Source of the DNA: Planctomycetaceae bacterium
GTDB lineage: Bacteria > Planctomycetota > Planctomycetia > Planctomycetales > Planctomycetaceae
Reading direction: 5' to 3'
Assembly: GCA_021732845.1 (NCBI GenBank)
Contig: JAKFUF010000030.1
Location: forward strand, 30,104-94,103
Length of the DNA stretch: 64,000 bases
How positions within the stretch are numbered: position 1 is the stretch's first letter; every line of letters starts with the position of its first letter. Below are positions 1 to 64,000 of this stretch, piece after piece. Both the position numbers and the translations under genes were made by a program. The notes under the pieces were generated by a model. The model searched no databases, was not told the DNA's origin, and saw nothing but the letters and a program-made list of their open reading frames with translations.

Positions 1-12
1 TGGACTCACGGA

Positions 13-501
13 ATGACGATTGCTGAATTGATGCTGCCGGAACTCGACGAAGAGATGGGTCGCACGCGAAAGGTATTGGCAGCAGTCCCCCGGCAGCATC
101 TCGACTGGAAACCGGCCGAGATGTTGCACACCATCGGGTGGAATGCCAATCATCTCGCCGAGATCGTGGGCTGGACTTCAATGATCCTGCAGCAGGATGT
201 GTTCGACATCGCGCCGGTCGATGGTCCAGCCTACAAAACACCGTCCATTGATGATCCTGCCAAGATCGTGGCCAGTTTCGACGAGGGGCTCGTAGCGGCA
301 CGGGCAGCGATTGCGGCGGCGACGGACGCCGTGATGGCGGAATGCTGGACCATGAAAATGGGTGGGCAGACGCTGTTCACCCTGAGCAAAGGGGCGTGCA
401 TCCGGACCTGGGTGCTGAACCACTCCGTCCATCATCGCGGAATCCTGTCGGTTTACCTGCGAATGTGCGGCGTGGAGTTCACACCGGTCTACGATGGTTA
501 A
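13..501 (+). CDS. DinB-family (YfiT-like) four-helix protein
   Basis: This 162-residue protein has the size and pattern of the DinB/DUF664 four-helix-bundle superfamily, whose members bind a metal and often act as thiol-dependent transferases. A first metal-ligand region is seen as NANHLAEIVGW near residue 45, and a second as HSVHHRGILSVYLR near residue 137. The C-terminal HxxHHRG pattern is typical of the family. The ATG lies only 12 bases from the window edge, so an upstream start cannot be excluded, although the first residues look like a family N-terminus. It is followed on the same strand by an unrelated secreted protein. The family is clear from the motifs; the substrate is unknown. Confidence 0.8.
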   Translation: MTIAELMLPELDEEMGRTRKVLAAVPRQHLDWKPAEMLHTIGWNANHLAEIVGWTSMILQQDVFDIAPVDGPAYKTPSIDDPAKIVASFDEGLVAARAAIAAATDAVMAECWTMKMGGQTLFTLSKGACIRTWVLNHSVHHRGILSVYLRMCGVEFTPVYDG

Positions 502-615
502 CCAATTCAAGATTGCACAATGGCGGCAGCCCACTTTCGCACCCGTGTTTGCCGCAGTTGCAAGCCATGGCGAGACGAGCGGACCGACCAAAACACTTCG
601 AAGACTGAGGTCATC

Positions 616-2178
616 ATGGATGGACGATTGACGGGCAGCCGGCAGTACCCTACTACGCCGTTCCCAAAATGCGGGTGGACCGCCATCCCGGCGGCGATTT
701 TTCTGCTGGCGTTGTCTGCCGGTCAGCCGGCGAACGCCGCCGATGCGATCAAAATGCAGGAGCCGTTTACCGACACGCGGGTGTTTGCGGTTTCGACGCA
801 GGTTGGTCTGGAAGGGACGATCACCGCGCCGGGGCGCGATGGCAAACCGGCCCCCGTTAAGTTGACTGGAGCCGCGCGGTTCAAAGGTTCCGAACGGAGG
901 CTGCCGGGAACTGGTCGCGATGCCGAAGCGCTGCGTTCCGTCCGCTACTTCGACGAAGCCGGGGCGTCGGTTGTCACGGGTGACTTCAGGAGCCAGCGGA
1001 TGCTCCGGCCGACACAACGTTTGATGGTGGCCGAGGGCCGGCGCGAGGGGATTCGGCAGTTCAGCCCCGCCGGACCATTGACCTACGACGAGCTGGACCT
1101 GCTGCAGATCCCGGGCGACAGCCTGGCCCTACTGGGGTTGCTGCCGGACCGCGCGGTCGAACCCGGCGAAACCTGGAAGCCGGCGGAGTGGGTGATGCAA
1201 ACCCTCACTGGCCTGGAGACGGTCGAAAAGTCCAAGCTCGTCTGCAAACTGGTGAGCGTGACCAATTTTCAGGCAAACGTCGATCTTGACGGCGAAGTCG
1301 AAGGGGCCGACATGGGAACCACCTCCAAGGTGACCCTCACCGGATCCTTCATTTTCGACCTCAAGCAAAACTGCATCACGACGGTTGAATTGCAGCAGAC
1401 CGAGAAGCGGCAGCCAGGTGTGTTGAATCCGCAATTCGACATTACCGCCCGTGTTTCCCTGACCCGTGCACCGATGGACAAGCCTTCCAAGATTTCGGAA
1501 GCTGACCTCAAGGATATCCCCCTTGATCCCAACCCGGCCAACCTGCTGCTGGTCTTCGAGTCTCCCGATTGGGGCGTCAGGTTCTACCACGACCGCTCGT
1601 GGCACACTTTTCACCAGACCAAAGATGTCGCCATCCTGCGGATGATGCACAACGGCGGGATCATCGCCCAATGCAACATCAACCCGATCAACCCCAAGGT
1701 CGAGCCCGGCCAGCACATCACCGAGGAGCGGTTCAAGGCGGACATCCAAAAGTCGCTGGGCTCGAGCTTCCAGCAGATTCTGCAGGCCAAAGTCCTCGAA
1801 ACAACCGACAAGACGTGGCTCTACCAAGTGGCTGTCGCCGGTGCGATCCGCCGGCCAGTGAAGGTCAAGCCGGACGATGCAACCGCCTCAGGCGAAGGGG
1901 CCAAAACGCCTGCGAAGCCTCCCGGGAAAGCCGCGGAAGCGCCAAAGCCCGCAGCCACTGCCAAAGGCGCGGACAAGGGCACAGATCCCAAAGCAAAGGC
2001 TGAGACATCTGAGGTGGGCCTCCAGGAGATCCCTTACCAGTGGATCTACAACGTCGCCGCCGCCCCCGATGGCCGGCAGGTCGTGTTCACGTTTATCATC
2101 GAAGCCGATGTGCTGGAGACATTTGCGACGCAGGATGCGTCGATGTTGGGGACGCTGGAGTTTCTGGCGAAGCCGTGA
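616..2178 (+). CDS. Secreted protein of unknown function with an Ala/Lys/Pro-rich linker
   Basis: The protein has 520 residues when started at the ATG at 616, which has a GAGG ribosome-binding site six bases upstream; a longer frame begins at 520 without support. A hydrophobic segment (IPAAIFLLALSAGQPANA) forms a signal peptide ending near residue 35. The body is beta-rich and holds no motif I recognise. Near residues 420-460 lies a low-complexity stretch rich in K, A, P and E that probably links two domains, and the last 60 residues return to ordinary composition. It resembles the many exported planctomycete proteins without assigned function. A 190-bp inverted repeat begins about 120 bases downstream. 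Confidence 0.75.
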   Translation: MDGRLTGSRQYPTTPFPKCGWTAIPAAIFLLALSAGQPANAADAIKMQEPFTDTRVFAVSTQVGLEGTITAPGRDGKPAPVKLTGAARFKGSERRLPGTGRDAEALRSVRYFDEAGASVVTGDFRSQRMLRPTQRLMVAEGRREGIRQFSPAGPLTYDELDLLQIPGDSLALLGLLPDRAVEPGETWKPAEWVMQTLTGLETVEKSKLVCKLVSVTNFQANVDLDGEVEGADMGTTSKVTLTGSFIFDLKQNCITTVELQQTEKRQPGVLNPQFDITARVSLTRAPMDKPSKISEADLKDIPLDPNPANLLLVFESPDWGVRFYHDRSWHTFHQTKDVAILRMMHNGGIIAQCNINPINPKVEPGQHITEERFKADIQKSLGSSFQQILQAKVLETTDKTWLYQVAVAGAIRRPVKVKPDDATASGEGAKTPAKPPGKAAEAPKPAATAKGADKGTDPKAKAETSEVGLQEIPYQWIYNVAAAPDGRQVVFTFIIEADVLETFATQDASMLGTLEFLAKP

Positions 2179-2830
2179 GCCGCACTCGTCGATGGCGACA
2201 CAGATTGTGGAGGACATCGCTCCAACTCGGTATGCCCATCGATTCAGTCTTGAATCGATTCATCGCTGAATCAAATTCGGTCAGACTCGTCGGCGCTATT
2301 ACCCCGGCACGAAAGACTCGCACGGCGAAATCGCCCCGGGAGCCTTTGACCTGAACTCGGCGGTTTCTCATTCGTGGAGGATTGTGTGACTCGTGGTTCG
2401 ACCTTTCGTGCCTTTCGTGGTTCAGTGAACCACGAAAGGGCTCCCGGGTCGCTTTCGCCGTGCGAGTCTTTCGTGCCGGGGTAATAACGATCTACACCAA
2501 TTGTTTGAAATCTGGTTTTTGGTGGCTCACACAGCCTGAAAGATTTTGGAAGCCGTAACCGATGTCCAAAGAGGTCTTTCGGCAGCAGGTCACCACCGGG
2601 ACGGTTGGAGTTCCCTGTTTCCCGGCGTGGCTCAGGAACTTCAGCAAAGCCGCAGCCTGCTGGAAGACCAGTCCGGCTGGCCGGTCGCGACGGTCGAGCC
2701 TTGGTGTTGATCCACAGGATTCGAAGGCATGAATTCGGGACACCGAGTGCGGGTCATGCGCACGATGGCGAGCCGGTCCGCAGCGGTGTTCGGAGATCAT
2801 GGCTGGAGCTTCCGCCCACAAGCAGATCCG
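2179..2830. other. Intergenic stretch with an inverted repeat, no convincing gene
   Basis: About 650 bases lie between the stop of the secreted protein and the end of the small membrane gene on the minus strand. The left part is occupied by the inverted repeat at 2297-2486. The rest (2490-2830) holds open frames on both strands with no signal peptide, domain or ribosome-binding site that I can support. Two copies of the octamer GTGGCTCA occur here, at 2522 and 2627. Confidence 0.6.
2297..2486. repeat. Long imperfect inverted repeat with an internal hairpin
   Basis: The left arm (2297-2347) and the reverse complement of the right arm (2436-2486) match over 51 bases with about three mismatches. 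Both include the run CCCCGGCACGAAAGACTCGC. The 88-base loop holds a second, nearly perfect palindrome at 2411-2439 (CCTTTCGTGGTT against AACCACGAAAGG). The words CACGAAAG and CTTTCGTG recur through the element. It carries no protein-coding capacity. It could be a palindromic dispersed element, or a cruciform or RNA structure. Confidence 0.85.
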
Positions 2831-2956
2831 TCAGTCTTCATTCGAATTTTTGTTCTTTTTGGTGGCGAGGATCACCACGACGACGATGGGAATGGCGATG
2901 CAGGGCAATCCGCAGGCGGCGATGATAAGCAGTTCAAAGAAGCCGATGCCGACCAT
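2831..2956 (-). CDS. Small membrane protein (41 residues)
   Basis: The minus strand encodes a 41-residue protein that begins MVGIGFFELLIIAACG and ends in the polar tail KKNKNSNED. Residues 4-31 form one or two hydrophobic segments, with two cysteines and two prolines near the middle. The basic, Asn-rich tail predicts an inner-membrane protein with a cytoplasmic C-terminus. The ATG is preceded by AGGGGA nine bases upstream, a good ribosome-binding site. I recall similar short FFELL-type membrane peptides from planctomycetes, but this is recollection and not a database match. The function is unknown. Confidence 0.6.
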   Translation of the reverse strand: MVGIGFFELLIIAACGLPCIAIPIVVVVILATKKNKNSNED

Positions 2957-3123
2957 GTGAAGAATCCCCTGAATGGATGACTAAAGCGCGTTCATGAGTG
3001 GAAGTCAGATGCTGTCCAGCAACCTGGCAGACTGTGAAATCGGGAATCCGAAAATTGCCATTGATTTAGCCGCAGTGGGCATCAGCATTGTCGCCGTCAA
3101 TATGCGTTGAGACTTCGGCCGGC

Positions 3124-4623
3124 TCACATCGCCGCCTTGCGTCCCGGCACGCTGCGTTCGATATGTTCCGTCCCGCACGCACCGGCGGTGGGCAGCATTT
3201 TCATCGGGCTGCATAGTTGCCGCGGGTTGAAGGCCTGCCGCACGTCGGCCATCACGGCCAGGTCGTTGGCGGTGAACAGCTTGTCCATGAAGCTGATCTT
3301 TTCCACGCCGATCCCATGCTCCCCGGTGACGCTGCCGCCGAGGTCGATGCACTTTTCCAGGATCTCGTCGCTGGCCAACAATACCCGCCGAACCTGGTCC
3401 TGGTCGCGTTCATCGAACAGCAGAATCGGGTGAATGTTGCCGTCGCCCGCGTGAAACACGTTCACGATCCGCAGTTGGTGGCGGGCGCTGACTTCGGTGA
3501 TGTGCTGCAGGATTTCGGGCAGCTTGGTCCGCGGAACGACACCATCCTGCGTGCAGTAACTGGGGCTCAGCCGGCCGATGGCACCAAACGCCTGCTTGCG
3601 GCACTTCCACAAGAGCAACCGTTCCTTGGGTGTGTTTGCCTGCCGCACTTCACGCGCACCGGTCTCCTGACAGATCTGAATGATTTTGGCCGCCTCTTCG
3701 TCGACGGCCAGTTCCAGACCGTCGACTTCAATGAGCAGGACCGCCGCGGCGTCCAGCGGGAAGCCGAAGTGAAATGCAGCTTCAACGGCTTCGATGATCC
3801 CCTGATCCATCAGTTCCAGAGCGGCGGGAACGATGCCCGCGCCAATGATGTTGCTGATGGTTTGGGTGGCATCTTGAATCGAGTTGAAGACGCCAAGCAT
3901 GGTGCGGTAGGCCGCGGGATCGCGCGTGAGCCGCACGATGATCTTGGTGCATATGCCAAAGGTCCCCTCGTTCCCCACAAACAGCCCGGTCAGGTCGTAG
4001 CCCGGGCCGTCTTCAGCGACACCGCCGATCTGAGCCACGCTGCCGTCGGGCATCACCATTTCGGCCCCGAGGACATGGTTGACCGTCACACCGTACTTGA
4101 GGGTGTGCGGACCGCCGGAATTGGTGGCGAAGTTCCCGCCGATGGTGCAGGCCCCCTGGCTGCTGGGGTCGGGGGCGTAATGGTAGCCGGTCCCCTTGAG
4201 CCGGTTGGTGAGATGCACATTGACCAGCCCTGGCTCAACGATGGCATACCGGTCGCGCAGATTGATTTCAAGAATCTGCCGCATCCGTGTCAGGGCGATC
4301 ATCACTCCGCCGCCCACCGGCAGGCAGCCACCCGCCAGGCTCGTCCCCGCGCCCCGTGGCACAAACGGCACATCGTATTCGTTGCACAGTTTGACAATGG
4401 CGACGGCCTGATCGGTCGTGGTGGGAAACACCACCACGTCGGGCATGCGCTTTTCGATGACGAAGCCATCACACTCATAGACCAGCAGTTCGTCGCTGGT
4501 TTCCAGCAGGTTCTCGGCGCTGAACAAATCCCGCAGCTTTTTCAGAAACTCGGCAGCGAGCGGCCGGGCCTCCACGGAAACGGGGCTGTGCTGCGTCCGG
4601 ATTTCAGCGTTGTCGATACTCAC
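3124..4623 (-). CDS. glcD: FAD-linked oxidase, glycolate oxidase GlcD type
   Basis: This 499-residue flavoprotein belongs to the VAO/PCMH family and is closest in pattern to GlcD, which oxidises glycolate or D-lactate to the 2-oxoacid. The FAD-binding PRGAGTSLAGG loop lies at residues 89-99 and the diphosphate region IGGNFATNSGGP near 161-172. The FAD-oxidase C-terminal domain has HAGDGNIHP at 391-399 and GEHGIGVEK at 434-442. Translation starts at a GTG preceded by AGGAG about eight bases upstream. The usual partners GlcE and GlcF are not adjacent, so the electron acceptor is not evident here. D-lactate dehydrogenase is the main alternative. Confidence 0.9.
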   Translation of the reverse strand: MSIDNAEIRTQHSPVSVEARPLAAEFLKKLRDLFSAENLLETSDELLVYECDGFVIEKRMPDVVVFPTTTDQAVAIVKLCNEYDVPFVPRGAGTSLAGGCLPVGGGVMIALTRMRQILEINLRDRYAIVEPGLVNVHLTNRLKGTGYHYAPDPSSQGACTIGGNFATNSGGPHTLKYGVTVNHVLGAEMVMPDGSVAQIGGVAEDGPGYDLTGLFVGNEGTFGICTKIIVRLTRDPAAYRTMLGVFNSIQDATQTISNIIGAGIVPAALELMDQGIIEAVEAAFHFGFPLDAAAVLLIEVDGLELAVDEEAAKIIQICQETGAREVRQANTPKERLLLWKCRKQAFGAIGRLSPSYCTQDGVVPRTKLPEILQHITEVSARHQLRIVNVFHAGDGNIHPILLFDERDQDQVRRVLLASDEILEKCIDLGGSVTGEHGIGVEKISFMDKLFTANDLAVMADVRQAFNPRQLCSPMKMLPTAGACGTEHIERSVPGRKAAM

Positions 4624-4783
4624 CAGTCTCTCCTGAATTTAACAGCGGTGGTCAGCAGGGCGGCGTTGCGAATAGGGGTCAGCTCCTGCTGAGCCGCGAT
4701 AAACATCGCTCGCCAATTACGCGTATTGTTTTACTGCATTTACGCAAACAATTTTAACAAAATGCAGATCACCTGTTGCCCGC

Positions 4784-4803
4784 GGCTCTGGAGGACCAGA
4801 GCC
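4784..4803 (-). terminator. Possible hairpin terminator after the PVC cytochrome gene
   Basis: An 8-bp perfect stem (GGCTCTGG/CCAGAGCC) with a 4-base loop lies between the end of the minus-strand cytochrome gene and the start of glcD. No T-run follows on the minus strand, so intrinsic termination is uncertain. Confidence 0.35.
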
Positions 4804-4886
4804 CTCCCCCCACGTCGCCCGCCAAATCGAGGCATCCTTTTTACCCCAGTTATTCTCTCCTGACTGTCCCAACCGGGGTTCCTCGC

Positions 4887-7800
4887 TCACTGGCCGCTCA
4901 GCAGGTACGCGAGAATGTCGCGCAGCTCTTCCGGCGTCTTCACCAACCCATTGGGCATCGGCGAAACACTCTGCAGTTTGCGTTCTTCGATCTCCGCGGT
5001 GGGAATCGTGATCCGCGTGGCGTCGGTGAGGATCATTTCCAGTTTCTCGCCGGTTTCACCCACCACCAGGCCAGTCAAGACTTTTCCCTGCTTTGTTTCG
5101 ACTGTGGTCGCCTTGAACACCGGTGAAATCTGCTTGCTCGGCAGCAGCACCGATTCCACAAGATACGGCAGCGTGAACCGCTTGCCGGGCTCCGCGAGGC
5201 TCGGCCCGGCGTTCATTCCCTCTTCGGGTTTGACCGCATGGCACTTGGCGCATCCCAGTCCATTGGCACCGAACAGTTTCTTGCCGTTTTCGATATTTCC
5301 CAGCTTCACCGCCGCGGCCCAGTTCGTCTCCAAAAACTTGGGATCCAAGGCCATTGCTCCCGGAGTTGTGGCTGCTTCCTTCAACCGCGCGGCCAGCGAC
5401 CCGGCTTCAATCTTTTCCGGCAGCGACACCGCCAGCGGTTGCAGTGCGCGGTAGTGCAAGTACAGCCCATGCTCTCCCGTGCGGTTGCGAACTCGCACCA
5501 GCAGGTCGTTGCTGCCTGGCTGCAGGTCCAACACCACCACATCCTGAATCGGCAGGCCACCGCGCTCGATGTCATTGGTCCAAACCAGCCGGCCGTTGTG
5601 CCACACTTTCACTCCATCGTCCGAACCCACCAGCAGCATCGCCGTTTGCCGGGTGCCGCTCTCCATCCGCAGCGCGGCGTAGGACGATGTGTTGTCGCAT
5701 GGACCATACATCTCACGGAAATGGATCTGCCGCCCGAAGGTGACTTCCTTCCAGGTCAGCTCGCTGTTTTCCAGCTTGTAGCTGGCGGCAGGATCAAGCG
5801 GGCCGCGTTCGGGCGCGTGGATGGCGTCGAACCCCTTCCCACCATCGGCGAATGGCCCCACGACCCAGGTTTTTGAAATCGCGATCGGAGAGGAGGTCGA
5901 GAGCCGTTTGGTGGCGGTGTCCCGGCGAACTTGAGCCACGGCAGGTTCGATGGTCGAGTCGTTGAGCAGCGACAGGAAGTAGGCCGCCTGCAGCCGCACG
6001 GGCTCGCTTTCGTCACCCAGCCGGCCGACCAGCAATGCGAACAGTTTTTCCTGCTCTGGCGTGTGCTTGCCGGCTTTCCAATGCTCGGCGACAGTAAACA
6101 GTCCGATTTGCTTCTGGACGGTTCGCAGGTCTGCCGGCCTGTTTTCTGGCGAGTCGACAAACTGAATCTTGTAGGCGTCTTCGGCCCGCCAAGCCACGAG
6201 CGGCAGGCCGGCGGCAATCGGGCTGCCCGTTGGAGGGAGCGTCAGTTTGAAGCCAGCCGCCAGCACCCCCGCGAGGCGGTTCTTCGCGTCGCCCATCTGG
6301 CAGCGGTTGCCAATTTCGTCCCACGTCCCTTTCTCCGCGAGCAGGAGCGTCGCTGCCTGCCGCAGGTAGGTGTCTTCACTGACGGCGGCGGTGTTCAGAA
6401 CTTCCGCGGGGACAGGTTCGCCGGATTTCAAACCAAAGAATGCCAGGACAGCGGCTTGCCGCACCTGTGCATTCTCGTCCTTTAGCAGGGGACCAAAGGT
6501 GGCCAGCAGATCGGCGGCCGCTTGTTCCGCCATGCCGTCACTGAGCACACGCACTGCCTGCAGACGCACCATCGGATTGGCATCCTTCAACAGGGCCAGC
6601 AGCGCCGGCTGGGCCAGCGCGCCAAAGGCGGCCATGAGATACGGCAGGTGGACGCGGGCCGGATCGTCCGACTTGAGGGAGTCGAACAAGGCCATGAAGT
6701 TGATGCTCTTGTCCGTGGACCGCCGCTGCAATTCGACATGCGCGAGGTACCTTCGAGACCAGTCCGCCTGCGACAGTTCCGCCAGCAGCCGCTCCGTGGA
6801 AGCCTTCGGGGCATCGTACGACATGAAGGGATGCGTGGCCTTGTCATCGGCCCGGGTGATCATCACCAAGTCGCTTTTGTAGACGGGTGAACCTTCGTTT
6901 TGTGCCATGTAACAGATCGTGGCGAAGACCCGTCCCCCACGCCCCACGGTGACGCCCACGGGCCGCGCCTGATCGCGGCCAGCCAGCAGGTCGTGCTCGG
7001 TGCAGTGAAACGTCGAGCCGTGGTGGCTCAGCGGGTAGAACGTGACCTTGCGGGTACACCAGCGGGCGACCAACAGGCTGTTTTTCAACTCCGGCAGAAA
7101 GCCGTCGTTGTAGTACCACTGCCCCACCGGAACCGCCCGGCCAAGCGTGGTGATCATTGTTTCCAGCAGGTCGGCGCGGTCGGGAGTCTTCTCCCGCATC
7201 CAGCCTCGTGGCCAGTTGAAGTAGGCGTGTGGCGTGACGTGGTTCAGCCGTCCGGGAACATACTCTGCTGGCATCGACTCGTGGTCGTTGTCGTTCGTGA
7301 AGAGATTCCAATCCTTGTCGAACACCAGCCCGCAACTGTTGCGCAGGCCCCGGGCCACGACTTGCAGCCCGCTGCCGTCCGGCCTGCAGCGGAATACCGC
7401 GCCGACACCGGTGTAGGGTGTCTTCACCCAAGCCTCGTCTTTTGGCGTCTCCTTCAGATCGCTGCCGGGCGCGCGGCTGAACATTGTCCAGTGGCCCCAA
7501 TGGTCGGGGCGGCTGAAGTCGCCGTAGTACCACAACGGGTCGCCCATCGAGAAATACAGATCTCCGTCCGGCCCCCACGTCATCCCATGAAAGCACTGGT
7601 GGACATGCCCCAGCGGGACACCCCATACCAGCCGATGGGCGGACAGCCCCTTCCGCTGCACCCGCGCATTCGGCACCACATAAAGCGCGCTGACCGTCAG
7701 CAGGTACACGTCATCGCCGCGGATCTCAATGTCATACACCCACGTATGCTCCGGCAGCCGCAGCAACTCCTGCCGTGGCTCATACCCACCGTCCTCACGT

Positions 7801-8033
7801 GGCTCGTACACATACAAAGCCACGCGGCTGCCCACAAACAGGCGGCCGGTGCTGTCGGCTTTGACACCCAGAAACGACTCCGTGTCGGCCGAGTCGAGCT
7901 TCTCGACCCGCAGCCCTTCCGACACCGTGTTGTAGTCCAATTCAGCGGCGTGGCCTGAAGGGGCCGCGAGACACACCAGGCCCAGCAGACAGCCGGTCAC
8001 AGAGGCGAAGAGGGCAGAGATCCTGCGGTACAT
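4887..8033 (-). CDS. PVC-type membrane-bound dehydrogenase with HEAT repeats and C-terminal cytochrome c
   Basis: This 1048-residue exported protein starts best at MYRRISALFASV, where a signal peptide begins; an in-frame extension of 30 residues upstream lacks one. Domains in order are a six-bladed NHL/sugar-dehydrogenase-like beta-propeller (about residues 35-420), HEAT-like helical repeats (about 450-730), a PA14-like beta domain (GSDDGVKVWHNGRLVW), and a C-terminal c-type cytochrome with one CAKCH haem site. The architecture is characteristic of Planctomycetes and Verrucomicrobia. It probably acts in the periplasm, passing electrons from a polysaccharide or sugar substrate to its haem. The substrate is not known. 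Confidence 0.88.
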   Translation of the reverse strand: MYRRISALFASVTGCLLGLVCLAAPSGHAAELDYNTVSEGLRVEKLDSADTESFLGVKADSTGRLFVGSRVALYVYEPREDGGYEPRQELLRLPEHTWVYDIEIRGDDVYLLTVSALYVVPNARVQRKGLSAHRLVWGVPLGHVHQCFHGMTWGPDGDLYFSMGDPLWYYGDFSRPDHWGHWTMFSRAPGSDLKETPKDEAWVKTPYTGVGAVFRCRPDGSGLQVVARGLRNSCGLVFDKDWNLFTNDNDHESMPAEYVPGRLNHVTPHAYFNWPRGWMREKTPDRADLLETMITTLGRAVPVGQWYYNDGFLPELKNSLLVARWCTRKVTFYPLSHHGSTFHCTEHDLLAGRDQARPVGVTVGRGGRVFATICYMAQNEGSPVYKSDLVMITRADDKATHPFMSYDAPKASTERLLAELSQADWSRRYLAHVELQRRSTDKSINFMALFDSLKSDDPARVHLPYLMAAFGALAQPALLALLKDANPMVRLQAVRVLSDGMAEQAAADLLATFGPLLKDENAQVRQAAVLAFFGLKSGEPVPAEVLNTAAVSEDTYLRQAATLLLAEKGTWDEIGNRCQMGDAKNRLAGVLAAGFKLTLPPTGSPIAAGLPLVAWRAEDAYKIQFVDSPENRPADLRTVQKQIGLFTVAEHWKAGKHTPEQEKLFALLVGRLGDESEPVRLQAAYFLSLLNDSTIEPAVAQVRRDTATKRLSTSSPIAISKTWVVGPFADGGKGFDAIHAPERGPLDPAASYKLENSELTWKEVTFGRQIHFREMYGPCDNTSSYAALRMESGTRQTAMLLVGSDDGVKVWHNGRLVWTNDIERGGLPIQDVVVLDLQPGSNDLLVRVRNRTGEHGLYLHYRALQPLAVSLPEKIEAGSLAARLKEAATTPGAMALDPKFLETNWAAAVKLGNIENGKKLFGANGLGCAKCHAVKPEEGMNAGPSLAEPGKRFTLPYLVESVLLPSKQISPVFKATTVETKQGKVLTGLVVGETGEKLEMILTDATRITIPTAEIEERKLQSVSPMPNGLVKTPEELRDILAYLLSGQ

Positions 8034-8143
8034 GAAGAACTCAATCGTCAGGGACGGTCGATGGGGAATCAGCATTGGCAACCTCAACCCGCTCATCTTG
8101 TCGAGAATCGGGGATCCAAGCAACCAACGGCATCTCTACTTCT

Positions 8144-8332
8144 CTACTTCAAGTCTTGACGGTTCCGGTGGTACGAAATTGCCTTGTGTCGCTCCACCAC
8201 GAAATCCCAGTCGATCCGGTGCGGGGGATTGAGGTAGTGCTGATAGGCGGCAGCCATCTGACGGGCGGCTTCGTCATGCGGGACACCGCCGAAGCCCGCT
8301 CCCATGGCAGGAAAAGCCAGCACCGGGAACGC
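8144..8332 (-). pseudogene. C-terminal remnant of a macro-domain protein
   Basis: The minus strand keeps a reading frame containing VLAFPAMGAGFGGVPHDEAA and, further on, AAYQHYLNPPHRIDWDF. This matches the end of an ADP-ribose-binding macro domain, where the GxGFGG loop contacts the ligand. The first two thirds of such a domain are missing. The frame runs straight into the end of the M56 peptidase gene and has no credible start or ribosome-binding site. I read it as a truncated pseudogene; a short functional peptide is less likely. Confidence 0.6.
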
Positions 8333-8385
8333 GCAGCGTTCACCTGCGCCGCGGAATGGCTCGCGATTCCCCATTCGATCCGCAG

Positions 8386-9492
8386 TCACCGGGCGACTTC
8401 GGCGGCGACGGGCGGGACGACCACCTGTAGTGGCCCGCCAAAGATCACGGGATGAAGAGGGAGGAGCGCGGCCATCAACAGGCAGACGCCACGCGCCGCA
8501 TGAGTCCAGTTTTGCGGACGAGGACCGCGCATGATGTGCGTCAGTCGCTGCCGGAGGAATGGGACATCGCCCAAGCCACAGGCAATGGCAGGCCGGCAGG
8601 GCCGGGCTTCCGCGAGAAAATCGATCGTCGTCAACAGTGCTTCCGCATAGCGGCGTGGCTCAGCCGAGAAGTGGCTGACGACGCAGGCATCACAGCATTC
8701 CTCCTCGGCAATCTCGATTTCACGCCGTGCCCACCACACCACCGGATTCCACCAATACAGGCCTGTGGCCAGCAGTTCCAGAACGCGCACCCAATGGTCC
8801 CGCCGACGGCAGTGCGCCAGTTCATGGGTCAGCAGCGTGTGGCGTGCGGCGGCCTCCATTCGCGCCAGCAAGTCGCGGGGGAAAAGAATCGTCGTGGCTG
8901 GTCCCACGGCCCAGACCATTGGTGAAAACACACCGTCAACAATGCGGATGGGAGGGGCTTTGCGCAAACCGAGCCGCCGCGCCAAAATGTGTGCCTCGGC
9001 CTGGAGTTCTGGCGGAGCCAGTTCAGCAACGCCCACCCATCGGGAAAACTGCCAGATGCGCCAGCCCTGCAGTGTAAACCAGGCACCGCTGACTGCCGCC
9101 CAGCAGACCATGAGGGCCACTCCGGCCTGATTCCACGGAATCTGCTGGAGCAGGGACGGGCTTTCGTGTGGAACTTGCCAAATCCCCACGGAATGCGTCA
9201 ATTCGGCCATCTCGTCAGCGCGGGACCACGGCATCAGGCTGCTTGTCGGCCAGCGAGTTTCGACAGATTCACGCGTGGATTGTCCAAAGGCCGTCCAGAC
9301 AGAGGGCAGGCTCCAGCCCAAGGAGAATTGAACGACAGGCGGGGTCAGCAGCTTGATGAGCACCAACGTCCATAGGATGTGTGTGACGGTGGAGCGGCGG
9401 AAGAAGCGGGAGGCAGCCCAAGCGGTGGCTGCCAAAAGCAATGCGAGTATCGCATTCGTGAGGGCAAGATCGAGGAGTGAGCGCACAAACAC
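8386..9492 (-). CDS. BlaR1-like M56 zinc metallopeptidase, no penicillin-sensing domain
   Basis: The 368-residue protein has N-terminal membrane helices (residues 5-30 and 36-58), a further helix near 122-142, and the zinc-peptidase motif HELAH at residues 223-227. A downstream glutamate region EIEIAEEECCDACVV supplies the third zinc ligand, as in family M56. The protein stops soon after a final hydrophobic segment, so the extracellular beta-lactam sensor of true BlaR1 is absent. In BlaI-M56 pairs the peptidase is thought to relieve repression by causing BlaI cleavage. The blaI-like gene lies directly upstream, 117 bases away. The inducing signal is unknown. Confidence 0.87.
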   Translation of the reverse strand: MFVRSLLDLALTNAILALLLAATAWAASRFFRRSTVTHILWTLVLIKLLTPPVVQFSLGWSLPSVWTAFGQSTRESVETRWPTSSLMPWSRADEMAELTHSVGIWQVPHESPSLLQQIPWNQAGVALMVCWAAVSGAWFTLQGWRIWQFSRWVGVAELAPPELQAEAHILARRLGLRKAPPIRIVDGVFSPMVWAVGPATTILFPRDLLARMEAAARHTLLTHELAHCRRRDHWVRVLELLATGLYWWNPVVWWARREIEIAEEECCDACVVSHFSAEPRRYAEALLTTIDFLAEARPCRPAIACGLGDVPFLRQRLTHIMRGPRPQNWTHAARGVCLLMAALLPLHPVIFGGPLQVVVPPVAAEVAR

Positions 9493-9609
9493 TCTCCGCG
9501 TCCACGAAATTTACCACCATTTTTGGCGGCACTCGGCTGGCGAAACGCTTCGCCCGCAAGTGATTCGCTGGAACTACGGAATCTTGATCGCAATTCGCGC
9601 GCAAACTGT

Positions 9610-10011
9610 CTATTTTTCCGAAGTTTTTGCCTCGACATCCAGTTCGTCCAGCAATCCCCGCAAGGACTGTCGGTCTTCCGCGGACAGGGTCTGGTTGCGA
9701 ACCAGTTGTGTCAGCAGGGGTTCCAGCGAACCGTGGCACAGTTTGTCGGCGGTGGCCTGCAGTCGCCGAACAATCAGTTCTTCTCGGCGGATGGTCGACT
9801 CGAACTCATGCGGCCACGGTTCACGGTCGCGCTTCACGCAGGCTTTGCCTTCCAGACGCTCCAGCAGTTTTTGCACCGTGGCGTAGTGCGAACCGGAACC
9901 ACCGGGGTAAATGACATCTGTCAGTTCGCGCACTGTGGAACGACCGCGCTCCCACAACAGATTGAGGACGGCGAGTTCGGCATCGGTAATATCTTGCGGC
10001 GTTCGAGCCAT
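9610..10011 (-). CDS. BlaI/MecI-family transcriptional repressor
   Basis: This 133-residue regulator has a winged-helix domain with the BlaI family signature DAELAVLNLLWERG and the recognition helix region SHYATVQKLLERLEGKACVKR, followed by a helical dimerisation region. The chosen ATG gives the usual N-terminus MARTPQDI; the frame can be extended six codons to a TTG. It is transcribed ahead of the M56 peptidase and the two form a regulatory pair. A strong promoter with an internal palindrome lies just upstream, so autorepression is likely. Confidence 0.88.
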   Translation of the reverse strand: MARTPQDITDAELAVLNLLWERGRSTVRELTDVIYPGGSGSHYATVQKLLERLEGKACVKRDREPWPHEFESTIRREELIVRRLQATADKLCHGSLEPLLTQLVRNQTLSAEDRQSLRGLLDELDVEAKTSEK

Positions 10012-10052
10012 GGCTTGTGATTCGCTCAATGTCTGTGGTCATCCCCTTCACA

Positions 10053-10082
10053 ATTCTATGAGACGCAATGTCTTTACGTCAA
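10053..10082 (-). promoter_or_regulatory. Sigma70-type promoter of the blaI-M56 pair
   Basis: On the minus strand TTGACG (10077-10082) and TAGAAT (10053-10058) are separated by 18 bases, close to the housekeeping consensus. The position, about 40 bases before the blaI start, fits. Confidence 0.7.
10062..10072. promoter_or_regulatory. Candidate BlaI operator inside the promoter spacer
   Basis: The imperfect palindrome GACGCAATGTC (half-sites GAC and GTC) sits between the -35 and -10 boxes. A bound repressor there would block RNA polymerase. The assignment to BlaI rests on position only. Confidence 0.45.
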
Positions 10083-10368
10083 GATGGTGGACGAGCGAGA
10101 TTTGCCAATTCAGTCGAATCACTGCAACTACCACGCTGGCAATACCGGAAATTGGAACGAGCCGAATCGGAGTTCCATTTCTGTCCGCAGAACCGACTTT
10201 TCGTCCTTCAATCGCCGGGTCTTGTCAGTCAAGCGGAGTTTGACATGAGGGCGACCTTTGCCGCTCCGTTCGGAATCTCAGCGACACGAATGCAAACTGG
10301 CCGATGGAATGAAGGGACGTATCCCCGCGGTTTTGCGGGGCTGCAAGTGTCGTTGCCGGGAGTGCGCA

Positions 10369-11142
10369 ATGCGCCGATGCCTCTGGGGTTTGAGTCTGGG
10401 ACTGGCCCTGCAGGCATGCGCGGTCGCTCAAGACGGCGTGCAGGCCGATTTGACCACACCGCCGGTTCCTCCGCGTGTGCCATTTCTCCCATTCGGCGCA
10501 GATCGTCTGGGACCGAGAGTGCCTCTGCCTCCGACAGAGCCGGAAGCTGCTCCCGCATCAGAGCCGTTCCTCTCCCCGCCTGCACCAGCGCTTGTGGCGG
10601 CGCGGATGATCGAACTACCGCGTCGAGCCACGACTGGATCGGCGGCAGCGACATTTTCTGATGTTTCCCAAAGTGCCACCTCGGTCCTGGCAGGTGTGCT
10701 GCGCGATGAGCGCAGCGTGGCTGTCGAGTCTGCCACGCTGGCGTCCGCCATTCCCCGGGCGGTCGTCGCCGACGCGGCGAGCGACAAAAGTGCCATTCCA
10801 GTCCCAACCGTGACACCCGCCGCACCTGAATCGTTGGGCGATGCCCTCACCGAGGAGCCGGGAGGCACCGTGGTTCCCGATTACGATCCGCCACCGCCAC
10901 GGCGAACCTACCGCACATCAGAATCGCCTGCGGAGTCGACGACATCTGCGCAGGCACTGCTCTTTGAGCGAGCCCGCCTCCGAGCACAACTCCGTCTGGC
11001 GCGGATGGAAGGGGCGAAGTCACGTGGTCAGTCGATTTCCCGGCCGCAAATCGGCCCGGCGGGGTATGAAGCACATGCCACGGTCGTGAGCCCTTATCCG
11101 TGGTTCTCCGCTCCGTATTGGCAGCGCATCTATCCCCGCTGA
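10369..11142 (+). CDS. Secreted Pro/Ala-rich protein of unknown function
   Basis: The chosen ATG at 10369 follows a GGGAG ribosome-binding site and starts a signal peptide (MRRCLWGLSLGLALQACAVA); a longer frame begins at 10258 without support. The mature part of about 235 residues is rich in proline, alanine and serine and looks largely disordered. A basic segment rich in Arg and Leu follows near residue 200. The C-terminus ends in aromatic residues (PYPWFSAPYWQRIYPR). I recognise no domain. Low complexity and export suggest an envelope or surface role. Confidence 0.65.
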   Translation: MRRCLWGLSLGLALQACAVAQDGVQADLTTPPVPPRVPFLPFGADRLGPRVPLPPTEPEAAPASEPFLSPPAPALVAARMIELPRRATTGSAAATFSDVSQSATSVLAGVLRDERSVAVESATLASAIPRAVVADAASDKSAIPVPTVTPAAPESLGDALTEEPGGTVVPDYDPPPPRRTYRTSESPAESTTSAQALLFERARLRAQLRLARMEGAKSRGQSISRPQIGPAGYEAHATVVSPYPWFSAPYWQRIYPR

Positions 11143-11184
11143 AACGGGCCGGGTGGGAGAGTACCGAAGCTCGCCGCGCGCGGT

Positions 11185-11490
11185 CTATTCCACGTCATCG
11201 CGCGAGATCATGTCGGGGCCGGCACCGAAGCTCTTTTGGTACTGTCCGTCGCCAGATTTCTTGTATTGGGTGAAGCCCAGTCGTTCCAGATTTCCGCTGC
11301 TGATGTCGGCCTTGGCCCCGACCTTTGACGGTGTGCCACCTGAAAAACTGGCCATCGACAGGATCCTCTCCACCGGTTCTCCAGTTTCTGGATGAACTGT
11401 CAGCGGCGGGTCATGGATGCCCTGCAACACCTCAAACGTGTTTCCCAACCGTCCGTCCGGCTGCATCACGGCATATTCGTAAATGGGCAT
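11185..11490 (-). CDS. FmdB-like small protein lacking the zinc-ribbon cysteines
   Basis: This 101-residue protein opens with MPIYEYAVMQPDGRLGNTFE, which matches the start of FmdB-family zinc-ribbon proteins (MPxYEYxC). It continues with a GEPVERILS segment as in that family. The CxxC pairs that bind zinc in FmdB are absent, and the protein has no cysteine at all. The C-terminal half (LGFTQYKKSGDGQYQKSFG) resembles the glycine/tyrosine-rich tail of the family. It is a metal-free variant; function unknown. Confidence 0.65.
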   Translation of the reverse strand: MPIYEYAVMQPDGRLGNTFEVLQGIHDPPLTVHPETGEPVERILSMASFSGGTPSKVGAKADISSGNLERLGFTQYKKSGDGQYQKSFGAGPDMISRDDVE

Positions 11491-11524
11491 GGTCGCCTCG
11501 TTTTCACGCTTGGCTCGACCCGAG

Positions 11525-11551
11525 AAAAAAAGCCACCCGGTTCAGGGTGGC
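11525..11551 (-). terminator. Rho-independent terminator after the charged-protein gene
   Basis: A 7-bp stem (GCCACCC/GGGTGGC) with a 6-base loop is followed on the minus strand by seven Ts. It lies 75 bases beyond the stop of the minus-strand gene ending at 11626. Confidence 0.8.
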
Positions 11552-11625
11552 TTGGTTCAAGACACTGATATCGGGCGGCACCCTTTCTCAGTTTGGGTTT
11601 CTCAGTCTGGGTGCGACACGTTCGC

Positions 11626-13041
11626 TTACTTTCTCTTTCCGTAGTGACGAGTGGGCTTGGGGGCTTCGCCCTGCACCCGTCGTGAGCCACCGCCACCGGC
11701 TGGCGCTCCGCCTTCCACCTGAACCTGTTGCGGATTCAGGATGTAGGAGATCGCCTCTTCCCAGCTTGGGACGTTGTCGTAGCTGATCGGTTCGATGCCT
11801 TCGTCGTCATCTTCCACCGAACTGCTGGCAACCTTTGGCCGATCTTCCTCGTCGTCTGGAATTTCCTCGAAGTCGGATTCGATCAGCTCGGAACTGCCCT
11901 CCTGTGTGTCGCGGCGGTTGCGGCTTCTTCCACGGTCATTCCGACCGCGGGACCGTTCACGCCCCTTGGGGCGAGGCGCGGCGACGGGTTGGTCTGCTTC
12001 CAATTCGACATCGTCCGTGTCTTCCGCCTCAGCAGTCGACTCTTCTTCGTCATCCGCTTCCTCTTCGTCGTCCTCATCACGTCGGGCAGTGACAGGTGCT
12101 GACTCCTCACCACCCCGCCCGCGCCGGCGGCGGCGACGGCGACGTTTCCGTGGCTGACCATCCTCGGAGGTCTCGGTAGAACCAGCATCGCCACCAACCG
12201 CGTCCTCTTCGGCTTCGATCGGATCCAGGTCATCGTCTTCGGGCTCGGGACGCGCACGTTCGGAGCGACGATTTTCTTCACCAGACACACCCGCCCCAAA
12301 ACCATCGTCAGGGGGGAGTACTGGTTCCGCAGGACGCCGACGGCTGGATGAGGACCTTGAGGGTCGTTCCGGGCGGTCGGCGGAAGAACGCTCACCGGAT
12401 GAGCGTTCGGAAGCACCTCGTTCTGGCTTGGCTGCCGCAGGTTCGGATGGGGCTGATGCGGGGGCACGGGCTGGTCGATCTGAGCGCGCGGGGCGGTCTT
12501 CCCGCTGTTCCGATCGAGTTTCGCCACGGCCTTCAGAGCGACCACCGGAACGGCTTCCACCACGTGAACCGGATCGACCGCCGCGCGAATCCTCGCGCCG
12601 TCTTGGACTCGACCGGCCTTCGCGCGGGGCTGCTGTCTCTGGCTCAGCCTCTTTGGCTGCCGCAGATGGAGTGCCGCCGCTGGTTTCGTCCCAATCCCAG
12701 TCCTGAAGGACATCCCAGAACTTGTCGTCGGCCTTGGGGGCCGGAGTTTCCGGAGCCTTGGCGACAGGCACGGTGGACTCGACCTCTTCGTCGTCCTCTG
12801 CCTCGGAAAACCCGCAATCATCGTCGGAGTCGTCCGCGCTCAATTCGTCGTCGACCGAATCCTCTACATCCACGAGGTCCAAGTCGTCACTGGCGGGATC
12901 AAAATCGGCAAATTCGGCAGGCACTGGCTGGGGCGCGGCAGGCCGGGTGGAATGCTCTTTGCCAAATTCATTGGCAAACAGCCCCTCCGCCAAGGATTCC
13001 CACGGGTCATCTTCCGCATGATTGGCATGATCTTTATTCAT
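11626..13041 (-). CDS. Large intrinsically disordered protein with acidic and RG/SR-rich blocks
   Basis: The 471-residue protein is almost entirely low complexity. Residues 1-110 are acidic (DDLDLVDVEDSVDD). Residues about 140-230 are rich in RGG, SR and RS repeats. A run of nine arginines follows (RKRRRRRRRRGRGG), embedded in acidic stretches. Only the C-terminal 70 residues look ordered, with the segment PISYDNVPSWEEAISYILNP. The alternation of acidic and RGG-type basic blocks recalls RNA-binding scaffold regions such as that of RNase E, but no RNase domain is present. The NYN ribonuclease gene lies directly upstream on the same strand (gap 111 bases), and a terminator follows, so the two probably share a transcript. 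Confidence 0.75.
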   Translation of the reverse strand: MNKDHANHAEDDPWESLAEGLFANEFGKEHSTRPAAPQPVPAEFADFDPASDDLDLVDVEDSVDDELSADDSDDDCGFSEAEDDEEVESTVPVAKAPETPAPKADDKFWDVLQDWDWDETSGGTPSAAAKEAEPETAAPREGRSSPRRREDSRGGRSGSRGGSRSGGRSEGRGETRSEQREDRPARSDRPARAPASAPSEPAAAKPERGASERSSGERSSADRPERPSRSSSSRRRPAEPVLPPDDGFGAGVSGEENRRSERARPEPEDDDLDPIEAEEDAVGGDAGSTETSEDGQPRKRRRRRRRRGRGGEESAPVTARRDEDDEEEADDEEESTAEAEDTDDVELEADQPVAAPRPKGRERSRGRNDRGRSRNRRDTQEGSSELIESDFEEIPDDEEDRPKVASSSVEDDDEGIEPISYDNVPSWEEAISYILNPQQVQVEGGAPAGGGGSRRVQGEAPKPTRHYGKRK

Positions 13042-13152
13042 ATCAGAAAACTATCGGGAAGGGTTCGCGAATGCAAGAGGAGCAGCCAAGACTTACGTCG
13101 TGTTGCCACAGGTGCATTGTTACAGACTGAACAGCGGGCAAACTCAATTCTG

Positions 13153-13965
13153 TCACCGCTCCGGCAGTTCGCGAAAGACTTCCAGCCAATAGGCCAGGTC
13201 GTCGTTCGTCAACTGCCGCCGGTCGGCCGGGAGAGCAGGCGGGCCGGAATTGTTCTTTCGCCGTGAGGCCTGTGGTGGCTGGCGTGCCGTTGCTGGTGCG
13301 GGGGTTTTCTGCTCGGCAACACGGTTTGGGGGGCGGACTGCAGTTCGGTTTTTGCCTGCCGCGGGTCGCGCGGCGGGGATCGGGGCCTGCTTCACCGCGG
13401 GTCTCTCGATCGCCGCAAGCCCAGACCGCGTGAGCAAATCTGGAGGGAGTGGCTCGTCCAGCATTTCAATGGCGCCAAACGCTTCCAGCCATTTGGCGGC
13501 TTCGAGTTCGGAAACTGCCCCTTGTTTCAGTCGCTCTTCGTCCAAACCGGCAGCAGGCTCTGCGAGCGGTAACTCGGCGATGAATTGTTCACTGGCAATG
13601 GACTTGGCCCGGTAGGCCCGCGCGGTCCGACGCAGCCGCTGGTCGGAAGAGATCAGCACAACATGACGGGGATGGGGATGATCGCGGATGAGTTCTTCGA
13701 TCATCCTGTCCGCGTCGCCATGTGGCTGCGCGAACAGGATTTGCATGCCGTGTTGCCGTCGGCGGGCGGGCAGGTCTGGTGGAGGATCACGGGCGTCGAA
13801 AATCACCAAGGCCCGCGCCAGCTGGGCCGATTTGAGCCGCGCACCAAGAAACCGCAACAACCGGTCGCGGCAGCGTTGTAGGTCGCCGGTGCGATAGTCC
13901 ACCTGCCCCATCCCGGCGGCATATAGAACGTTGTACCCATCAATGATCAGGAACGGGGCGGGCAT
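13153..13965 (-). CDS. NYN-domain (YacP/Rae1-like) ribonuclease
   Basis: The 270-residue protein begins MPAPFLIIDGYNVLYAAG, the hallmark start of NYN/PIN-like nucleases in which the first aspartate binds metal. Further acidic positions appear in VIFDARDPP and in DADRMIEELI, and VVLISSDQRLRRTARAY completes the fold, as in the YacP/Rae1 mRNA endonucleases. The second half (about 175-270) is basic, proline-rich and probably disordered, with a conserved-looking end ELTNDDLAYWLEVF-like segment. The upstream membrane-protein gene ends four bases before the start, so translation is probably coupled. The disordered charged protein follows downstream. Confidence 0.85.
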   Translation of the reverse strand: MPAPFLIIDGYNVLYAAGMGQVDYRTGDLQRCRDRLLRFLGARLKSAQLARALVIFDARDPPPDLPARRRQHGMQILFAQPHGDADRMIEELIRDHPHPRHVVLISSDQRLRRTARAYRAKSIASEQFIAELPLAEPAAGLDEERLKQGAVSELEAAKWLEAFGAIEMLDEPLPPDLLTRSGLAAIERPAVKQAPIPAARPAAGKNRTAVRPPNRVAEQKTPAPATARQPPQASRRKNNSGPPALPADRRQLTNDDLAYWLEVFRELPER

Positions 13966-13969
13966 GGCT

Positions 13970-14266
13970 TCATCTCGGCGAATTTCCAGCCACGGCCAAT
14001 TCGCCTGTCGGTTCGCCGACCGCCGACTCGCCCATGGCACTCGCCATGAGTCGCGCTTGCCGCGCGTGAGCCCGGTAGATTGCCACGCCGATTCCGACGA
14101 AGATTGTTGGCGGCACGGCGAGCATGAACAGGATGCTGTACATGTAGGCCCGCGGCAGTGACTGGTCCGACTCGATGTTTGTGCTGCACATGGGGCACGC
14201 GGAGACTTCCGCGGCCATGCAGACCAGGAGTGCCAAGGTGAGCAGCAGCGAGCGGGGGCGATGCAC
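13970..14266 (-). CDS. Small membrane protein with ACPMC motif
   Basis: I start this 98-residue protein at a GTG preceded five bases upstream by GAGG. This gives a signal-like segment (HRPRSLLLTLALLVCMA) followed by SACPMCSTN; the frame can be extended 21 codons to a TTG. A membrane helix runs from about residue 45 to 67 (YSILFMLAVPPTIFVGIGVA), with a positively charged region after it. The CPMC pair at the start of the exported part suggests a redox or metal-binding role. It lies between SCO-DUF420 and the NYN RNase genes, which suggests a link to respiratory copper handling. Confidence 0.65.
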   Translation of the reverse strand: MHRPRSLLLTLALLVCMAAEVSACPMCSTNIESDQSLPRAYMYSILFMLAVPPTIFVGIGVAIYRAHARQARLMASAMGESAVGEPTGELAVAGNSPR

Positions 14267-14338
14267 GTTTTCCTCGGGAAAGATCTGTTCGACTAGGACG
14301 GAGCAAACCGTTTTGTCCAGCCCGCTCAATTGCGTCGG

Positions 14339-15442
14339 CTATCCCGCTGGGAACCAGCTTGTGGCAAGATCCATGCGGTACAACATCCAGTAAATTACCA
14401 CTCCTGTGACGGAGACGTACAGCCAAATCGGAAACGTGATCCAAGCCCAGCGGCGGTGCGAGGCCCAGCTTCCGACGTTCATCCCCGGTACTCCCACGCG
14501 CGCCAGCCTGTCGAACCGCTCGGCCGCCAACCCCTTCCAGATGGTCACGATCGCCAGTACCGGCACCAGCGCCGCGAGGACGATGTGCGTCAGCAGGAGG
14601 CTTAGATAGGTGTAACGAATCATGCCTTGGCCTTCGAACTTCTTCGATCCGGCAAAGTAATGATAGGTCAGGTAACAACAGAGGAACACAACGGAGACCG
14701 CGAACGTCCCCAGCATCAGCCGCTTATGGGCCACCGGACGCCGCAGTTTGATCGCCAGAAACCCAGCCACCAGCAACAGTGTCGCCAGGCCATTCAGTGA
14801 GGCATTGACGGCGGGAAAACGTCGGACGAGCGGCGGGGTTCGCAGGAACCTGCGCAAATCGTTCATCGAGTCGTCCAAGACGGCGTTAAATTTTCCCTGG
14901 ACACGCCCTTCGGCATCGACATACATGATGTTGTTGCTGTGGATCACCTCAAAGCCGGGCTTTCGATCGGCCCCATCCAGCTCCTGAACCGGCATTTTGA
15001 ACGAACTGTGGATCAATCCGTAAATTTCGGCCTGATCGCCAGTCAGGAAATACCAGCGTTTGGGATCTGCCTCGGCTTTCTGGGAATACTCCCGCAGGAC
15101 GGCCGGCGTGTCGTTCTTGGGGTCCACCGTGAACGAGACAAAATGCATGTCCAGATCTTTGAACTCGTTCTGCAGGCTGGACATGGCAACCGTGACCCGG
15201 GGACAGGTCGTGGCACACCGCGTGAACACAAAGCAGGCAAGCCACGGCTTTCCGAGCAGATCTTTGCGGCCGATTGTCTGCCCGTGGCACTCGGTCAACG
15301 AAAAATCCTGGACGGGTGCCGCATCCCACAGGGGAGCCTGACCCGTTTCAGTGACCGGCTTGCAGCCAGCCACCATCAGCAGGATCACGAGGCCAGCGAA
15401 GCGTTGAACGATGGATCCAAACATGGTCAGTTTTAGGGTCAT
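14339..15442 (-). CDS. SCO1/SenC copper chaperone fused to DUF420 membrane domain
   Basis: The 367-residue lipoprotein-like protein starts at an ATG that overlaps the stop of the upstream permease gene by one base in ATGA, so translation is coupled. Residues 10-27 end in the lipobox VAGC. Residues about 40-205 form a thioredoxin-like SCO domain with the copper motif CATTCP at 76-81 and the distal ligand histidine at 168 (IHSNN). From about residue 215 four membrane helices follow with the DUF420 pattern. SCO proteins deliver copper to the CuA site of cytochrome oxidase, and DUF420 proteins commonly sit beside oxidase genes. No oxidase subunit is encoded in this window. Confidence 0.87.
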   Translation of the reverse strand: MTLKLTMFGSIVQRFAGLVILLMVAGCKPVTETGQAPLWDAAPVQDFSLTECHGQTIGRKDLLGKPWLACFVFTRCATTCPRVTVAMSSLQNEFKDLDMHFVSFTVDPKNDTPAVLREYSQKAEADPKRWYFLTGDQAEIYGLIHSSFKMPVQELDGADRKPGFEVIHSNNIMYVDAEGRVQGKFNAVLDDSMNDLRRFLRTPPLVRRFPAVNASLNGLATLLLVAGFLAIKLRRPVAHKRLMLGTFAVSVVFLCCYLTYHYFAGSKKFEGQGMIRYTYLSLLLTHIVLAALVPVLAIVTIWKGLAAERFDRLARVGVPGMNVGSWASHRRWAWITFPIWLYVSVTGVVIYWMLYRMDLATSWFPAG

Positions 15443-16224
15443 CACAGTGCCCTCCGGTGGGTCATCGCCACACAGGCGGACACGCAGACTAGGCAGAACA
15501 GCAGGGTCACGGCGAGGCAGGTGCTGAAGGCTGGGAGCGCATTCGTGGGTGCCAGCGCCCCGGTGTAGAGCAGTCGCCGCAAGCCGGCCACGCCATAGGT
15601 CAGCGGGTTGGCGACCACCACCCATTTGAGCGACCCGGATTCCGCTGGGAAGAAAGCTCCAGACAGCAGCCACATGGGCATCAGAAACACGCTCATGACA
15701 GCGTGAAACCCGTGGGTCGAGTCCATTGGCCAGGCGATGAGAAATCCCAAGGCCGTCAGGGTGAAGGCCAGGAGCGTCAAGAACGCGAACATCTCCATCG
15801 CTTGCAGCGGAGAAATGCTGAGTCCCAGAAATGGTGCCAGGGCCAGGAACGCGCCCGCCTGGATCACGGCGAGAATCGTCCCCCCGAACAGCTTGCCCAG
15901 CACGAGCGACAGGCGGCTGATGGGAGCCACCAACACTGCCTGCAAGAACCCTTCACGGCGGTCCTCGATAATCGAAATGGTCGAGAAGATCGCCGTGAAC
16001 ATGACGATCATCACCGCCACGCCAGGGAAGAAATATTCTTGATAAGTCAGTTCCCGCCCGACGGGTGCCCAGGTGGGTGCTTTGAAACTCCCGTGCAGGC
16101 CCGCCCCGAACAGCACCCAGAAGAGAATCGGCTGCCCGAGTGCCCCCACGACGCGTGTCCGCTGGCGGAAGAACCGCACGAGTTCCCGGACCGTGAGCGT
16201 CCAGATGGCGAGGAGGGAAGGCAT
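15442..16224 (-). CDS. ABC-2 type transporter permease
   Basis: This 260-residue membrane protein starts at MPSLLAIWTLTVREL. A longer frame upstream merely translates the heptamer-type repeat at 16238-16336. It shows six hydrophobic segments and the conserved ABC-2 features: a ParaSIIEDRREG-like segment (IEDRREGFLQAVLVAPIS) near residues 88-105 and NPLTYGVAGLR near 215. Such permeases near SCO and DUF420 genes belong to drug/haem-type exporters. No ATP-binding subunit is adjacent, so it must pair with one encoded elsewhere. It heads a tight unit with SCO-DUF420, the ACPMC protein and the NYN RNase. Confidence 0.85.
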   Translation of the reverse strand: MPSLLAIWTLTVRELVRFFRQRTRVVGALGQPILFWVLFGAGLHGSFKAPTWAPVGRELTYQEYFFPGVAVMIVMFTAIFSTISIIEDRREGFLQAVLVAPISRLSLVLGKLFGGTILAVIQAGAFLALAPFLGLSISPLQAMEMFAFLTLLAFTLTALGFLIAWPMDSTHGFHAVMSVFLMPMWLLSGAFFPAESGSLKWVVVANPLTYGVAGLRRLLYTGALAPTNALPAFSTCLAVTLLFCLVCVSACVAMTHRRAL

Positions 16225-16237
16225 GGGGGGGACAATC

Positions 16238-16336
16238 AATGAAACAATGACCAATGAAACAATGACCAATGCTGCCCGACATGATCGACGACCGGGCCAA
16301 AGCATTGGTCATTGGGGCCTTGGTCATTGAGTCATT
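16238..16336. repeat. Palindromic intercistronic element A, tandem-repeat arms
   Basis: The left arm (16238-16273) is built of alternating AATGACC and AATGAAAC units. The right arm (16301-16336), read on the other strand, matches over 36 bases with about seven differences. The 27-base core contains its own GCCCG/CGGGC pair. The element fills the entire gap between the sugar dehydrogenase stop and the permease start on the minus strand, and the stop codon lies in its right edge. Confidence 0.75.
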
Positions 16337-17528
16337 ATTCTGGAATGAACTTGTACAGCATTCCGAACTGCGTGGTGAAATAGATCTCGCCCATTTCATC
16401 TTCGCCGAAGGACATGACTGGCAGGTTGTTTCCGGTCAGCGAATAGTTGGCGACGACCTTCTTCGATTCGGCATTGTAGTCGAGTGCCCACAGCTTGCCG
16501 GAGACGTAGTCGGCATACACATATTTTCCGACCAAAGCCGGCACCGCTTTGCCGCGGTAGACGTGGCCGCCGGTGATCGACTTGCCGATGGTGTGATGGT
16601 ATTCCCAAATGGGATCGATCAAATCCTTGCGGGGTTCGCTGCCGCCGGGACCAAATTTGTGCTTGGCTTCGCGGAGCTTCCAGCCGTAGTTGCCGCCCTT
16701 GGTGATCAGGTCGATTTCTTCCCACAGATCCTGCCCAACATCCGCGAGCCACAGGGTGCCGGTCTTCTGGTCAAACGACATTCGCCAGGGGTTGCGCAGG
16801 CCATAGGCCCAAATCTCGGGCTGAGCGTCTTTCTTGCCGACGAACGGATTGTCTGCGGGAACCTTGTATTTCTTCCCCGCGTCCTGGTGGTCGACATCGA
16901 TCCGCAGCACTTTTCCCAGCAGTGTGTTCAGATTCTGGCCGTTGGCCATTGGATCATTGGCGCTGCCGCCATCGCCCAGGGCAATGTACAGGTACCCGTC
17001 GGGGCCAAACACGATCGTGCCGCCATTGTGATTCCAGAACGGCTGGGGAATTCGCAGCAGCTCCTCTTCATAGGTCGGATCCGCCTTGTTGGGGTCATCC
17101 TTGGAAACGCGGAAGCGGGAGATCACCGAGGTGTGAGGAGCGGTGGTCGTTGTGTAGTAGACAAAGAACTGACCGTTGGACTTGTATTGGGGATGGAACG
17201 CCATTCCCAGAAAGCCCTCTTCATTTTCCTTGTCGATGTAGACAACCTTCTTTTCCATGTCGAGAAAAACTGTCGATTCTTCGGCGGCCTCGTCATTTTT
17301 GACGACCCGAATCACGCCCTGCTGCTCGGCGACGAACACGCGATTGGTTCCGTCACCGGCGTGGGTCACGACAATCGGCCGTCGAAAGGTGAGTTCGGGG
17401 AAGGCACGGACGGCTTTGACGGGCAGCGGCGTGTCCTTGATCGTTTCCTGCGCGGCGAGCGGGGCCGAAACAGCCACCAGGGCGAACAGCAGGCTCGCCA
17501 GCAACGTCCTGCAAACGGCAGTGGGCAT
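16335..17528 (-). CDS. PQQ-dependent sugar dehydrogenase (GSDH/YliI family), secreted
   Basis: The 397-residue protein has a signal peptide (residues 1-26, LLASLLFALVAVSAPLAAQ) and a six-bladed beta-propeller of the soluble glucose/sorbosone dehydrogenase family. Family motifs are THAGDGTNRVFVAEQQG near residue 55, MAFHPQYKSNGQFFVYY near 105, the catalytic-type NHNGGTIVFGPDGYLYIALG near 165, and WAYGLRNPWRMSFD near 240. These proteins oxidise sugars or related alcohols in the periplasm with PQQ. The downstream permease is separated only by repeat element A. The exact substrate cannot be read from sequence. Confidence 0.87.
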   Translation of the reverse strand: MPTAVCRTLLASLLFALVAVSAPLAAQETIKDTPLPVKAVRAFPELTFRRPIVVTHAGDGTNRVFVAEQQGVIRVVKNDEAAEESTVFLDMEKKVVYIDKENEEGFLGMAFHPQYKSNGQFFVYYTTTTAPHTSVISRFRVSKDDPNKADPTYEEELLRIPQPFWNHNGGTIVFGPDGYLYIALGDGGSANDPMANGQNLNTLLGKVLRIDVDHQDAGKKYKVPADNPFVGKKDAQPEIWAYGLRNPWRMSFDQKTGTLWLADVGQDLWEEIDLITKGGNYGWKLREAKHKFGPGGSEPRKDLIDPIWEYHHTIGKSITGGHVYRGKAVPALVGKYVYADYVSGKLWALDYNAESKKVVANYSLTGNNLPVMSFGEDEMGEIYFTTQFGMLYKFIPE

Positions 17529-17834
17529 GAGTCTTCCATCAATGAGGATTTAAGGCGGGATGGGGAAAGGTAGCGATTTGGCAGGATCCCACGCAAGGAA
17601 GTGCCGTCGCATGCGATTGCGATGCCGCAAGAATTGACCCGTGGTGAAGGGAACCGTAGGATGAAACTGCGGAGTGGGCGTCACGCTGTTGGTCACGCGT
17701 TTCAACCGGTCGCGCGGCTCATTCGGGCAATATGCGAGGAACCCCGACAGCGGATGACGAAGGGGGCGCAAGCCACCGATCCGCGCCAGGTTCCACAGTG
17801 AGCAGCACTTATCCAGACAATCGCGAGGTGGAAA
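17529..17834. other. Divergent intergenic region with one REP-like copy
   Basis: This 306-base region separates the divergent sugar dehydrogenase and hydrolase-like genes. It contains the degenerate palindromic repeat at 17734-17806. No gene or clear promoter was recognised in the remainder. Confidence 0.5.
17734..17806. repeat. REP-like palindromic repeat, divergent copy 1
   Basis: The sequence matches the two copies at 19217-19367 along its length, with shared blocks GCGAGGAACCCCGA, AGCGGATGA, GCCACC and ATCCGCGCCAGG. The repeat is palindromic in outline: GGAACC pairs with GGTTCC and CGGAT with ATCCG. Confidence 0.7.
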
Positions 17835-18794
17835 ATGTTTCATGGCTCGTCCAAATCAAATCCACAGCGCACTGCGGCCTCGTGGCAGGGCTTGGGATTT
17901 CCTTCCGGCCGCGTGTTCCTGGCCCCTCTGTTGGTCTTGGGGACGGCCCTGCTGGTCTTCGCTCAGGCGAAGCCAGACACCGAGCCACAGCCACAGACGA
18001 TCACCACCAAGGATGGGGTGCCGCTCAAGATCACGTATTACCCGTCCGTCCGCGGCAAAGAGGCGGCAGTCGTCATTTTGGTGCACATGAAGGACGGAAA
18101 TCGGTTTGTCTGGAAGGATTTTGCCGAACGGCTGCAGCGGGAAGAGTTCGCTGTTGTCACAGTCGACCTGCGGGGACATGGGGAGAGTCGGCCCGCCGCC
18201 GCGAGCGGCGCGAAAACAGCCACGTTGCGGCCTGCAGACTACGCCGCCATGGTCGCCGCGGATATGGAAGCGGTCAAAAAATTTATTTATGACATGCATC
18301 AGGAAGAGAAGCTGAACATGAACAAGACGGGGATTGTCGGGGCCGAAATGGGCGCGACGATCGCCGCCTTCTGGGCTGCGGCAGACTGGGCGAAGACGCC
18401 ACATTCCGATGGCATTGGCGAGTTTCGCACTCCGCGTGGACAGGATGTGCGGGCGATTGCCCTGATCTCGCCACAGACCAACATCAGCGGCCTGGCGATT
18501 CAAAAGCCCCTCACCTATCTGGGCGACCCTGCGTTCAACATCGCCTTCCTGATCGCCTGGGGCGAGAAGGTGGGTGCCGACCGGACCACCGGCACGAAAA
18601 TGTTTGACCTGATCTCAAAGGCTCCCGACTCCACCAAGCGGATGTTCAAGGAGGGCTATGATGCCAAGCTCAAGGGCACCGAGTTGATGGGAAAACAGTT
18701 GAAGCTGGAAGACCACATGTCGACATTCTTCACCAAGTTCCTGCGCGACATCCCCAGCGAATGGAGAGACCGCAAGTCGAAGCTGGAAGACTGA
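17835..18794 (+). CDS. Exported alpha/beta-hydrolase-like protein with non-canonical nucleophile elbow
   Basis: This 319-residue protein has an N-terminal hydrophobic segment (FLAPLLVLGTALLVFAQA, residues 28-45) and an alpha/beta-hydrolase fold. The fold is marked by VVILVHMKDGNRFVW, the helix-turn VVTVDLRGHGESRP near residue 115, and a nucleophile elbow near 165. That elbow reads GAEMG where active hydrolases have GxSxG, so the serine is replaced by glutamate. The C-terminal third carries a long insertion and a late aspartate/histidine region (LEDHMSTFF) that could be the acid/base site. It may be an inactive or differently working relative. The neighbouring 113-residue membrane gene follows in the same direction. 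Confidence 0.72.
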   Translation: MFHGSSKSNPQRTAASWQGLGFPSGRVFLAPLLVLGTALLVFAQAKPDTEPQPQTITTKDGVPLKITYYPSVRGKEAAVVILVHMKDGNRFVWKDFAERLQREEFAVVTVDLRGHGESRPAAASGAKTATLRPADYAAMVAADMEAVKKFIYDMHQEEKLNMNKTGIVGAEMGATIAAFWAAADWAKTPHSDGIGEFRTPRGQDVRAIALISPQTNISGLAIQKPLTYLGDPAFNIAFLIAWGEKVGADRTTGTKMFDLISKAPDSTKRMFKEGYDAKLKGTELMGKQLKLEDHMSTFFTKFLRDIPSEWRDRKSKLED

Positions 18795-18868
18795 GTGTTT
18801 CCCTCAGGCGGCAGGTGACGCTTGTGCTTCTTGGAAGGCGCATGCCTCTGGCGGAATAAAGGGGTGTC

Positions 18869-19210
18869 ATGACCGAAGCCACGCTGCGACGGCACATGAT
18901 CGGTGCTTGCGCTCTGGGCTGTGCGGGAATCGCCCTATGGCGGCTCCTGGTTTCACATGATGTCTTCCAAGATCTGGCCTTGGGTGCGTTTTGGCGCGTG
19001 GCGTTGGTAATGGCTTCGGTGTGGCTCGCCTTGCCCACCGCTGGCCGACCCCTCGCCTGGGGGCGTCTCCTGGCCCTGGTGCTGATCACCGTGGTCATCG
19101 TTTCCATCTTCCGCAAGGCCGCGATCCTGGTGCTGCCGCTGATCGCCGTCGCCGCCATCCTTGCGGTGTGGCTCCGCCCCAAACCGAAGCGACATACACG
19201 GCGCCAGTGA
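18869..19210 (+). CDS. Small multi-pass membrane protein of unknown function
   Basis: The 113-residue protein has four hydrophobic segments: about residues 10-27, 38-55, 63-81 and 84-101 (AAILVLPLIAVAAILAVWL). The tail is basic (RPKPKRHTRRQ), which predicts a cytoplasmic C-terminus. The ATG follows AAGGGG, a good ribosome-binding site seven bases upstream. REP-like repeats begin immediately after the stop. I recognise no family. Confidence 0.65.
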   Translation: MTEATLRRHMIGACALGCAGIALWRLLVSHDVFQDLALGAFWRVALVMASVWLALPTAGRPLAWGRLLALVLITVVIVSIFRKAAILVLPLIAVAAILAVWLRPKPKRHTRRQ

Positions 19211-19216
19211 CGCCAA

Positions 19217-19367
19217 CGGATGAAGAAGGTGGCGCAGCCACCCATCCGCGCCAGGGGTTCCGCAGCGAGCATGACTGACCCGCGAGCGAGGAACCCCGAT
19301 AGCGGATGAAGAAGGTGGCAGCCACCCATCCGCGCCAGGGGTTCCGCAGCGAGCATGACTGACCCGC
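19217..19367. repeat. REP-like palindromic repeats, tandem copies 2 and 3
   Basis: Two nearly identical copies of a 66-base unit lie side by side (19217-19283 and 19301-19367). They differ mainly by a two-base GC insertion in the first. The second copy includes an extra left part, GCGAGGAACCCCGATAG. Within a unit GGAACCCC pairs with GGGGTTCC, CGGATG with CATCCG and GGTGGC with GCCACC. The repeat lies between two plus-strand genes. Confidence 0.85.
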
Positions 19368-19467
19368 CATAATTTTCGTATGATGTTCCTGGCGCTCGCT
19401 TGGTCCCCCAACGCCGAACCGGTTACGATTCAAACTTCACATCAAGTTTGCTCTATGGGTGTGCAGC

Positions 19468-20934
19468 ATGCCATTGATTGACCACCGTCGCCTGCTTCCG
19501 TGCCTGGTGATTCTCGCCGCGGTCTGCGGTACACATGCGGCATCCGCGGACGATTGGCCGCAGTTTCGCGGTCCGAATGCCACGGGACTGGCCGGGTCGG
19601 CGAAGGGTTTGCCCACCAAATTCAGCGCGGAACAGCCGCTGTGGAAAGTCGACGTGGGCGAAGGGATTTCCTCGCCCATCGTTGCGGGCGGCAAGGCCTT
19701 CGCCACCGGAATGGTGAAGCCTGCGGGTGGCGGCGACGCGAAGTTTGCAATCTTTGCGCTGGATGCCACGACCGGCAAGGAACTTTGGCGGCGCGAGTTC
19801 GCGACTGGCAAGCTGCCACGGATCACGCCTCCCAACAGCCACGCCTCCAGTACCCCCGCGACAGACGGCGAACGGGTCTACGTCCACTTCAGCACGCTGG
19901 GCCTGCTCGCCGTGAATGTTGCGGACGGAACGACTGCCTGGGAAACCCCGATGCCAATGCCGGCATACCTGATGGACTGGGGCGCGGGAATGTCACCCAT
20001 CGTCCACGATGGGCTGGTCTATTTTAACCAGGATGACGACCTGCAGCCGACTTTGTTCGCCCTGGAGGCCAAGACCGGAAAACTGGCTTGGAAGACCGAG
20101 CGGGCCGACATGCTCGCGGGGTATTCGATCCCAGTGTTGAGTGAGGTCGCTGGTCGCACCGACTTGGTCGTCGCCGGCACGGGCAAGCTCAAAGGCTACG
20201 ACCCCAAGACGGGCATTGAACGCTGGACATGCAACACGCTGCCCCGCACCATGATGACTTCACCCGTGGCCAAAGACGGCATGATCTACATTGCCGTGCA
20301 GAGTTACGGCGACGAGTCCAGAACTTTGAAGGCCGCGTTGATGGAGTGGCTCGACAGCAACCAGGATGGAAAGTTGGCGAGGACCGAGGTCCCGAAAGAG
20401 TTCCACGAAAAGTTTGACCGGTCGGACAAGAACAAGGACGCCATCCTTGATGCCACGGAAGTGGAGACCGCCTTCCAGTCCTCCGAAAACCTGGTCGGTG
20501 GGGGCTCGATGGTGCAGGCGGTGAAGGGCGGCGGCACGGGCAACGTGACGAAGACGCACGTGGTGTTCAACCTGAAGAACCGGGCCCCTTCGAACCTGAC
20601 GTCTCCGCTGGTCGTGGGTGAACAGATTTTTGTCGTGAAGAAGGGCGGTCTGTCCAGCTCGTACGACAGCCTGACAGGCAAGAAGCACTGGGAACTGGCC
20701 CGCATTCGCAACTCGGGCGACTACTACGGCTCACCGGTCAGTGGCGACGGCAAGATTTATGTTCCCGGCGAAAATGGCTTCGTCATGGTGCTGGAGCAGG
20801 GGCCGAAACTGAATGTGCTGGCCAAGAACGATCTGGCGGAGCCCTGCCTCTCGTCGCCAGCCATCGCGGATGGCAGGCTCTACTTCCGGACGACTGGCTC
20901 GCTGCTGTGCTTCTCGAATGAACCGCAGAAGTAG
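19468..20934 (+). CDS. Exported PQQ-like beta-propeller protein with an inserted EF-hand pair
   Basis: The 488-residue protein has a signal peptide (LLPCLVILAAVCGTHAASA) followed by DDWPQFRGPNATG, the standard start of planctomycete PQQ-like (quinoprotein) beta-propellers. Propeller blades show the usual FALDATTGKELWRREF pattern. Near residues 295-345 the propeller is interrupted by two EF-hand loops, DSNQDGKLARTE and DKNKDAILDATE, each with calcium-binding spacing. The start at 19468 is preferred over a GTG nine bases earlier because GGGT sits at the right distance. No PQQ-dehydrogenase active-site residues were identified, so a binding or scaffold role is possible. Confidence 0.83.
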   Translation: MPLIDHRRLLPCLVILAAVCGTHAASADDWPQFRGPNATGLAGSAKGLPTKFSAEQPLWKVDVGEGISSPIVAGGKAFATGMVKPAGGGDAKFAIFALDATTGKELWRREFATGKLPRITPPNSHASSTPATDGERVYVHFSTLGLLAVNVADGTTAWETPMPMPAYLMDWGAGMSPIVHDGLVYFNQDDDLQPTLFALEAKTGKLAWKTERADMLAGYSIPVLSEVAGRTDLVVAGTGKLKGYDPKTGIERWTCNTLPRTMMTSPVAKDGMIYIAVQSYGDESRTLKAALMEWLDSNQDGKLARTEVPKEFHEKFDRSDKNKDAILDATEVETAFQSSENLVGGGSMVQAVKGGGTGNVTKTHVVFNLKNRAPSNLTSPLVVGEQIFVVKKGGLSSSYDSLTGKKHWELARIRNSGDYYGSPVSGDGKIYVPGENGFVMVLEQGPKLNVLAKNDLAEPCLSSPAIADGRLYFRTTGSLLCFSNEPQK

Positions 20935-20999
20935 CGCGGCCGTCAGTTCAGCGATCGGTCAGCCCACGCCGCGCCACCCAATCTCAATCCATCACTCTC

Positions 21000-22769
21000 A
21001 TGGAGTCTGCCGTGCCCCGGCCCGTGGTTGTCGTTGCCCAGTGCGTTATCTTTCTGGCGGTGAGTGCCATTCATGCCTTGGCAGCCGGCCCGAAGATCGA
21101 CATCGTGACCGGTCCCAAGCCGCCAGCGCTGGAAACCACCGCTGCCAGCGAACTCGTGGCTCAACTCACCCGGCTGTACAAAGCCGAGGTGAAGCTCCAC
21201 ACCGAGATCCCCGCGAGTTCAGAAAACCTGATCCTGCTCGGGTCGCCAGAGACGAATCCAGCAGTCAAGGCCCTCGGCGCGGCTTGGCCAAAATTGACGG
21301 AGCAGGGGCATCTGCTGCGAACGGTCGAAGTCGGCGGCAGAAAGGCCCTGCTGGTTGGCGGCGGAAAACCCGTGGCGACGCTCTGGGCCGTGAATGAATT
21401 GGGTTACCAGAGCGGCGTCCGTTCTCTGTTGTTTGGCGACATCGATCCGGCCGAGCCGACGCCCTTCAAGGTTGAGGGTTTTGACACGGTCCTGGAGCCG
21501 GTTCACCCAGTCCGCGCCTGGAAGACGGTTGGGACTTCGCCACTCGGTGCGGTGTCGTGGGGCATCGCCGATCAGAAGCCGCTGCTCACGCAGCTCGTCA
21601 AGGCGAAGTTCAACCGCGTCGTGTTGAGCATCGACACACGGCAGCCATTTTTGGCAAAGAACGTCAAATCTGATGCCGTTCCCACGTTGGCGGTGGGATT
21701 TCCCTTTCGCGTCAACGGAGACACGGCCGGCCGGGGCGCATTCGGAGGTCTCAAACAGTTCCAAAACCCAGACTTCACGGGGAAATCGACACCCGCCGAA
21801 TTGAGCCAGGCGGGTCAAAATTATTTGCGGGAACTGATTGGCGCCGCGAAGGCTGCCGGGCTGGATGTCACGCTGCATTTCACCGGCCCGGATGCGGAAC
21901 AGGCCGGGACGGAGTTTTCCCGAGTCGCGGGCACCATCGCGACCGGAAACTATGTCTCCGTCGATGACCAGCTCACGCAGGCCTCGCTGGCTAAAGACGG
22001 CAAGCAGCATGTCGCCACGCTGGTGCTTGGCGCTGATTCCGTTGGGCCTCTGCCGCAGGCCGATCAGAACATGGCGGCAGCCAGAATCCAGGCGATGGTT
22101 GAGCAAATCCAAGCCAAGGACGGGCGGCGGCAATATGGGTTCATCGTCGAGGCCCTCAACCCCAGCGACATCGGTCCGCTAATGCACTATCTGTCTCGCG
22201 CCGGATTTGATCCGACCATCACGCCGGTGGTTGCCAACAAATTACTGGTCGACGCGGCCTGCGGCTCCGGCACCGACAGCCCCATGCAGAAGGGCTTGGA
22301 CCGGCTCCAAAAGGCGACTGTCGGGATCGCGACCAACGATCCGGAGTTCGTGCCCTTTGGGCCAGACTTCCTCTTGAATGAGTATCACAGCGGCAAGCCC
22401 GCGCCGAAGTGGTGGGCTGACGTTCAGAACGACTACCTCGAAGCGATGAATGAAATGTACCGGGCGAATGGCCACTCTCGCGAAGACGGCCGGCAACTGA
22501 CCCTGTACTTTTGCCGCAGAATGGAATTCGGCTACGAGTACTTCAACATTCTGACCGCACTGCGGAATGCGGGCATCGCCCGCGATAAGAAAGACACCGA
22601 GACGCAGATCGCGGAATTGGAGAAGGCGGTGGATTCCTTCAATGGCGGACTGAACGCCATGGCAGCGGTCTCACGGACGCCTTCCGACCGCGCGGTGATC
22701 GCTGTCATGAACGCCTACGGCTATCACCCGGTGAAAGCCGAGTTGGAGAAGCTGCTCGACTCCCAATAG
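21000..22769 (+). CDS. Secreted protein with a GH67/GH20-type N-terminal domain, probable glycan-related
   Basis: The 589-residue protein has an N-terminal signal segment (VVVVAQCVIFLAVSAIHALA). Residues about 35-150 (ALETTAASELVAQLTRLY, LILLGSPETNPAVKAL, ALLVGGGKPVATLWAVNEL) match the small alpha/beta accessory domain found before the catalytic barrels of GH67, GH20 and GH84 enzymes. The following 400 residues could form a TIM barrel (HFTGPDAEQAGTEF, YGFIVEALNPSDIGPL), but I cannot identify catalytic acids. It is probably an exported glycoside hydrolase or glycan-binding protein. Family assignment beyond the N-terminal domain is uncertain. Confidence 0.6.
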   Translation: MESAVPRPVVVVAQCVIFLAVSAIHALAAGPKIDIVTGPKPPALETTAASELVAQLTRLYKAEVKLHTEIPASSENLILLGSPETNPAVKALGAAWPKLTEQGHLLRTVEVGGRKALLVGGGKPVATLWAVNELGYQSGVRSLLFGDIDPAEPTPFKVEGFDTVLEPVHPVRAWKTVGTSPLGAVSWGIADQKPLLTQLVKAKFNRVVLSIDTRQPFLAKNVKSDAVPTLAVGFPFRVNGDTAGRGAFGGLKQFQNPDFTGKSTPAELSQAGQNYLRELIGAAKAAGLDVTLHFTGPDAEQAGTEFSRVAGTIATGNYVSVDDQLTQASLAKDGKQHVATLVLGADSVGPLPQADQNMAAARIQAMVEQIQAKDGRRQYGFIVEALNPSDIGPLMHYLSRAGFDPTITPVVANKLLVDAACGSGTDSPMQKGLDRLQKATVGIATNDPEFVPFGPDFLLNEYHSGKPAPKWWADVQNDYLEAMNEMYRANGHSREDGRQLTLYFCRRMEFGYEYFNILTALRNAGIARDKKDTETQIAELEKAVDSFNGGLNAMAAVSRTPSDRAVIAVMNAYGYHPVKAELEKLLDSQ

Positions 22770-22892
22770 ACGGGTTCCGGAGGCTCGCGTACCAGCCATT
22801 CAGTTCAGAACGCATGCGCCCGACCATCTAGCCGCGCCATGCGGATCATGAAGCGGAGATCTCTTCCACACTGCCACGCAACGGAACGCCCC

Positions 22893-23840
22893 ATGAGCGA
22901 AGCGAATGTCTACTTGAACGGCCGCATGGTTCCCGCCTCGCAGGCACACCTGGCGATTTTTGATGCGGGGATCGTGCTGGGGGCGACGGTTACGGAGATG
23001 ACCCGCACATTCCGCCACAAACCGTTCCGGCTGGAAGAGCACATCGACCGGCTGCAGCGCTCGCTCAAATACACGCGGATGGACACCGGCTTGTCCCGCT
23101 CCGACTTTCTTCAGTTGTCGCACGACCTTTTGGAACACAACAGCAAACTGATTGGTCCCGACGATGAGCTGGGGCTGGTGCATTTCGTGACAGCGGGCGA
23201 ATTCCCGGTGTATGCCGGGTCGGCCGGCCGAGGAGCGCGGCTCACGCCGACGGTCTGCGCCCACACTTTCCCGCTCCCGTTCGAGTACTGGAGCCACAAG
23301 TTCGAGGTGGGGGCGCACCTTGTCACTCCCTCGACCCGGCATGTCCCGCCGCAGTGCTACGATCCGAAGATGAAGTACCGCAGCCGCATGCACTACTACC
23401 TTGCCGACAAGGAGGCGCAGCTTGTCGATCCGGACGCCGCGGCGCTGCTGCTGGATCTGAACGGCAACGTCACCGAGACCAGTGGGTCGAATTTTCTGAT
23501 TGTCGAGCGCGGTGCGATCGTCTCGCCCACGCTGACCAACACGCTTCCTGGCCTGAGCCGCGCGACCGTGATGGAGCTGGCCGAAGAACTGGGCATCCCG
23601 TTCGTGGTGAAGGATTTTCAGGTGCATTCGGTGATGAATGCCGATGAGGCGTTCACGTCCAGCACTCCTTATTGCCTGCTGCCTGTCACCAAGATCAACG
23701 GCGTGCTGATCGGCGATGGCAAGCCGGGTCCCATCTTCAAAAAACTAATGCAGGCCTGGAGTGCCCGGGTCGGGTTGGACATTGAGCAGCAGATGCATGC
23801 GGGAGCCGCACGGAGGCAGGCGCAGGCCGCACCGTGGTAA
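22893..23840 (+). CDS. Class IV PLP-dependent aminotransferase (BCAT/D-amino-acid aminotransferase/ADC lyase fold)
   Basis: This 315-residue protein is a fold-type IV PLP enzyme. The start at MSEANVYLNGRMVPASQA is the usual family start (xVYLNGxxVPxxxA); an upstream frame from 22839 is not needed. The motif GVTxxEMTRTFR is represented by GATVTEMTRTFRHKPFRLEEH near residues 35-55. The PLP-binding lysine is probably in DPKMKYRSRMHYYLA near residue 160. The PLP phosphate-binding end motif is seen in VTETSGSNFLIVE near 200. Substrate class (branched-chain amino acid, D-alanine or aminodeoxychorismate) cannot be resolved by eye. The Rpn-family gene follows. Confidence 0.85.
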   Translation: MSEANVYLNGRMVPASQAHLAIFDAGIVLGATVTEMTRTFRHKPFRLEEHIDRLQRSLKYTRMDTGLSRSDFLQLSHDLLEHNSKLIGPDDELGLVHFVTAGEFPVYAGSAGRGARLTPTVCAHTFPLPFEYWSHKFEVGAHLVTPSTRHVPPQCYDPKMKYRSRMHYYLADKEAQLVDPDAAALLLDLNGNVTETSGSNFLIVERGAIVSPTLTNTLPGLSRATVMELAEELGIPFVVKDFQVHSVMNADEAFTSSTPYCLLPVTKINGVLIGDGKPGPIFKKLMQAWSARVGLDIEQQMHAGAARRQAQAAPW

Positions 23841-23867
23841 AAGCAATTTGATCATCGAGGGGCCAGC

Positions 23868-24872
23868 ATGGCCGATGTCCATCATCCCAACGACAGATTC
23901 GTCAAGGAATTGCTGTCTCATCCAGACTCCGCCCGTAGTCTTGCGCGGGAATACCTGCCGGCCGACATCGTGGAGCAACTGGATCTCTCCACGCTGACGC
24001 CAGCCAACAGCACCTGGGTCGACGCGGAGCTGCAGGAGCATTTCGCAGATTTGTTGTTCCATTGTGGCTGGGCGAAAAAACTGCGCCGCATTCAGCCGAA
24101 CTACCAGATTTTCGTGGCGCTCCTGGTCGAGCACAAGAGCAAGCCCGACCGTCTCATTCGGCTCCAATTGCTGCGATACCAATTGCTCTGCTGGAACGAA
24201 CATCTAAAGCATGGGCGCCTGCCGCTGCCGATCGTGATCCCACTGGTGTTGTATCACGGGAAAACCCGGTGGCGTGGCTCATTTCAATTCGCCGAACAGT
24301 TTGGCGAGATTCCCGAAGCGTTTCGGCGGTTTGTTCCCCAGTGTGAGTTCAAGCTATTGGATGTGTCGCCCTCGTCCGAAACGAAGATCAAAGGGGATCC
24401 GCTGGCACGAGTGTCATTGAACTTACTGCGCTGGGCGCACGAACTGGATGTGGATGCTCTCAAGGTGGAATTGCCAAAGCTGCTGGCTCAGCTCCCCTTG
24501 GAACAGGCCACCCAGCTAAAATTCATGGAGCCGATCTTCCAATATCTCGCGTCGACACGCATGCTTAAGGTGCAGGAGATGGGAGAAGCCCTGCGGCAGG
24601 CATTTCCAGATGAGGGGGAGTTGATGAAAACCTGGGTCGATGAACTGCGGGATGAGGGGCGGATGGCAGGCCGGGAAGAGGGAGGTCGAGAGGCACTTGC
24701 AGCACAGGCGCTGCGGTTGATTCGCCGCAGATTTGGCGAAAAGGCAGTCACCAAGACTCTGGCAGGTCGCATCGACAAATTGCCGCTGTCTGATTTGGAA
24801 CAGCTCGGCGAAGAATTCCTCGATTTCCAGACCGTCGCCGAGCTTCAACGTTGGCTGGCAGGACGGACGTAA
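23868..24872 (+). CDS. Rpn-family recombination-promoting nuclease (PD-(D/E)XK, Transposase_31 type)
   Basis: The 334-residue protein begins with HHPNDRFVKELLSHPDSA, typical of the Rpn/YhgA family, once called putative transposases. The nuclease core has WVDAELQEHFADLLFH and FVALLVEHKSKPDRLIRLQL (ExK at residues about 87-89), then LPIVIPLVLYHGKTRW. The C-terminal region RRFGEKAVTKTLAGRIDKLP matches the DUF4351 helical module. Rpn proteins cleave DNA and raise recombination in E. coli. There are no terminal inverted repeats, so this is not an insertion sequence. Confidence 0.87.
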   Translation: MADVHHPNDRFVKELLSHPDSARSLAREYLPADIVEQLDLSTLTPANSTWVDAELQEHFADLLFHCGWAKKLRRIQPNYQIFVALLVEHKSKPDRLIRLQLLRYQLLCWNEHLKHGRLPLPIVIPLVLYHGKTRWRGSFQFAEQFGEIPEAFRRFVPQCEFKLLDVSPSSETKIKGDPLARVSLNLLRWAHELDVDALKVELPKLLAQLPLEQATQLKFMEPIFQYLASTRMLKVQEMGEALRQAFPDEGELMKTWVDELRDEGRMAGREEGGREALAAQALRLIRRRFGEKAVTKTLAGRIDKLPLSDLEQLGEEFLDFQTVAELQRWLAGRT

Positions 24873-24984
24873 ACCGTCGTTCCGCAACTCGACTGGTTGG
24901 ACAATGAGAGCCCCTGCGGGCAGTATGGAGGCACCGATCCTAACTCGGCCTCCAACCCGCGCCTGTTTGTAGAACCCCTGCCCC

Positions 24985-25338
24985 ATGGCCCGCTGTGATC
25001 AAGGTTACCTGTGCGATGTCTGCGGCGACGAGGTCGAAGATGTCACGCAAAGTGACCTCTATCTGAACTACGTCATCGGACTCATTCCGACGCGACAGCT
25101 CCCCAGTCATCCGGAACGGCATCTGCGCTGCAACCCGGTGCAGTCACAGTTCATTGTCGACCCAGATTTCGACCCCATTGTGGTCGAAGGGCCGTTCGAC
25201 AAGCGGCTGTTGGCGGTGGAAGACCGGCAGCGCCAGGAACAACTTGTCACCCGTGGCTGGCGGCGGCTGCAGGAATTGCCTGGCCTCGGGCTGCCAATCG
25301 CAGAGTATCCCCTGGCTGAATTTCGCGCCCGCTCCTGA
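24985..25338 (+). CDS. Small CxxC protein of unknown function
   Basis: The 117-residue protein begins MARCDQGYLCDVCGDEVEDV, with a C-x(5)-C-x2-C pattern and a fourth cysteine in ERHLRCNP near residue 49. Together these could bind one zinc ion. The remainder (FIVDPDFDPIVVEGPFDKRL, RQRQEQLVTRGWRRLQELP) is a mixed alpha/beta region without a family I know. There is no signal peptide, so it is probably cytoplasmic. It lies between the Rpn gene and a secreted helical protein gene on the same strand. Confidence 0.65.
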   Translation: MARCDQGYLCDVCGDEVEDVTQSDLYLNYVIGLIPTRQLPSHPERHLRCNPVQSQFIVDPDFDPIVVEGPFDKRLLAVEDRQRQEQLVTRGWRRLQELPGLGLPIAEYPLAEFRARS

Positions 25339-25368
25339 CAAATCCCGACATCCCCCAAAGAGGTCTCC

Positions 25369-26016
25369 ATGTACCGCCCGTTCTTGACACTGCTGCTGGT
25401 GCTTGCCCCGATTCTTTGTGCCTCAGCGGCCACGGCACATGCTGCCGACAAGCCCGCCAAGGCGGCCCGTGGCAAACCTGAGGCCAGTGGCGGCGGTGGC
25501 GGACAGGCCCAACTGCTGCTGATCGTCAAGGACGAACTCAAGCTGACCAACGAGCAGCTCCTGCGGCTGCAGTCGCGGATGGTGGAGGTGTCGGCGGCGG
25601 CGAAAAAGGCCGGCAATGACCCCGCCAAGAAACAGGCAATGGTTCAGGAACGGCTGAAGAAGATCATTGACGAAACATTGACTCCCGCCCAAAAGACGCG
25701 GCTCCAGGAGATCCTGCTGCAGGTCCGCGGTCCGCAGGCGATGGCCGAACCCGCCCTGGCCAAGTCCATGGGCCTCTCCGACGAACAGGTCAAGCAACTT
25801 CGTGATCTGCTGCAGAACACTCCCGCTCCGACCACCGAAGAAGAGCGGACGAAGCTGGAAGACAGCCTGCTGGCGGTGCTGACGGAAGAGCAGCGTAAAA
25901 AGTTCCAGGCGATGCAGGGAGCGAAGTTCGACGTGGCCAAACTCCGCCCGAAACTTGCCGCGGTCAAGGAAGAAGCCGAGAAGGCGGCCGGCGAAGGTTC
26001 CAAGAAGGCTGACTGA
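25369..26016 (+). CDS. Exported helical protein with LTxxQ repeats
   Basis: The 215-residue protein has a signal peptide (LTLLLVLAPILCASAATAHA) and a lysine/glycine linker. The helical domain repeats the L-[ST]-x-E/A-Q-x3-L motif: LTNEQLLRL, LTPAQKTRL, LSDEQVKQL and LTEEQRKKF. This pattern is shared with the CpxP/Spy family of periplasmic chaperones and with many planctomycete exported proteins. The rest is charged and probably coiled-coil. A periplasmic binding or stress role is likely; a direct CpxP assignment is not justified. Confidence 0.7.
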   Translation: MYRPFLTLLLVLAPILCASAATAHAADKPAKAARGKPEASGGGGGQAQLLLIVKDELKLTNEQLLRLQSRMVEVSAAAKKAGNDPAKKQAMVQERLKKIIDETLTPAQKTRLQEILLQVRGPQAMAEPALAKSMGLSDEQVKQLRDLLQNTPAPTTEEERTKLEDSLLAVLTEEQRKKFQAMQGAKFDVAKLRPKLAAVKEEAEKAAGEGSKKAD

Positions 26017-26189
26017 ATCACTCGTCCTTGAGAGCCAGCGTGGAGAACTTCGCGGCTTCGTCGTGTGGTGCCAGCAATTCCCATTAATCCACTTTTCGGC
26101 GGACTGACGGTGCCAGAAAACTCCGTGAACTCTCCACGCAGGATCGCCGATGAGAGCCGAAGGCAAAGTTCTCATCCCTGGAGTGTCCC

Positions 26190-26777
26190 GTGTTCTGGCG
26201 CACGCTGCCGGCGATCCTCATTTTCGTCCTGTCGGCCGTGGCTTACCTCTACACAGAGGGCACGTCACTGCGCAAGCATGGACTTGCGGGTTGGATCAAA
26301 GAAGGTGAACTCGAAGAATTTGTCCAAGTGCAGCCACCGGCTTCCACAGAAGAGGATTCGCAGGCGCGGTCCGAATCTGACGCGGTTGACCCCAAATTGA
26401 CGGCCAGGCTGCTCGAACTGTTTCGCTTCGAGGTTTCCCCGACCGAGCTGGCATCGCGGTGGCACCGCCAGCCCAGCCTGCACGATGGGTTTGAATGCTA
26501 TCGGGCCACGCTGACTGCCGGTGACGAAGTGGGGATCGTCGGCCGCCTGGACTATGCCTTCGACGACCAGGCACGGCTGCAGCGGATCGCCTTTGAAGGA
26601 ACATCCGACCGGCCGGGCACGGTGGCGCAATTCGCTACCGAAGAACTGGGTTTTCGCAGAGTCCGGTCACGCGAAGCCACGACGCTGTACGTTGGCGGCC
26701 CCTGCCGCGGAGAGCTGCGCATCGATCCGGCCGCCGCCCGCCATGCCAGCAAGATCAGTTGGCGGCTTGCCCGCTGA
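26190..26777 (+). CDS. Membrane-anchored protein of unknown function
   Basis: Translation starts at a GTG with GGAG seven bases upstream. The 195-residue protein opens with one hydrophobic helix (LPAILIFVLSAVAYLYTEG, residues 5-23), which anchors a soluble domain. That domain (residues about 65-195) has FRFEVSPTELASRWHR, GFECYRATLTAGDEVGIVGRLDYAF and a Gly/Arg-rich end. I know no family for it. The PilZ gene converges from the other strand with nine bases between the stops. Confidence 0.65.
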   Translation: MFWRTLPAILIFVLSAVAYLYTEGTSLRKHGLAGWIKEGELEEFVQVQPPASTEEDSQARSESDAVDPKLTARLLELFRFEVSPTELASRWHRQPSLHDGFECYRATLTAGDEVGIVGRLDYAFDDQARLQRIAFEGTSDRPGTVAQFATEELGFRRVRSREATTLYVGGPCRGELRIDPAAARHASKISWRLAR

Positions 26778-26786
26778 ACTCACCCG

Positions 26787-27428
26787 TCAAACAATGGTCG
26801 AATCGAACAGTTGCTTGCCCAGCAAATGAACCTGTTCGAACGACAGTTTTCTCATGAGGCGGCAGACGAGAGTTGCCGTTCCATCGGGATTGGGCAGACA
26901 GCGGAGCACCGTGCCTTCGGCATCGACCGATTTTTCGAAGTGCCGGTTCGTCAGGCGGAAGATCAGCACCGTGTCGGCCGGAACCGGTTCGTTGAGCTTC
27001 AGGGAGAGACCGCCCATGCTGATGTCGGTCAGCCGGCCACGGAGGTTTGTGCGGTGAAAAATCCAGTCGAGATCATCGCCCGGGTTGCCAGACTTCACGC
27101 AGGCCAGCACTTCACAGGCACTGCCCCAGCGGGGATGCGTGCGCCTGTCAGAGCCGGCCGCTGCTGGTGAGACCGGCGATTTGGCGGCAGCCACGGGTGC
27201 CGACGAGGTTGAGAAGACCTCCGTGGAAGGACGGGTATTCTGCGGTTTGAACGCCGGAACTTCGGGCTCGGCGCTGATTTCTAATGCCTTCGCGATGCGG
27301 CGCAGGGCTTCCGCCAGCCGGCTTGTCGCTCGGGGAACGGCAGCCCCTTTGGCCCGCGTCTGTTGGTCAGGGGAGGCGTGCGGGGCTGCAATCTCGGCAA
27401 TGGCCGTTTCACCGGAATTGTCGAACAT
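26787..27428 (-). CDS. PilZ-domain protein, probable c-di-GMP receptor
   Basis: The 213-residue protein carries a C-terminal PilZ domain. The c-di-GMP-binding RxxxR is present as DRRTHPR at residues 94-100, and the DxSxxG motif as DISMGG at 135-140, so binding is likely intact. The N-terminal 90 residues form a variable, alanine- and serine-rich region with a helical part (SRLAEALRRIAKALEI). Such stand-alone PilZ proteins act as cytoplasmic c-di-GMP effectors for motility, secretion or exopolysaccharide production. No effector operon is adjacent. Confidence 0.88.
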   Translation of the reverse strand: MFDNSGETAIAEIAAPHASPDQQTRAKGAAVPRATSRLAEALRRIAKALEISAEPEVPAFKPQNTRPSTEVFSTSSAPVAAAKSPVSPAAAGSDRRTHPRWGSACEVLACVKSGNPGDDLDWIFHRTNLRGRLTDISMGGLSLKLNEPVPADTVLIFRLTNRHFEKSVDAEGTVLRCLPNPDGTATLVCRLMRKLSFEQVHLLGKQLFDSTIV

Positions 27429-27816
27429 CCGCGGGACTCCTGTTGAAACCCCATGGCCTGATCAGTCGTCGGCCACGCAGCAGTGCGGATTTTGCAAAAC
27501 CGCAACTGTATCTAGTTCACGAATTCAGAGCTGTCAAAGAATTTGATTCCATTCGATGGCAGTACTCCGGCGTTGTGACACCCGGCAGGACTTCGCGCCG
27601 CGAGTGTCATGCTCAGCCAGAGTCTGCGGCATTGACCTCGATTGCCCGCCGCGTTTTCCGCACAAGCGGCAAGGGCCGCCCTGGCAAACCAAATTACGCA
27701 GAGCATTGGCACCCCTGCTGATTCCCCAGACGCCCACACCCGATACTTTCTTTGTCTGATGGAATGCAAAGAGGTAACTTCCAAAGATCCGCGTCGTGGC
27801 TTGCAGGGTGATGCTC
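27429..27816. other. Divergent intergenic region, no gene seen
   Basis: About 390 bases separate the PilZ gene and the next plus-strand gene. Open frames in it have no domain, signal peptide or ribosome-binding site. I see no strong palindrome or repeat; it probably holds promoters for both genes. Confidence 0.45.
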
Positions 27817-28242
27817 ATGAACGGTCGACCACTGATCCTGATCCTGGCGATCGCGCTGTTTGTCCACATCTGGACCTCCGCGCAACAGCCGGTCACTGCC
27901 GAGCAGACGACCGCGACGGAACCGCCCGCGCCGGCCGCCGTCGCCATGCAGGAAGCCCCAGCCACTGAGTTGGCCGAGACGACAGTCAGCACGGAAAGCT
28001 CCACCCGGTGGATTGGCCCCGCATTGCCGGTGACGCCTCCCGCCGAACTGGCGAGCGGTTCGTACCGCGTCGTCGACAACACTGGTGCGGTTGGCCAGGT
28101 GGAGCTTTCCAAAACCGTGCAACGTGGCTCAGCCCGGATCGCAACGGTTGAGAAAACGATCGACAATGTCAGCCAGACTTGGATCTTCATGCGGCTGACG
28201 AGTTTGCCGGTGGCTGCCAAGACTGCTCCCGAACGGCAATGA
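27817..28242 (+). CDS. Small secreted or anchored protein of unknown function
   Basis: I start this 141-residue protein at the ATG at 27817, which follows AGGG by about eight bases and begins the hydrophobic segment GRPLILILAIALFVHIW. After the signal/anchor come about 40 residues rich in Thr, Ala, Pro and Glu. A small beta-like region follows (SGSYRVVDNTGAVGQVELSK). It sits 78 bases upstream of the large esterase gene and could share its transcript. I see no recognised family. Confidence 0.6.
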   Translation: MNGRPLILILAIALFVHIWTSAQQPVTAEQTTATEPPAPAAVAMQEAPATELAETTVSTESSTRWIGPALPVTPPAELASGSYRVVDNTGAVGQVELSKTVQRGSARIATVEKTIDNVSQTWIFMRLTSLPVAAKTAPERQ

Positions 28243-28320
28243 TCCGCTGCAATCCTTGAGCCCACCGCCTCCTGCCGGTTAGACTGCCCAGTCTCACCCT
28301 CCCCACGGCTGGAGCACCAC

Positions 28321-30549
28321 ATGAGCGAGATTCCGGGCAGCGAGTTGCAGACCATCGATCGTCGGACCGCGTTGCAGATGCTGGGTGGCGGCGTGGCTGC
28401 CGGAGCCCTGTTCCAACTCGCACCGCTGCACGCAGGCGAAGCGCTGCCAGCGGCGGCTGAAGGTTTAGCCACGGCGATGTTCCCCAAAGACAGCCGGCTG
28501 GGGGCGCTCAAGGATCTCAATGGCTACTTTCCCTTCACCCCCAGTGCCACCCCCGAGGCGTGGGAGGTGCGGGCGGCGGAAGTCCGGCGGCAGATTCTGG
28601 TCGCGTGCGGCCTGTGGCCGATGCCCAGCCGCCCGCCGCTGCAGGCGATCGTCCACGGGCTGGTGGACCGGGACGACTTTACCGTCGAACGCGTGATTTT
28701 GGAAAGCAGCCCAGGGCTGTACTGCACAGGCAGCCTGTTTCGTCCCAAGGGGTTCGAAGGCCCGCGTCCGGCGGTTCTCTGCCCGCACGGGCACTGGGCC
28801 AACGGTCGGTTCTACGATCACGGGGCCGAAGTCCTCAAGCAGCAGTTGGACAAGGGCGGGGAGAAGAGTGCGGTCACCGGTCGCTTCCCACTGCAGTCGC
28901 GCTGCGTGCAACTGGCGCGGATGGGCTGCGTGGTGTTTCACTATGACATGCTTGGCGTGGCCGACAGCGCGCCGATTAACGACATGGCGCACCGCTTCAA
29001 CACACAGCGTCCGGACATGTCCTCGCCCGACCACTGGGGGCTGTACAGCGCCCAGGCTGAACTGCGGCTGCTGAATCCGCTGGGCCTGCAGACCTGGAAC
29101 TCCATCCGCGCCCTCGACTTCGTCCTCGGCCTGCCAGGCATCGATGCGAAGCGGATCGGCTGCACGGGTGCCAGCGGCGGCGGGACGCAGACATTCATTT
29201 TGACCGCCATCGACCAGCGCGTCGCCGCGGAGTTCCCGGCCGTGATGGTGTCAACCGCCATGCAGGGGGGCTGCACCTGCGAGAACGCCACGTACTTGCG
29301 CGTCAACACGGGCAACATTGAATTCGCCGCGCTCGCTTCGCCGCGGCCCATTGGCATGACCGGGGCCAACGACTGGACCCGCGAGATCGAGACCAAGGGG
29401 CTGCCGGAACTCAAGCAGCACTACAAGATGCTCGGCATTCCCGACCGCGTCGAGGCGAAGTACTACGATTTCGAACACAATTACAATGTCGTCAGCCGGA
29501 CGATGATGTACGAGTTCTTCAACAAGCACCTCAAACTGGGCGCGACGAGTCCGATCCAGGAGAAGGACTTTCAGCCGCTGACGAAGGAGGAACTCACGGT
29601 TTGGAACGCGGAGCATCCCAAGCCCGCGATGGATGTCGACCATGAGATCGCCTTCCTGAAGGCCTTGGAGGCGGATTCCAACAAGCAGATCCAAGCCCTC
29701 ACGCCGAAGAATGCGGAAACTCTGGCGGAATATCGCCGAGTGGTTGGCGGCGCGCTGGCGGTGATGATTGGTCGTGGCCTGCCGCAGCCGGGTGCCGTCG
29801 AGGTCCAGTACACGGGGGCCACCGACAAGGGCACCCACAGTGAGGTCACCACGCGGATCCGTTACCACGCCAATGGCGAAGAGCTGCCGGCCGTCGCGCT
29901 CATCCCCCGCCAGCCGGGTGACCGCCTCGTGATTTGGATCGACGCCGCAGGCAAGGCGGGTCTGTTCGAAAATGGCAAGCCCAAGGCCGCGATCCAGCAC
30001 CTGCTGGACGCGGGCGTCAATGTGGTGGGTGTCGACCTGCTGTATCAGGGCGAGTTCCTGGCCGATGGAAAGCCCCTGACGGAAACGCGGCGGGTGAACA
30101 ACAATCGCGAGTTCGTCGGGTTCACGCTGGGATACAACCATCCGCTGTTCTCGCAGCGTGTCCAGGACATCCTGACGACCATCGCCGCCGTGCAGGTGAA
30201 TTCCAAGGCTTCCATCGAGCTGGCCGGGTTTGGCGAAGCGGGACCGCTGGTCATCGCCGCCGCCGCCATCGCCGGCAAGGCGGTCTCGAAGGTTGCTGTC
30301 GGTACCGGTGGCTTCCGTTTTGCCACGCTCACCAACATTCGCGACCCGCGGCTGCTGCCCGGTGCCGTGAAGTACGGTGACGTGCCCGGCATGCTCGGAC
30401 TCTGCGCTCCCACGCCGCTGTGGCTCGCCGACGAGGCCGCGATGCCCGAAATCGTCACTGCCGCCTACGCCGCCGCCGGCAGCCCCCAAGCCGCCCTTTA
30501 CTCCGGCCCGGCCAACGACGCCCCCCTTGCCGCCGCCAAATGGCTGTAG
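28321..30549 (+). CDS. Tat-exported alpha/beta-hydrolase, acetyl-xylan-esterase-like, two-domain
   Basis: The 742-residue protein begins with DRRTALQMLGGGVAAGALFQ, a twin-arginine-like signal. Residues about 80-430 form an alpha/beta-hydrolase of the acetyl-xylan esterase/AXE1 type: RPAVLCPHGHWANGRFYDHG near 150, the nucleophile elbow GASGGG with Ser285, and FEHNYNVVSR with a candidate histidine near 390. The C-terminal third is a second alpha/beta domain (NVVGVDLLYQGEFLADGK, IELAGFGEAGPLVIAAAAI) that resembles another hydrolase lobe but has no GxSxG. It probably deacetylates plant or algal polysaccharides. The second PVC dehydrogenase gene follows by 88 bases. Confidence 0.8.
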   Translation: MSEIPGSELQTIDRRTALQMLGGGVAAGALFQLAPLHAGEALPAAAEGLATAMFPKDSRLGALKDLNGYFPFTPSATPEAWEVRAAEVRRQILVACGLWPMPSRPPLQAIVHGLVDRDDFTVERVILESSPGLYCTGSLFRPKGFEGPRPAVLCPHGHWANGRFYDHGAEVLKQQLDKGGEKSAVTGRFPLQSRCVQLARMGCVVFHYDMLGVADSAPINDMAHRFNTQRPDMSSPDHWGLYSAQAELRLLNPLGLQTWNSIRALDFVLGLPGIDAKRIGCTGASGGGTQTFILTAIDQRVAAEFPAVMVSTAMQGGCTCENATYLRVNTGNIEFAALASPRPIGMTGANDWTREIETKGLPELKQHYKMLGIPDRVEAKYYDFEHNYNVVSRTMMYEFFNKHLKLGATSPIQEKDFQPLTKEELTVWNAEHPKPAMDVDHEIAFLKALEADSNKQIQALTPKNAETLAEYRRVVGGALAVMIGRGLPQPGAVEVQYTGATDKGTHSEVTTRIRYHANGEELPAVALIPRQPGDRLVIWIDAAGKAGLFENGKPKAAIQHLLDAGVNVVGVDLLYQGEFLADGKPLTETRRVNNNREFVGFTLGYNHPLFSQRVQDILTTIAAVQVNSKASIELAGFGEAGPLVIAAAAIAGKAVSKVAVGTGGFRFATLTNIRDPRLLPGAVKYGDVPGMLGLCAPTPLWLADEAAMPEIVTAAYAAAGSPQAALYSGPANDAPLAAAKWL

Positions 30550-30637
30550 GGTGTGCAACACACCACGGGCGTGTGGCGGCAACCGCCACACGCCCCCGTT
30601 TCAACACCGTCCTCATCGAACACCCCGAGATCCCTTC

Positions 30638-32473
30638 ATGAAACTCCGTGTGACCGCCCTTTTCCTCCTGGCCCTCGCAGCCTTCAATGTGCTGCACGCC
30701 GAAGACAAACCGGCCAGTGAGCCCGTGCCCGCGCGGGATGTGAAAATCACCCTGCCCGAAGGGTTCAAGACCACGCTGTTCGCGGGCGAGCCCGACGTGG
30801 TGCAGCCGATCGCCTTCACCTTCGACGACCGCGGCCGGATGTGGGTCATCGAGTGCCTCTCGTATCCGACTTGGAAAACTTCCGGAGAAGGGCAGGATCG
30901 GATCGTGATCCTGGAGGACACCAACGGCGACGGTCAGTTCGACACCCGCAAGGTGTTCTTCGACCGTGGAACTAACGTCTCGGGGATCGAAGTTGGTCAC
31001 GGCGGCGTGTGGCTCACGGCGACCCCCAACCTGTCCTTCATCCCCGATGCCAACGGCGACGACATCCCCGACGGACCGGTGCAGGTGAAGCTCGATGGCT
31101 TCGACCTGAAGGCCAAGCACAATGTGGTCAACAGCCTCATCTGGGGGCCGGACGGCTGGCTTTACGGCTGCAATGGCATCCTCTCGAATGCCAAGATTGG
31201 CAAGCCCGGCGCTGAAGAAAAAGACCGCACGGTGATGAACTGCGGCGTCTGGCGGTATCACACCGTCAAGGAATCCTTCGAAGCGGTGGCTCACGGCACA
31301 ACCAACCCCTGGGGGCTGGATTTTGACGACCACGGCGAAATGTTCATCACCAACTGCGTGATCCACCACCTCTTTCACGTCATTCCTGGCGCGCACTACG
31401 AGCGGATGTTCGGACAGGATGTCGCCCCCCACAGCTATGAGCTGATCAAGAGCTGCGCTGACTACATTCACTGGGCTGGCGGGCCGTGGCAGGAGGCTCG
31501 GGGCGGAGCGGCCCACGACAAGACGGGAGGTGGCCACGCCCACTCCGGCGCGATGATCTACCTCGGCACCAACTGGCCTGCCGAGTATCGCAATCGCCTG
31601 TTTACCAGCAACATCCACGGCCGGCGGCTGAACAGCGACAAATTGACACAGCAGGGATCGGGCTATGCGACCGAGCGTGCTCCGGACACCGCGTTTGTGC
31701 AGGATCCATGGTTTCGTGGCATCGCGGTACATGCCGGCCCCGACGGCGGCGTGTACATTGCCGACTGGAGTGATGATGGCGAGTGCCACGACTATGAAGA
31801 AGTTGGCATACACCGCGAGAATGGCCGGATCTTCAAGATCACGTACGGAGCCACGGCCAAGCAGGAGAAGCTCGATCTGGCTTCCCTGAGTGACACCGAC
31901 CTGGTGCAGATGCAACTGCATGCCAGCGACTGGCACGTGCGGCATGCCCGCCGGTTGCTGCAGGAACGCGCGGCTCAGAGCAAGCTCAGCCAGGGCAGCC
32001 GCGACCTGCTGTGGAAAATGGCCTCGTCGCACGAGGATGTCACACGCCGCCTGCGTGGGCTGTGGGCGCTGTATTCCACCGGCGGCGTCGAAGAAGGACG
32101 GCTGTTGGAACTGTTCAACGACAGCGCTGACCACGTCCGCGCGTGGGCCGTGCGGCTGGAGTTCGAAGACGGTGCCCTGTCACCCGCCATGCAGAAGAAG
32201 CTGGCCGAACTGGCCGCCAAAGATCCCTCACCGCGGGTCCGCCTGGCCCTCGCCTCTGGCCTGCAGCGCCTGCCCGTCGATCAGCGGTGGGCCATCGCCG
32301 AAGCCCTCGTGGCTCACGCCGAAGACGCCACCGACCACAACCTCCCGCTGATGGTCTGGTACGCGATTGAACCGATGGTCCACTCCAACCTGCCCCGCAC
32401 CCTGCAACTGGTCTCCAAGACCAAGATCCCCAAGGTGCGGGAATTCCTCGCGCGGCGGATCGCGTCGAAGTAA
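30638..32473 (+). CDS. PVC-type membrane-bound dehydrogenase, propeller plus HEAT, lacking a cytochrome domain
   Basis: The gene is read from MKLRVTALFLLALAAFNVLHA (signal peptide), giving 611 residues. The N-terminal propeller has RGRMWVIECLSYPTW, VILEDTNGDGQFDTRKVFFD and GPDGGVYIADWSDDGECHD, the usual pattern of this family. From about residue 410 HEAT-like helical repeats follow (DTDLVQMQLHASDWHVRHAR). The protein ends there, without the PA14 and CxxCH cytochrome domains found in the relative at 4887-8033. It is preceded by a large esterase and followed by a strong terminator. It is either a naturally short member or works with a separate cytochrome. Confidence 0.82.
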   Translation: MKLRVTALFLLALAAFNVLHAEDKPASEPVPARDVKITLPEGFKTTLFAGEPDVVQPIAFTFDDRGRMWVIECLSYPTWKTSGEGQDRIVILEDTNGDGQFDTRKVFFDRGTNVSGIEVGHGGVWLTATPNLSFIPDANGDDIPDGPVQVKLDGFDLKAKHNVVNSLIWGPDGWLYGCNGILSNAKIGKPGAEEKDRTVMNCGVWRYHTVKESFEAVAHGTTNPWGLDFDDHGEMFITNCVIHHLFHVIPGAHYERMFGQDVAPHSYELIKSCADYIHWAGGPWQEARGGAAHDKTGGGHAHSGAMIYLGTNWPAEYRNRLFTSNIHGRRLNSDKLTQQGSGYATERAPDTAFVQDPWFRGIAVHAGPDGGVYIADWSDDGECHDYEEVGIHRENGRIFKITYGATAKQEKLDLASLSDTDLVQMQLHASDWHVRHARRLLQERAAQSKLSQGSRDLLWKMASSHEDVTRRLRGLWALYSTGGVEEGRLLELFNDSADHVRAWAVRLEFEDGALSPAMQKKLAELAAKDPSPRVRLALASGLQRLPVDQRWAIAEALVAHAEDATDHNLPLMVWYAIEPMVHSNLPRTLQLVSKTKIPKVREFLARRIASK

Positions 32474-32503
32474 GGTTTGAAGCCACCGTTCGCATCGAGT
32501 AAA

Positions 32504-32536
32504 AGACCGCCAGTGGAAACACTGGCGGTCTTTTTT
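32504..32536 (+). terminator. Strong Rho-independent terminator after the PVC dehydrogenase
   Basis: A perfect 12-bp stem (AGACCGCCAGTG/CACTGGCGGTCT) with a GAAA loop is followed by five further Ts. A-rich sequence before the stem gives some bidirectional capacity. Confidence 0.92.
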
Positions 32537-32608
32537 CGACACTTCAAAAGCATTTCGGCGGATTCTTAAGAATTACGGGTGCGGAAGTGCTGACCGGAGG
32601 CTCTCACT

Positions 32609-33340
32609 TCACGCCGGCTTGCGGCCCAGGAAGATGTAGTACGGCACGCGGGTCAGCGGCAGGTAGGGCATCTTTGCCCGGTGCTCCGAGAACTGCACCG
32701 CTTCGAAACGCCGGTGCAGGTAGGGGACATGGTCCGGGTTGGGGAACACGTTGTCCATGCCGAACCAGGTGGGCCAGAAGGTGCGGGTGAGCCACGAGTG
32801 CTTGGAGCGGCTGGCGTCGGGGTACTTGCGGGCGACGTAAAAGTCCACCACGCCAATCATCCCGCCCGGCTTGAGAATCGACAGGGCATGGTCAATGGCG
32901 GCGAACCAGTCGGGGATCATCGTCAGCGAATAGGAAAACGTGACGAGATCGGCGGAGCCTTCCGGTGGCACAAACGTCGTGGCGTCAGCCTCCACCGCTT
33001 CGATGTTCGTCCAACCCCGCTCGGCGATGCGCTTGCGAGCCACGGCCAGGAGGCCACTGGAGAGGTCGACGAGGTATCCTTTTTTGAGTGGCTTCAGCTT
33101 TTCACCGAGGAAGTCGGCGTTCGCCCCAGTTCCGGCTCCAAAATCGACCCACACGCCATCGGCTGGCATGGTGAGCGCCTGGCACAGCTCCGTGCGGCCC
33201 TTGAGCAGCCGCGCTCGAAAACTGTCGTAGGCATCCGCCTGTTTGCCATAAAAACTCTCCAGCCGTTCCGCGTGCGTTTTGCCGCGAATCGGCTTGAGCG
33301 TCATGTGGTAGAGGACTTTGAGGTCGGACGCGAGAGACAT
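32609..33340 (-). CDS. btaB: SAM-dependent N-methyltransferase, betaine-lipid synthase BtaB
   Basis: The 243-residue protein is a class I SAM-dependent methyltransferase. The N-terminal [20 protein letters not shown] is typical of BtaB-like enzymes. The SAM-binding motif [11 protein letters not shown] lies at residues 65-74, motif II at about VEADATTF, and the post-motif [19 protein letters not shown] follows. In betaine-lipid synthesis BtaB trimethylates diacylglyceryl-homoserine to DGTS. It follows btaA on the same strand, with only palindromic repeat B in between, so the pair is an operon. A general methyltransferase is the alternative if btaA context were ignored. Confidence 0.85.
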
Positions 33341-33349
33341 GGGAGACTC

Positions 33350-33482
33350 GAATGACAAATGACAAATGACAAATGACAAATTGGCTAACCGCAAATCAAC
33401 GTCTGGAGTTGTGGTCAGCGTCAGGAATGACGTGACCAACCAGAAACCCCATTTGTCATTTGTCATTAGTCATTTGTCATTC
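33350..33482. repeat. Palindromic intercistronic element B with (ATGACAA)4 arms
   Basis: The left arm (33350-33381) contains four tandem heptamers ATGACAA. The right arm (33451-33482) carries the same four on the opposite strand with one substitution (ATGACTA). The arms pair over 32 bases and enclose a 69-base loop. The element fills the whole gap between btaA and btaB, starting nine bases from the btaB ATG and ending three bases from the btaA stop. Confidence 0.85.
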
Positions 33483-33484
33483 CC

Positions 33485-34684
33485 TCACGCCTTCCGCATA
33501 TCCGCGATATAAAAACTCCCATACGTATGCACGCGGTCCTTCTCGTGCAGTTCGGCGGCGAGTTGGGGATGGTAGGTCAGGAGGTCGCCGACTTTTTTCG
33601 TCTGGCCGTTGACGGTGACTTCCAGCGGATCGACAAAGTCGACTTTGAGGCCGCCGCTGCGCCACAGCAGGCGGCAGTCGGGTGAGGCGCGGTCGACGAT
33701 GGCCTGCCACTCCTGCTGCAGAATCGGCTTGCTGAAGGAGCTGAGCCAGTCCATGTGGTCGAGCAGGACATAGCGCGAAATCTGTGTGTCCGTGCGGTTG
33801 AGGAAGTCGAGAATTGACCCCGTGTGGATGTGAATCCGGTCCGTCAGACCCGCCTTCAGCTTGTTGAAGTTCTCTTCCTTGAGGTATTCGGGGCAGCAGT
33901 CGCGGGTGTATTCGCCGGTGAGGTAAACGCGCCAGAAGTAGTTGTCGGCCAATGGCAGCTTGGTGAACACCGTTTCGACGCTGTCTTCGATGAACTGCCC
34001 GATGCCGCCGTCGTATTCGCGCTCGACTTCCAGCCGCTGGCTGCGGGGCACGCCGAGCATCGAGAGCGTTCCATCGCGGCTCACGATCCATTTCACCAGC
34101 TTGGTGAAGACCTTCTTCTGGAGGTCTTTGTGATACACCTCCTGCTGCTGTTCCAGAGTCTTGGATTCCAGCAGGGCCATCACCTTTTCGCGAGCCTTCA
34201 GCACCTTGTCGATGTAAAGGTTGGCGGCCTTGGCGAATGTGCCAGAGGTCCCGTGAAAATAGAACGACCGGCGGAAACTCGTCCCGCGGAAGCAGTTGAT
34301 GTGGCGGTCCCAGAAGGCCTGCGAGTGCGGGGTTAGTTCCGAACGCAGTTTCGTGCGGTAAACCTCCGCCGCATCAGGAATGCGGCCCCGGCCGAAGAGG
34401 GCATAGAATTTGGAATAGTCCAGCTTTTTGATGCCCGCGATCTTGAGTTCCAGGAGCGCGTTCTGCCGCGGGTTCATGTCGACGGCAAAGATCTTCTTCG
34501 GCCCCTGCAGCGCATAGTCCAGAATGTTGCAGCCGGCCGAGGTGATGACCATCAGCGTGTCGTCGCCATCGAGTTCCAGCGCGACACGGTCGAGGCGCGG
34601 ATCTTCCCAGCAGGTGTTGTAGACGAGGTTGTTGCCGTGAACGGCTTTGAAAATCCGGCTGCTGACCCAGTTGGGAAGCTGCAT
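33485..34684 (-). CDS. btaA: SAM:diacylglycerol 3-amino-3-carboxypropyltransferase BtaA (DUF3419)
   Basis: The 399-residue protein has the BtaA/DUF3419 pattern from the start: HGNNLVYNTCWEDPRLDRVAL near residues 15-35, MVITSAGCNILDYALQGP near 48-65 and FAVDMNPRQNALLELK near 69-84, the SAM-binding elements. The tail contains the family's DHMDWLS segment. BtaA transfers the aminocarboxypropyl group of SAM to diacylglycerol, making the betaine-lipid head group. Genes of this kind allow replacement of phospholipids by DGTS, usually under phosphate limitation. A pho box was not seen. The pair with btaB makes the assignment firm. Confidence 0.92.
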   Translation of the reverse strand: MQLPNWVSSRIFKAVHGNNLVYNTCWEDPRLDRVALELDGDDTLMVITSAGCNILDYALQGPKKIFAVDMNPRQNALLELKIAGIKKLDYSKFYALFGRGRIPDAAEVYRTKLRSELTPHSQAFWDRHINCFRGTSFRRSFYFHGTSGTFAKAANLYIDKVLKAREKVMALLESKTLEQQQEVYHKDLQKKVFTKLVKWIVSRDGTLSMLGVPRSQRLEVEREYDGGIGQFIEDSVETVFTKLPLADNYFWRVYLTGEYTRDCCPEYLKEENFNKLKAGLTDRIHIHTGSILDFLNRTDTQISRYVLLDHMDWLSSFSKPILQQEWQAIVDRASPDCRLLWRSGGLKVDFVDPLEVTVNGQTKKVGDLLTYHPQLAAELHEKDRVHTYGSFYIADMRKA

Positions 34685-35164
34685 GAGGGCCTCTGAAAGT
34701 TTGCCGGACCCGGATTCGTGGGAAACGAAACCGACTTTTGGCCTGCAGGCTTGCCGGCCCCTCGAAGCGCTCGAGAACCGCCGGAAAACCTGGAATGGAC
34801 GAATTCAATGGTGGGCGACGCCGATTCGATATGCACAGGCCTCGGACACCGGCACACGCCTGTATCCGCGACAAAACGCATACAGCCCGGATTCGCGGGA
34901 CCAGATGTTTTGGGACCGGGAATCCGTGCCTGATCCGGCGGCATAAGTGCCTTGGGATGACCGCTTTCAATGATCAAAACCAGTCTAGGCACACGGTTTG
35001 ACGCTGTCCAGTGACCATCGTGGCTCCGCGTGGTTGATGCGAAACTGAGCCACATCTATGATGCGTGGCTCAAAATCCACCCCCAAATATTTGACGCAAC
35101 TTGGCGACAGCGTTCGTCGGCCAGCGCGCTGCGACGCAAGGTTGAGAGCAGGTCTCGTCAAATC
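34685..35164. other. Divergent intergenic region with clustered GTGGCTC motifs
   Basis: This 480-base region lies between btaA (minus) and the amidohydrolase gene (plus). It has no domain-bearing frame. Near its right end a cluster of three GTGGCTC-type words occurs within 53 bases (35020, 35046 minus, 35065). The last two form an inverted pair with an 8-bp stem and 11-base loop. Confidence 0.55.
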
Positions 35165-36337
35165 ATGCACACCCTTCAAAACTCACTGATCCGCAACGGG
35201 CTGGTTTACGACGGCCTGGGCAATGCCCCACAGCGTGTGGATGTCCGCATCGTCTCCGGCAAAATTCAGGAACTCGGCACCAACCTTGCCTCGAACGGCG
35301 AGGAAATCATCGACGCCGAAGGGCTGATTGTCTCTCCCGGCCTGGTCGACCTGCATGTGCATGTCTTCAGCGGCATGGGGCTGTACTCGGTCGATCCCGT
35401 GGATGCCGGCCTGCGGACCGGCGTGACCACGATGCTCGACACCGGGACCGCCGGCGCTCTGAGTTACGCCACGATGGCGAAGTTTGTCATTCCCGCTGCC
35501 GAAGAGGATGTCTTCGCCCTGCTGAACATCTCGATGATCGGGGCGATCCAGGGACATCCCAAGTTTCCACCCTACATGGGCGACCTGAACGATGCCCGGC
35601 ATGCCGATGTTCCGTCCGCGGTCGCGTGCATCAACCGCTTCCCGGAGCACATTGTCGGTACAAAGGTCCGACTGACCTCCGGTCTGGCGAACTACGAAGA
35701 GAAGAACGAGTGGGCCGGATTTCAAGGCGTGTTCGAGTCTGCCACACTGACCAACCGACCGTGCATGATTCACCATGCCGCCTCAAAGATTCCGACGAAG
35801 ACGGTGCTCAAGGCGCTGCGGACCGGGGACATCTACACTCACCTCTACAACCCGAATCCCGACCACTGCTTTGACGAACACGGGGCTCCGCTGGAGGCTC
35901 TACTCGAAGCCCGTTCACGCGGAGTCCTGTTCGACGTGGGCCATGGCGTGGGTGCCTTTGTGTGGCGCGTGGCTGAACCCGCCTGCCGCCAGTTCGGCTT
36001 CTGGCCCGACACCATCAGCACCGACATCCACCAGTTCAACCTGCATGGCCCGGTGTTCGACATGCCGACCACGATGGGCAAATTCCTCTACCTCGGAATG
36101 CCACTGGAGCAGGTGATCCGTGCCTCCACCTCGGCGCCAGCGCTGGCCATGCGGCTGCAGGACCGGCTGGGGGCGCTGCTCCCCGGATTACAGGCCGATG
36201 TCGTCCTGCTCAAACATGAACGCGGCAATTTCCCGCTGGTCGATGTCGAAGGCCAGACGCGAATGGGACCAGAACGGCTCGTCCCGATTTCCGTTTGCAA
36301 ACGGGGGAAGTGGATGGCGTGTGCGGCAGGGCGATAA
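35165..36337 (+). CDS. Amidohydrolase-superfamily metallohydrolase
   Basis: I begin this 390-residue protein at MHTLQNSLIRNGLVYDG; the frame to 35030 is the longer, unsupported reading. The first metal-binding motif HVH lies at residues 64-66 (VSPGLVDLHVHVFSG). A candidate bridging-ligand region is the lysine in HIVGTKVRLTSG near 160, with a histidine pair (MIHHAAS) near 205 and LFDVGHGVGAF near 260. The acidic residue DTISTDIHQF near 285 probably completes the site. The family includes dihydroorotase-like enzymes and D-aminoacylases; the substrate is not clear. The small gene downstream begins 38 bases after its stop. Confidence 0.83.
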   Translation: MHTLQNSLIRNGLVYDGLGNAPQRVDVRIVSGKIQELGTNLASNGEEIIDAEGLIVSPGLVDLHVHVFSGMGLYSVDPVDAGLRTGVTTMLDTGTAGALSYATMAKFVIPAAEEDVFALLNISMIGAIQGHPKFPPYMGDLNDARHADVPSAVACINRFPEHIVGTKVRLTSGLANYEEKNEWAGFQGVFESATLTNRPCMIHHAASKIPTKTVLKALRTGDIYTHLYNPNPDHCFDEHGAPLEALLEARSRGVLFDVGHGVGAFVWRVAEPACRQFGFWPDTISTDIHQFNLHGPVFDMPTTMGKFLYLGMPLEQVIRASTSAPALAMRLQDRLGALLPGLQADVVLLKHERGNFPLVDVEGQTRMGPERLVPISVCKRGKWMACAAGR

Positions 36338-36375
36338 ACTCAAACAGGGGTATTCTAGATCACGGGGACGCGTCG

Positions 36376-36633
36376 ATGGACGGTTATAAGCGGGCACCGC
36401 ACAAAAGCCTAATCGAAGAGGCGATTGAAGCCAAGGGCGCGAGCTACGCCGAGGCCTCGAAGCAGACATTCCGCTCGGATGCCCTGGCGATCTTCGAGTC
36501 ACTCCTGGAGCAGACGGACGAGGTCACGGTCGTGGATGCATTGACCAAACAGGGGTTCAAGTCTGCCGAAATGTTCCTGTCTACCTTCCGCGCTCTCGCG
36601 GCCGTGGCTCAAGCACGGCGCCCACCGAATTGA
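36376..36633 (+). CDS. Small helical protein of unknown function
   Basis: The 85-residue protein (MDGYKRAPHKSLIEEAIEAKG) is predicted to be mostly helical and without a signal peptide. The ATG follows a GGGGACG context that can serve as ribosome-binding site. Its last codons contain a GTGGCTCA word, and the region spanning its stop codon forms an 8-bp inverted pair with TTGAGCCA. I know no family. Confidence 0.55.
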   Translation: MDGYKRAPHKSLIEEAIEAKGASYAEASKQTFRSDALAIFESLLEQTDEVTVVDALTKQGFKSAEMFLSTFRALAAVAQARRPPN

Positions 36634-36637
36634 GCCA
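36605..36637 (+). terminator. Inverted GTGGCTCA pair spanning the stop codon
   Basis: TGGCTCAA (36605-36612) and TTGAGCCA (36630-36637) form a perfect 8-bp stem with a 17-base loop, and the TGA stop (36631-36633) lies in the right arm. A short TTTT follows. This can act as a weak terminator in the same way that paired uptake sequences do in Neisseria. Confidence 0.5.
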
Positions 36638-36750
36638 TTTTACAAGACTCTGCCAGCCGTAGCCCGAGAACCCGCAATGGCAGGCATTGCCTGGCAACTC
36701 AGTTTTCCTGCGCGCTGATGGGCCGTGGCTCAGACCATTAAAAGCACGGC

Positions 36751-36778
36751 AGCCCACCCGAACGAATTCGGGTGGGCT
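36751..36778 (-). terminator. Hairpin terminator after the FG-GAP protein gene
   Basis: A perfect 12-bp stem (AGCCCACCCGAA/TTCGGGTGGGCT) with a CGAA loop lies 28 bases past the stop of the minus-strand gene. TTTT follows a few bases further along on that strand. Confidence 0.7.
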
Positions 36779-36805
36779 GGCCATCGCGAAGGTCACGCCG
36801 GACCA

Positions 36806-39667
36806 TTAGAGACTGCTGAACGCATTATCCAGCACATCCCACTGGGTGTTGTTGCTCCAGTTGATCCGCGAGTTGGCGTTGCTCAGGGTGCCGATGATGC
36901 CCATCCAGTCCAGAGCCACGATTTGTGTTTCCGAGATGAGCTGGCCGCGCGACTGGCTGCCCATCTCATTGACCAGCGTCACTGACGCACCACTGCCCAG
37001 GATGAAGGTGGGCAGCAAATTCAGGCCGATCGTCCAGCTCGCGGCCAGTGTCGGGGGCGTGAAGGAGGGGGCGGCCAGTGAGAGCCACGAGGTTCCGTTG
37101 GACCACTGGATCTGGCCACTCCCGATCAATGTGCCGGTGATGCCCCACTGGTCGGCGACGACCTGTGTGGCCGACACGAACCGTCCGGTCGAGGTCTGTC
37201 CCATTTCGTTGGTGAATGTCAGACTGGCTCCGGCCTGCGCGATGCTGGTCGACCCGTTGTAGCTCCAGGAGGTGGACAGGGTCGGAACGTCCTCGACTGC
37301 CGGTGGGGTGCCGGTCCGTGTCCACACGGTGCCATTGGCCCATTCAATCCGGTTCGTGCCCACGAGCGTGCCCGTCATGCCGTTCCAGTCGTCGGCAATG
37401 ATCTGCGTGGCGGAAACGACCCGCCCCGCAGACTGCCGTCCGAGTTCATTGGTGAACGTCAGCCCGGACTGTGTCTGGCTGATGGAGGTCGGTCTGCCGT
37501 TGATGAACCAGGTGCCGCCAAGAGCGGTGCTGTCGGTGATTGCCCCCGTGACCGAAGCAGTCGCGCCCGCGGAACCATTGGTCAGTTCGCCCAGCGAGAC
37601 AATCAGCGACTCGTCAATTTCCGGCAGTCCGTCGTCCAGGGCGGTGAGCGTGATGAAGCCAGTTGTCTGCCCGATTTCAATGACGATCTGCGAGCCGGAG
37701 GTCGCGTAGTCCAGCCCCTGTTCGGCAATGCCGCCGAAGTTCAAATTGATCGTCACCTGCCGCGTGGTCGGGGCGGCCAGCGTGGCCACGACTTGGGCGG
37801 TGCCTCCGGCTTCCGCAAACGTGCCGGGCACGAAGCTCAAATTCACGGCGGGTGGGGTGTCGTCATCCACCAGGGTTGCGGTGGCGATTGTCTGCGTACC
37901 CGCCACACCGTTCGTGATTGTCCCCAGCGACACGACGATGTTTTCGTCGCCCTCAATGTCGGTGTCGGAGACGGCGGCCAGCGTGATGCTGCCCGTCGTC
38001 TGACCCGCCAGGATCACGATCTGGCTGGCAGAACGGGTGTAGTCGCCAATGTTTGTGGCCGAGCCGGCGAAGCCCAACTGAATCGTCACATCGAAGACCG
38101 CCGCGGTCGACAAAGTCGCGGTGATCGTCGCGGAGCCGCCAGTTTCACCGAATGTCGGCGAGGACGTGCTCAGATCGACCGTTGGCCCCAAGACATAGGT
38201 CGGCCCCGAGACTGTCGGTGGGATCCCCAGCCGAACTCCGATGCTGTTGGTGATGAGGTTGTTGACCACCAAGTCGACAACATTGTCGCCGTTCAAATCG
38301 GCCACCGCAGTGTCGAACGTCAGGAGTCCGGTGTTGAGACTATAGTTCGTCTGGAAGGTGCCATCACCGTTGCCCAGCAGCAAATTCGAGCCATTGCTGG
38401 CCTGCGAGGCCACGATATCCAGCCTGCCGTCGGCGTTGATGTCGGCCAGTTGCAAAGAGCGCACCGCAGGAACGGTGGTGGGATTCGAGGCCCCAAAGGT
38501 GCCGTTGCCGTTGCCGAGAAACACGCTGATCTGATTGTCGACGGTGCTTCCCACGACAAGGTCCAGGTGCCCGTCGCCGTTCAGGTCGCCGAGCTTGACT
38601 GACTGCGGTAAGCTGGGGGTCGTGACCGTGGTGGGTGACAGGAAGGTGCCGTCGCCGTTGCTGATGAAGATCCGCGCCGTGGAGTTGGCGTAATCGCCGA
38701 CAACGATGTCGTCAAAACCGTCGCCGTTGAGGTCGCCCACGCTGAGGGTGGTCGTGGTGCCGAACGAGGGGCTCGAGATCGGGCTCGCGAACGTGCCGTT
38801 GCCGTTGCCCAGCAGCAAGGTGTATCCGCCGGACAGTTTGGCCACGACGATGTCGACATTGCCGTCGTTGTTGACGTCGCCGACGTCCGTCTCAATCGGA
38901 TACTGGAAAATCGATGTGAACGATGGCGTCCCAAACGTGCCATTGCCGTTCCCCAGAAGCACCGCGACAGAGAGGCTGCCGTATGTGGACACGATCAGGT
39001 CAAGATTGCTGTCGCCATTCACGTCGGCAATGGTCGTGTGCCGGGGGCTCGGGAGGCCCGTGATGGTCGACTCGACTCCAAAGGTGCCGTCGCCATTCCC
39101 CAGCAGAATTCCTACTCTGGCGACGCTGAAATCCGAAACGACAATGTCGGGGATCGTGTCGTTGTTCAGGTCGCCCACCGTCATCCGGTAGGGGAAGGTC
39201 GTAATGATTCGGTTCACCTGGGTCCCGAACAGCGATTCGACAGCCCCGCCGCTGAGGGGTTGCTGACTCGAATCCTGAATCGAGAGGTCGTTGAGGACCG
39301 TCAAACCCACCGTACCCGTACCGCCGAGCCCGCTGATTTTGACGTTGTATACCGACGCGCTTTGGGCCGTGACCTGCACCGTTCCGCCACTGACCGTGCC
39401 CGTGCGATCGACCCGAAAATCGGTCGCATCGACGCCGGTCACGTCCGTGGTGAATGTGACCGCATAGTTCACCTCCACCGCCGACAGTGTCAGCGGGTCG
39501 AGCCGCACGATGGAATCGACCTCCGGGGCCTGGTTTGTCTTCACTTCGCGGCGTTCCAGAATTTCAATCGGTGCGGCGTGATTGCCACGGCGAGCCCGGT
39601 GCCTGGGAGCCACGGCTCCCAGACGAGCCACGGTCTGCTTGAAAAACTGCATCGTGTGGATGAACAT
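36806..39667 (-). CDS. Large surface protein with FG-GAP repeats, two Calx-beta domains and C-terminal repeats
   Basis: The 953-residue protein opens with a basic, non-cleavable-looking leader and the segment IEILERREV, close to the LEPR-type N-terminal motif of planctomycete surface proteins. Seven FG-GAP/VCBS repeats follow (about residues 155-475), each with a calcium-binding DxNxDG loop such as GDLNGDGFDDIVVG and the end LLGNGDGTF. Two Calx-beta domains (about 485-700) come next. The C-terminus has three copies of a 66-residue unit (LTFTNEMGQTSTGRFVSATQ). It probably sits on the cell surface and mediates adhesion or matrix contact. The gene is flanked by a terminator, and a GntR operon starts divergently. 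Confidence 0.85.
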   Translation of the reverse strand: MFIHTMQFFKQTVARLGAVAPRHRARRGNHAAPIEILERREVKTNQAPEVDSIVRLDPLTLSAVEVNYAVTFTTDVTGVDATDFRVDRTGTVSGGTVQVTAQSASVYNVKISGLGGTGTVGLTVLNDLSIQDSSQQPLSGGAVESLFGTQVNRIITTFPYRMTVGDLNNDTIPDIVVSDFSVARVGILLGNGDGTFGVESTITGLPSPRHTTIADVNGDSNLDLIVSTYGSLSVAVLLGNGNGTFGTPSFTSIFQYPIETDVGDVNNDGNVDIVVAKLSGGYTLLLGNGNGTFASPISSPSFGTTTTLSVGDLNGDGFDDIVVGDYANSTARIFISNGDGTFLSPTTVTTPSLPQSVKLGDLNGDGHLDLVVGSTVDNQISVFLGNGNGTFGASNPTTVPAVRSLQLADINADGRLDIVASQASNGSNLLLGNGDGTFQTNYSLNTGLLTFDTAVADLNGDNVVDLVVNNLITNSIGVRLGIPPTVSGPTYVLGPTVDLSTSSPTFGETGGSATITATLSTAAVFDVTIQLGFAGSATNIGDYTRSASQIVILAGQTTGSITLAAVSDTDIEGDENIVVSLGTITNGVAGTQTIATATLVDDDTPPAVNLSFVPGTFAEAGGTAQVVATLAAPTTRQVTINLNFGGIAEQGLDYATSGSQIVIEIGQTTGFITLTALDDGLPEIDESLIVSLGELTNGSAGATASVTGAITDSTALGGTWFINGRPTSISQTQSGLTFTNELGRQSAGRVVSATQIIADDWNGMTGTLVGTNRIEWANGTVWTRTGTPPAVEDVPTLSTSWSYNGSTSIAQAGASLTFTNEMGQTSTGRFVSATQVVADQWGITGTLIGSGQIQWSNGTSWLSLAAPSFTPPTLAASWTIGLNLLPTFILGSGASVTLVNEMGSQSRGQLISETQIVALDWMGIIGTLSNANSRINWSNNTQWDVLDNAFSSL

Positions 39668-40023
39668 TTGGAAGTCTCTACCGCAAAACCGTGGCCGAAT
39701 TGAGTCAAGACTCGCATGGCGCGTGCATCAAGCCGTCAATGCGACCGCACAAAACCCTCACTGTGCCTTCCTTGCGAGATCGGCAAAGTTTGCCACACGG
39801 GGGAGGCGGAGACGGCTGCGGGTTGCCGCAAAGTTGGCTGAAGTCGGCGACTTATGCCGATTCGGAGAAACCATCCGCGAAATCCGCGCGGATTTTCTTC
39901 AGAGACTGAAGTCACACCCAGTTGCTGCGATCCTTACGGCATCCGTGGCTCCCTCCACCAGCCGGCCCAAGCTGCCCAAAAATTCTTCAGACAAATCGCT
40001 TGCCATTTCCGCTCAACTGTATT
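39668..40023. other. Divergent intergenic region upstream of the GntR operon
   Basis: About 356 bases separate the surface-protein gene and the operator of the GntR gene. The only clear signal is the operator palindrome that follows at 40024. No gene is supported here. Confidence 0.45.
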
Positions 40024-40039
40024 ACTGTGTCGACACAGT
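40024..40039. promoter_or_regulatory. Perfect 16-bp palindromic operator of the GntR/ABC operon
   Basis: ACTGTGTCGACACAGT is an exact palindrome that ends 18 bases before the start codon of the GntR gene and just ahead of its AAGGAG ribosome-binding site. Position and symmetry suggest an autorepression site for the downstream YtrA-like regulator. Confidence 0.65.
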
Positions 40040-40057
40040 GACTCACAAGGAGCGGAC

Positions 40058-40444
40058 ATGCAAATCCAGCTTTCAGCCAGTGACGGCGTGCCGATTTATC
40101 TGCAGTTGGTGCAGCAGATCAAGCATCTGATCGCAGTCGGGCGGCTCAATGCGGCCGACCAGTTGCCGTCGGTCCGAAAACTCTCGGAGCAGCTCGTCAT
40201 CAACCCCAACACGGTGGCCCGCGCGTACCGCGAGCTGGAGATGGCGGGCGTGCTGTGTGCCCGCGCGGGGGCGGGGGTGTTTGTGTCCGAAACGGCTGAG
40301 CCACTGGCGAAGCGGGACCAGCACCGGCTGCTGGTCGAGCGGCTGGACGCGGTACTCGAAGAGTCGCGGCACCTGGGGCTGGCGGTCGAAGACGTGGTGC
40401 AACTGGTCCGCCAGCGGGCGCGGGCGGTAAAGCCCACGGCCTAA
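40058..40444 (+). CDS. GntR-family transcriptional regulator, YtrA subgroup
   Basis: The 128-residue protein starts at an ATG with AAGGAG about six bases upstream. It consists of an N-terminal winged helix (GVPIYLQLVQQIKHLIAVGRL, LPSVRKLSEQL, INPNTVARAYRELEMAG) followed by only about 50 residues of helical tail. This is the short YtrA layout, in which the regulator controls an adjacent ABC transporter. The exact palindrome at 40024-40039 probably is its operator. ABC ATPase and permease genes follow in the same direction. Confidence 0.9.
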   Translation: MQIQLSASDGVPIYLQLVQQIKHLIAVGRLNAADQLPSVRKLSEQLVINPNTVARAYRELEMAGVLCARAGAGVFVSETAEPLAKRDQHRLLVERLDAVLEESRHLGLAVEDVVQLVRQRARAVKPTA

Positions 40445-40523
40445 CGCGGCGTTGAATTTCACGGCAATCCTCTGGTTCCTTCTCCGGAACTGCATCCGGC
40501 TGGCCTCCAAACAGGTGACTCCC

Positions 40524-41414
40524 ATGTCAGGACAAGAACAAGTCGTCGTGGCCGTTCACAATCTGCACCGCACGTTTGGCACGAAGGTCGCTCTGGCGAA
40601 TGTCAGCCTCGACATCAGACGGGGCGGCGTTTACGGCCTTGTCGGAGGGAACGGAGCCGGCAAAACCACGCTGATTCGCCATATCCTCGGCCTGTTCACC
40701 CCGCAGGCTGGCAGCGTGATGGTGTTTGGCATCAACCCCGTGGTCAACCCGCCGGCAGTGCTCTCGCGAATCGGTTTTCTGGCCGAGGATCGCGACATTC
40801 CCGGCTGGATGCGGGTGCATGAACTGCTGAGCTACACCCGCGCCTTCTATCCCGACTGGGATCCGGCCTTCGCCGAAGAGCTGCGCGACATGTTTGAACT
40901 GCCGCCGGGGCAAAAGGTGCAGTCGCTGTCACGAGGCCAAATTGCGCGGGCCGGACTGTTGCTGGCGCTGGCCCACCGCCCCGAACTGCTGGTGCTCGAT
41001 GAACCTTCTTCGGGTTTGGACCCCGTCGTCCGCCGCGACATCCTCAGCGCGATCATCCGCACGGTGGCCGACGAGGGCCGCACGGTGCTGTTCTCTTCGC
41101 ACCTGCTGGACGAAGTCGAACGCGTCGCCGACCGGGTGGCCATGCTGCACGCGGGACGCATCGTGCTGGACGAATCGCTGGAGCAGCTCAAGTCGAAGCA
41201 GCGGATCATGACGCTCCGCTTCGCCGTGCCACAGTCCGCGCCTCCCATCCTGACGGGGGCAATACCCCTCAACGGGGCTGGAAAGGAATGGACCTGCGTC
41301 TGCGAGGACGCGGAGCTGGTACGGATGGCCGCCGGCTCGCTCGGCGTGGAAGTGATCGGCGAATCGGCGGCTTCGCTGGAGGAGATTTTCATGGCCCGCA
41401 GTTCGAAGGGCTGA
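40524..41414 (+). CDS. ABC transporter ATP-binding protein
   Basis: The 296-residue ATPase begins at MSGQEQVVVAVHNLH. Walker A is GGNGAGKTT at residues 41-49, the signature LSRGQ lies at 135-139 (the usual second position is a G), and Walker B is LLVLDEP at 155-161, followed by SSGLDP and the H-loop region SSHLLDEVERVADR. It is of the CcmA/YtrB type that pairs with ABC-2 permeases. The C-terminal 80 residues after about 215 are variable. It forms an operon with the upstream GntR gene and the downstream permease. Confidence 0.92.
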   Translation: MSGQEQVVVAVHNLHRTFGTKVALANVSLDIRRGGVYGLVGGNGAGKTTLIRHILGLFTPQAGSVMVFGINPVVNPPAVLSRIGFLAEDRDIPGWMRVHELLSYTRAFYPDWDPAFAEELRDMFELPPGQKVQSLSRGQIARAGLLLALAHRPELLVLDEPSSGLDPVVRRDILSAIIRTVADEGRTVLFSSHLLDEVERVADRVAMLHAGRIVLDESLEQLKSKQRIMTLRFAVPQSAPPILTGAIPLNGAGKEWTCVCEDAELVRMAAGSLGVEVIGESAASLEEIFMARSSKG

Positions 41415-41496
41415 TGATCTCCCGGCAGGCCAGTCCTTCCAGCCACAAACCCTGTACCCCATGTGTCCCGTCGCCAAGAATTCACCGGAGTCCCGC

Positions 41497-43194
41497 ATGT
41501 TCACTCCCGTTGCCGCCCTCACGTGGGAAAATGCCCAACAGGTCCGCCGGGGTCTGCCGTGGATCTTGTTGACACTGCTGGGGATTCCACTGACAGTCAC
41601 GGCGTTTTTTGTTCTGCAAGGTGCCAAGTGGAGCGAACTGCAGGAGGTGGCAATGTCTCCACCGGCCCAGATGATTTACACGGTGCTCAGTCTGATGATC
41701 ACCTTGACCTGGATGGGCAGTCTCTTTGGTTCACCGGTACGGCTGTTCGCGCTTCCGGTGGCCACCTCAACACTGGTGCGGACGCGGATACTTTTTGGAA
41801 TGGCCTGCTGCGCCGGCCTGTACCTGGTGACGGCGCTGGCACTCAATCTGCTGCTGAACGCGGGCTGGTCAGTCTGGAGCCCGGCGGTGCATTTTGCCGT
41901 CGCTTTCGCCCTGCAACAGGCGTTCGCCTGGACGCTGCGCGGGCGGTCAAATGCTCAAGGGCTGGCACTGCTGATGGTCGGACCGCCGGTGCTGTTCTGG
42001 GTGACCGCCCGCTTTGGCGCCGAATGGATCTATAACCCGCAACACCGCTGGGAGGATCTCACCGGACCGCAAATATTGATGCTGGGAACCGTCACGGCCC
42101 TCGCGTTCTTCGCCGCCGAATGGGGTGCCGCCCGTGACCGCCGCGGCGCACCTTTGAATCTGTCGCTTCGTTCAGACGGCACCGCCGTGGCTCAATCGGC
42201 TGAAGTGTTCTGGGCACCCGTCCGGCCCCGCGCCTTCAAATCGGCGTGGCTCGCGCAGTTCTGGTACGAATGGCGCGAAGACGGCTGGTTCATTCCGGCC
42301 ATCACCTTCATCCTGGCCTCCATCGGCCTGCTCCTGCATTTCTTCTTTTTCTTCTACTACCCTACATATGCCCGAATGCCTGAAGTTATCGGCGAAGGCC
42401 TGGCCATTCTCAGCACGGGGATTGTTCTGCAGGCGGCCCTCCCCCTGTTTGCCCGGGAGTACACCTCACATGGGCGACGGACCCGCACGCAACGGTTCGG
42501 CATGAGTCCGCTGTTGCCGATGTCCGACGCGGCGCTCGCCTGGGCCGCGCTGATGCGGGGCATCGCCAGTGCGGCCACCGCCGTGGTCCTGATGGTTTTG
42601 CTGGGAATGATCTTTGTGGTCGTGCAATTGTTCTTGTGGCGTGTCGAAGGCCGTCCGGATCTGGCCCAGGATTCCCTGACCAGATTCATGTTCGGCAATC
42701 AGGGACGGATTCAAATCCGCATGACCTGGGAGACTCTGTTGCAGGTTGCTGTGTTTGCCACCTGCCTGTGGACCTCCCTTGGGCTGTCCTACGCCGCCGT
42801 GCTCTGTGGCCGCCGCTGGCTGGCGGCCCTGCCCATGTCCCTGCCATTTCTGTTTGTTCTGTTCATGGTGACCCGGACCAATGCTCCAGTCGCGGTTGGC
42901 GACGGCTTCGACATCATCATGCTGTTTATGGTGCCTTGCTGGACCATGCTGGCCTTCGGCGACGCGCTCTACCGCGGGGCGATCGGATGGAAATCCGTCG
43001 TCGCCGCCGGCTTCGCATGGTGCCTGGGTTTCACCCTGCTGGTGATCGTCCCCGTCGTCGTCGCCGAGATCCTGCCCGGCCGCAACCCGCTGATGCCAAT
43101 GTCCGCGGTCATCGCCGCGGGCATCGTGCTGCTGCTCCCCATCCTCCCCTTCGCCGCCGCCCCGCTCGCACTGCATCGCAACCGCCACCGCTGA
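41497..43194 (+). CDS. ABC-2-like membrane permease of the GntR-linked transporter
   Basis: I start this 565-residue protein at MFTPVAALTWENAQQ, with GGAG seven bases upstream; the frame can be extended 12 codons. It has at least twelve hydrophobic segments in two blocks (about residues 20-220 and 265-550), separated by a soluble stretch with EVFWAPVRPRAFKSAWLAQFWYEW. The bipartite form resembles a fused ABC-2 permease pair. Together with the upstream ATPase it would export an unidentified substrate; antibiotics or cell-wall precursors are usual for YtrA-controlled systems. Confidence 0.82.
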   Translation: MFTPVAALTWENAQQVRRGLPWILLTLLGIPLTVTAFFVLQGAKWSELQEVAMSPPAQMIYTVLSLMITLTWMGSLFGSPVRLFALPVATSTLVRTRILFGMACCAGLYLVTALALNLLLNAGWSVWSPAVHFAVAFALQQAFAWTLRGRSNAQGLALLMVGPPVLFWVTARFGAEWIYNPQHRWEDLTGPQILMLGTVTALAFFAAEWGAARDRRGAPLNLSLRSDGTAVAQSAEVFWAPVRPRAFKSAWLAQFWYEWREDGWFIPAITFILASIGLLLHFFFFFYYPTYARMPEVIGEGLAILSTGIVLQAALPLFAREYTSHGRRTRTQRFGMSPLLPMSDAALAWAALMRGIASAATAVVLMVLLGMIFVVVQLFLWRVEGRPDLAQDSLTRFMFGNQGRIQIRMTWETLLQVAVFATCLWTSLGLSYAAVLCGRRWLAALPMSLPFLFVLFMVTRTNAPVAVGDGFDIIMLFMVPCWTMLAFGDALYRGAIGWKSVVAAGFAWCLGFTLLVIVPVVVAEILPGRNPLMPMSAVIAAGIVLLLPILPFAAAPLALHRNRHR

Positions 43195-43217
43195 ACATCA
43201 TGGCCGACAGAGGTAGC

Positions 43218-43255
43218 GCAGGTTGGAAGAGGTGGAGCAGGTTGGAAGAGGTGGC
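43218..43255. repeat. Short tandem repeat, 19-bp unit x2
   Basis: The unit GCAGGTTGGAAGAGGTGG plus one variable base is present twice in a row between the permease and cytochrome genes. A third partial GCAGATTTTGG follows. Confidence 0.7.
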
Positions 43256-43398
43256 GCAGATTTTGGCGGGGGATGCATAGTGTTCAGCGCGCGCGGGGCG
43301 GGGCTCGATGGCATTTCCCGCCGTCATCGCATCGGATATGGTTGATAGACACCACACAAGGGCAATCTCAGCGGGCCACGGCTTGAGGACTCTCGACG

Positions 43399-45858
43399 AT
43401 GATGATCGGTCTCCTACTCTGGACGCTCTTGGCGTCTGGAGAACCTGCTCCCAGTGAACTCCCCCAGCCAATGGCGGCGGGAGCGGTCGAAAAAGCTGCA
43501 GAAGAACCAAAGCCGACGGCTGAACAGCTTCAATTCTTCGAAAACCGCGTGCGGCCGATCCTGGTCGAGCACTGCCAGAAGTGCCACGGCGAGAAAAAGT
43601 CCCAGGCCAGCCTGCGGCTCGATTCCCGTGAGGGCGTCATGCGCGGCGGCGACCAGGGACCAGTGATCATTGCTGGCAAGCCGGCCGAGAGCGAATTGAT
43701 CCGCGCCGTGCGGTATGAAGACGCCGATCTGAAAATGCCGCCGGAGGCGAAGCTCAAAGACGAGCAGATCGCCGATCTGACCAAGTGGGTGGAGATGGGA
43801 GCGCCCTTCCCAGCCACGGCCAAGTCGAATCCGCGGACCCGTGACCCCAATCATTGGTCCTTTCAGCCACCCGCCAATGTCGCCGTACCCACGGTCAAGG
43901 ATGCCGCGTGGGCTCGCTCCCCGATCGACAACTTTATTCTGTCCAAACTCGAAGCGAATGGTCAGGTCCCGACAGCGCAAGCTGACAAGCGGACTCTCCT
44001 GCGGCGGGCCACGTTCGACCTGACCGGACTGCCGCCCACACCCCAGGAGGTCGCCGACTTTCTGGCCGACGAACAGCCGAACGCCTTTGCCCGCGTGGTG
44101 GAGCGTTTGCTGGCATCGCCCGCCTACGGCGAGCGCTGGGGCCGGCATTGGCTGGATGTCGCCCGCTATGCCGATTCGAATGGCCTGGACGAGAACGTGG
44201 CCTTTGGCACGGCGTGGCGCTACCGGGACTACGTGGTTGAGGCCTTCAACAAGGACAAGCCGTACGACCAGTTCCTCGCCGAGCAACTGGCGGGCGACTT
44301 GCTGAAGGCCACCGACGACAACCAGCGACATGAGCAGTTGATCGCCACCGGATTTCTGGCCCTCGGTCCCAAGGTGCTGGCCGAGGTCGACGAAGCCAAG
44401 ATGCACATGGACATCGTGGACGAGCAGATCGACACCTTTGGCCGCGCGGTATTGGGGCTCACATTGGGCTGTGCCCGCTGCCACGACCACAAGTTCGATC
44501 CGATTCAGGCCGCAGACTACTACGGCTTCGCCGGGATCTTCAAAAGCACCCGCGCGATGGAGAACTACAAGAAGCTCGCCCGCTGGTATGAGAACCGGCT
44601 GGAGTCGCCGGCCGCACTGGCCGCCGAAGCTGGCCAGGCGGCGTTGGTCGCCAGCAAGAAGCAGGCGGTGGATGCCCTCGTCGCCAAGGCCGATGAGACC
44701 GCCAAACAGACTCTGCCGGCGGACTCCAAGCCACCGGAAAAATTGGAATCGCTCTACCCGGATGAGACCAAGATGGAACTCAAGCGGCTGCGGGACGAAC
44801 TGGCCAAAGTCCAGGCCACTGCACCAGAGTTTCCCACGGCCATTGGCGTGACCGAAGCCGAAGTCGCTGACGAAGCGATCCGCCTCCGGGGCAATCCGCT
44901 CAAGCTCGGCGATGTTGTGCCACGGCATGTGCCGCCGGTTGTGAAGGGACCGGAGACCCCGCAGTTCACAGCAAAGGAAAGCGGTCGCCGCGAACTCGTT
45001 GCGTGGCTCACCGATCCCCGCCATCCGCTCACCAGCCGCGTCATGGTCAACCGTGTCTGGCGGTGGCATTTCGGCAAGGGGCTGGTTCGCACCACCGACA
45101 ACTTCGGGCTGCTGGGTGAAGCCCCCTCCCATCCAGAACTGCTGGATTGGCTGGCGCGGCGGTTCGTCGCCGATGACTGGTCGCTCAAGTCGCTGCATCG
45201 GCTGATCATGAATTCCAGCGTCTATCAGCAGGGCAGCCAGGCCACTCCCGGCCTCGTGGCTCAAGACCCCGAGAACCGCTGGTTCGGCCGTGCCGATGTG
45301 CGCCGCATGGAAGCCGAGGTGATTCGCGACACAATGCTGGCGGTGGCTGGCGCGCTCGACCGCACGATGGGCGGGACGATCCTCGCCGTCAAGAACCGGG
45401 GTTACCTGTTTGATCATACGTCGAAAGATCTGACCGATTACAACAGCAACCGTCGCTCATTGTATCTGCCGGTGATCCGCAACAACCGTTACGACGTCTT
45501 CCAGTTGCTGGACGCTCCTGATGCCACCATTCCCAGCGGGGACCGGACCACCACAACCGTGGCTTCGCAGGCGCTGTTGATGCTCAACAGCGACCTGGTC
45601 ATGAAAGCCGCGGCGGGACTGGCAGAGCGTCTGCTGTCCGGCTCACAGACAGATGCGGAGCGGATGCAGCAGTTGTACGCCATCGCCTACGGGCGCAATG
45701 CCTCGCCGGAAGAGGTCGAGGCCAATCTGGCGTTCCTGGCTGGTCTCGAGAAATCGCTCACGATGCGCGAGCCAGACGCTGCCGCGCGCCAGCGGCAGGC
45801 GTGGAGTGTGCTGAGCCACGTCGTGCTGGCGGCCAATGAGTTCGTTTACGTCAAGTGA
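43399..45858 (+). CDS. Cytochrome-type PSCyt1/DUF1549/DUF1553 protein
   Basis: The 819-residue exported protein is of the type almost unique to Planctomycetes and Verrucomicrobia. A short signal segment precedes a PSCyt1 domain with haem motif CQKCH at residues 59-63. A DUF1549 domain (about 145-360) contains [20 protein letters not shown] and a second CxxCH-like site [11 protein letters not shown]. The C-terminal DUF1553 domain (about 535-790) has [20 protein letters not shown] and [18 protein letters not shown]. These proteins are always encoded next to a DUF1501 gene, as here. The pair is thought to act in the periplasm, possibly in oxidation of polysaccharide-derived compounds; the substrate is unknown. 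Confidence 0.9.
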
Positions 45859-45872
45859 TGCGAGGTTGCGCG

Positions 45873-47288
45873 ATGTTTCCAAAAAATCCAGTTTCACGCA
45901 GAGCCATGTTGGGCCGGTCCGCCGTGGGCTTCGGCTCGCTGGCGCTGGCTTCGATGCTCGCGGACGAAACGCGTGCCAATACTCCGAATGTCGCTCCGCT
46001 GGCCCCCAAGCTGCCGCACTTCGCGGCGCGGGCCAAGCGGGTGATTTTTCTGTTCATGTGCGGTGGGCCATCGCAGGTGGACACCTTCGACCCCAAGCCA
46101 CTGCTCACGCGGGACGATGGCAAGCCGTTCCCGCATGCAAAGCCACGGGTCCAGTTCGCGGCAACCAACAACCTGCTGAAGTCGCCCTGGGAATTCAAAC
46201 AGCATGGCGAGAGCGGACTGTGGGTCAGCGACCTGTTTCCGCATGTGGCCAAGCAGGTCGACAACCTGTGCATGATCAACTCGATGCATGGAACAAACCC
46301 CGCGCATGGCGGGGCGATGATGAAGCTGCACACCGGCAGCGACAATTTCGTGCGTCCCAGCATCGGCTCGTGGCTCAGCTACGGCCTGGGCACCGACAAC
46401 AGCAACCTGCCGGGCTATCTCACCATCTGTCCGACCCTCGGCCACGGTGGCGTGACCAACTGGGGTTCGGCCTTCCTGCCGGCTGTCTATCAAGGGACGC
46501 CGCTGGGCAACGCCAGCGTCCCGTCTGACAAGGCCAAGGTCAGCTACATCAACAACTCCAACCTGTCGCGCGACATCCAGCGGATGCAGTTGGACCGGCT
46601 CTACGCCATGAACCGCCAGCATCAGGCGCAGGCGGGGCAGGAGGCGTCGCTCGAAGCCCGCATCAACTCCTTCGAGCTGGCGTTCCGTATGCAAACGGAA
46701 ATGCCCCAGTTGGAGGACCTGTCCAACGAGTCGCAGGCCACGCTCTCTCTGTACGGCATGGACAACCCCACGACGGCGAACTTCGGCCGGATGTGTCTGA
46801 TGGCCCGACGGTTCTCGGAGGCGGGTGTGCGGTTCGTGCAGGTCACCCACAGCGACAGCAATGTGCAGTGGGACCAGCATTCCAACCTGAAGGAGGGCCA
46901 CGAAAAGAACGCCCGCGAGGTGGACCAGCCGATCGCCGCACTGCTGTACGACCTCAAGGCGCGTGGTTTGCTGGAAGACACGCTGGTCTGGTGGGGGAGT
47001 GAGTTTGGTCGGACACCGGTGGCCGAAGGCAAGAACGGCCGCGACCACAACCCTGAGGGCTTTACGATGTGGCTCGCCGGTGGCGGCGTCAAAGCCGGCT
47101 TCCGCTACGGCAGCACTGACGAATACGGCTACTACGCCACCGAGGACAAGGTCCACATCCACGACCTGCACGCCACCATTCTGCACCTGATGGGGATCGA
47201 CCACGAGCGCCTGACCTACCCCTACGCCGGCCGCAACTTCCGCCTGACGGATGTGGAAGGCAACGTGGTGGACAAAATCATCGCGTGA
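45873..47288 (+). CDS. Tat-exported DUF1501 protein
   Basis: The 471-residue protein begins with a twin-arginine signal ([20 protein letters not shown]). The DUF1501 domain is marked by [20 protein letters not shown] near residue 62, by [22 protein letters not shown], and by [12 protein letters not shown] with a [15 protein letters not shown] metal-binding-like region near 390. The fold belongs to the alkaline-phosphatase superfamily. The start 15 bases after the partner's stop is chosen over an overlapping upstream GTG or ATG because GAGG lies at the right distance. The two genes form one operon. Confidence 0.9.
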
Positions 47289-47321
47289 TCCTCACCACAA
47301 TTGGTGTCGTCAAAAGCAAAA

Positions 47322-47347
47322 CGGGCGCGAAATGAATTTCGCACCCG
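47322..47347 (-). terminator. Terminator between convergent genes
   Basis: CGGGCGCGAAAT pairs with ATTTCGCACCCG around a GA loop with one mismatch. On the minus strand it is followed by TTTTGCTTTTG, which fits termination of the minus-strand gene 47387-47770 about 40 bases past its stop. Confidence 0.65.
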
Positions 47348-47386
47348 AGGGGCATCACTCGAATACTCATCGGCTGTCGTCAGAGG

Positions 47387-47770
47387 TCATGCGTTCGGCA
47401 CGGCACGATCCGCTGCATGACCAGACATCGCGTAGGGCGAAGCAGTCCCCGCAACTTCATGTTCGGGAACGTATTCGCGCGGCACCGGTGTGGCCGCGAC
47501 GGGAACGGCTGCAGGGGGAACAACGAGTTGTTCTGCGGCGACTTCCGCCGCCCGAGCCGAGCGCCCGATCCGGCCGACGAGAAATCCGATCAACATCAGC
47601 ACGGTCCCGGTGGCGAAGAACCCGTATGTGAAGAGATAGGCAGTGTCGCTGCCGTTGTGGCCGGTCAGATAGTAGTAGTACACGATGGTCCAGACATCGC
47701 ACAGCGCGCCCAGCGTGATGTAAATCAGCGAGGTCGTGGCGGACGTGGCTTGTTTGGGTTCGCCCCACAT
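47387..47770 (-). CDS. Two-helix membrane protein with a Pro/Ala-rich tail
   Basis: The 127-residue protein starts at MWGEPKQATSATTSL, with GGAGAG five bases upstream; longer frames are not required. Two membrane helices lie at about residues 14-36 (LIYITLGALCDVWTIVYYYYL) and 45-68 (YLFTYGFFATGTVLMLIGFLVG). The remaining 50 residues are rich in Ala, Val and Pro. I recognise no family; the helical pair resembles small membrane proteins beside stress genes. The PRC-barrel gene lies 80 bases upstream on the same strand. Confidence 0.65.
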   Translation of the reverse strand: MWGEPKQATSATTSLIYITLGALCDVWTIVYYYYLTGHNGSDTAYLFTYGFFATGTVLMLIGFLVGRIGRSARAAEVAAEQLVVPPAAVPVAATPVPREYVPEHEVAGTASPYAMSGHAADRAVPNA

Positions 47771-47850
47771 GACATCTCTCCACGGAAGGAATTCAGGAAG
47801 CAAGAGCCAGTGCGCCATGCATTAGGTGCACGGCGCACTGGCATGGCGGA

Positions 47851-48324
47851 TCAAGGTGCAAGCACAGCACCACGGCGGATCATTCGGCGTTGCTCGCCGG
47901 GGGTCAGGCCATAGTATTTGTAGACTTGGGTGCGGTAGGCGGGTGTCGAGAAGACGGGATACTGCTGAACGGAGTATGTCGGCACGGCACGGTATTTTTC
48001 AGGGGTGATGTGCACGACGGCGACGCGCTTCTCGACATTGAACGCGGTCGCGTCCCACGGCACGGTGACGAGTTGGTTTTCGCTGTTGACGACGATCAGG
48101 TAGTCGACATTGCCGAAGTCATCCAGCACGATGTCGTCGACCGTGCCGACTTGAGAGTCGCCCTGGATCTGAACTTTCGCCCCGATGATTTGCTTGGCCC
48201 GGTAATGTGGCCGGCCATCCGGATTGCTCGGGTTGAGGGGCTTGTCGTCGGCACTGAGGTAACCAGCGGCGGCGATGGCCAACACGGCGGCAACCGCCAG
48301 AACGGGACGCAGTCGTTTCTTCAT
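47851..48324 (-). CDS. Exported PRC-barrel domain protein
   Basis: The 157-residue protein starts at MKKRLRPVLAVAAVLAIAAAG (signal peptide). The PRC-barrel is recognised in the middle (SKQIIGAKVQIQGD-like: AKQIIGAKVQIQGDSQVGTV; DIVLDDFGNVDYLIVVNS; VTVPWDATAF), and an ordered tail follows with PEKYRAVPTYSV. The PRC barrel is a small beta fold found in the photosynthetic reaction centre H subunit and in RNA- or membrane-associated proteins. An exported version suggests a role in the envelope. It shares direction with the two-helix membrane protein. Confidence 0.8.
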   Translation of the reverse strand: MKKRLRPVLAVAAVLAIAAAGYLSADDKPLNPSNPDGRPHYRAKQIIGAKVQIQGDSQVGTVDDIVLDDFGNVDYLIVVNSENQLVTVPWDATAFNVEKRVAVVHITPEKYRAVPTYSVQQYPVFSTPAYRTQVYKYYGLTPGEQRRMIRRGAVLAP

Positions 48325-48698
48325 GACGTGGCTCCATGATGGGGATGAAGTTGCCAATGCAACTCCTCAATCGTTGATTGGCCAGTCTGAGCAAAGACTG
48401 CGCCGGCCCGTGGTCCGCTTCGAAGCTGAGTCGCTTAACATTCTGTTGCGTCAGGCGTTGCGCAAAAGTCAATCTGCCGGAGACTCGACTTCAATGCCGA
48501 CATGCGGTCCCAACGCTCGTTGCTGTGATTCCAGCTTGGCGGTTCCGCAAGCAGTTCCGGCGGAACTCGATGGAATCAGTTCGTCCCACCCCGTCCAGCG
48601 TGGAGTTTCAGGTCCATCTGATAGAATCCCGGACACTGAGCCACGCCTACTCGTTTTGCCGGGCCAAACTTTCAACTCCCGGTCCCGAAAGGATTGTC
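48325..48698. other. Divergent intergenic region, no gene seen
   Basis: These 374 bases separate the PRC-barrel gene and the FMN reductase gene. Frames crossing it have no credible start. One GTGGCTCA word is present at 48637 (minus orientation). Promoters for both genes should lie here, but I could not point to a clear pair of boxes. Confidence 0.45.
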
Positions 48699-49283
48699 AT
48701 GTCTTCGCCCAAGATTCTGGCCTTTGCTGGCAGCACCCGCAAAAACTCCTACAACCGCAAGTTGGTGCAACTCGCCGTGGCTGGGGCGCGGGCGGCGGGA
48801 GCCACGGTGACCGTCGTGGAGCTGGCAGACTATCCGCTGCCGTTGATGGACGAAGATCTGCAGGAGTCTTCGGGCATCCCGGCGAATGCCAAGAAGCTGA
48901 AGCAACTCTTCCTGGAGAACGACGGGCTGCTGATCGCCGCTCCCGAGTACAACAGTTCCATCACTCCGCTGCTGAAGAACGTGATCGACTGGGTCTCGCG
49001 GTCGGAACCGGGCGAGGGCTCGCTGGCGGCGTATGCCAACAAGACGGCGGTCCTCTGCAGCGCCTCACCCAGTGGCTGGGGTGGCCTTCGCGGCCTGGTG
49101 CATGTCCGTTCCATCCTGGGCAACATCGGCGTGGTCGTGCTGCCCGACCAGGTCTGCATCAGCCGCGCGTTCGAAGCCTTCAACCCCGACGGCTCGCTCA
49201 AGGAAGCCAAGCAGCAGGCCAGCATCGAAAAGCTGGGAGCCACGCTCAGCGCATTTGTGGGGAAACTGACCGATCACAAATAG
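48699..49283 (+). CDS. NADPH-dependent FMN reductase (SsuE/flavodoxin fold)
   Basis: The 194-residue protein starts at MSSPKILAFAGSTRKNSYNR, with AAGGA about six bases upstream; the frame extends far upstream without support. The FMN-binding loop GSTRKNSYN and the second motif APEYNSSITPLLKNVIDWVS near residue 85 define the NADPH-dependent FMN reductase family of flavodoxin fold. SASPSGWGGLRGLVHVR near 125 is the third conserved region. Such enzymes supply reduced flavin or reduce quinones, azo dyes or iron. Its neighbour is a PepSY/ApbE pair, so a link to flavin chemistry in the envelope is possible. Confidence 0.88.
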   Translation: MSSPKILAFAGSTRKNSYNRKLVQLAVAGARAAGATVTVVELADYPLPLMDEDLQESSGIPANAKKLKQLFLENDGLLIAAPEYNSSITPLLKNVIDWVSRSEPGEGSLAAYANKTAVLCSASPSGWGGLRGLVHVRSILGNIGVVVLPDQVCISRAFEAFNPDGSLKEAKQQASIEKLGATLSAFVGKLTDHK

Positions 49284-49322
49284 CAGATGGTGCTCGCCGC
49301 GAAAGCCGACCTGAACAATGTA

Positions 49323-50054
49323 TCACGGCACCCACACCAGGTAGACGATCACTAACAGAATCGTGCCAAACACCGCGGTGAGCGTTCCCGACCAGCGGCG
49401 GCGCTTGATGTAGAAAATCAGGACGATGCCTGTTATGGAAATCATCAGCATCACAAGCGCCGTGACGTCGATCAAGATGGACCATCCCAGTCCCGAGTCG
49501 CGGCCCTTGTGCAGATCATTAATGATCGCCACGGCACCCATCGCCGTTTGCGTGGCGGTGTACGTCCCGTCAGCGCGGTTCACATAGATATCCGCGGCAT
49601 ACCCGGGGCCTTTGAAGAGGACCATGCATTCCTGTTCGTCGACGCGAAATTCGCTGACCGCGCCGCGAATTCCGTGGACCTTTCTGAGCTGTTCCACGAC
49701 CGCCAGTTTGTCGACTTCGCGGGCATGGTCGACTTCCAGCGACTCATCCCCTGGCGGGTTGTCGGGTGCCTGCGCCGCAGTGTTGGGAGGCAGACGCAGC
49801 CATGCAACGGGCATGGTTCCCTGGTTGGCCGTGACGTGCTGGGCCTCGGTGCTGAACCATGTGGGATGGTTCAGCGTGATGCCCGTGATTGAGAAAAATA
49901 TCAGTGCCGTGAAGCCCAGCAGCGACATGTAAATGTGCAGCCACCGGACTGTCACTGCAAACCAAGTCGACCATTTGCGTGCAGGCCGTGCTTTCCGTTG
50001 CGGAGTGCGTTCCGCCATCGATCGCAGTAACCGGGTGGATGCGTCATTTTCCAT
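49323..50054 (-). CDS. PepSY-associated membrane protein
   Basis: The 243-residue protein is started at MENDASTRLLRS, overlapping the stop of the upstream ApbE gene by 11 bases, so translation is coupled. It has a helix near residues 42-62 (IYMSLLGFTALIFFSITGITL), an extracytoplasmic region of about 120 residues, and two C-terminal helices (VTALVMLMISITGIVLIFY, AVFGTILLVIVYLVWV). The pattern is that of PepSY-TM proteins, often seen in iron or flavin electron-transfer loci. The loop DGTYTATQ resembles the flavinylation motif DGxSGAT in its D, G, A and T positions. Confidence 0.75.
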   Translation of the reverse strand: MENDASTRLLRSMAERTPQRKARPARKWSTWFAVTVRWLHIYMSLLGFTALIFFSITGITLNHPTWFSTEAQHVTANQGTMPVAWLRLPPNTAAQAPDNPPGDESLEVDHAREVDKLAVVEQLRKVHGIRGAVSEFRVDEQECMVLFKGPGYAADIYVNRADGTYTATQTAMGAVAIINDLHKGRDSGLGWSILIDVTALVMLMISITGIVLIFYIKRRRWSGTLTAVFGTILLVIVYLVWVP

Positions 50055-51681
50055 CAGGCTTGGCTGAGTCGGGGGCGGGGGCGGCAACGCGATATTCCAC
50101 GGAGGCGGACTTGATCTCCACATTCGGCTTCAGCTTCACTTCGGCGATCGGCGCGGTTCCCAGCGTCATGGAGTGGCGGATCAACTGATATGTACCATGT
50201 TCGCGGGCGACTTCGATGAACAGCGTGTATTTGCCCGCTGGCAGCGGTTTCCCGAAATCGTCCTTGCCATCAAATATCGCCTTGTACGCGCCGGCGTCGC
50301 GGGTCGCTCCAGAGACCGTCGCAATCAGGTCTTTCCCATCGGCTTTCTTCCGCACCCCCTCGTTGCGATACCAGCGGAGCAGGTCCCGATGCCAGCGCGG
50401 TCCGGGTTGTTTTGTCTGCATCCACAGCAAGGCGGTCCGCACGGGAAACTCGTCCGCGTTTTCCAGCCAGATGGCGACATATGGCCGACGATACCTGCGG
50501 CCCATGGGCTTGTCCAACTCGAACTGCACGGCCAGTTCCAGCAGGTTGCCGGCTGCATTTTTGGCAGCAGGCTTCTCCTTGGTCTGATCCGTTGGCTTCT
50601 CAACAGGTTTCTCCCCCGCGAGCGCGAGTTGTTCGCTGGCGCTGGCTGCCAGCCGGAACAACTGCGGTTCTTTCAGTTCATTCCAGCCCGGACTCGGGAT
50701 CTGCAAACCGTCTTTCTGCACCAGCAGATACTCGACTCCCGGCAGTGCACCCGCCAGAGTCGCACTTTCCGTGGGGGTCAGAACGCTGAAGATGGTGGCC
50801 AGCGCGTCCGCTTCCGCGGCTGTGTTGGCAACCACGGTGGCACTGGCAATGTGACCCACCGGCTGGCCGTTCCGGGGGTCAAGAATGTGCGAATACCATT
50901 CGCCGCCAATGCGGAATCCGCGGCGGTAGCTGCCACTCGTTGCCAAACCCCGATTTCTCAGATGGATTGTCGCGAGCGATGGGGCATTCACCGCATCATT
51001 GGCAGGATTGACGACATGAATCGGCTGGACGATGTCGCCCTGCACAGACAGGTCGCCGCCAATGCAAACCAGAATCCCAAAAACGCTGGCATCCGCAGGC
51101 TTGCCGTAAGCGATCGCACAGGCGCGGTCGATGATCGCACCCTTGGCGATTGCGTTGAAATTCAGCGGGCTGTCCATTTGCCGCGTTGCCGTGCGATCGG
51201 CACTCAATGTCCATTGCGGTTGTTGAATCTGAGCGACGACGTCAGAGAGCTGGTTCTGGAAGGGCAACTGCCCGTGCTTCTCGGCGTCGCTCCACAGCCG
51301 TGTCAGCCCCTGCACGGCGGGGTTGAATGCTCCGTGGCTCAGCCTCTGCCATTTCTCACAAGCTTCGAGGACTTCGAATAATTCGGGCGAGATCTGCGTC
51401 GGTTGTCCGACTTTCCCCTGCCAGTGGCTCAACTCACTCGATTTGTCGTAGCTGCTGTAAATCTGTGCCAACCGGTCGATTTCCTTCAGGACGCGTGCCT
51501 CGGCCCGTGCGCCAGCCTCGGGATTGGCGGCTTCGACCTGGATCTCAAGTGAAGTGCCGAGGACATGTTCGTGATTGAAGATGAAGCGGTCCGCATGCGC
51601 GGAAGGCGTCATGCCGAGTATTGCAGAGCAGGCCACGATTAGCGGCCAGGTGTGGCGAACGCTTCCGTCAATCAAACGCAT
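50044..51681 (-). CDS. ApbE (FAD:protein FMN transferase) fused to DUF2271
   Basis: The 545-residue exported protein has a signal peptide and an ApbE domain of about 300 residues: YSSYDKSSELSHWQ near 77, FNAIAKGAIIDRACAIAYG near 175 (the ApbE NxGGIAKGxxxD region) and RNRGLATSGSYRRGFRIGG near 245 with the HILDPRNGQPVGH motif. ApbE attaches FMN covalently to serine or threonine of exported proteins. After a Lys/Glu/Pro linker the last 150 residues form DUF2271 (FELDKPMGRRYRRPYVAIWLE, GKYTLFIEVAREHG). The downstream PepSY gene overlaps it. The fusion points to a flavin-dependent electron-transfer complex in the envelope. Confidence 0.85.
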   Translation of the reverse strand: MRLIDGSVRHTWPLIVACSAILGMTPSAHADRFIFNHEHVLGTSLEIQVEAANPEAGARAEARVLKEIDRLAQIYSSYDKSSELSHWQGKVGQPTQISPELFEVLEACEKWQRLSHGAFNPAVQGLTRLWSDAEKHGQLPFQNQLSDVVAQIQQPQWTLSADRTATRQMDSPLNFNAIAKGAIIDRACAIAYGKPADASVFGILVCIGGDLSVQGDIVQPIHVVNPANDAVNAPSLATIHLRNRGLATSGSYRRGFRIGGEWYSHILDPRNGQPVGHIASATVVANTAAEADALATIFSVLTPTESATLAGALPGVEYLLVQKDGLQIPSPGWNELKEPQLFRLAASASEQLALAGEKPVEKPTDQTKEKPAAKNAAGNLLELAVQFELDKPMGRRYRRPYVAIWLENADEFPVRTALLWMQTKQPGPRWHRDLLRWYRNEGVRKKADGKDLIATVSGATRDAGAYKAIFDGKDDFGKPLPAGKYTLFIEVAREHGTYQLIRHSMTLGTAPIAEVKLKPNVEIKSASVEYRVAAPAPDSAKPDGK

Positions 51682-52018
51682 CTGTCACCTCTAACGGAGG
51701 TCGTGAAGTCGCTGGAGAACCTAACACTTCTTCAACGAGGAATTCACCGGCCGCTCAATAGACCTTCAGACTGGCCTGGCGAGGTTGTTGTGAAAGGTGG
51801 AGCCTTGTCGAGATTCCGTTACAAGCGCAAGCCGATATCCTCTGAACCGCCGTCGTTCAAGTGCCGATCAATGCGGGTGCGGAATTATGTCCGCAACTGC
51901 GCGCTCATCGTGGCTGCGCTCGAACGATGCCATCAGGCTCGCTGAAAGATCCGTTATACAATCGGAAGCCATGGCAATCGTTCGATTTTACCGGTCCAAT
52001 AAGGGATTCTGGCCATTG
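51682..52018. other. Intergenic region, no gene seen
   Basis: About 337 bases separate the start of the ApbE gene and the end of the S9 peptidase gene on the same strand. No supported gene, terminator or clear repeat was recognised. Confidence 0.45.
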
Positions 52019-54127
52019 CTATTTCGTGGCTTTCGGCTCGGGCTTGGTTTCCACAGGCTTTGGCACGTGACCCGCCAGGCCGGGTACATCTTCCTCTCCG
52101 GCGGGAACGGTGATCGACGAGCCCTTGAAGGCGTCGCCGAGGGCTTCATAACGGCCACCCAGGTGGACTGCCAGAAACGCTTCGGTGACGGCCTGGAACG
52201 CGAGGGAATTTGGCGGACGGGCGAAGCCGTGGCCTTCATCGGGGAACAGGACGTAGGTCACGGGGATCTTGTGCGACTGCATCGCCTTCACGATTTGATC
52301 GGCTTCCGACTGCTTGACGCGGGGGTCATTCGCGCCTTGTCCGATCAGCAGCGGACGCTGGATCTTGGTTACCAGATTCAACGGCGACCGCGACTCCAGG
52401 AACTTGCGGCCTTCGTCCGTCATATGATCGCCCACGCGATCTTTGAACAACTGGATCGCGGGTGCCCAGTAGGGCGGAATCGTCTTGAGCAGCGTAATCA
52501 GATTGGAAGGGCCGACGATGTCGATGCCACAGACGAAGCGGTCGGGTGTGAATGTCAGACCGACCAGCGTGGCGTAGCCACCGTAGCTGCCACCCATGAT
52601 CGCCACTTTCTTCGGATCCGCGATCTTTTCGGCGACGGCCCAGTCGACAGCGTCGAGCAGGTCGTCGTGCATTTTCGCCGCCCACTCCTTGTTGCCGGCG
52701 TTCAAAAACTTCTTGCCGAAGCCGGTTGAGCCCCGGAAGTTGACGCTGAGCACGGCGTAGCCACGGTTGGTGAGGAACTGATGTTCCGGGTCCAACCCCC
52801 AGGCATCCCGCGCCCAGGGTCCGCCATGCACGTTGAGAATCAGCGGCAGTGGCTTGTTCGGCCGGCCATCACCGTCCGGGTCGCTTTCCGGCGGCAGTGT
52901 CAGGTAGCTCACCAGGCTCAGGCCATCGCGCGACTTGAGGACCACGGGGTGCATCTTGGCCAGCTTCCACGCTTCCAGATCCTTGCGGTTCGTGAACAGG
53001 AATTTTTCCTTGCCGGTGTCACGGTCGTAGACGTAATACCGCACCGGGCCATTGTCGAGCAGGAAGGCGACCACCCAGACCCTGTCATCCAGCGTGCGGC
53101 TGGCGACAGTGATGTCGCCGTCGGCGATCTTGCGGAGAATCTTGAAGTCTTTCTCGATCGCCTTGTCCTGAAACTCCCAAATCGTCCGGTCGTAGGTGAA
53201 CGACACGCCCTGAATGGTGTTCTCGGTGGGGTGCGCCATGATGCCGCCGGCGTCCGCCAGCGGATTCTCGGCGATCACGGTTTGCTTGCCGGTCTTGAGG
53301 TCAAACTGCGTGATCGCTCCCGTGTCCCGGCCGCGGCTGTCGATCAGGTAGAGAATCTCGCCCGTTTTGTCGAACCCAACGGGATTTGTCGTCAGGGAAT
53401 CCTCCTGCGGGATGTGCAGGAATTCCTTCCACTTGTCCGCGCCATCCGGCTGCAGAATCAATGTTCCGCCGTCTTCGGCATACTTTTGGGCCAGACGGAC
53501 TTTGAAATCATCGTCCGTCAGAAAACCGGTGAACTCGGTATTCTTCTGGAGCAGCGTTCGTTCACCCGTGGCGATGTTGACCCGATGCAGATCGTGGAAT
53601 TGCTCGTCGCGGTCGTTCAGCCCGATGATGACTTCATTCGGGAACCGGTGGCTCACCGAATCGATCTGCGCCGCGACGTTCTTGAACGGGGTCAGATCCT
53701 TCGTCTCGCCAGCCGCCAGATCGACACTGTAAACATGCGTGTTCTCGTCGCCGTTGGCATCCTGCGAGTACAGAATGTGCTGGCTGGTGTAGGCCCAGAA
53801 GTAGGACCGGATGCCGCGGAACTTGTCCTTGGTGACCGGCTTGGCTTTTGAGGGGTCGCCGACTGGCCCAACCCAAATATTGAGCACGCCTTCCACCGGC
53901 GCAATGTAGCTGAGCTGCTTGCCGTCGGGGCTGATCCGCGCGGCGGCCTTGTCGGGGTTGCCGAACAGGACCCGCCGTGGAATGAGGCCGGTGTCCTTGC
54001 CCGCGGCTGTCGGGCTGGGCTCCGCCGCGAAACTGGAAACTCCCACAAGCATCGCTCCGATCCAGACACAGGTCCGGAGAACGGGAAGGGAAAAGAACCG
54101 TGAACCAAGGCGTAGCATACCGCTCAT
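52019..54127 (-). CDS. S9-family prolyl-oligopeptidase-type serine peptidase, secreted
   Basis: The 702-residue protein starts at MSGMLRLGSRFFSLPVLRTC; a frame 18 codons longer is not needed. A signal peptide precedes a seven-bladed propeller of the S9 type (DGKQLSYIAPVEGVLNIWV, DANGDENTHVYSVDLAAGET). The catalytic alpha/beta-hydrolase domain begins near residue 415, with VHGGPWARDAWG, NFRGSTGFGKKF and the nucleophile GGSYGG with Ser at about 514. The acid and histidine lie in GANDPRVKQSEAD and PDEGHGF. It hydrolyses short peptides outside the cytoplasm. Dipeptidyl-peptidase or acyl-aminoacyl-peptidase types cannot be separated by eye. Confidence 0.9.
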   Translation of the reverse strand: MSGMLRLGSRFFSLPVLRTCVWIGAMLVGVSSFAAEPSPTAAGKDTGLIPRRVLFGNPDKAAARISPDGKQLSYIAPVEGVLNIWVGPVGDPSKAKPVTKDKFRGIRSYFWAYTSQHILYSQDANGDENTHVYSVDLAAGETKDLTPFKNVAAQIDSVSHRFPNEVIIGLNDRDEQFHDLHRVNIATGERTLLQKNTEFTGFLTDDDFKVRLAQKYAEDGGTLILQPDGADKWKEFLHIPQEDSLTTNPVGFDKTGEILYLIDSRGRDTGAITQFDLKTGKQTVIAENPLADAGGIMAHPTENTIQGVSFTYDRTIWEFQDKAIEKDFKILRKIADGDITVASRTLDDRVWVVAFLLDNGPVRYYVYDRDTGKEKFLFTNRKDLEAWKLAKMHPVVLKSRDGLSLVSYLTLPPESDPDGDGRPNKPLPLILNVHGGPWARDAWGLDPEHQFLTNRGYAVLSVNFRGSTGFGKKFLNAGNKEWAAKMHDDLLDAVDWAVAEKIADPKKVAIMGGSYGGYATLVGLTFTPDRFVCGIDIVGPSNLITLLKTIPPYWAPAIQLFKDRVGDHMTDEGRKFLESRSPLNLVTKIQRPLLIGQGANDPRVKQSEADQIVKAMQSHKIPVTYVLFPDEGHGFARPPNSLAFQAVTEAFLAVHLGGRYEALGDAFKGSSITVPAGEEDVPGLAGHVPKPVETKPEPKATK

Positions 54128-54509
54128 GCCTCCTGAATTGCGGTGAAAACGTGCCGACTGTGGCATTCGAAATGGTGCCAAGGGCGCACCGCGATCGTAT
54201 CGGACGCGCAGGGCTCCCGCCAGCGAGTGCGAGCCACCGCGCCAGGCGGCCTAGGCTGATGGGGTAGTGTGGGGTGTTTGCCAATGCTTGATTACGGCCC
54301 CTACAGCTTTCCCGGCTTCTGCTGCGGGCACCACCGGATCGGCATTGCGGTCGAATTGTGAACAGCGGGTGAGCAGGCTTCGGTCCGCCATGAGAGGTCG
54401 ACGATAGCTAGGTCAGGAACCTCGGATGTGCGACACATCCCGCGAACGACGCCGCCCTGACGAGTGGCTTCGCCCATCGGGGATTCCTGGGAAAACACTG
54501 CGGAACGCC
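54128..54509. other. Divergent intergenic region, no gene seen
   Basis: These 382 bases separate the S9 peptidase and histidine kinase genes. Open frames within are not supported. Promoters must lie here; none is clear by eye. Confidence 0.45.
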
Positions 54510-55376
54510 ATGACCAAACCCTCGGAACGTGAAGAACTTGAGTCGCTCATCCTCGATCTTCAGCAGCAGTTGTTGCAGGCGCAAAAGCTCAGCACGGTCG
54601 GCTCGCTGGCTTCGTCCATCACGCATGAGTTCAACAACATCCTGACGACGATCATCAACTACGCGAAGCTTGGCCTGCGGCACAAAGACACGGCCACCCG
54701 CGAAAAATCGCTGGAGAAGATCCTTCAGGCGGGCCAGCGCGCCAGTCGGATCACCACCGGCATGCTCTCTTACGCCCGCCGCGGAGTCGATCGGCGGGAA
54801 CCAGTCAGCCTCGTGGCTCTCGTCCAAGACGTGCTCGTGCTGGTCGAGAAGGATCTGCAGATCCACCGCGTTAAGCTCGAAACCGTGTTTGAGGGTGAGC
54901 CACAGGCGACGATCAACGCCAGCCAGATCCAGCAGGTTGTGCTGAATCTGATCATCAACGCCCGGCAGGCGATGGCTTCGGGCGGCCAGTTGCAAGTCGC
55001 GGTGCGTGCCCAGGGAGAGATCGCGGAAATCTCCATTCGCGACTCCGGATGTGGCATTCCACCGGAAACCCTGCGGAAAATCTTTGAACCCTACTTCACC
55101 ACCAAATCCGCCGATGCCCAAGGTCAGGGCGGAACCGGCCTCGGGCTGTCGATGGCCAAGGATGTGATGGAGAGCCACCAGGGGCGGATCCGGGTGGACA
55201 GTGCGGTGGGAAAGGGGACGACGTTTACCCTCAAATTCCCAGTGTCACGGACCGCCACCGCCGAGACGGCGGCAAAGCCAGCGGATACGAAGGTGACAAC
55301 GGCCAAACCCACGTCGAAGGCCACCAAGACGGCCGCGACCGCACCACTCGCCATCGCTCCCAGCGCTCAGAAATGA
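54510..55376 (+). CDS. Soluble sensor histidine kinase without a sensor domain
   Basis: The 288-residue protein starts at MTKPSEREELESLILDL. It has a coiled-coil start, then the H-box SSITHEFNNIL with the phospho-accepting His39, an N-box VVLNLIINARQAM near 155, a G1-box RDSGCGIPP and a G2 region QGGTGLGLSMAK with ATP-lid features. The type is NtrB-like (HisKA plus HATPase). No membrane helix or PAS/GAF domain is present, so it must respond through a partner. The last 40 residues are Ala/Lys/Thr-rich and disordered. No response regulator gene is adjacent, so it is an orphan. Confidence 0.9.
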   Translation: MTKPSEREELESLILDLQQQLLQAQKLSTVGSLASSITHEFNNILTTIINYAKLGLRHKDTATREKSLEKILQAGQRASRITTGMLSYARRGVDRREPVSLVALVQDVLVLVEKDLQIHRVKLETVFEGEPQATINASQIQQVVLNLIINARQAMASGGQLQVAVRAQGEIAEISIRDSGCGIPPETLRKIFEPYFTTKSADAQGQGGTGLGLSMAKDVMESHQGRIRVDSAVGKGTTFTLKFPVSRTATAETAAKPADTKVTTAKPTSKATKTAATAPLAIAPSAQK

Positions 55377-55460
55377 ACGGAAGCGGTTCGATTGTCTTTC
55401 GTGGGGTCTCCCTGTACTTTGCATTGACTCAATGCATCCCCAGGCGACGACCCCATTGCC

Positions 55461-56426
55461 ATGCCCGAAACGACACCGCCGTATCTCCGCTTGTACCGCA
55501 CCATGCAGGTCATCCGGCAAACCGAAGAGCAATTGGCGAAGTCGCACCAGCGGGGGCTGATCCACGGGGCCTGCCACACCTATGTGGGGCAGGAGGCGAT
55601 CGCCACGGGGGTGTGTGCGCATCTGCGGCCGAGTGATGTGGTCTTCAGCACCCACCGCGGGCATGGTCATGCACTGGCGAAGGGTGTGACGCCAGCGGCC
55701 CTGATCGCGGAACTGTTTGGGCGAGCCACCGGCTGCTCGAGCGGACGCGGTGGCAGCATGCACCTGTTCTCTCCCGAAGTGGGGATGATGGGGACCAGCG
55801 GCATCGTGGGGCCGTGCATCCTGCAGGCGGCGGGGGCGGGCTACAGCTTCAAGCTGCTGAAATCTGACAACGTGGGCGTCGCATTTTTTGGCGATGGCGC
55901 GGTCAACAATGGGGCGTTTCATGAGGGGCTGAACATGGCCTCGATCTGGAAACTGCCCTCACTGTTCATCTGCGAAAACAACCAGTTCGCCACTGAAGTG
56001 CCGTTCAAATACGCTGCCGGCAATCCGACGGTGGCCTCCCGCGGTGCAGCTTATGGCATGCCGGGGATCGAGGTGGATGGCAACGATGTTCTCGCCGTCT
56101 ACGAAGCAGCCAAGACCGCGATTCAGCGGGCCAAGGCGGGTGAGGGGCCGACACTGATCGAGTGCCTGACCTACCGCACGCGGCCACACTCCGAGGGTAT
56201 GGGTGATTTCGGTTACCGCAGCCGCGAAGAGGTGGAGGCCTGGAAGGCCCGCTGCCCGATTCGCCGCTTCGCCGAAAAGCTGGTCGCGGAGTCGCTAGCC
56301 ACCGTGGACGAATTGGCAAAGATCGAGGCCGAGGTGCAGGCGATGGTGGTCGAAGCCCAGGCGTTCGCCGAAAACAGCCCGTGGCCGGATCCGTCCACCG
56401 CGGCGACGCATGTGTATGCCCAGTGA
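55461..56426 (+). CDS. 2-oxoacid dehydrogenase E1 alpha subunit (pyruvate or acetoin type)
   Basis: The 321-residue protein is a thiamine-diphosphate-dependent E1 alpha chain. The TPP/Mg motif is GDGAVNNGAFHEGLNMAS near residue 137, ending in ICENNQFATE. Substrate-side motifs HRGHGHALAKG near 59 and GRGGSMHLFSP near 95 match PDH/AcoA-type chains. It heads an operon with E1 beta and E2; no lipoamide dehydrogenase is in the window. Pyruvate dehydrogenase is the default reading, with acetoin dehydrogenase as an alternative because of the short chain. A repeat of family C lies between this gene and E1 beta. Confidence 0.88.
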   Translation: MPETTPPYLRLYRTMQVIRQTEEQLAKSHQRGLIHGACHTYVGQEAIATGVCAHLRPSDVVFSTHRGHGHALAKGVTPAALIAELFGRATGCSSGRGGSMHLFSPEVGMMGTSGIVGPCILQAAGAGYSFKLLKSDNVGVAFFGDGAVNNGAFHEGLNMASIWKLPSLFICENNQFATEVPFKYAAGNPTVASRGAAYGMPGIEVDGNDVLAVYEAAKTAIQRAKAGEGPTLIECLTYRTRPHSEGMGDFGYRSREEVEAWKARCPIRRFAEKLVAESLATVDELAKIEAEVQAMVVEAQAFAENSPWPDPSTAATHVYAQ

Positions 56427-56480
56427 GCCACGCTGCCGATGCACGGTAGGCTTGCAGTGATTCGCCAAAGGATCGGTCGG

Positions 56481-56632
56481 ATTTCAAATCTCAAATTTCA
56501 AATTTCACAGTCTGTGCAGCCCCGCCGAACTGTCGTCTGCGTTTCACCGGTGCAAAGTTTATCTCTCGACATGCTGCGGATGTGACGAAAAAAAGCATTT
56601 TACTGTGAAATTTGAAATCTGAAATTTGAAAT
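56481..56632. repeat. Palindromic intercistronic element C with (ATTTCAA)-type heptamer arms
   Basis: Each arm has four tandem heptamers of the type ATTTCAA plus AGT. The left arm (56481-56511) and the reverse complement of the right arm (56602-56632) match over 31 bases with about two mismatches. The 90-base middle contains TTTCACAGTCTGTGCAG and GAACTGTCG, words shared with element D 2.6 kb away. It lies between the E1 alpha and E1 beta genes. Confidence 0.85.
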
Positions 56633-56721
56633 GGCATGGAACAAGAGAGCAGATTTCCGCCGGAAATCTCAGTCACACTTGAAATCACCTTGTCACTCGT
56701 CTCCCGAATTCTGAGCCCCAC

Positions 56722-57699
56722 ATGCCCGAACTGACGTTCATGAAAGCGACCCTGGAGGGGCTGACCGAGGAGATGGAGTTGAACCCGCGCATCTTTGTGA
56801 TGGGCGAGGGGATCGGGAAGCGCGGCGGAAACTTCAAAACGACCGAAGGGTTGTTTGACAGGTTTGGCGCGGAACGGCTGTGCGACACGCCGATCTGCGA
56901 GCGCGGGTTTGTCGGCATGGCTGCTGGCGCGGCCATGACGGGGACGCGCCCGATCATCGACTTCATGTTCGCCGATTTCATCATGGATTCGATCGGCGAG
57001 ATCGTGAACCAGATCGCCAAGATGCAGTACATGAGCAGCGGGAGGCTCAAAATGCCGGTCCTGCTGCGCGGCTGCATCGGCATCGGGCACTCGGCGGCCA
57101 CGCATCACTCGGGCAACTATTACCCGCTCTACTCGCATTTTCCCGGCCTGCGGGTCTGTGTGCCTTCGATGGCCGCGGACGCCAAGGGGCTGCTGAAAAC
57201 CGCGCTCCGCTCCGATGACCCGGTGCTGTTCCTGGAACACAAGTCCCTGCTGAACATCAAGGGGCAGGTTCCAACGGGCGAACACCTCGTCCCATTCGGC
57301 AAGGCGGCGATCGTTCGCGAGGGGAGGGATGTGACGGTGGTGGCGCTGACCATCATGGTCCACAAGTCGCTGCAGGCCGCCGAAATTCTGGCGAAGGAAG
57401 GATTGTCTGTCGAAATTGTCGATCCGCGAACGGTCTCGCCGCTGGACATCGACACGATTCTCGAGTCGGTGCATAAGACCGGCCGGCTGATCATCATCGA
57501 CGAGGCGTTCGCCCCCTGCGGCGTCGGTGGCGACATCGCGGCACTGGTCATCGACCGCGGCTTCGACGACCTCGACGCACCCATCCGGCGGCTCAACGGA
57601 ACATTCACACCGACCCCCTACAGTCCGCCCCTCGAAGCGGCCGTCGTGCCGAGTGTTGAGCGAATCGCTCAAGCGATTCGCGACCTGATTGCCGAGTAG
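56722..57699 (+). CDS. 2-oxoacid dehydrogenase E1 beta subunit
   Basis: The 325-residue protein has the E1 beta pattern: LTFMKATLEGLTEEMELNPR at the start, VMGEGIGKRGGNFKTTEGL near 35, RLCDTPICERGFVGMAAGAAM near 52, and the C-terminal transketolase-like VEIVDPRTVSPLDIDTIL near 230 with FAPCGVGGDIAALV. It forms the tetramer with the E1 alpha encoded 295 bases upstream, and the E2 gene follows 75 bases downstream. The complex converts pyruvate, or another 2-oxoacid, to an acyl-lipoyl group. The start chosen gives MPELTFMKATLEG. Confidence 0.9.
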   Translation: MPELTFMKATLEGLTEEMELNPRIFVMGEGIGKRGGNFKTTEGLFDRFGAERLCDTPICERGFVGMAAGAAMTGTRPIIDFMFADFIMDSIGEIVNQIAKMQYMSSGRLKMPVLLRGCIGIGHSAATHHSGNYYPLYSHFPGLRVCVPSMAADAKGLLKTALRSDDPVLFLEHKSLLNIKGQVPTGEHLVPFGKAAIVREGRDVTVVALTIMVHKSLQAAEILAKEGLSVEIVDPRTVSPLDIDTILESVHKTGRLIIIDEAFAPCGVGGDIAALVIDRGFDDLDAPIRRLNGTFTPTPYSPPLEAAVVPSVERIAQAIRDLIAE

Positions 57700-57774
57700 T
57701 TTTTGACAAGAACGCAGGCGCGGCCGCCAAGATCTTGGCGAATGCCGACCCCAGACACGTTTGGACAGGATCGC

Positions 57775-59034
57775 ATGTTTCCCCTCAGCATTCCGCGCCT
57801 CGGCTGGACGATGGAAGAAGGCACGTTCGTCGAGTGGCTCAAACGCGACGGCGACAGCGTCAAGGCCGGCGATGCCCTGTTCGTGATCGAGGGCGACAAG
57901 GCGGCGCAGGATGTCGAGGCCGCCGAAGCAGGGATCTTGAGGATTGCCCCCGATGCGCCGAGTCCCGGTTCAATTGTCCCGGTCGGCCGGGAACTGGGCT
58001 GCATTTTGAGCCCCGGCGAGGTGCCGCCTTGGGAAGCGGCCGCCAGTCCGGCACCGGCGGAAACCAGCGCCCGGCCTGTGGCAACTGCCGCCAGCGCGGA
58101 AACTCCAAGCCCCACCGTGGCCGTGGTTCCGCCCGCTCCCCGCCGGAGTTCGCCGCTCATCACCCCCCGCGCCAAACGTGTGGCTCAAGAACATTCCGTC
58201 GGCTGGAAGGTGTTGAACGGCTCCGGACGAAACCAGCGGATTCGCGAACGGGATGTCCGGGCTGCAATCTGCACCACTGGTGGCTCAACCCTGCATCTCA
58301 CCTCCAGATCTGAACGGCCGGACCAGGGGCGAGCCACGGTTCAGCCGCTGTCGCCACTGCGGCAGAAGATTGTGCAGCGGTTGTCTCAAACCGCCCGCAC
58401 CGTGGTCCCGGTGACACTCAACACCGCTGTCGATGCGACGAATCTTGTGAACTTTCGTCAGCAGTTCGTCGCTGCGGCAGCAAATGATGCCAAAGGCAGC
58501 CAGGCCGTCCCCAGCGTCACCGACCTGTTGTTGAAGCTGACCGCCGCCGCTTTGGAGACGCACCCACAACTGAACGGCCACTGGAGCGACACCGGGATTC
58601 GCCTGTTTGATGAGGTTCATATCGGACTGGCGGTCGACACCGATGCGGGACTTTTGGTTCCGGTCCTTCGCGACGTTGCCCGAACCAGCCTGCGGGAACT
58701 GGCCACAAGAAATCGCGAACTGGTGGCCGCCGCCCGCGCCCGGCGGCTGTCCGCCGATGAACTGCAGGGCAGCACGTTCACGATCACGAATTTGGGAATG
58801 CTGGGGATCGACGGGTTCACGCCGGTGCTCAACTCCCCCGAAGTGGCAATTCTGGGGGTGGGCCGCATCGTGCGCAGCCCCGTCGCCGGTCCTGGCGACC
58901 AGATTGTCATTCGCGACCGGCTGACGCTGAGCCTGACGTTCGATCACCGCGCCCTCGACGGAGCCCCCGCGGCGCGATTCCTGCAGACGCTGACGCAGGC
59001 AATTGAGAACCCGGCCGCGTGGCTGGTGTCCTGA
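57775..59034 (+). CDS. Dihydrolipoamide acyltransferase E2 component
   Basis: I start this 419-residue protein at MFPLSIPRLGWTMEEG, after AGGA; a frame from 57703 is longer but unsupported. Residues 1-80 are a lipoyl domain with the lipoyl-lysine in EGDKAAQDVE near 42. A long Pro/Ala linker precedes a peripheral-subunit-binding segment (ITPRAKRVAQEHSVGWKVLNG) near 125-165. The catalytic domain ends with FDHRALDGAPAARFL (HxxxDG). It transfers acyl groups from E1 to CoA. It completes the E1alpha-E1beta-E2 operon. Confidence 0.92.
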   Translation: MFPLSIPRLGWTMEEGTFVEWLKRDGDSVKAGDALFVIEGDKAAQDVEAAEAGILRIAPDAPSPGSIVPVGRELGCILSPGEVPPWEAAASPAPAETSARPVATAASAETPSPTVAVVPPAPRRSSPLITPRAKRVAQEHSVGWKVLNGSGRNQRIRERDVRAAICTTGGSTLHLTSRSERPDQGRATVQPLSPLRQKIVQRLSQTARTVVPVTLNTAVDATNLVNFRQQFVAAAANDAKGSQAVPSVTDLLLKLTAAALETHPQLNGHWSDTGIRLFDEVHIGLAVDTDAGLLVPVLRDVARTSLRELATRNRELVAAARARRLSADELQGSTFTITNLGMLGIDGFTPVLNSPEVAILGVGRIVRSPVAGPGDQIVIRDRLTLSLTFDHRALDGAPAARFLQTLTQAIENPAAWLVS

Positions 59035-59072
59035 AGAAGGCGTTCCATTGGGACGCGCCCCGACAAAAGCCA

Positions 59073-59408
59073 ATTTCAAATCTCAAATTTTCTGACCGTC
59101 ACGGAATTTGGGTGCGGGCTCCGTCATGCGGATGGAGGTGGACAGGATGAAAAGGATCTGTTTGTGCCAGCGTTCCATAAAATCATCCTTGCGGATCCTC
59201 TCTCATCCTTCCCACCCTGTCCCAAAATCCTCACTCAAGACAACCGGCCGGCCCCCCAAAATTCGTGACGGTCAGCAAATTTTAAATTTCACAGTCTGTG
59301 CAGCCAGATCGAACTGTCGGCTGAGACTGAGTGGTCCGAACGTAACTTCTCCGCCGAAGAGCGAATATTGCGAAAAAGCAATTTACCGTGAAATTTGAGA
59401 TCTGAAAT
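59073..59408. repeat. Heptamer-arm element D, interrupted by a MITE-like insertion
   Basis: Its outer parts (59073-59091, 59284-59408) are homologous to element C: ATTTCAAATCTCAAATTT at the left, TTTCACAGTCTGTGCAGCC and GAACTGTCG inside, and GTGAAATTTGAGATCTGAAAT at the right. The left arm is split by the 184-bp insertion at 59092-59275. Removing the insertion and one 8-bp duplicate restores the arm of element C with one mismatch over about 39 bases. Confidence 0.8.
59092..59275. mobile_element. MITE-like non-autonomous element, 184 bp with 8-bp target duplication
   Basis: The ends are inverted repeats: CTGACCGTCACGGAATTTGG on the left and, on the other strand, CTGACCGTCACGAATTTTGG on the right. 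Both sides are flanked by the direct repeat CAAATTTT (59084-59091 and 59276-59283). The inside has no coding capacity. Element C represents the empty site. Ends of about 20 bp plus a fixed duplication indicate movement by a DDE transposase encoded elsewhere. Confidence 0.82.
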
Positions 59409-59438
59409 AGATCTAAAACTGCATTGAGCGGTACAGGA

Positions 59439-60440
59439 TCACACGAAGCGGCCCGTGATCGGATACGCCGAATCCTGAAAGCCGACGCCGCTGTGTTCGC
59501 CGACGGGCACCAGGGCGTTGACGGCGGCTTCGTCCTCGGCGGTGATTTGCACATCCAGGCAGCCGATGTTGTCCTCGAACTGCTCCATCGTGCGCGGGCC
59601 AATGATGACTGACGAGACGGCCGTGTTCGCCATGCACCACGCCAGCGAAAAGCGGCTGAGCGACACGCCCCGGCTCTGGCAATACCGGCCCAACGCCTCG
59701 GCGACGTCAAAACTCGCTTCGCGGAGTTCCGCCTGCTGCATCCGCTTGTCATTCCGCGCCGCGCGGCTGCCCTCGGGAAAGGGTGTGCCTGTCTTGTACT
59801 TGCCAGTCAAAATCCCCCGCGCCAAGGGGCTGTAGGTGACCACGCCGATGCCGTGTTCTTTGCAGGCGGGCAGCAGTTCGACTTCGATGTCACGGTTGAC
59901 GATGTTGTACAGCGGCTGAATGCAGGAGAATTTTTCGAGGTTGAGTTTGTCGCTGGTCCAGAGCGCCTCCATCAGCCGCCAGGTGCGGAAGTTGGAGCAG
60001 GCGATGTAGTGCACCTTCCCCGCGCGAACCATGTCATCCATCGCCCGCAGCGTCTCCTCGATCGGCGTGCCGTAGTCGGGCGTATGAATGTAGTACACGT
60101 CGATGTAGTCGGTTTTCAACCGCTTGAGGCTCGCATCGACGGCGCGGATCAGATTGAGCCGGCTGCCGCCGATCTGGTTCGGCCCGTCGCCCATCGCGCC
60201 GCGACCTTTGGTCGCCAGCACCACTTTCTCACGTCGGTCGGCGATGCCCTTGCCGATCACCACTTCAGACTCGCCCTGCACATAGACATTGGCGGTGTCA
60301 AAGAAGTTGATGCCCAGGTCGATCGCCTTGTGCATCATCCGGATCGACTCGTCGACCGGGCACGGTCCGCCAAACATCATCGTGCCGAGACAGACCGGGG
60401 ACACTTTCAAACCAGCGCGTCCCAGGCTGCGGTACTGCAT
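59439..60440 (-). CDS. Aldo/keto reductase
   Basis: The 333-residue protein begins MQYRSLGRAGLKVSPVCLG, the usual start of this family. Catalytic residues are in place: the aspartate in NFFDTANVY near residue 52, the tyrosine at the end of that segment, the lysine in VVLATKGRGAMG near 85 and the histidine in DVYYIHTPD near 120. NADPH is the expected cofactor, bound at the C-terminal end (SVIIGPRTMEQFEDNIGCLD). It reduces aldehydes or ketones, or oxidises alcohols. It resembles the YghZ/Kvbeta-like subgroup. The gene is transcribed toward the E2 gene. Confidence 0.9.
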   Translation of the reverse strand: MQYRSLGRAGLKVSPVCLGTMMFGGPCPVDESIRMMHKAIDLGINFFDTANVYVQGESEVVIGKGIADRREKVVLATKGRGAMGDGPNQIGGSRLNLIRAVDASLKRLKTDYIDVYYIHTPDYGTPIEETLRAMDDMVRAGKVHYIACSNFRTWRLMEALWTSDKLNLEKFSCIQPLYNIVNRDIEVELLPACKEHGIGVVTYSPLARGILTGKYKTGTPFPEGSRAARNDKRMQQAELREASFDVAEALGRYCQSRGVSLSRFSLAWCMANTAVSSVIIGPRTMEQFEDNIGCLDVQITAEDEAAVNALVPVGEHSGVGFQDSAYPITGRFV

Positions 60441-60521
60441 GCTTCTGCTCCAAGACAGACAGTGAATTGGTCCACCAGCGCCCGCCAACTGCTCAGGTGA
60501 CCACCGGCAATGCTGAACGAA

Positions 60522-61664
60522 TCAACTGCGGGGTCTGTCGAACTTCTTGGGCGGGACCGAGACGGTCGTTTTGTCAGCCGAACTGTCGAACACCTGATGC
60601 ACAATTCGGTAGGCCCGCGTGCCGGTCAAGTCCTCGCGCGCCCGGTCGGCAAAGTACATTTCGAGCAAGGTCGTCAACTTGGAGTCGGTCCCCTCGTCTT
60701 CCCCGGGCTTCTGATGCGCGGAAAGCATCAGGAACTCCAAATGATCTCCCTTTTTTATGAAGATCTTGTATTCGCCGAATTTGTCAGCCCGGGCGAGGTC
60801 GCCTCCCAGTGCCCGCACGGTTGCTTGGGCAATCCTGAAGTCCTCGTCCGAATCGCCGGGCTTCAAACCGGTGGTCGGCAGTTTCAATGTACCCTTGCGG
60901 GTGGACGGCAGAACGAGCACCGTCGTGCCTTCGTCGGCTGTGTCATCGTTGCCGTGCTCGTCCACATAGACGACCTTGCCCTTGAACGCCGGAAGCGGTT
61001 CTCCGCCCGGTTCCACGACGGGCTTCTCTGGGGCAGACCCACGGCCAATCATGTAGCCACCGGTCAGTCCGAACACCAAGCCGCCGAAGCCTGTCGCCAC
61101 AGCCAGCAACAACCCCAGCATCTTCTGGCGTTTTTGTGCCGCACGCATTTTGGCGACATCTGGTGCCGCCTGCATCACATTGTCCCATGCTCCCTGGTTG
61201 GGCGCATCGGAATAGGGCGATGCATCCAAGAGTGGAACCGGGGGGCCGAGGTCGTCGTCTTCTGGCAACGAGTATCCGGTCGGCTTTGCCCCGCGGTGCG
61301 TTGGCGGCAGAGAGGAAATCGGAATGCGCTCCGCCGGCAGCGGCTGTGGCGTGGGAACCGCATCGGGAGCCACCCACATCGCCTCCCGCCCCACCGACGG
61401 ATTCAGGTTGGCGAGATTCGGGTTTTGATCGAACCGCACGGACGAAGTCGGCGGACGATTCAAATCCGCCAATTCTTTCAGATTCGCGGCGATTTTCGGG
61501 TCATCCGACCGCATCACTGGAGCGGGTGCCGTTCGTGCATCGCCATCCTCCGCGGGAACCAGCACCGAACGTCCGCACGTGGGACAGTCCACGGTCTGCC
61601 CGATTTTCTTGCGGGAGATCCCCAGAAGCTGGCGGCAGTATTGGCAGCGAAACTTGATCGGCAT
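60522..61664 (-). CDS. Zinc-ribbon membrane protein of unknown function
   Basis: The 380-residue protein opens with a zinc-ribbon, FRCQYCRQLLGISRKKIGQ plus DCPTCGRSV, giving two CxxC pairs. A long proline- and aspartate-rich region follows, then one membrane helix near residue 190 (LGLLLAVATGFGGLVFGLTGG). The C-terminal domain (about 220-380) is predicted outside the cytoplasm, with AFKGKVVYVDEHGNDDTADEG and KIFIKKGDHLEFLML. The N-terminal ribbon is typical of planctomycete membrane proteins. The next gene on the strand is a small membrane protein whose stop lies six bases upstream. Confidence 0.7.
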   Translation of the reverse strand: MPIKFRCQYCRQLLGISRKKIGQTVDCPTCGRSVLVPAEDGDARTAPAPVMRSDDPKIAANLKELADLNRPPTSSVRFDQNPNLANLNPSVGREAMWVAPDAVPTPQPLPAERIPISSLPPTHRGAKPTGYSLPEDDDLGPPVPLLDASPYSDAPNQGAWDNVMQAAPDVAKMRAAQKRQKMLGLLLAVATGFGGLVFGLTGGYMIGRGSAPEKPVVEPGGEPLPAFKGKVVYVDEHGNDDTADEGTTVLVLPSTRKGTLKLPTTGLKPGDSDEDFRIAQATVRALGGDLARADKFGEYKIFIKKGDHLEFLMLSAHQKPGEDEGTDSKLTTLLEMYFADRAREDLTGTRAYRIVHQVFDSSADKTTVSVPPKKFDRPRS

Positions 61665-61670
61665 AGGAAA

Positions 61671-61928
61671 TTACGACTTTTCGACGGGCTTGGCTTGGGG
61701 AGGAGTTCCCTGACGGGCCAATTCAACCAGCGCCAGCAAAACGACCAGTGTCACAAAATTCAATGCCCAGCAGAGCGCAGCCACACAGGCCGCCCCGCGC
61801 ACTCCTTCCGCTCCTGCCACGTCCCCCAGGCCTGCGAGCCACGCCCAACACAGCGCAATCACCGCCAACACGAGCGACAAGACGCCACCCGTCCACAATG
61901 CCCGGCGAATCGCCGCCTGATACCACAT
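61671..61928 (-). CDS. Small two-helix membrane protein
   Basis: I begin this 85-residue protein at the ATG at 61928 (MWYQAAIRRALWTGG); a TTG at 61940 abuts an AGGAGG ribosome-binding site. Two membrane helices are predicted near residues 14-34 (VLSLVLAVIALCWAWLAGLG) and 44-66 (ACVAALCWALNFVTLVVLLAL). It lies six bases upstream of the zinc-ribbon gene on the same strand, and the two are probably co-transcribed. I recognise no family. Confidence 0.6.
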   Translation of the reverse strand: MWYQAAIRRALWTGGVLSLVLAVIALCWAWLAGLGDVAGAEGVRGAACVAALCWALNFVTLVVLLALVELARQGTPPQAKPVEKS

Positions 61929-62080
61929 CGGTATTTCCAACCTCCTGTCCCAATATTCTCCCTTAACTCTCTACAACCGGCACAATGTTGTCAATCGGGC
62001 CTGAGAGTTCCATCCGCCGCTTGGCGAAATTGACCTGTTTCGCCATGTGCCAGCCTTGGCTGAACACCGCCGACCCTGTC

Positions 62081-63367
62081 TCAAGATCGCGCAAACGTCG
62101 ATTCACGCGTCGGCTGGTACCGAATCGCCAAATGTGGGGTCTCGATCCGTTTCTGTCCCGTGCCCAGCGACCGCACGCCGGCTTCCACGAGGCCTGTCGT
62201 CAGCAGCGTCCGTTCCAAGGGATACGGCGATTTGCCGGTCAGAAAAGTCTCCTCGGCCTTGGACATTAGCGAGGCGGAATAGACGACATTGGGGTTGGGC
62301 GGCAGATGGAACAGCGTCGACAGTGGCTCAGCTTCGCCCTTCAGCCTGGCGGCGAACGTGAAATCTCCGACCAGCCCGTTCATCAGCAGCATGGTCGCCT
62401 TGGTGCCATCCGCGTATTCAAACCGGTAGGCAATCGGCTCCTTGACCCATTCCCGCATCTGCGCGGGAGTGGGATAACGGTCGCTGAAGGTGTCCGGCTG
62501 TGCCAGCTCGTGGCTCCGCGACAGGCAGGCTTCAAAGAGTTTGGGATCCCAGCCACCGGCGGCCCAACTCCCTGTGTCCATCGCCTTCCAGACCGCCGGC
62601 CCTTGGATGGCGTGCATCGCCACCACTCCTGTTTCACCACCGCGCCGCCGTTCGGCCATGCATTGAATGACTTCCAGGTTGTGGAAGTCGTAGCTGTCGA
62701 TGGCCCCCGGCGAGATGCACATCAGTTCTTCAACATCTGCCCCCAGCGGCATTTCAATCGCGGGCATCCGCCACGTGACCGGCAGCGACGAACCGGCGGT
62801 GAAGGCGAACCCCAGTTCGCGCGAGATGTCATACATCTCCTTGGCGTAGTCCCAGTTCCACGACAGGTGCTTGTCGTTGAAGACCGGCAGGGTCTTCTTC
62901 TCCTGGCGAAACACGTCGGTGACTTGCTTGAAGAACTCGTAGCGCGGGTATTTTGTCTGCTTGTATTGGCTCAACTCATAGTTGCCGTGCTCGCCGATGA
63001 TCAGCACGGCATCCACCGCCAGTTCCTTCCCTCCACACCGCAGGGCCTCGGCGACACTTTTATAGAGGGGGAACCCGAATTCGGCAGAACGTTTGCGGGC
63101 CAGGTCGTTCTCGGGAAACTGGTCCACATAGGCCGACACCACATCAATGGCCGGCTTATGCCAGCGACCGTTGATGGGGTAGCCGACAATGAACCGCTCG
63201 GCCATGTGCCACGCATGCGATCTGTACCGCCACTCCGTGGTCACCACCGCCAGCCGCTTGCGCTTCGCCGGTTCCTCACCAGCAGCGAACACGAGAGAAC
63301 CACCCGCGAGCCCCGCGCCCACCACTCCCGCACCCACCGATTCAAGAAACGTCCGCCGATTCAACAT
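62081..63367 (-). CDS. Tat-exported protein, unclassified planctomycete family
   Basis: The 428-residue protein starts with a twin-arginine signal (NRRTFLESVGAGVVGAGLAGG). The body has VVTTEWRYRSHAWHMAERFIVGYP, VDAVLIIGEHGNYELSQYKQTKYP, and YDFHNLEVIQCMAERRRGGETG. The NRRTF start and the surrounding pattern suggest a Rossmann-like exported oxidoreductase or binding protein, but I cannot name a family. It probably acts in the periplasm after folding with a cofactor in the cytoplasm, as Tat export implies. Confidence 0.65.
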   Translation of the reverse strand: MLNRRTFLESVGAGVVGAGLAGGSLVFAAGEEPAKRKRLAVVTTEWRYRSHAWHMAERFIVGYPINGRWHKPAIDVVSAYVDQFPENDLARKRSAEFGFPLYKSVAEALRCGGKELAVDAVLIIGEHGNYELSQYKQTKYPRYEFFKQVTDVFRQEKKTLPVFNDKHLSWNWDYAKEMYDISRELGFAFTAGSSLPVTWRMPAIEMPLGADVEELMCISPGAIDSYDFHNLEVIQCMAERRRGGETGVVAMHAIQGPAVWKAMDTGSWAAGGWDPKLFEACLSRSHELAQPDTFSDRYPTPAQMREWVKEPIAYRFEYADGTKATMLLMNGLVGDFTFAARLKGEAEPLSTLFHLPPNPNVVYSASLMSKAEETFLTGKSPYPLERTLLTTGLVEAGVRSLGTGQKRIETPHLAIRYQPTRESTFARS

Positions 63368-63539
63368 GTTCCGCCTTTTTCAATATTCCAGTGGCTCAGA
63401 ACGCAGGCGTTTGGGGATGAAAACGCATCGGCGCGGGCCGATGGATGAGATCCTAGCGAACGCGACCGGGACTGGCCAGCGGCCGAGTTTTAGGTTCCGA
63501 CCGGAATCGCGTCGCACTTCTTCATTTGTCACACAATCA

Positions 63540-63836
63540 CTGCTAGATTCACTCACACCCCTCGGAATGTGGACCACCCTCACCCGCCAGCCCCGCGGCA
63601 TGACCGAGCCACTGCATCCAGAACAAATGCTTACCCGTCAACAGGCCCTGGCCCTCTACACCATCAACAATGCCTACCTCACGTTTCAAGAAAATGACAA
63701 AGGCAGCCTGGAACCCGGAATACTCGCCGACTTCGTGATCCTCACCAAAGATCCGCTGACCTGCTCGCTCGACGAACTGCGTGACATGACCGTGGAGGAA
63801 ACGTGGCTGGGAGGAAAACGGGTGTGGAAGAGGTGA
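63540..63836 (+). pseudogene. C-terminal remnant of an amidohydrolase (YtcJ-like family)
   Basis: A plus-strand reading frame ends with LTRQQALALYTINNAYLTFQ and ADFVILTKDPLTC, the well-known C-terminal region of amidohydrolase family 3 (YtcJ type). The preceding PLGMWTTLTRQPRGM also matches. The first 450 or so residues, including all metal ligands, are missing; upstream the frame loses all similarity. The remnant retains an intact stop. It is a truncated pseudogene. Confidence 0.7.
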
Positions 63837-63868
63837 GAGGGGCTGAGCCACTTTTTCAGCGGCTGCAT

Positions 63869-64000
63869 TCACTCCCCCTGGGCTTCCGCGATCACGAGCG
63901 AGATCGCGCCTGTTTCTGCTTCCGATAGACTTTCCCCCGAATTCAGTTGGCGGACTTTGCCATTCCTGGCGCGAACACTCACCTGCAATTTTTGTCCGCG
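63869..64000 (-). CDS. C-terminal end of a gene running out of the window
   Basis: The minus strand is open from the window edge to a TGA at 63869-63871, giving at least 43 residues (ending ISLVIAEAQGE). The start lies outside the window. The composition is ordinary, but no domain can be recognised from this piece. Confidence 0.4.
   Translation of the reverse strand, partial: RGQKLQVSVRARNGKVRQLNSGESLSEAETGAISLVIAEAQGE

Follow-up and report, generated by a model that had tools for sequence, protein, structure and literature searches.

The Pasteurellaceae and the Neisseriaceae are the families named in a recent paper as having DNA uptake words, and the two are regarded there as convergent (PMC12616744). 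Known uptake words are reported to be enriched in non-coding DNA (PMC1939737, PMC2397512) and evenly spaced (PMC1939737), and the words of the Pasteurellaceae are described as biased to gene ends (PMC2346458). For the Neisseria word, a mutational scan reports a graded effect around a core (PMC3630211). In the literature that our search reached, no paper was found on a planctomycete uptake word or on GTGGCTCA, the word described here.

The excess of GTGGCTCA is real and genome-wide. In the window, that is, the whole stretch of 64,000 nucleotides that was analysed, an exact recount gave 37 copies (26 on the plus and 11 on the minus strand), which agrees in number, strand and position with an earlier sequence-only reading; 100 dinucleotide shuffles gave a mean of 2.56 and a maximum of 6, close to the roughly 2.5 copies that this reading had expected. 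The 9.25 Mb assembly contains 3,879 copies (1,947 forward and 1,932 reverse), or approximately one per 2.4 kb, and the reversed word, used as a control, occurs 439 times (212 and 227). The genome-wide figures for CGTGGCTCA are 2,001 versus 82. Finer tests of motif, flanks, genes and polarity were run on a 1.262 Mb sample of the genome, where an order-3 Markov model gives GTGGCTCA the highest z of all 8-mers (506 copies, 58 expected); since the expectation varies from 36 to 58 with the model, the excess is ~9- to 14-fold.

Eight copies in the window lie between genes by our gene calls, as had been estimated: 2522..2529, 2627..2634, 36725..36732 and 63391..63398 on the plus strand, 48637..48644 and 63844..63851 on the minus strand, and a pair in opposite orientation, 35046..35053 (minus) and 35065..35072 (plus), 19 bases apart. 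Several genes carry more than one copy. The heme/HEAT-repeat protein gene at 4887-8075 holds one in sense (5932..5939, minus) and two in antisense (7023..7030 and 7775..7782, plus), and the PSD1/PSCyt gene at 43471-45858 holds two on the plus strand (45003..45010 and 45256..45263) and one antisense on the minus strand (45812..45819). Three plus-strand copies each are found in the gene at 30638-32473 (31009..31016, 31286..31293 and 32309..32316) and in the predicted gene at 57742-59034 (57834..57841, 58180..58187 and 58280..58287), and two in the predicted gene at 50044-51612 (51334..51341 and 51424..51431). Single plus-strand copies occupy the DUF1501 gene at 45906-47288 (46370..46377), the peptidase S9 gene at 52019-54052 (53648..53655) and the predicted genes at 8386-9210 (8655..8662), 21000-22769 (21156..21163), 23868-24872 (24274..24281), 27811-28242 (28124..28131), 36376-36633 (36604..36611), 41461-43194 (42187..42194) and 62081-63367 (62323..62330). 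On the minus strand, single copies fall in the predicted genes at 3124-4623 (4031..4038), 32609-33340 (32788..32795), 40058-40444 (40297..40304) and 54510-55376 (54896..54903) and in a low-scoring one at 11626-12288 (11683..11690), while 56424..56431 spans the stop of the predicted gene at 55461-56426.

What is enriched is no hard octamer but a graded motif of nine bases around GTGGCT; it can be written (C)GTGGCT(C)(A), its edge positions being graded. Substitution at motif positions 1, 4 and 5 leaves only chance-level counts (0.73 to 1.38). CGTGGCTCA is enriched 24-fold and GTGGCTC[CGT] 5.5- to 6-fold, and all NGTGGCTNN words together show an excess of 1,653 in 1.262 Mb, corresponding to one per 0.76 kb. 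The octamer had been taken as the real unit and the heptamer followed by another base as far less enriched; the octamer is indeed strongly enriched and the heptamer less so, but the window still holds 34 occurrences of GTGGCTC with C, G or T as the next base, 14 on the plus and 20 on the minus strand, where 9.8 are expected, and the unit is the graded nonamer. Under the order-6 Markov model that had been proposed as a check, GTGGCTCA is near expectation (506 versus 445, z 2.9) because its inner 7-mers are themselves enriched. The fold excess at 0, 1 and 2 mismatches is 18.2, 2.58 and 1.04, and the maxima of 40 permuted words are 2.65, 2.68 and 2.03. Reports on uptake words describe an excess that declines as mismatches accumulate; the one-mismatch value here lies within the permuted-word range.

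The best of the readings is that the GTGGCTCA copies are putative uptake signals for natural transformation, a view that we hold with about even confidence. Their orientation and density fit the words of Haemophilus and Neisseria, and competence and pilus-type genes are present. A competence machine resembling a type IV pilus would carry a putative pilin-like receptor that reads the motif on extracellular DNA; word-bearing fragments would enter the cell and recombine, and the cell would thereby prefer DNA of its own lineage. The uptake bias would in turn have spread the word, proteins included, through point substitutions, a process of molecular drive. This would make a third uptake-signal system of independent origin, restricted to a single genus-level lineage of the Planctomycetota and equipped with its own pilus-borne receptor; the idea is plausible, at slightly less than even confidence.

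The genome encodes ComEC with three domains, DprA, two PilT-family ATPases above the cut-off, a ComEA-like helix-hairpin-helix protein of 149 aa (contig C13) and eight secretin matches. In addition, genes of the types PilB/GspE, PilT, PilB/GspE and PilC stand in a row on contig C40, and proteins with N-methyl pilin signals come next after them. The search for comEA and pilin genes suggested by the sequence-only reading thus returned ComEA-like and pilin-like proteins; for all the genes listed here, the result concerns presence only. ComEC occurs in 21 of the 21 genomes of the family searched, and such ordinary competence genes therefore do not explain a word in only this genome. Searches of 549 other planctomycete genomes for GTGGCTCA or CGTGGCTCA found comparable numbers in none, so that the word is in such excess in 1 of 550 genomes, and no dialect-like counterpart was found in nine relatives, sampled over 58.7 kb in one case and 80 kb each in the remaining eight. 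From viral contigs in which the word is frequent, 86 loci were read, with a median of one cluster each and no convincing host phage, and the DUF3419 of the window had no relative among viral contigs.

The distribution along the genome was compared with that of known uptake words. Spacing is over-dispersed (gap CV 1.18; variance/mean 1.31 in 10 kb bins), and even spacing was not seen. Inverted pairs at most 50 bases apart make up 11 of 496 neighbour pairs, compared with the ~10% reported for uptake words, a number that also led us to reject transcription terminators as the carriers. No consistent gene-end bias was found either for GTGGCTCA (39 of 386 copies in the first tenth of genes and 22 of 386 in the last) or for CGTGGCTC (48 and 54 of 494, respectively). 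The absence of a non-coding excess, the over-dispersed spacing, the lack of gene-end bias and the few inverted pairs were counted against the uptake reading; a non-coding excess, even spacing and, in the Pasteurellaceae, gene-end bias are common traits of uptake words but do not define them. Foreign or atypical genes were rejected as carriers, the quartiles of coding typicality giving 0.349, 0.495, 0.396 and 0.329 copies per kb with no consistent trend. The longest stretch free of GTGGCTCA (C3:25306-52253) holds 17 predicted genes; in eight of them that were scanned, six belonged to ordinary families and two were unmatched, with no mobile-element match. The long repeats inside the sample add up to 10.2 kb with 14 words, which is not enough for a mobile-DNA control.

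An alternative that we consider unlikely, though deserving of weight, is that the word is the site of another protein that binds or modifies DNA genome-wide, such as a nucleoid organiser or an orphan methyltransferase, or the product of a mutation or repair bias. The density of GTGGCTCA is 0.394 per kb in predicted genes and 0.389 per kb between them, and 0.34-0.42 per kb across intergenic gaps binned by size; there is thus no excess in non-coding DNA, and equal density is what a purely mutational or structural process would give. Coding sequences contain 386 copies, but only 42.6 remain when synonymous codons are shuffled within each gene, with proteins and codon usage left as they are, so that the signal survives the correction for codon and dipeptide use by which the sequence-only reading could have been refuted. 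The word is present far above this expectation in every frame that the genetic code permits; once frame 0 is omitted, where an antisense GTGGCTCA is a stop, 145 copies are sense and 141 antisense, in keeping with the earlier remark on different frames and both strands. These figures were counted in favour of the uptake reading as well. Usual orphan methyltransferase sites are palindromic, whereas GTGGCTCA contains no palindrome of at least 4 bases, and the edge-graded pattern resembles a receptor motif. HIP1 offers a described precedent for genome-wide octamers (PMC4390886).

It is improbable that GTGGCTCA is the Chi sequence of the organism's AddAB, where it would switch the enzyme from degradation to recombination at breaks. 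Like Chi, the word is non-palindromic and over-represented, and a search for AddAB-type genes, advised earlier, found an AddA-like protein of 1,216 aa and an AddB-like protein of 1,155 aa with AddB N-terminal and nuclease domains, encoded on different contigs and with NCBIfam scores below the curated cut-offs. The word has no polarity: in 22 tiles of 50 kb the majority-strand fraction is 0.586, compared with 0.589 for random orientation and 0.751 for a 75:25 signal, whereas the same script places 36 of 45 E. coli Chi copies on the majority strand as a positive control. The ~9- to 14-fold excess exceeds the observed/expected ratio of 2.29 given for E. coli Chi, a value from another model (PMC3784561). 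All 21 genomes searched in the family and class have PDDEXK_1 nucleases, several of them in adjacent AddAB-like pairs, yet the word is in such excess in no other genome searched.

Descent of the copies from a REP-like interspersed repeat, of which they would be remnants, is very improbable. Some lie inside 83-84 base repeats (C5:52055, C5:64537 and C6:701). Neighbours within 30 bases of each other form 7 pairs, every one of them inverted and three belonging to paralogous copies. In four relatives, G121, G068, G032 and G001, repeats are behind other over-represented words: the strong words there lie mostly within repeats, with CAAGGGGG of G121 mostly in hairpins with conserved flanks. Against this, for only 40 of 505 copies of GTGGCTCA does a 30-base flank reach 70% identity with the flank of a second copy, and flank information is small; a repeat family is therefore rejected for most copies. 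In addition, all nine words in three proteins fall in alignment columns with at most 2% gaps and therefore arose by substitution, not insertion, which was also counted for the uptake reading. Six of the nine hold a residue found in at most 6% of 119 homologues, compared with ~34% at random positions (p 0.05-0.11), which is suggestive only of words altering conserved residues; overall, word residues are conserved to the same degree as other residues (0.58 and 0.59).

A KOPS-like segregation signal aimed at the terminus is barely credible. KOPS are strand-polarised, and GTGGCTCA is likewise a non-palindromic octamer with a 26:11 skew in the window; this skew holds there (p = 0.02, window alone) but is local and disappears over the 22 tiles. 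Polarity was assessed contig by contig in a fragmented assembly with an unclosed chromosome and unmapped replication direction, and none was seen over 1.26 Mb: the word is unrelated to GC skew (rho -0.16, p 0.22), and neighbour orientation is random, with 244 pairs alike and 252 opposite; a 75:25 signal is rejected at p = 2e-9. For CGTGGCTC, the strand ratio differs weakly from contig to contig (p 0.018), which was counted against the uptake reading, although its neighbour pairs are divided evenly, 306 alike and 306 unlike. Replication polarity is thus rejected by the tests of GC skew, strand heterogeneity, neighbour orientation and tiles. Finally, that codon, dipeptide or composition bias makes the word common is scarcely conceivable: common codons do favour some frames and the order-6 expectation is close, but the synonymous and codon shuffles, the low count of the reversed word and the equal intergenic density reject it.

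Support for regarding GTGGCTCA as a DNA-level signal comes from its count over the whole genome, from the control with synonymous codons and from the scarcity of shared flanks. Three classes, Chi-type, KOPS and uptake sequences, had been named for it: a DNA-level signal of this general type is supported and uptake fits best, while KOPS is unsupported and Chi is weakened by the lack of polarity. If the uptake reading is true, a third origin in another phylum would provide a test of molecular drive versus selection for uptake words, in planctomycetes, where DNA exchange seems to have received little study, and a self-recognition word would have spread over a 9 Mb genome with hundreds of protein positions rewritten. 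Even if the function differs, the word makes a strong case, and one that can be tested, of a DNA-level force reaching into proteins, because its density is equal within and between genes, it occupies every allowed frame and its excess is limited to one of 550 genomes.

Compared with known systems, GTGGCTCA shares with REP or hairpin repeats such as CAAGGGGG an over-represented octamer without strand preference, but it lies mostly outside hairpins and mostly lacks conserved flanks. With KOPS and other FtsK-orienting sequences it has in common a short non-palindromic word, but it is not strand-polarised. HIP1 (GCGATCGC) of cyanobacteria is also a highly over-represented genome-wide octamer, but is described as palindromic and methyltransferase-linked (PMC4390886), whereas GTGGCTCA is non-palindromic. 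Chi (GCTGGTGG) with RecBCD or AddAB is likewise a non-palindromic over-represented octamer, and AddA- and AddB-like proteins are encoded here; GTGGCTCA differs in having no polarity, a stronger excess and no such excess in other genomes searched, although PDDEXK_1 nucleases are widespread in the family. The USS of the Pasteurellaceae is, as reported, a short non-palindromic word in very many copies with no orientation bias and many copies in genes (PMC1939737), all of which GTGGCTCA shares, although it is a different word in a different phylum, with a weaker excess (~9- to 24-fold by model and word), no non-coding or gene-end excess, uneven spacing and few inverted pairs. In the case of the DUS and ComP of the Neisseriaceae, dialects have been described, and GTGGCTCA has no dialect-like counterpart in the nine relatives sampled; as in the reported DUS system, its inner positions are strict and its edges graded, the word is limited to a lineage, and pilus-type genes are present (PMC3630211).

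The octamer GTGGCTCA occurs 37 times in the window (26 plus, 11 minus) against 2.56 in dinucleotide shuffles, which reproduces the count made in the sequence-only reading and its prediction of about 2.5. The window is part of contig 15 in an assembly of 9,251,679 bases in 262 contigs (completeness 95.68%, contamination 1.53%), and its planctomycete origin agrees with its PSD1, PSCyt and DUF1501 genes; the closest relative of its DUF3419 gene in named genomes belongs to a Planctomycetaceae metagenome assembly, with 66% identity. Assembly-wide, we found 1,947 forward and 1,932 reverse copies, whereas the reversed word has 212 and 227.

In a 1.262 Mb sample of the genome (ten contigs, window included), GTGGCTCA ranks first by z among all 8-mers under an order-3 model (506 vs 58). 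The order-6 comparison proposed in the sequence-only reading yields hardly any excess (506 vs 445), because the 7-mers inside the octamer are themselves enriched. When the model is trained on masked sequence, enrichment is 24-fold for the nine-base form CGTGGCTCA, 14-fold for GTGGCTCA (506 vs 35.7) and 5.5- to 6.1-fold for GTGGCTC with C, G or T after it. Each of the nine possible substitutions at positions 1, 4 and 5 reduces the ratio to about chance (0.73 to 1.38); substitutions at positions 2, 3 and 6 retain 0.88 to 2.73, and position 7 is more tolerant (1.9 to 6.2). The enriched unit is therefore a graded nine-base motif centred on GTGGCT; the octamer, once taken for the real unit, ranks first under order 3, and the words in which GTGGCTC precedes another base are indeed less enriched than it, though still enriched. 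Pooled, the NGTGGCTNN words number 2,274 against 621 in the sample, so that on average one surplus copy falls in every 0.76 kb.

The 26:11 skew in the window is a local fluctuation. Neighbouring copies are alike in 244 cases and opposite in 252, the strand ratio does not differ between contigs (p 0.16), and the majority-strand share in 22 tiles of 50 kb is 0.586, against 0.589 for random orientation and 0.751 for a 75:25 signal. For the variant CGTGGCTC, strand ratios are weakly heterogeneous between contigs (p 0.018), with 306 neighbours alike and 306 unlike. Across 62 windows, no correlation with GC skew was found (rho -0.16, p 0.22), the skew itself being weak in this genome. This absence of polarity leaves a KOPS segregation signal unsupported. 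It also weakens a Chi-type recombination signal, since E. coli K-12 Chi, under the identical script in four 50 kb pieces, has 36 of 45 copies on the majority strand (neighbours 25 like, 16 unlike).

The genome does encode AddA-like and AddB-like proteins, their genes lying on separate contigs, as well as ComEC (three domains, above the NCBIfam cut-off), DprA, a ComEA-like protein of 149 residues, two PilT-family ATPases above the curated cut-off and eight secretin matches. After a gene run of PilB/GspE, PilT, PilB/GspE and PilC type come proteins bearing N-methyl pilin signals, of which two score above and two below the Pfam cut-off. Thus, both the comEA/pilin and the RecBCD/AddAB/AdnAB genes suggested for checking have candidates here. 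ComEC and PDDEXK_1 nucleases are each present in 21 of the 21 genomes searched, so having these genes is compatible with uptake and Chi alike and accounts neither for the word nor for its being unique. An ATPase gene adjoining the AddB-like gene (L170:11382-12488) has defence ATPases (MAD3, retron Eco8 effector) as its best NCBIfam matches, all below cut-off.

According to gene calls from a purpose-written hexamer script, GTGGCTCA has a density of 0.394 per kb inside genes and 0.389 per kb between them (0.34 to 0.42 in four size classes of intergenic gaps), and no consistent positional bias along genes was found. Codon use is rejected as the origin of the excess: within-gene synonymous-codon shuffles (n = 100, maximum 56) leave 42.6 coding copies against 386 observed, so the enrichment survives this correction; its loss is what the sequence-only reading had named as refuting. 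As it had observed, copies occupy different frames in sense (100, 59, 86) and antisense (0, 49, 92); the zero is forced by a stop codon, and without frame 0 the counts are 145 and 141. The preceding base is C in 54% of copies, flank information is otherwise small beyond the nearest neighbours, and 40 of 505 copies have a 30-base flank similar to that of another copy. Copies are somewhat clustered: 35 neighbour pairs lie within 100 bases of each other where about 20 would be expected, and the variance/mean in 10 kb bins is 1.31.

Head-to-tail repeats of ~83-84 bases, with GTGGCTCA at one of their ends and GC-rich sequence after it, were observed at C5:52055-52230 (locus L057), C5:64537-64720 (L058) and C6:701-790 (L021). 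GCGTTAGC, found 37 times against 4 in the sample (order-3 model, about nine-fold), is possibly a second, separate repeat family. The longest GTGGCTCA-free stretch of the sample spans 27 kb (C3:25306-52253; about 0.008 expected from the mean gap) and contains 17 predicted genes, of which eight were scanned and six match ordinary families.

Three window proteins, containing nine words, were each aligned with their 119 best-listed homologues, one homologue in the first set apparently being a paralogue from the same assembly. Gaps make up no more than 2% of any column that the nine words occupy; therefore, none of the words was inserted. Residues in words and elsewhere are equally conserved (mean share 0.58 and 0.59). 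Six of the nine words contain a residue common to at most 6% of homologues (e.g. LCH to LSH, VAR to VAQ), whereas for random positions the share is about 34% (p 0.05 to 0.11); this would at most suggest that words were completed at the cost of the protein consensus.

We searched 549 distinct other genomes, 58 with the octamer (36 of the family and 22 of the class) and the remainder with the nine-base form alone. None of the 58 has the octamer at a comparable level: the top count, in G047 (219 and 224 on the two strands), falls below its reversed word (273 and 290), and the top ratios occur in G029 (61 and 72 vs 27 and 19), G032 (144 and 144 vs 60 and 48) and G005 (163 and 147 vs 58 and 60). 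CGTGGCTCA occurs 1,008 and 993 times in its own genome against 33 and 49 for the reversed word, while its strand count is at most 79 in 169 other family genomes, with a notable ratio in G121 (64 and 67 vs 16 and 22), and at most 85 in 391 others across the phylum. On the conservation in relatives that was to be checked, none of the 549 has the form searched in comparable excess, the family pool containing no congener, with this genome the sole member of its genus there.

Nor did the words of nine sampled relatives (58.7 kb from G005 and 80 kb from every other one) include one resembling a dialect of GTGGCTCA. CAAGGGGG in G121 (1,334 and 1,353 vs 278 and 294 genome-wide) lies, in the first 80 kb of C1 (L149-L152), mostly within REP-like hairpin repeats whose flanks are conserved. 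Locally over-represented are CGTGTAAG in G068 (L180-L183; mostly in a single tandem-repeat region), GCCTGGGAA in G001 (L157-L160; mostly hairpins) and CAAGCATG in G032 (L184-L187; mostly repeat-like hairpins). A viral contig, L210 (IMGVR_UViG_3300005613_000619), has seven GTGGCTCA in 10.2 kb (4485-9404) as its top 8-mer and is possibly a phage of a host sharing the word; it was chosen for a close pair, so this richness is possibly chance.

Of the Chi, KOPS and uptake classes raised in the sequence-only reading, uptake fits most. In the literature collection searched, no paper was found for planctomycetes with 'DNA uptake sequence' or for GTGGCTCA as a whole word, and nothing on planctomycete competence appeared there by title and opening lines of abstracts. 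The one-mismatch excess of GTGGCTCA is within reach of permuted-word controls. Studies of Haemophilus and Neisseria describe uptake words without orientation bias, partly within reading frames, that accumulate by drive (PMC1939737, PMC2397512, PMC3630211, PMC2346458). We give about an even chance to the reading that GTGGCTCA functions most nearly as an uptake signal does, without counting it among the proven ones. It resembles the Haemophilus and Neisseria words in orientation, density and graded edges, but differs from known uptake words in having few inverted pairs and neither a non-coding excess, even spacing nor a bias to gene ends.
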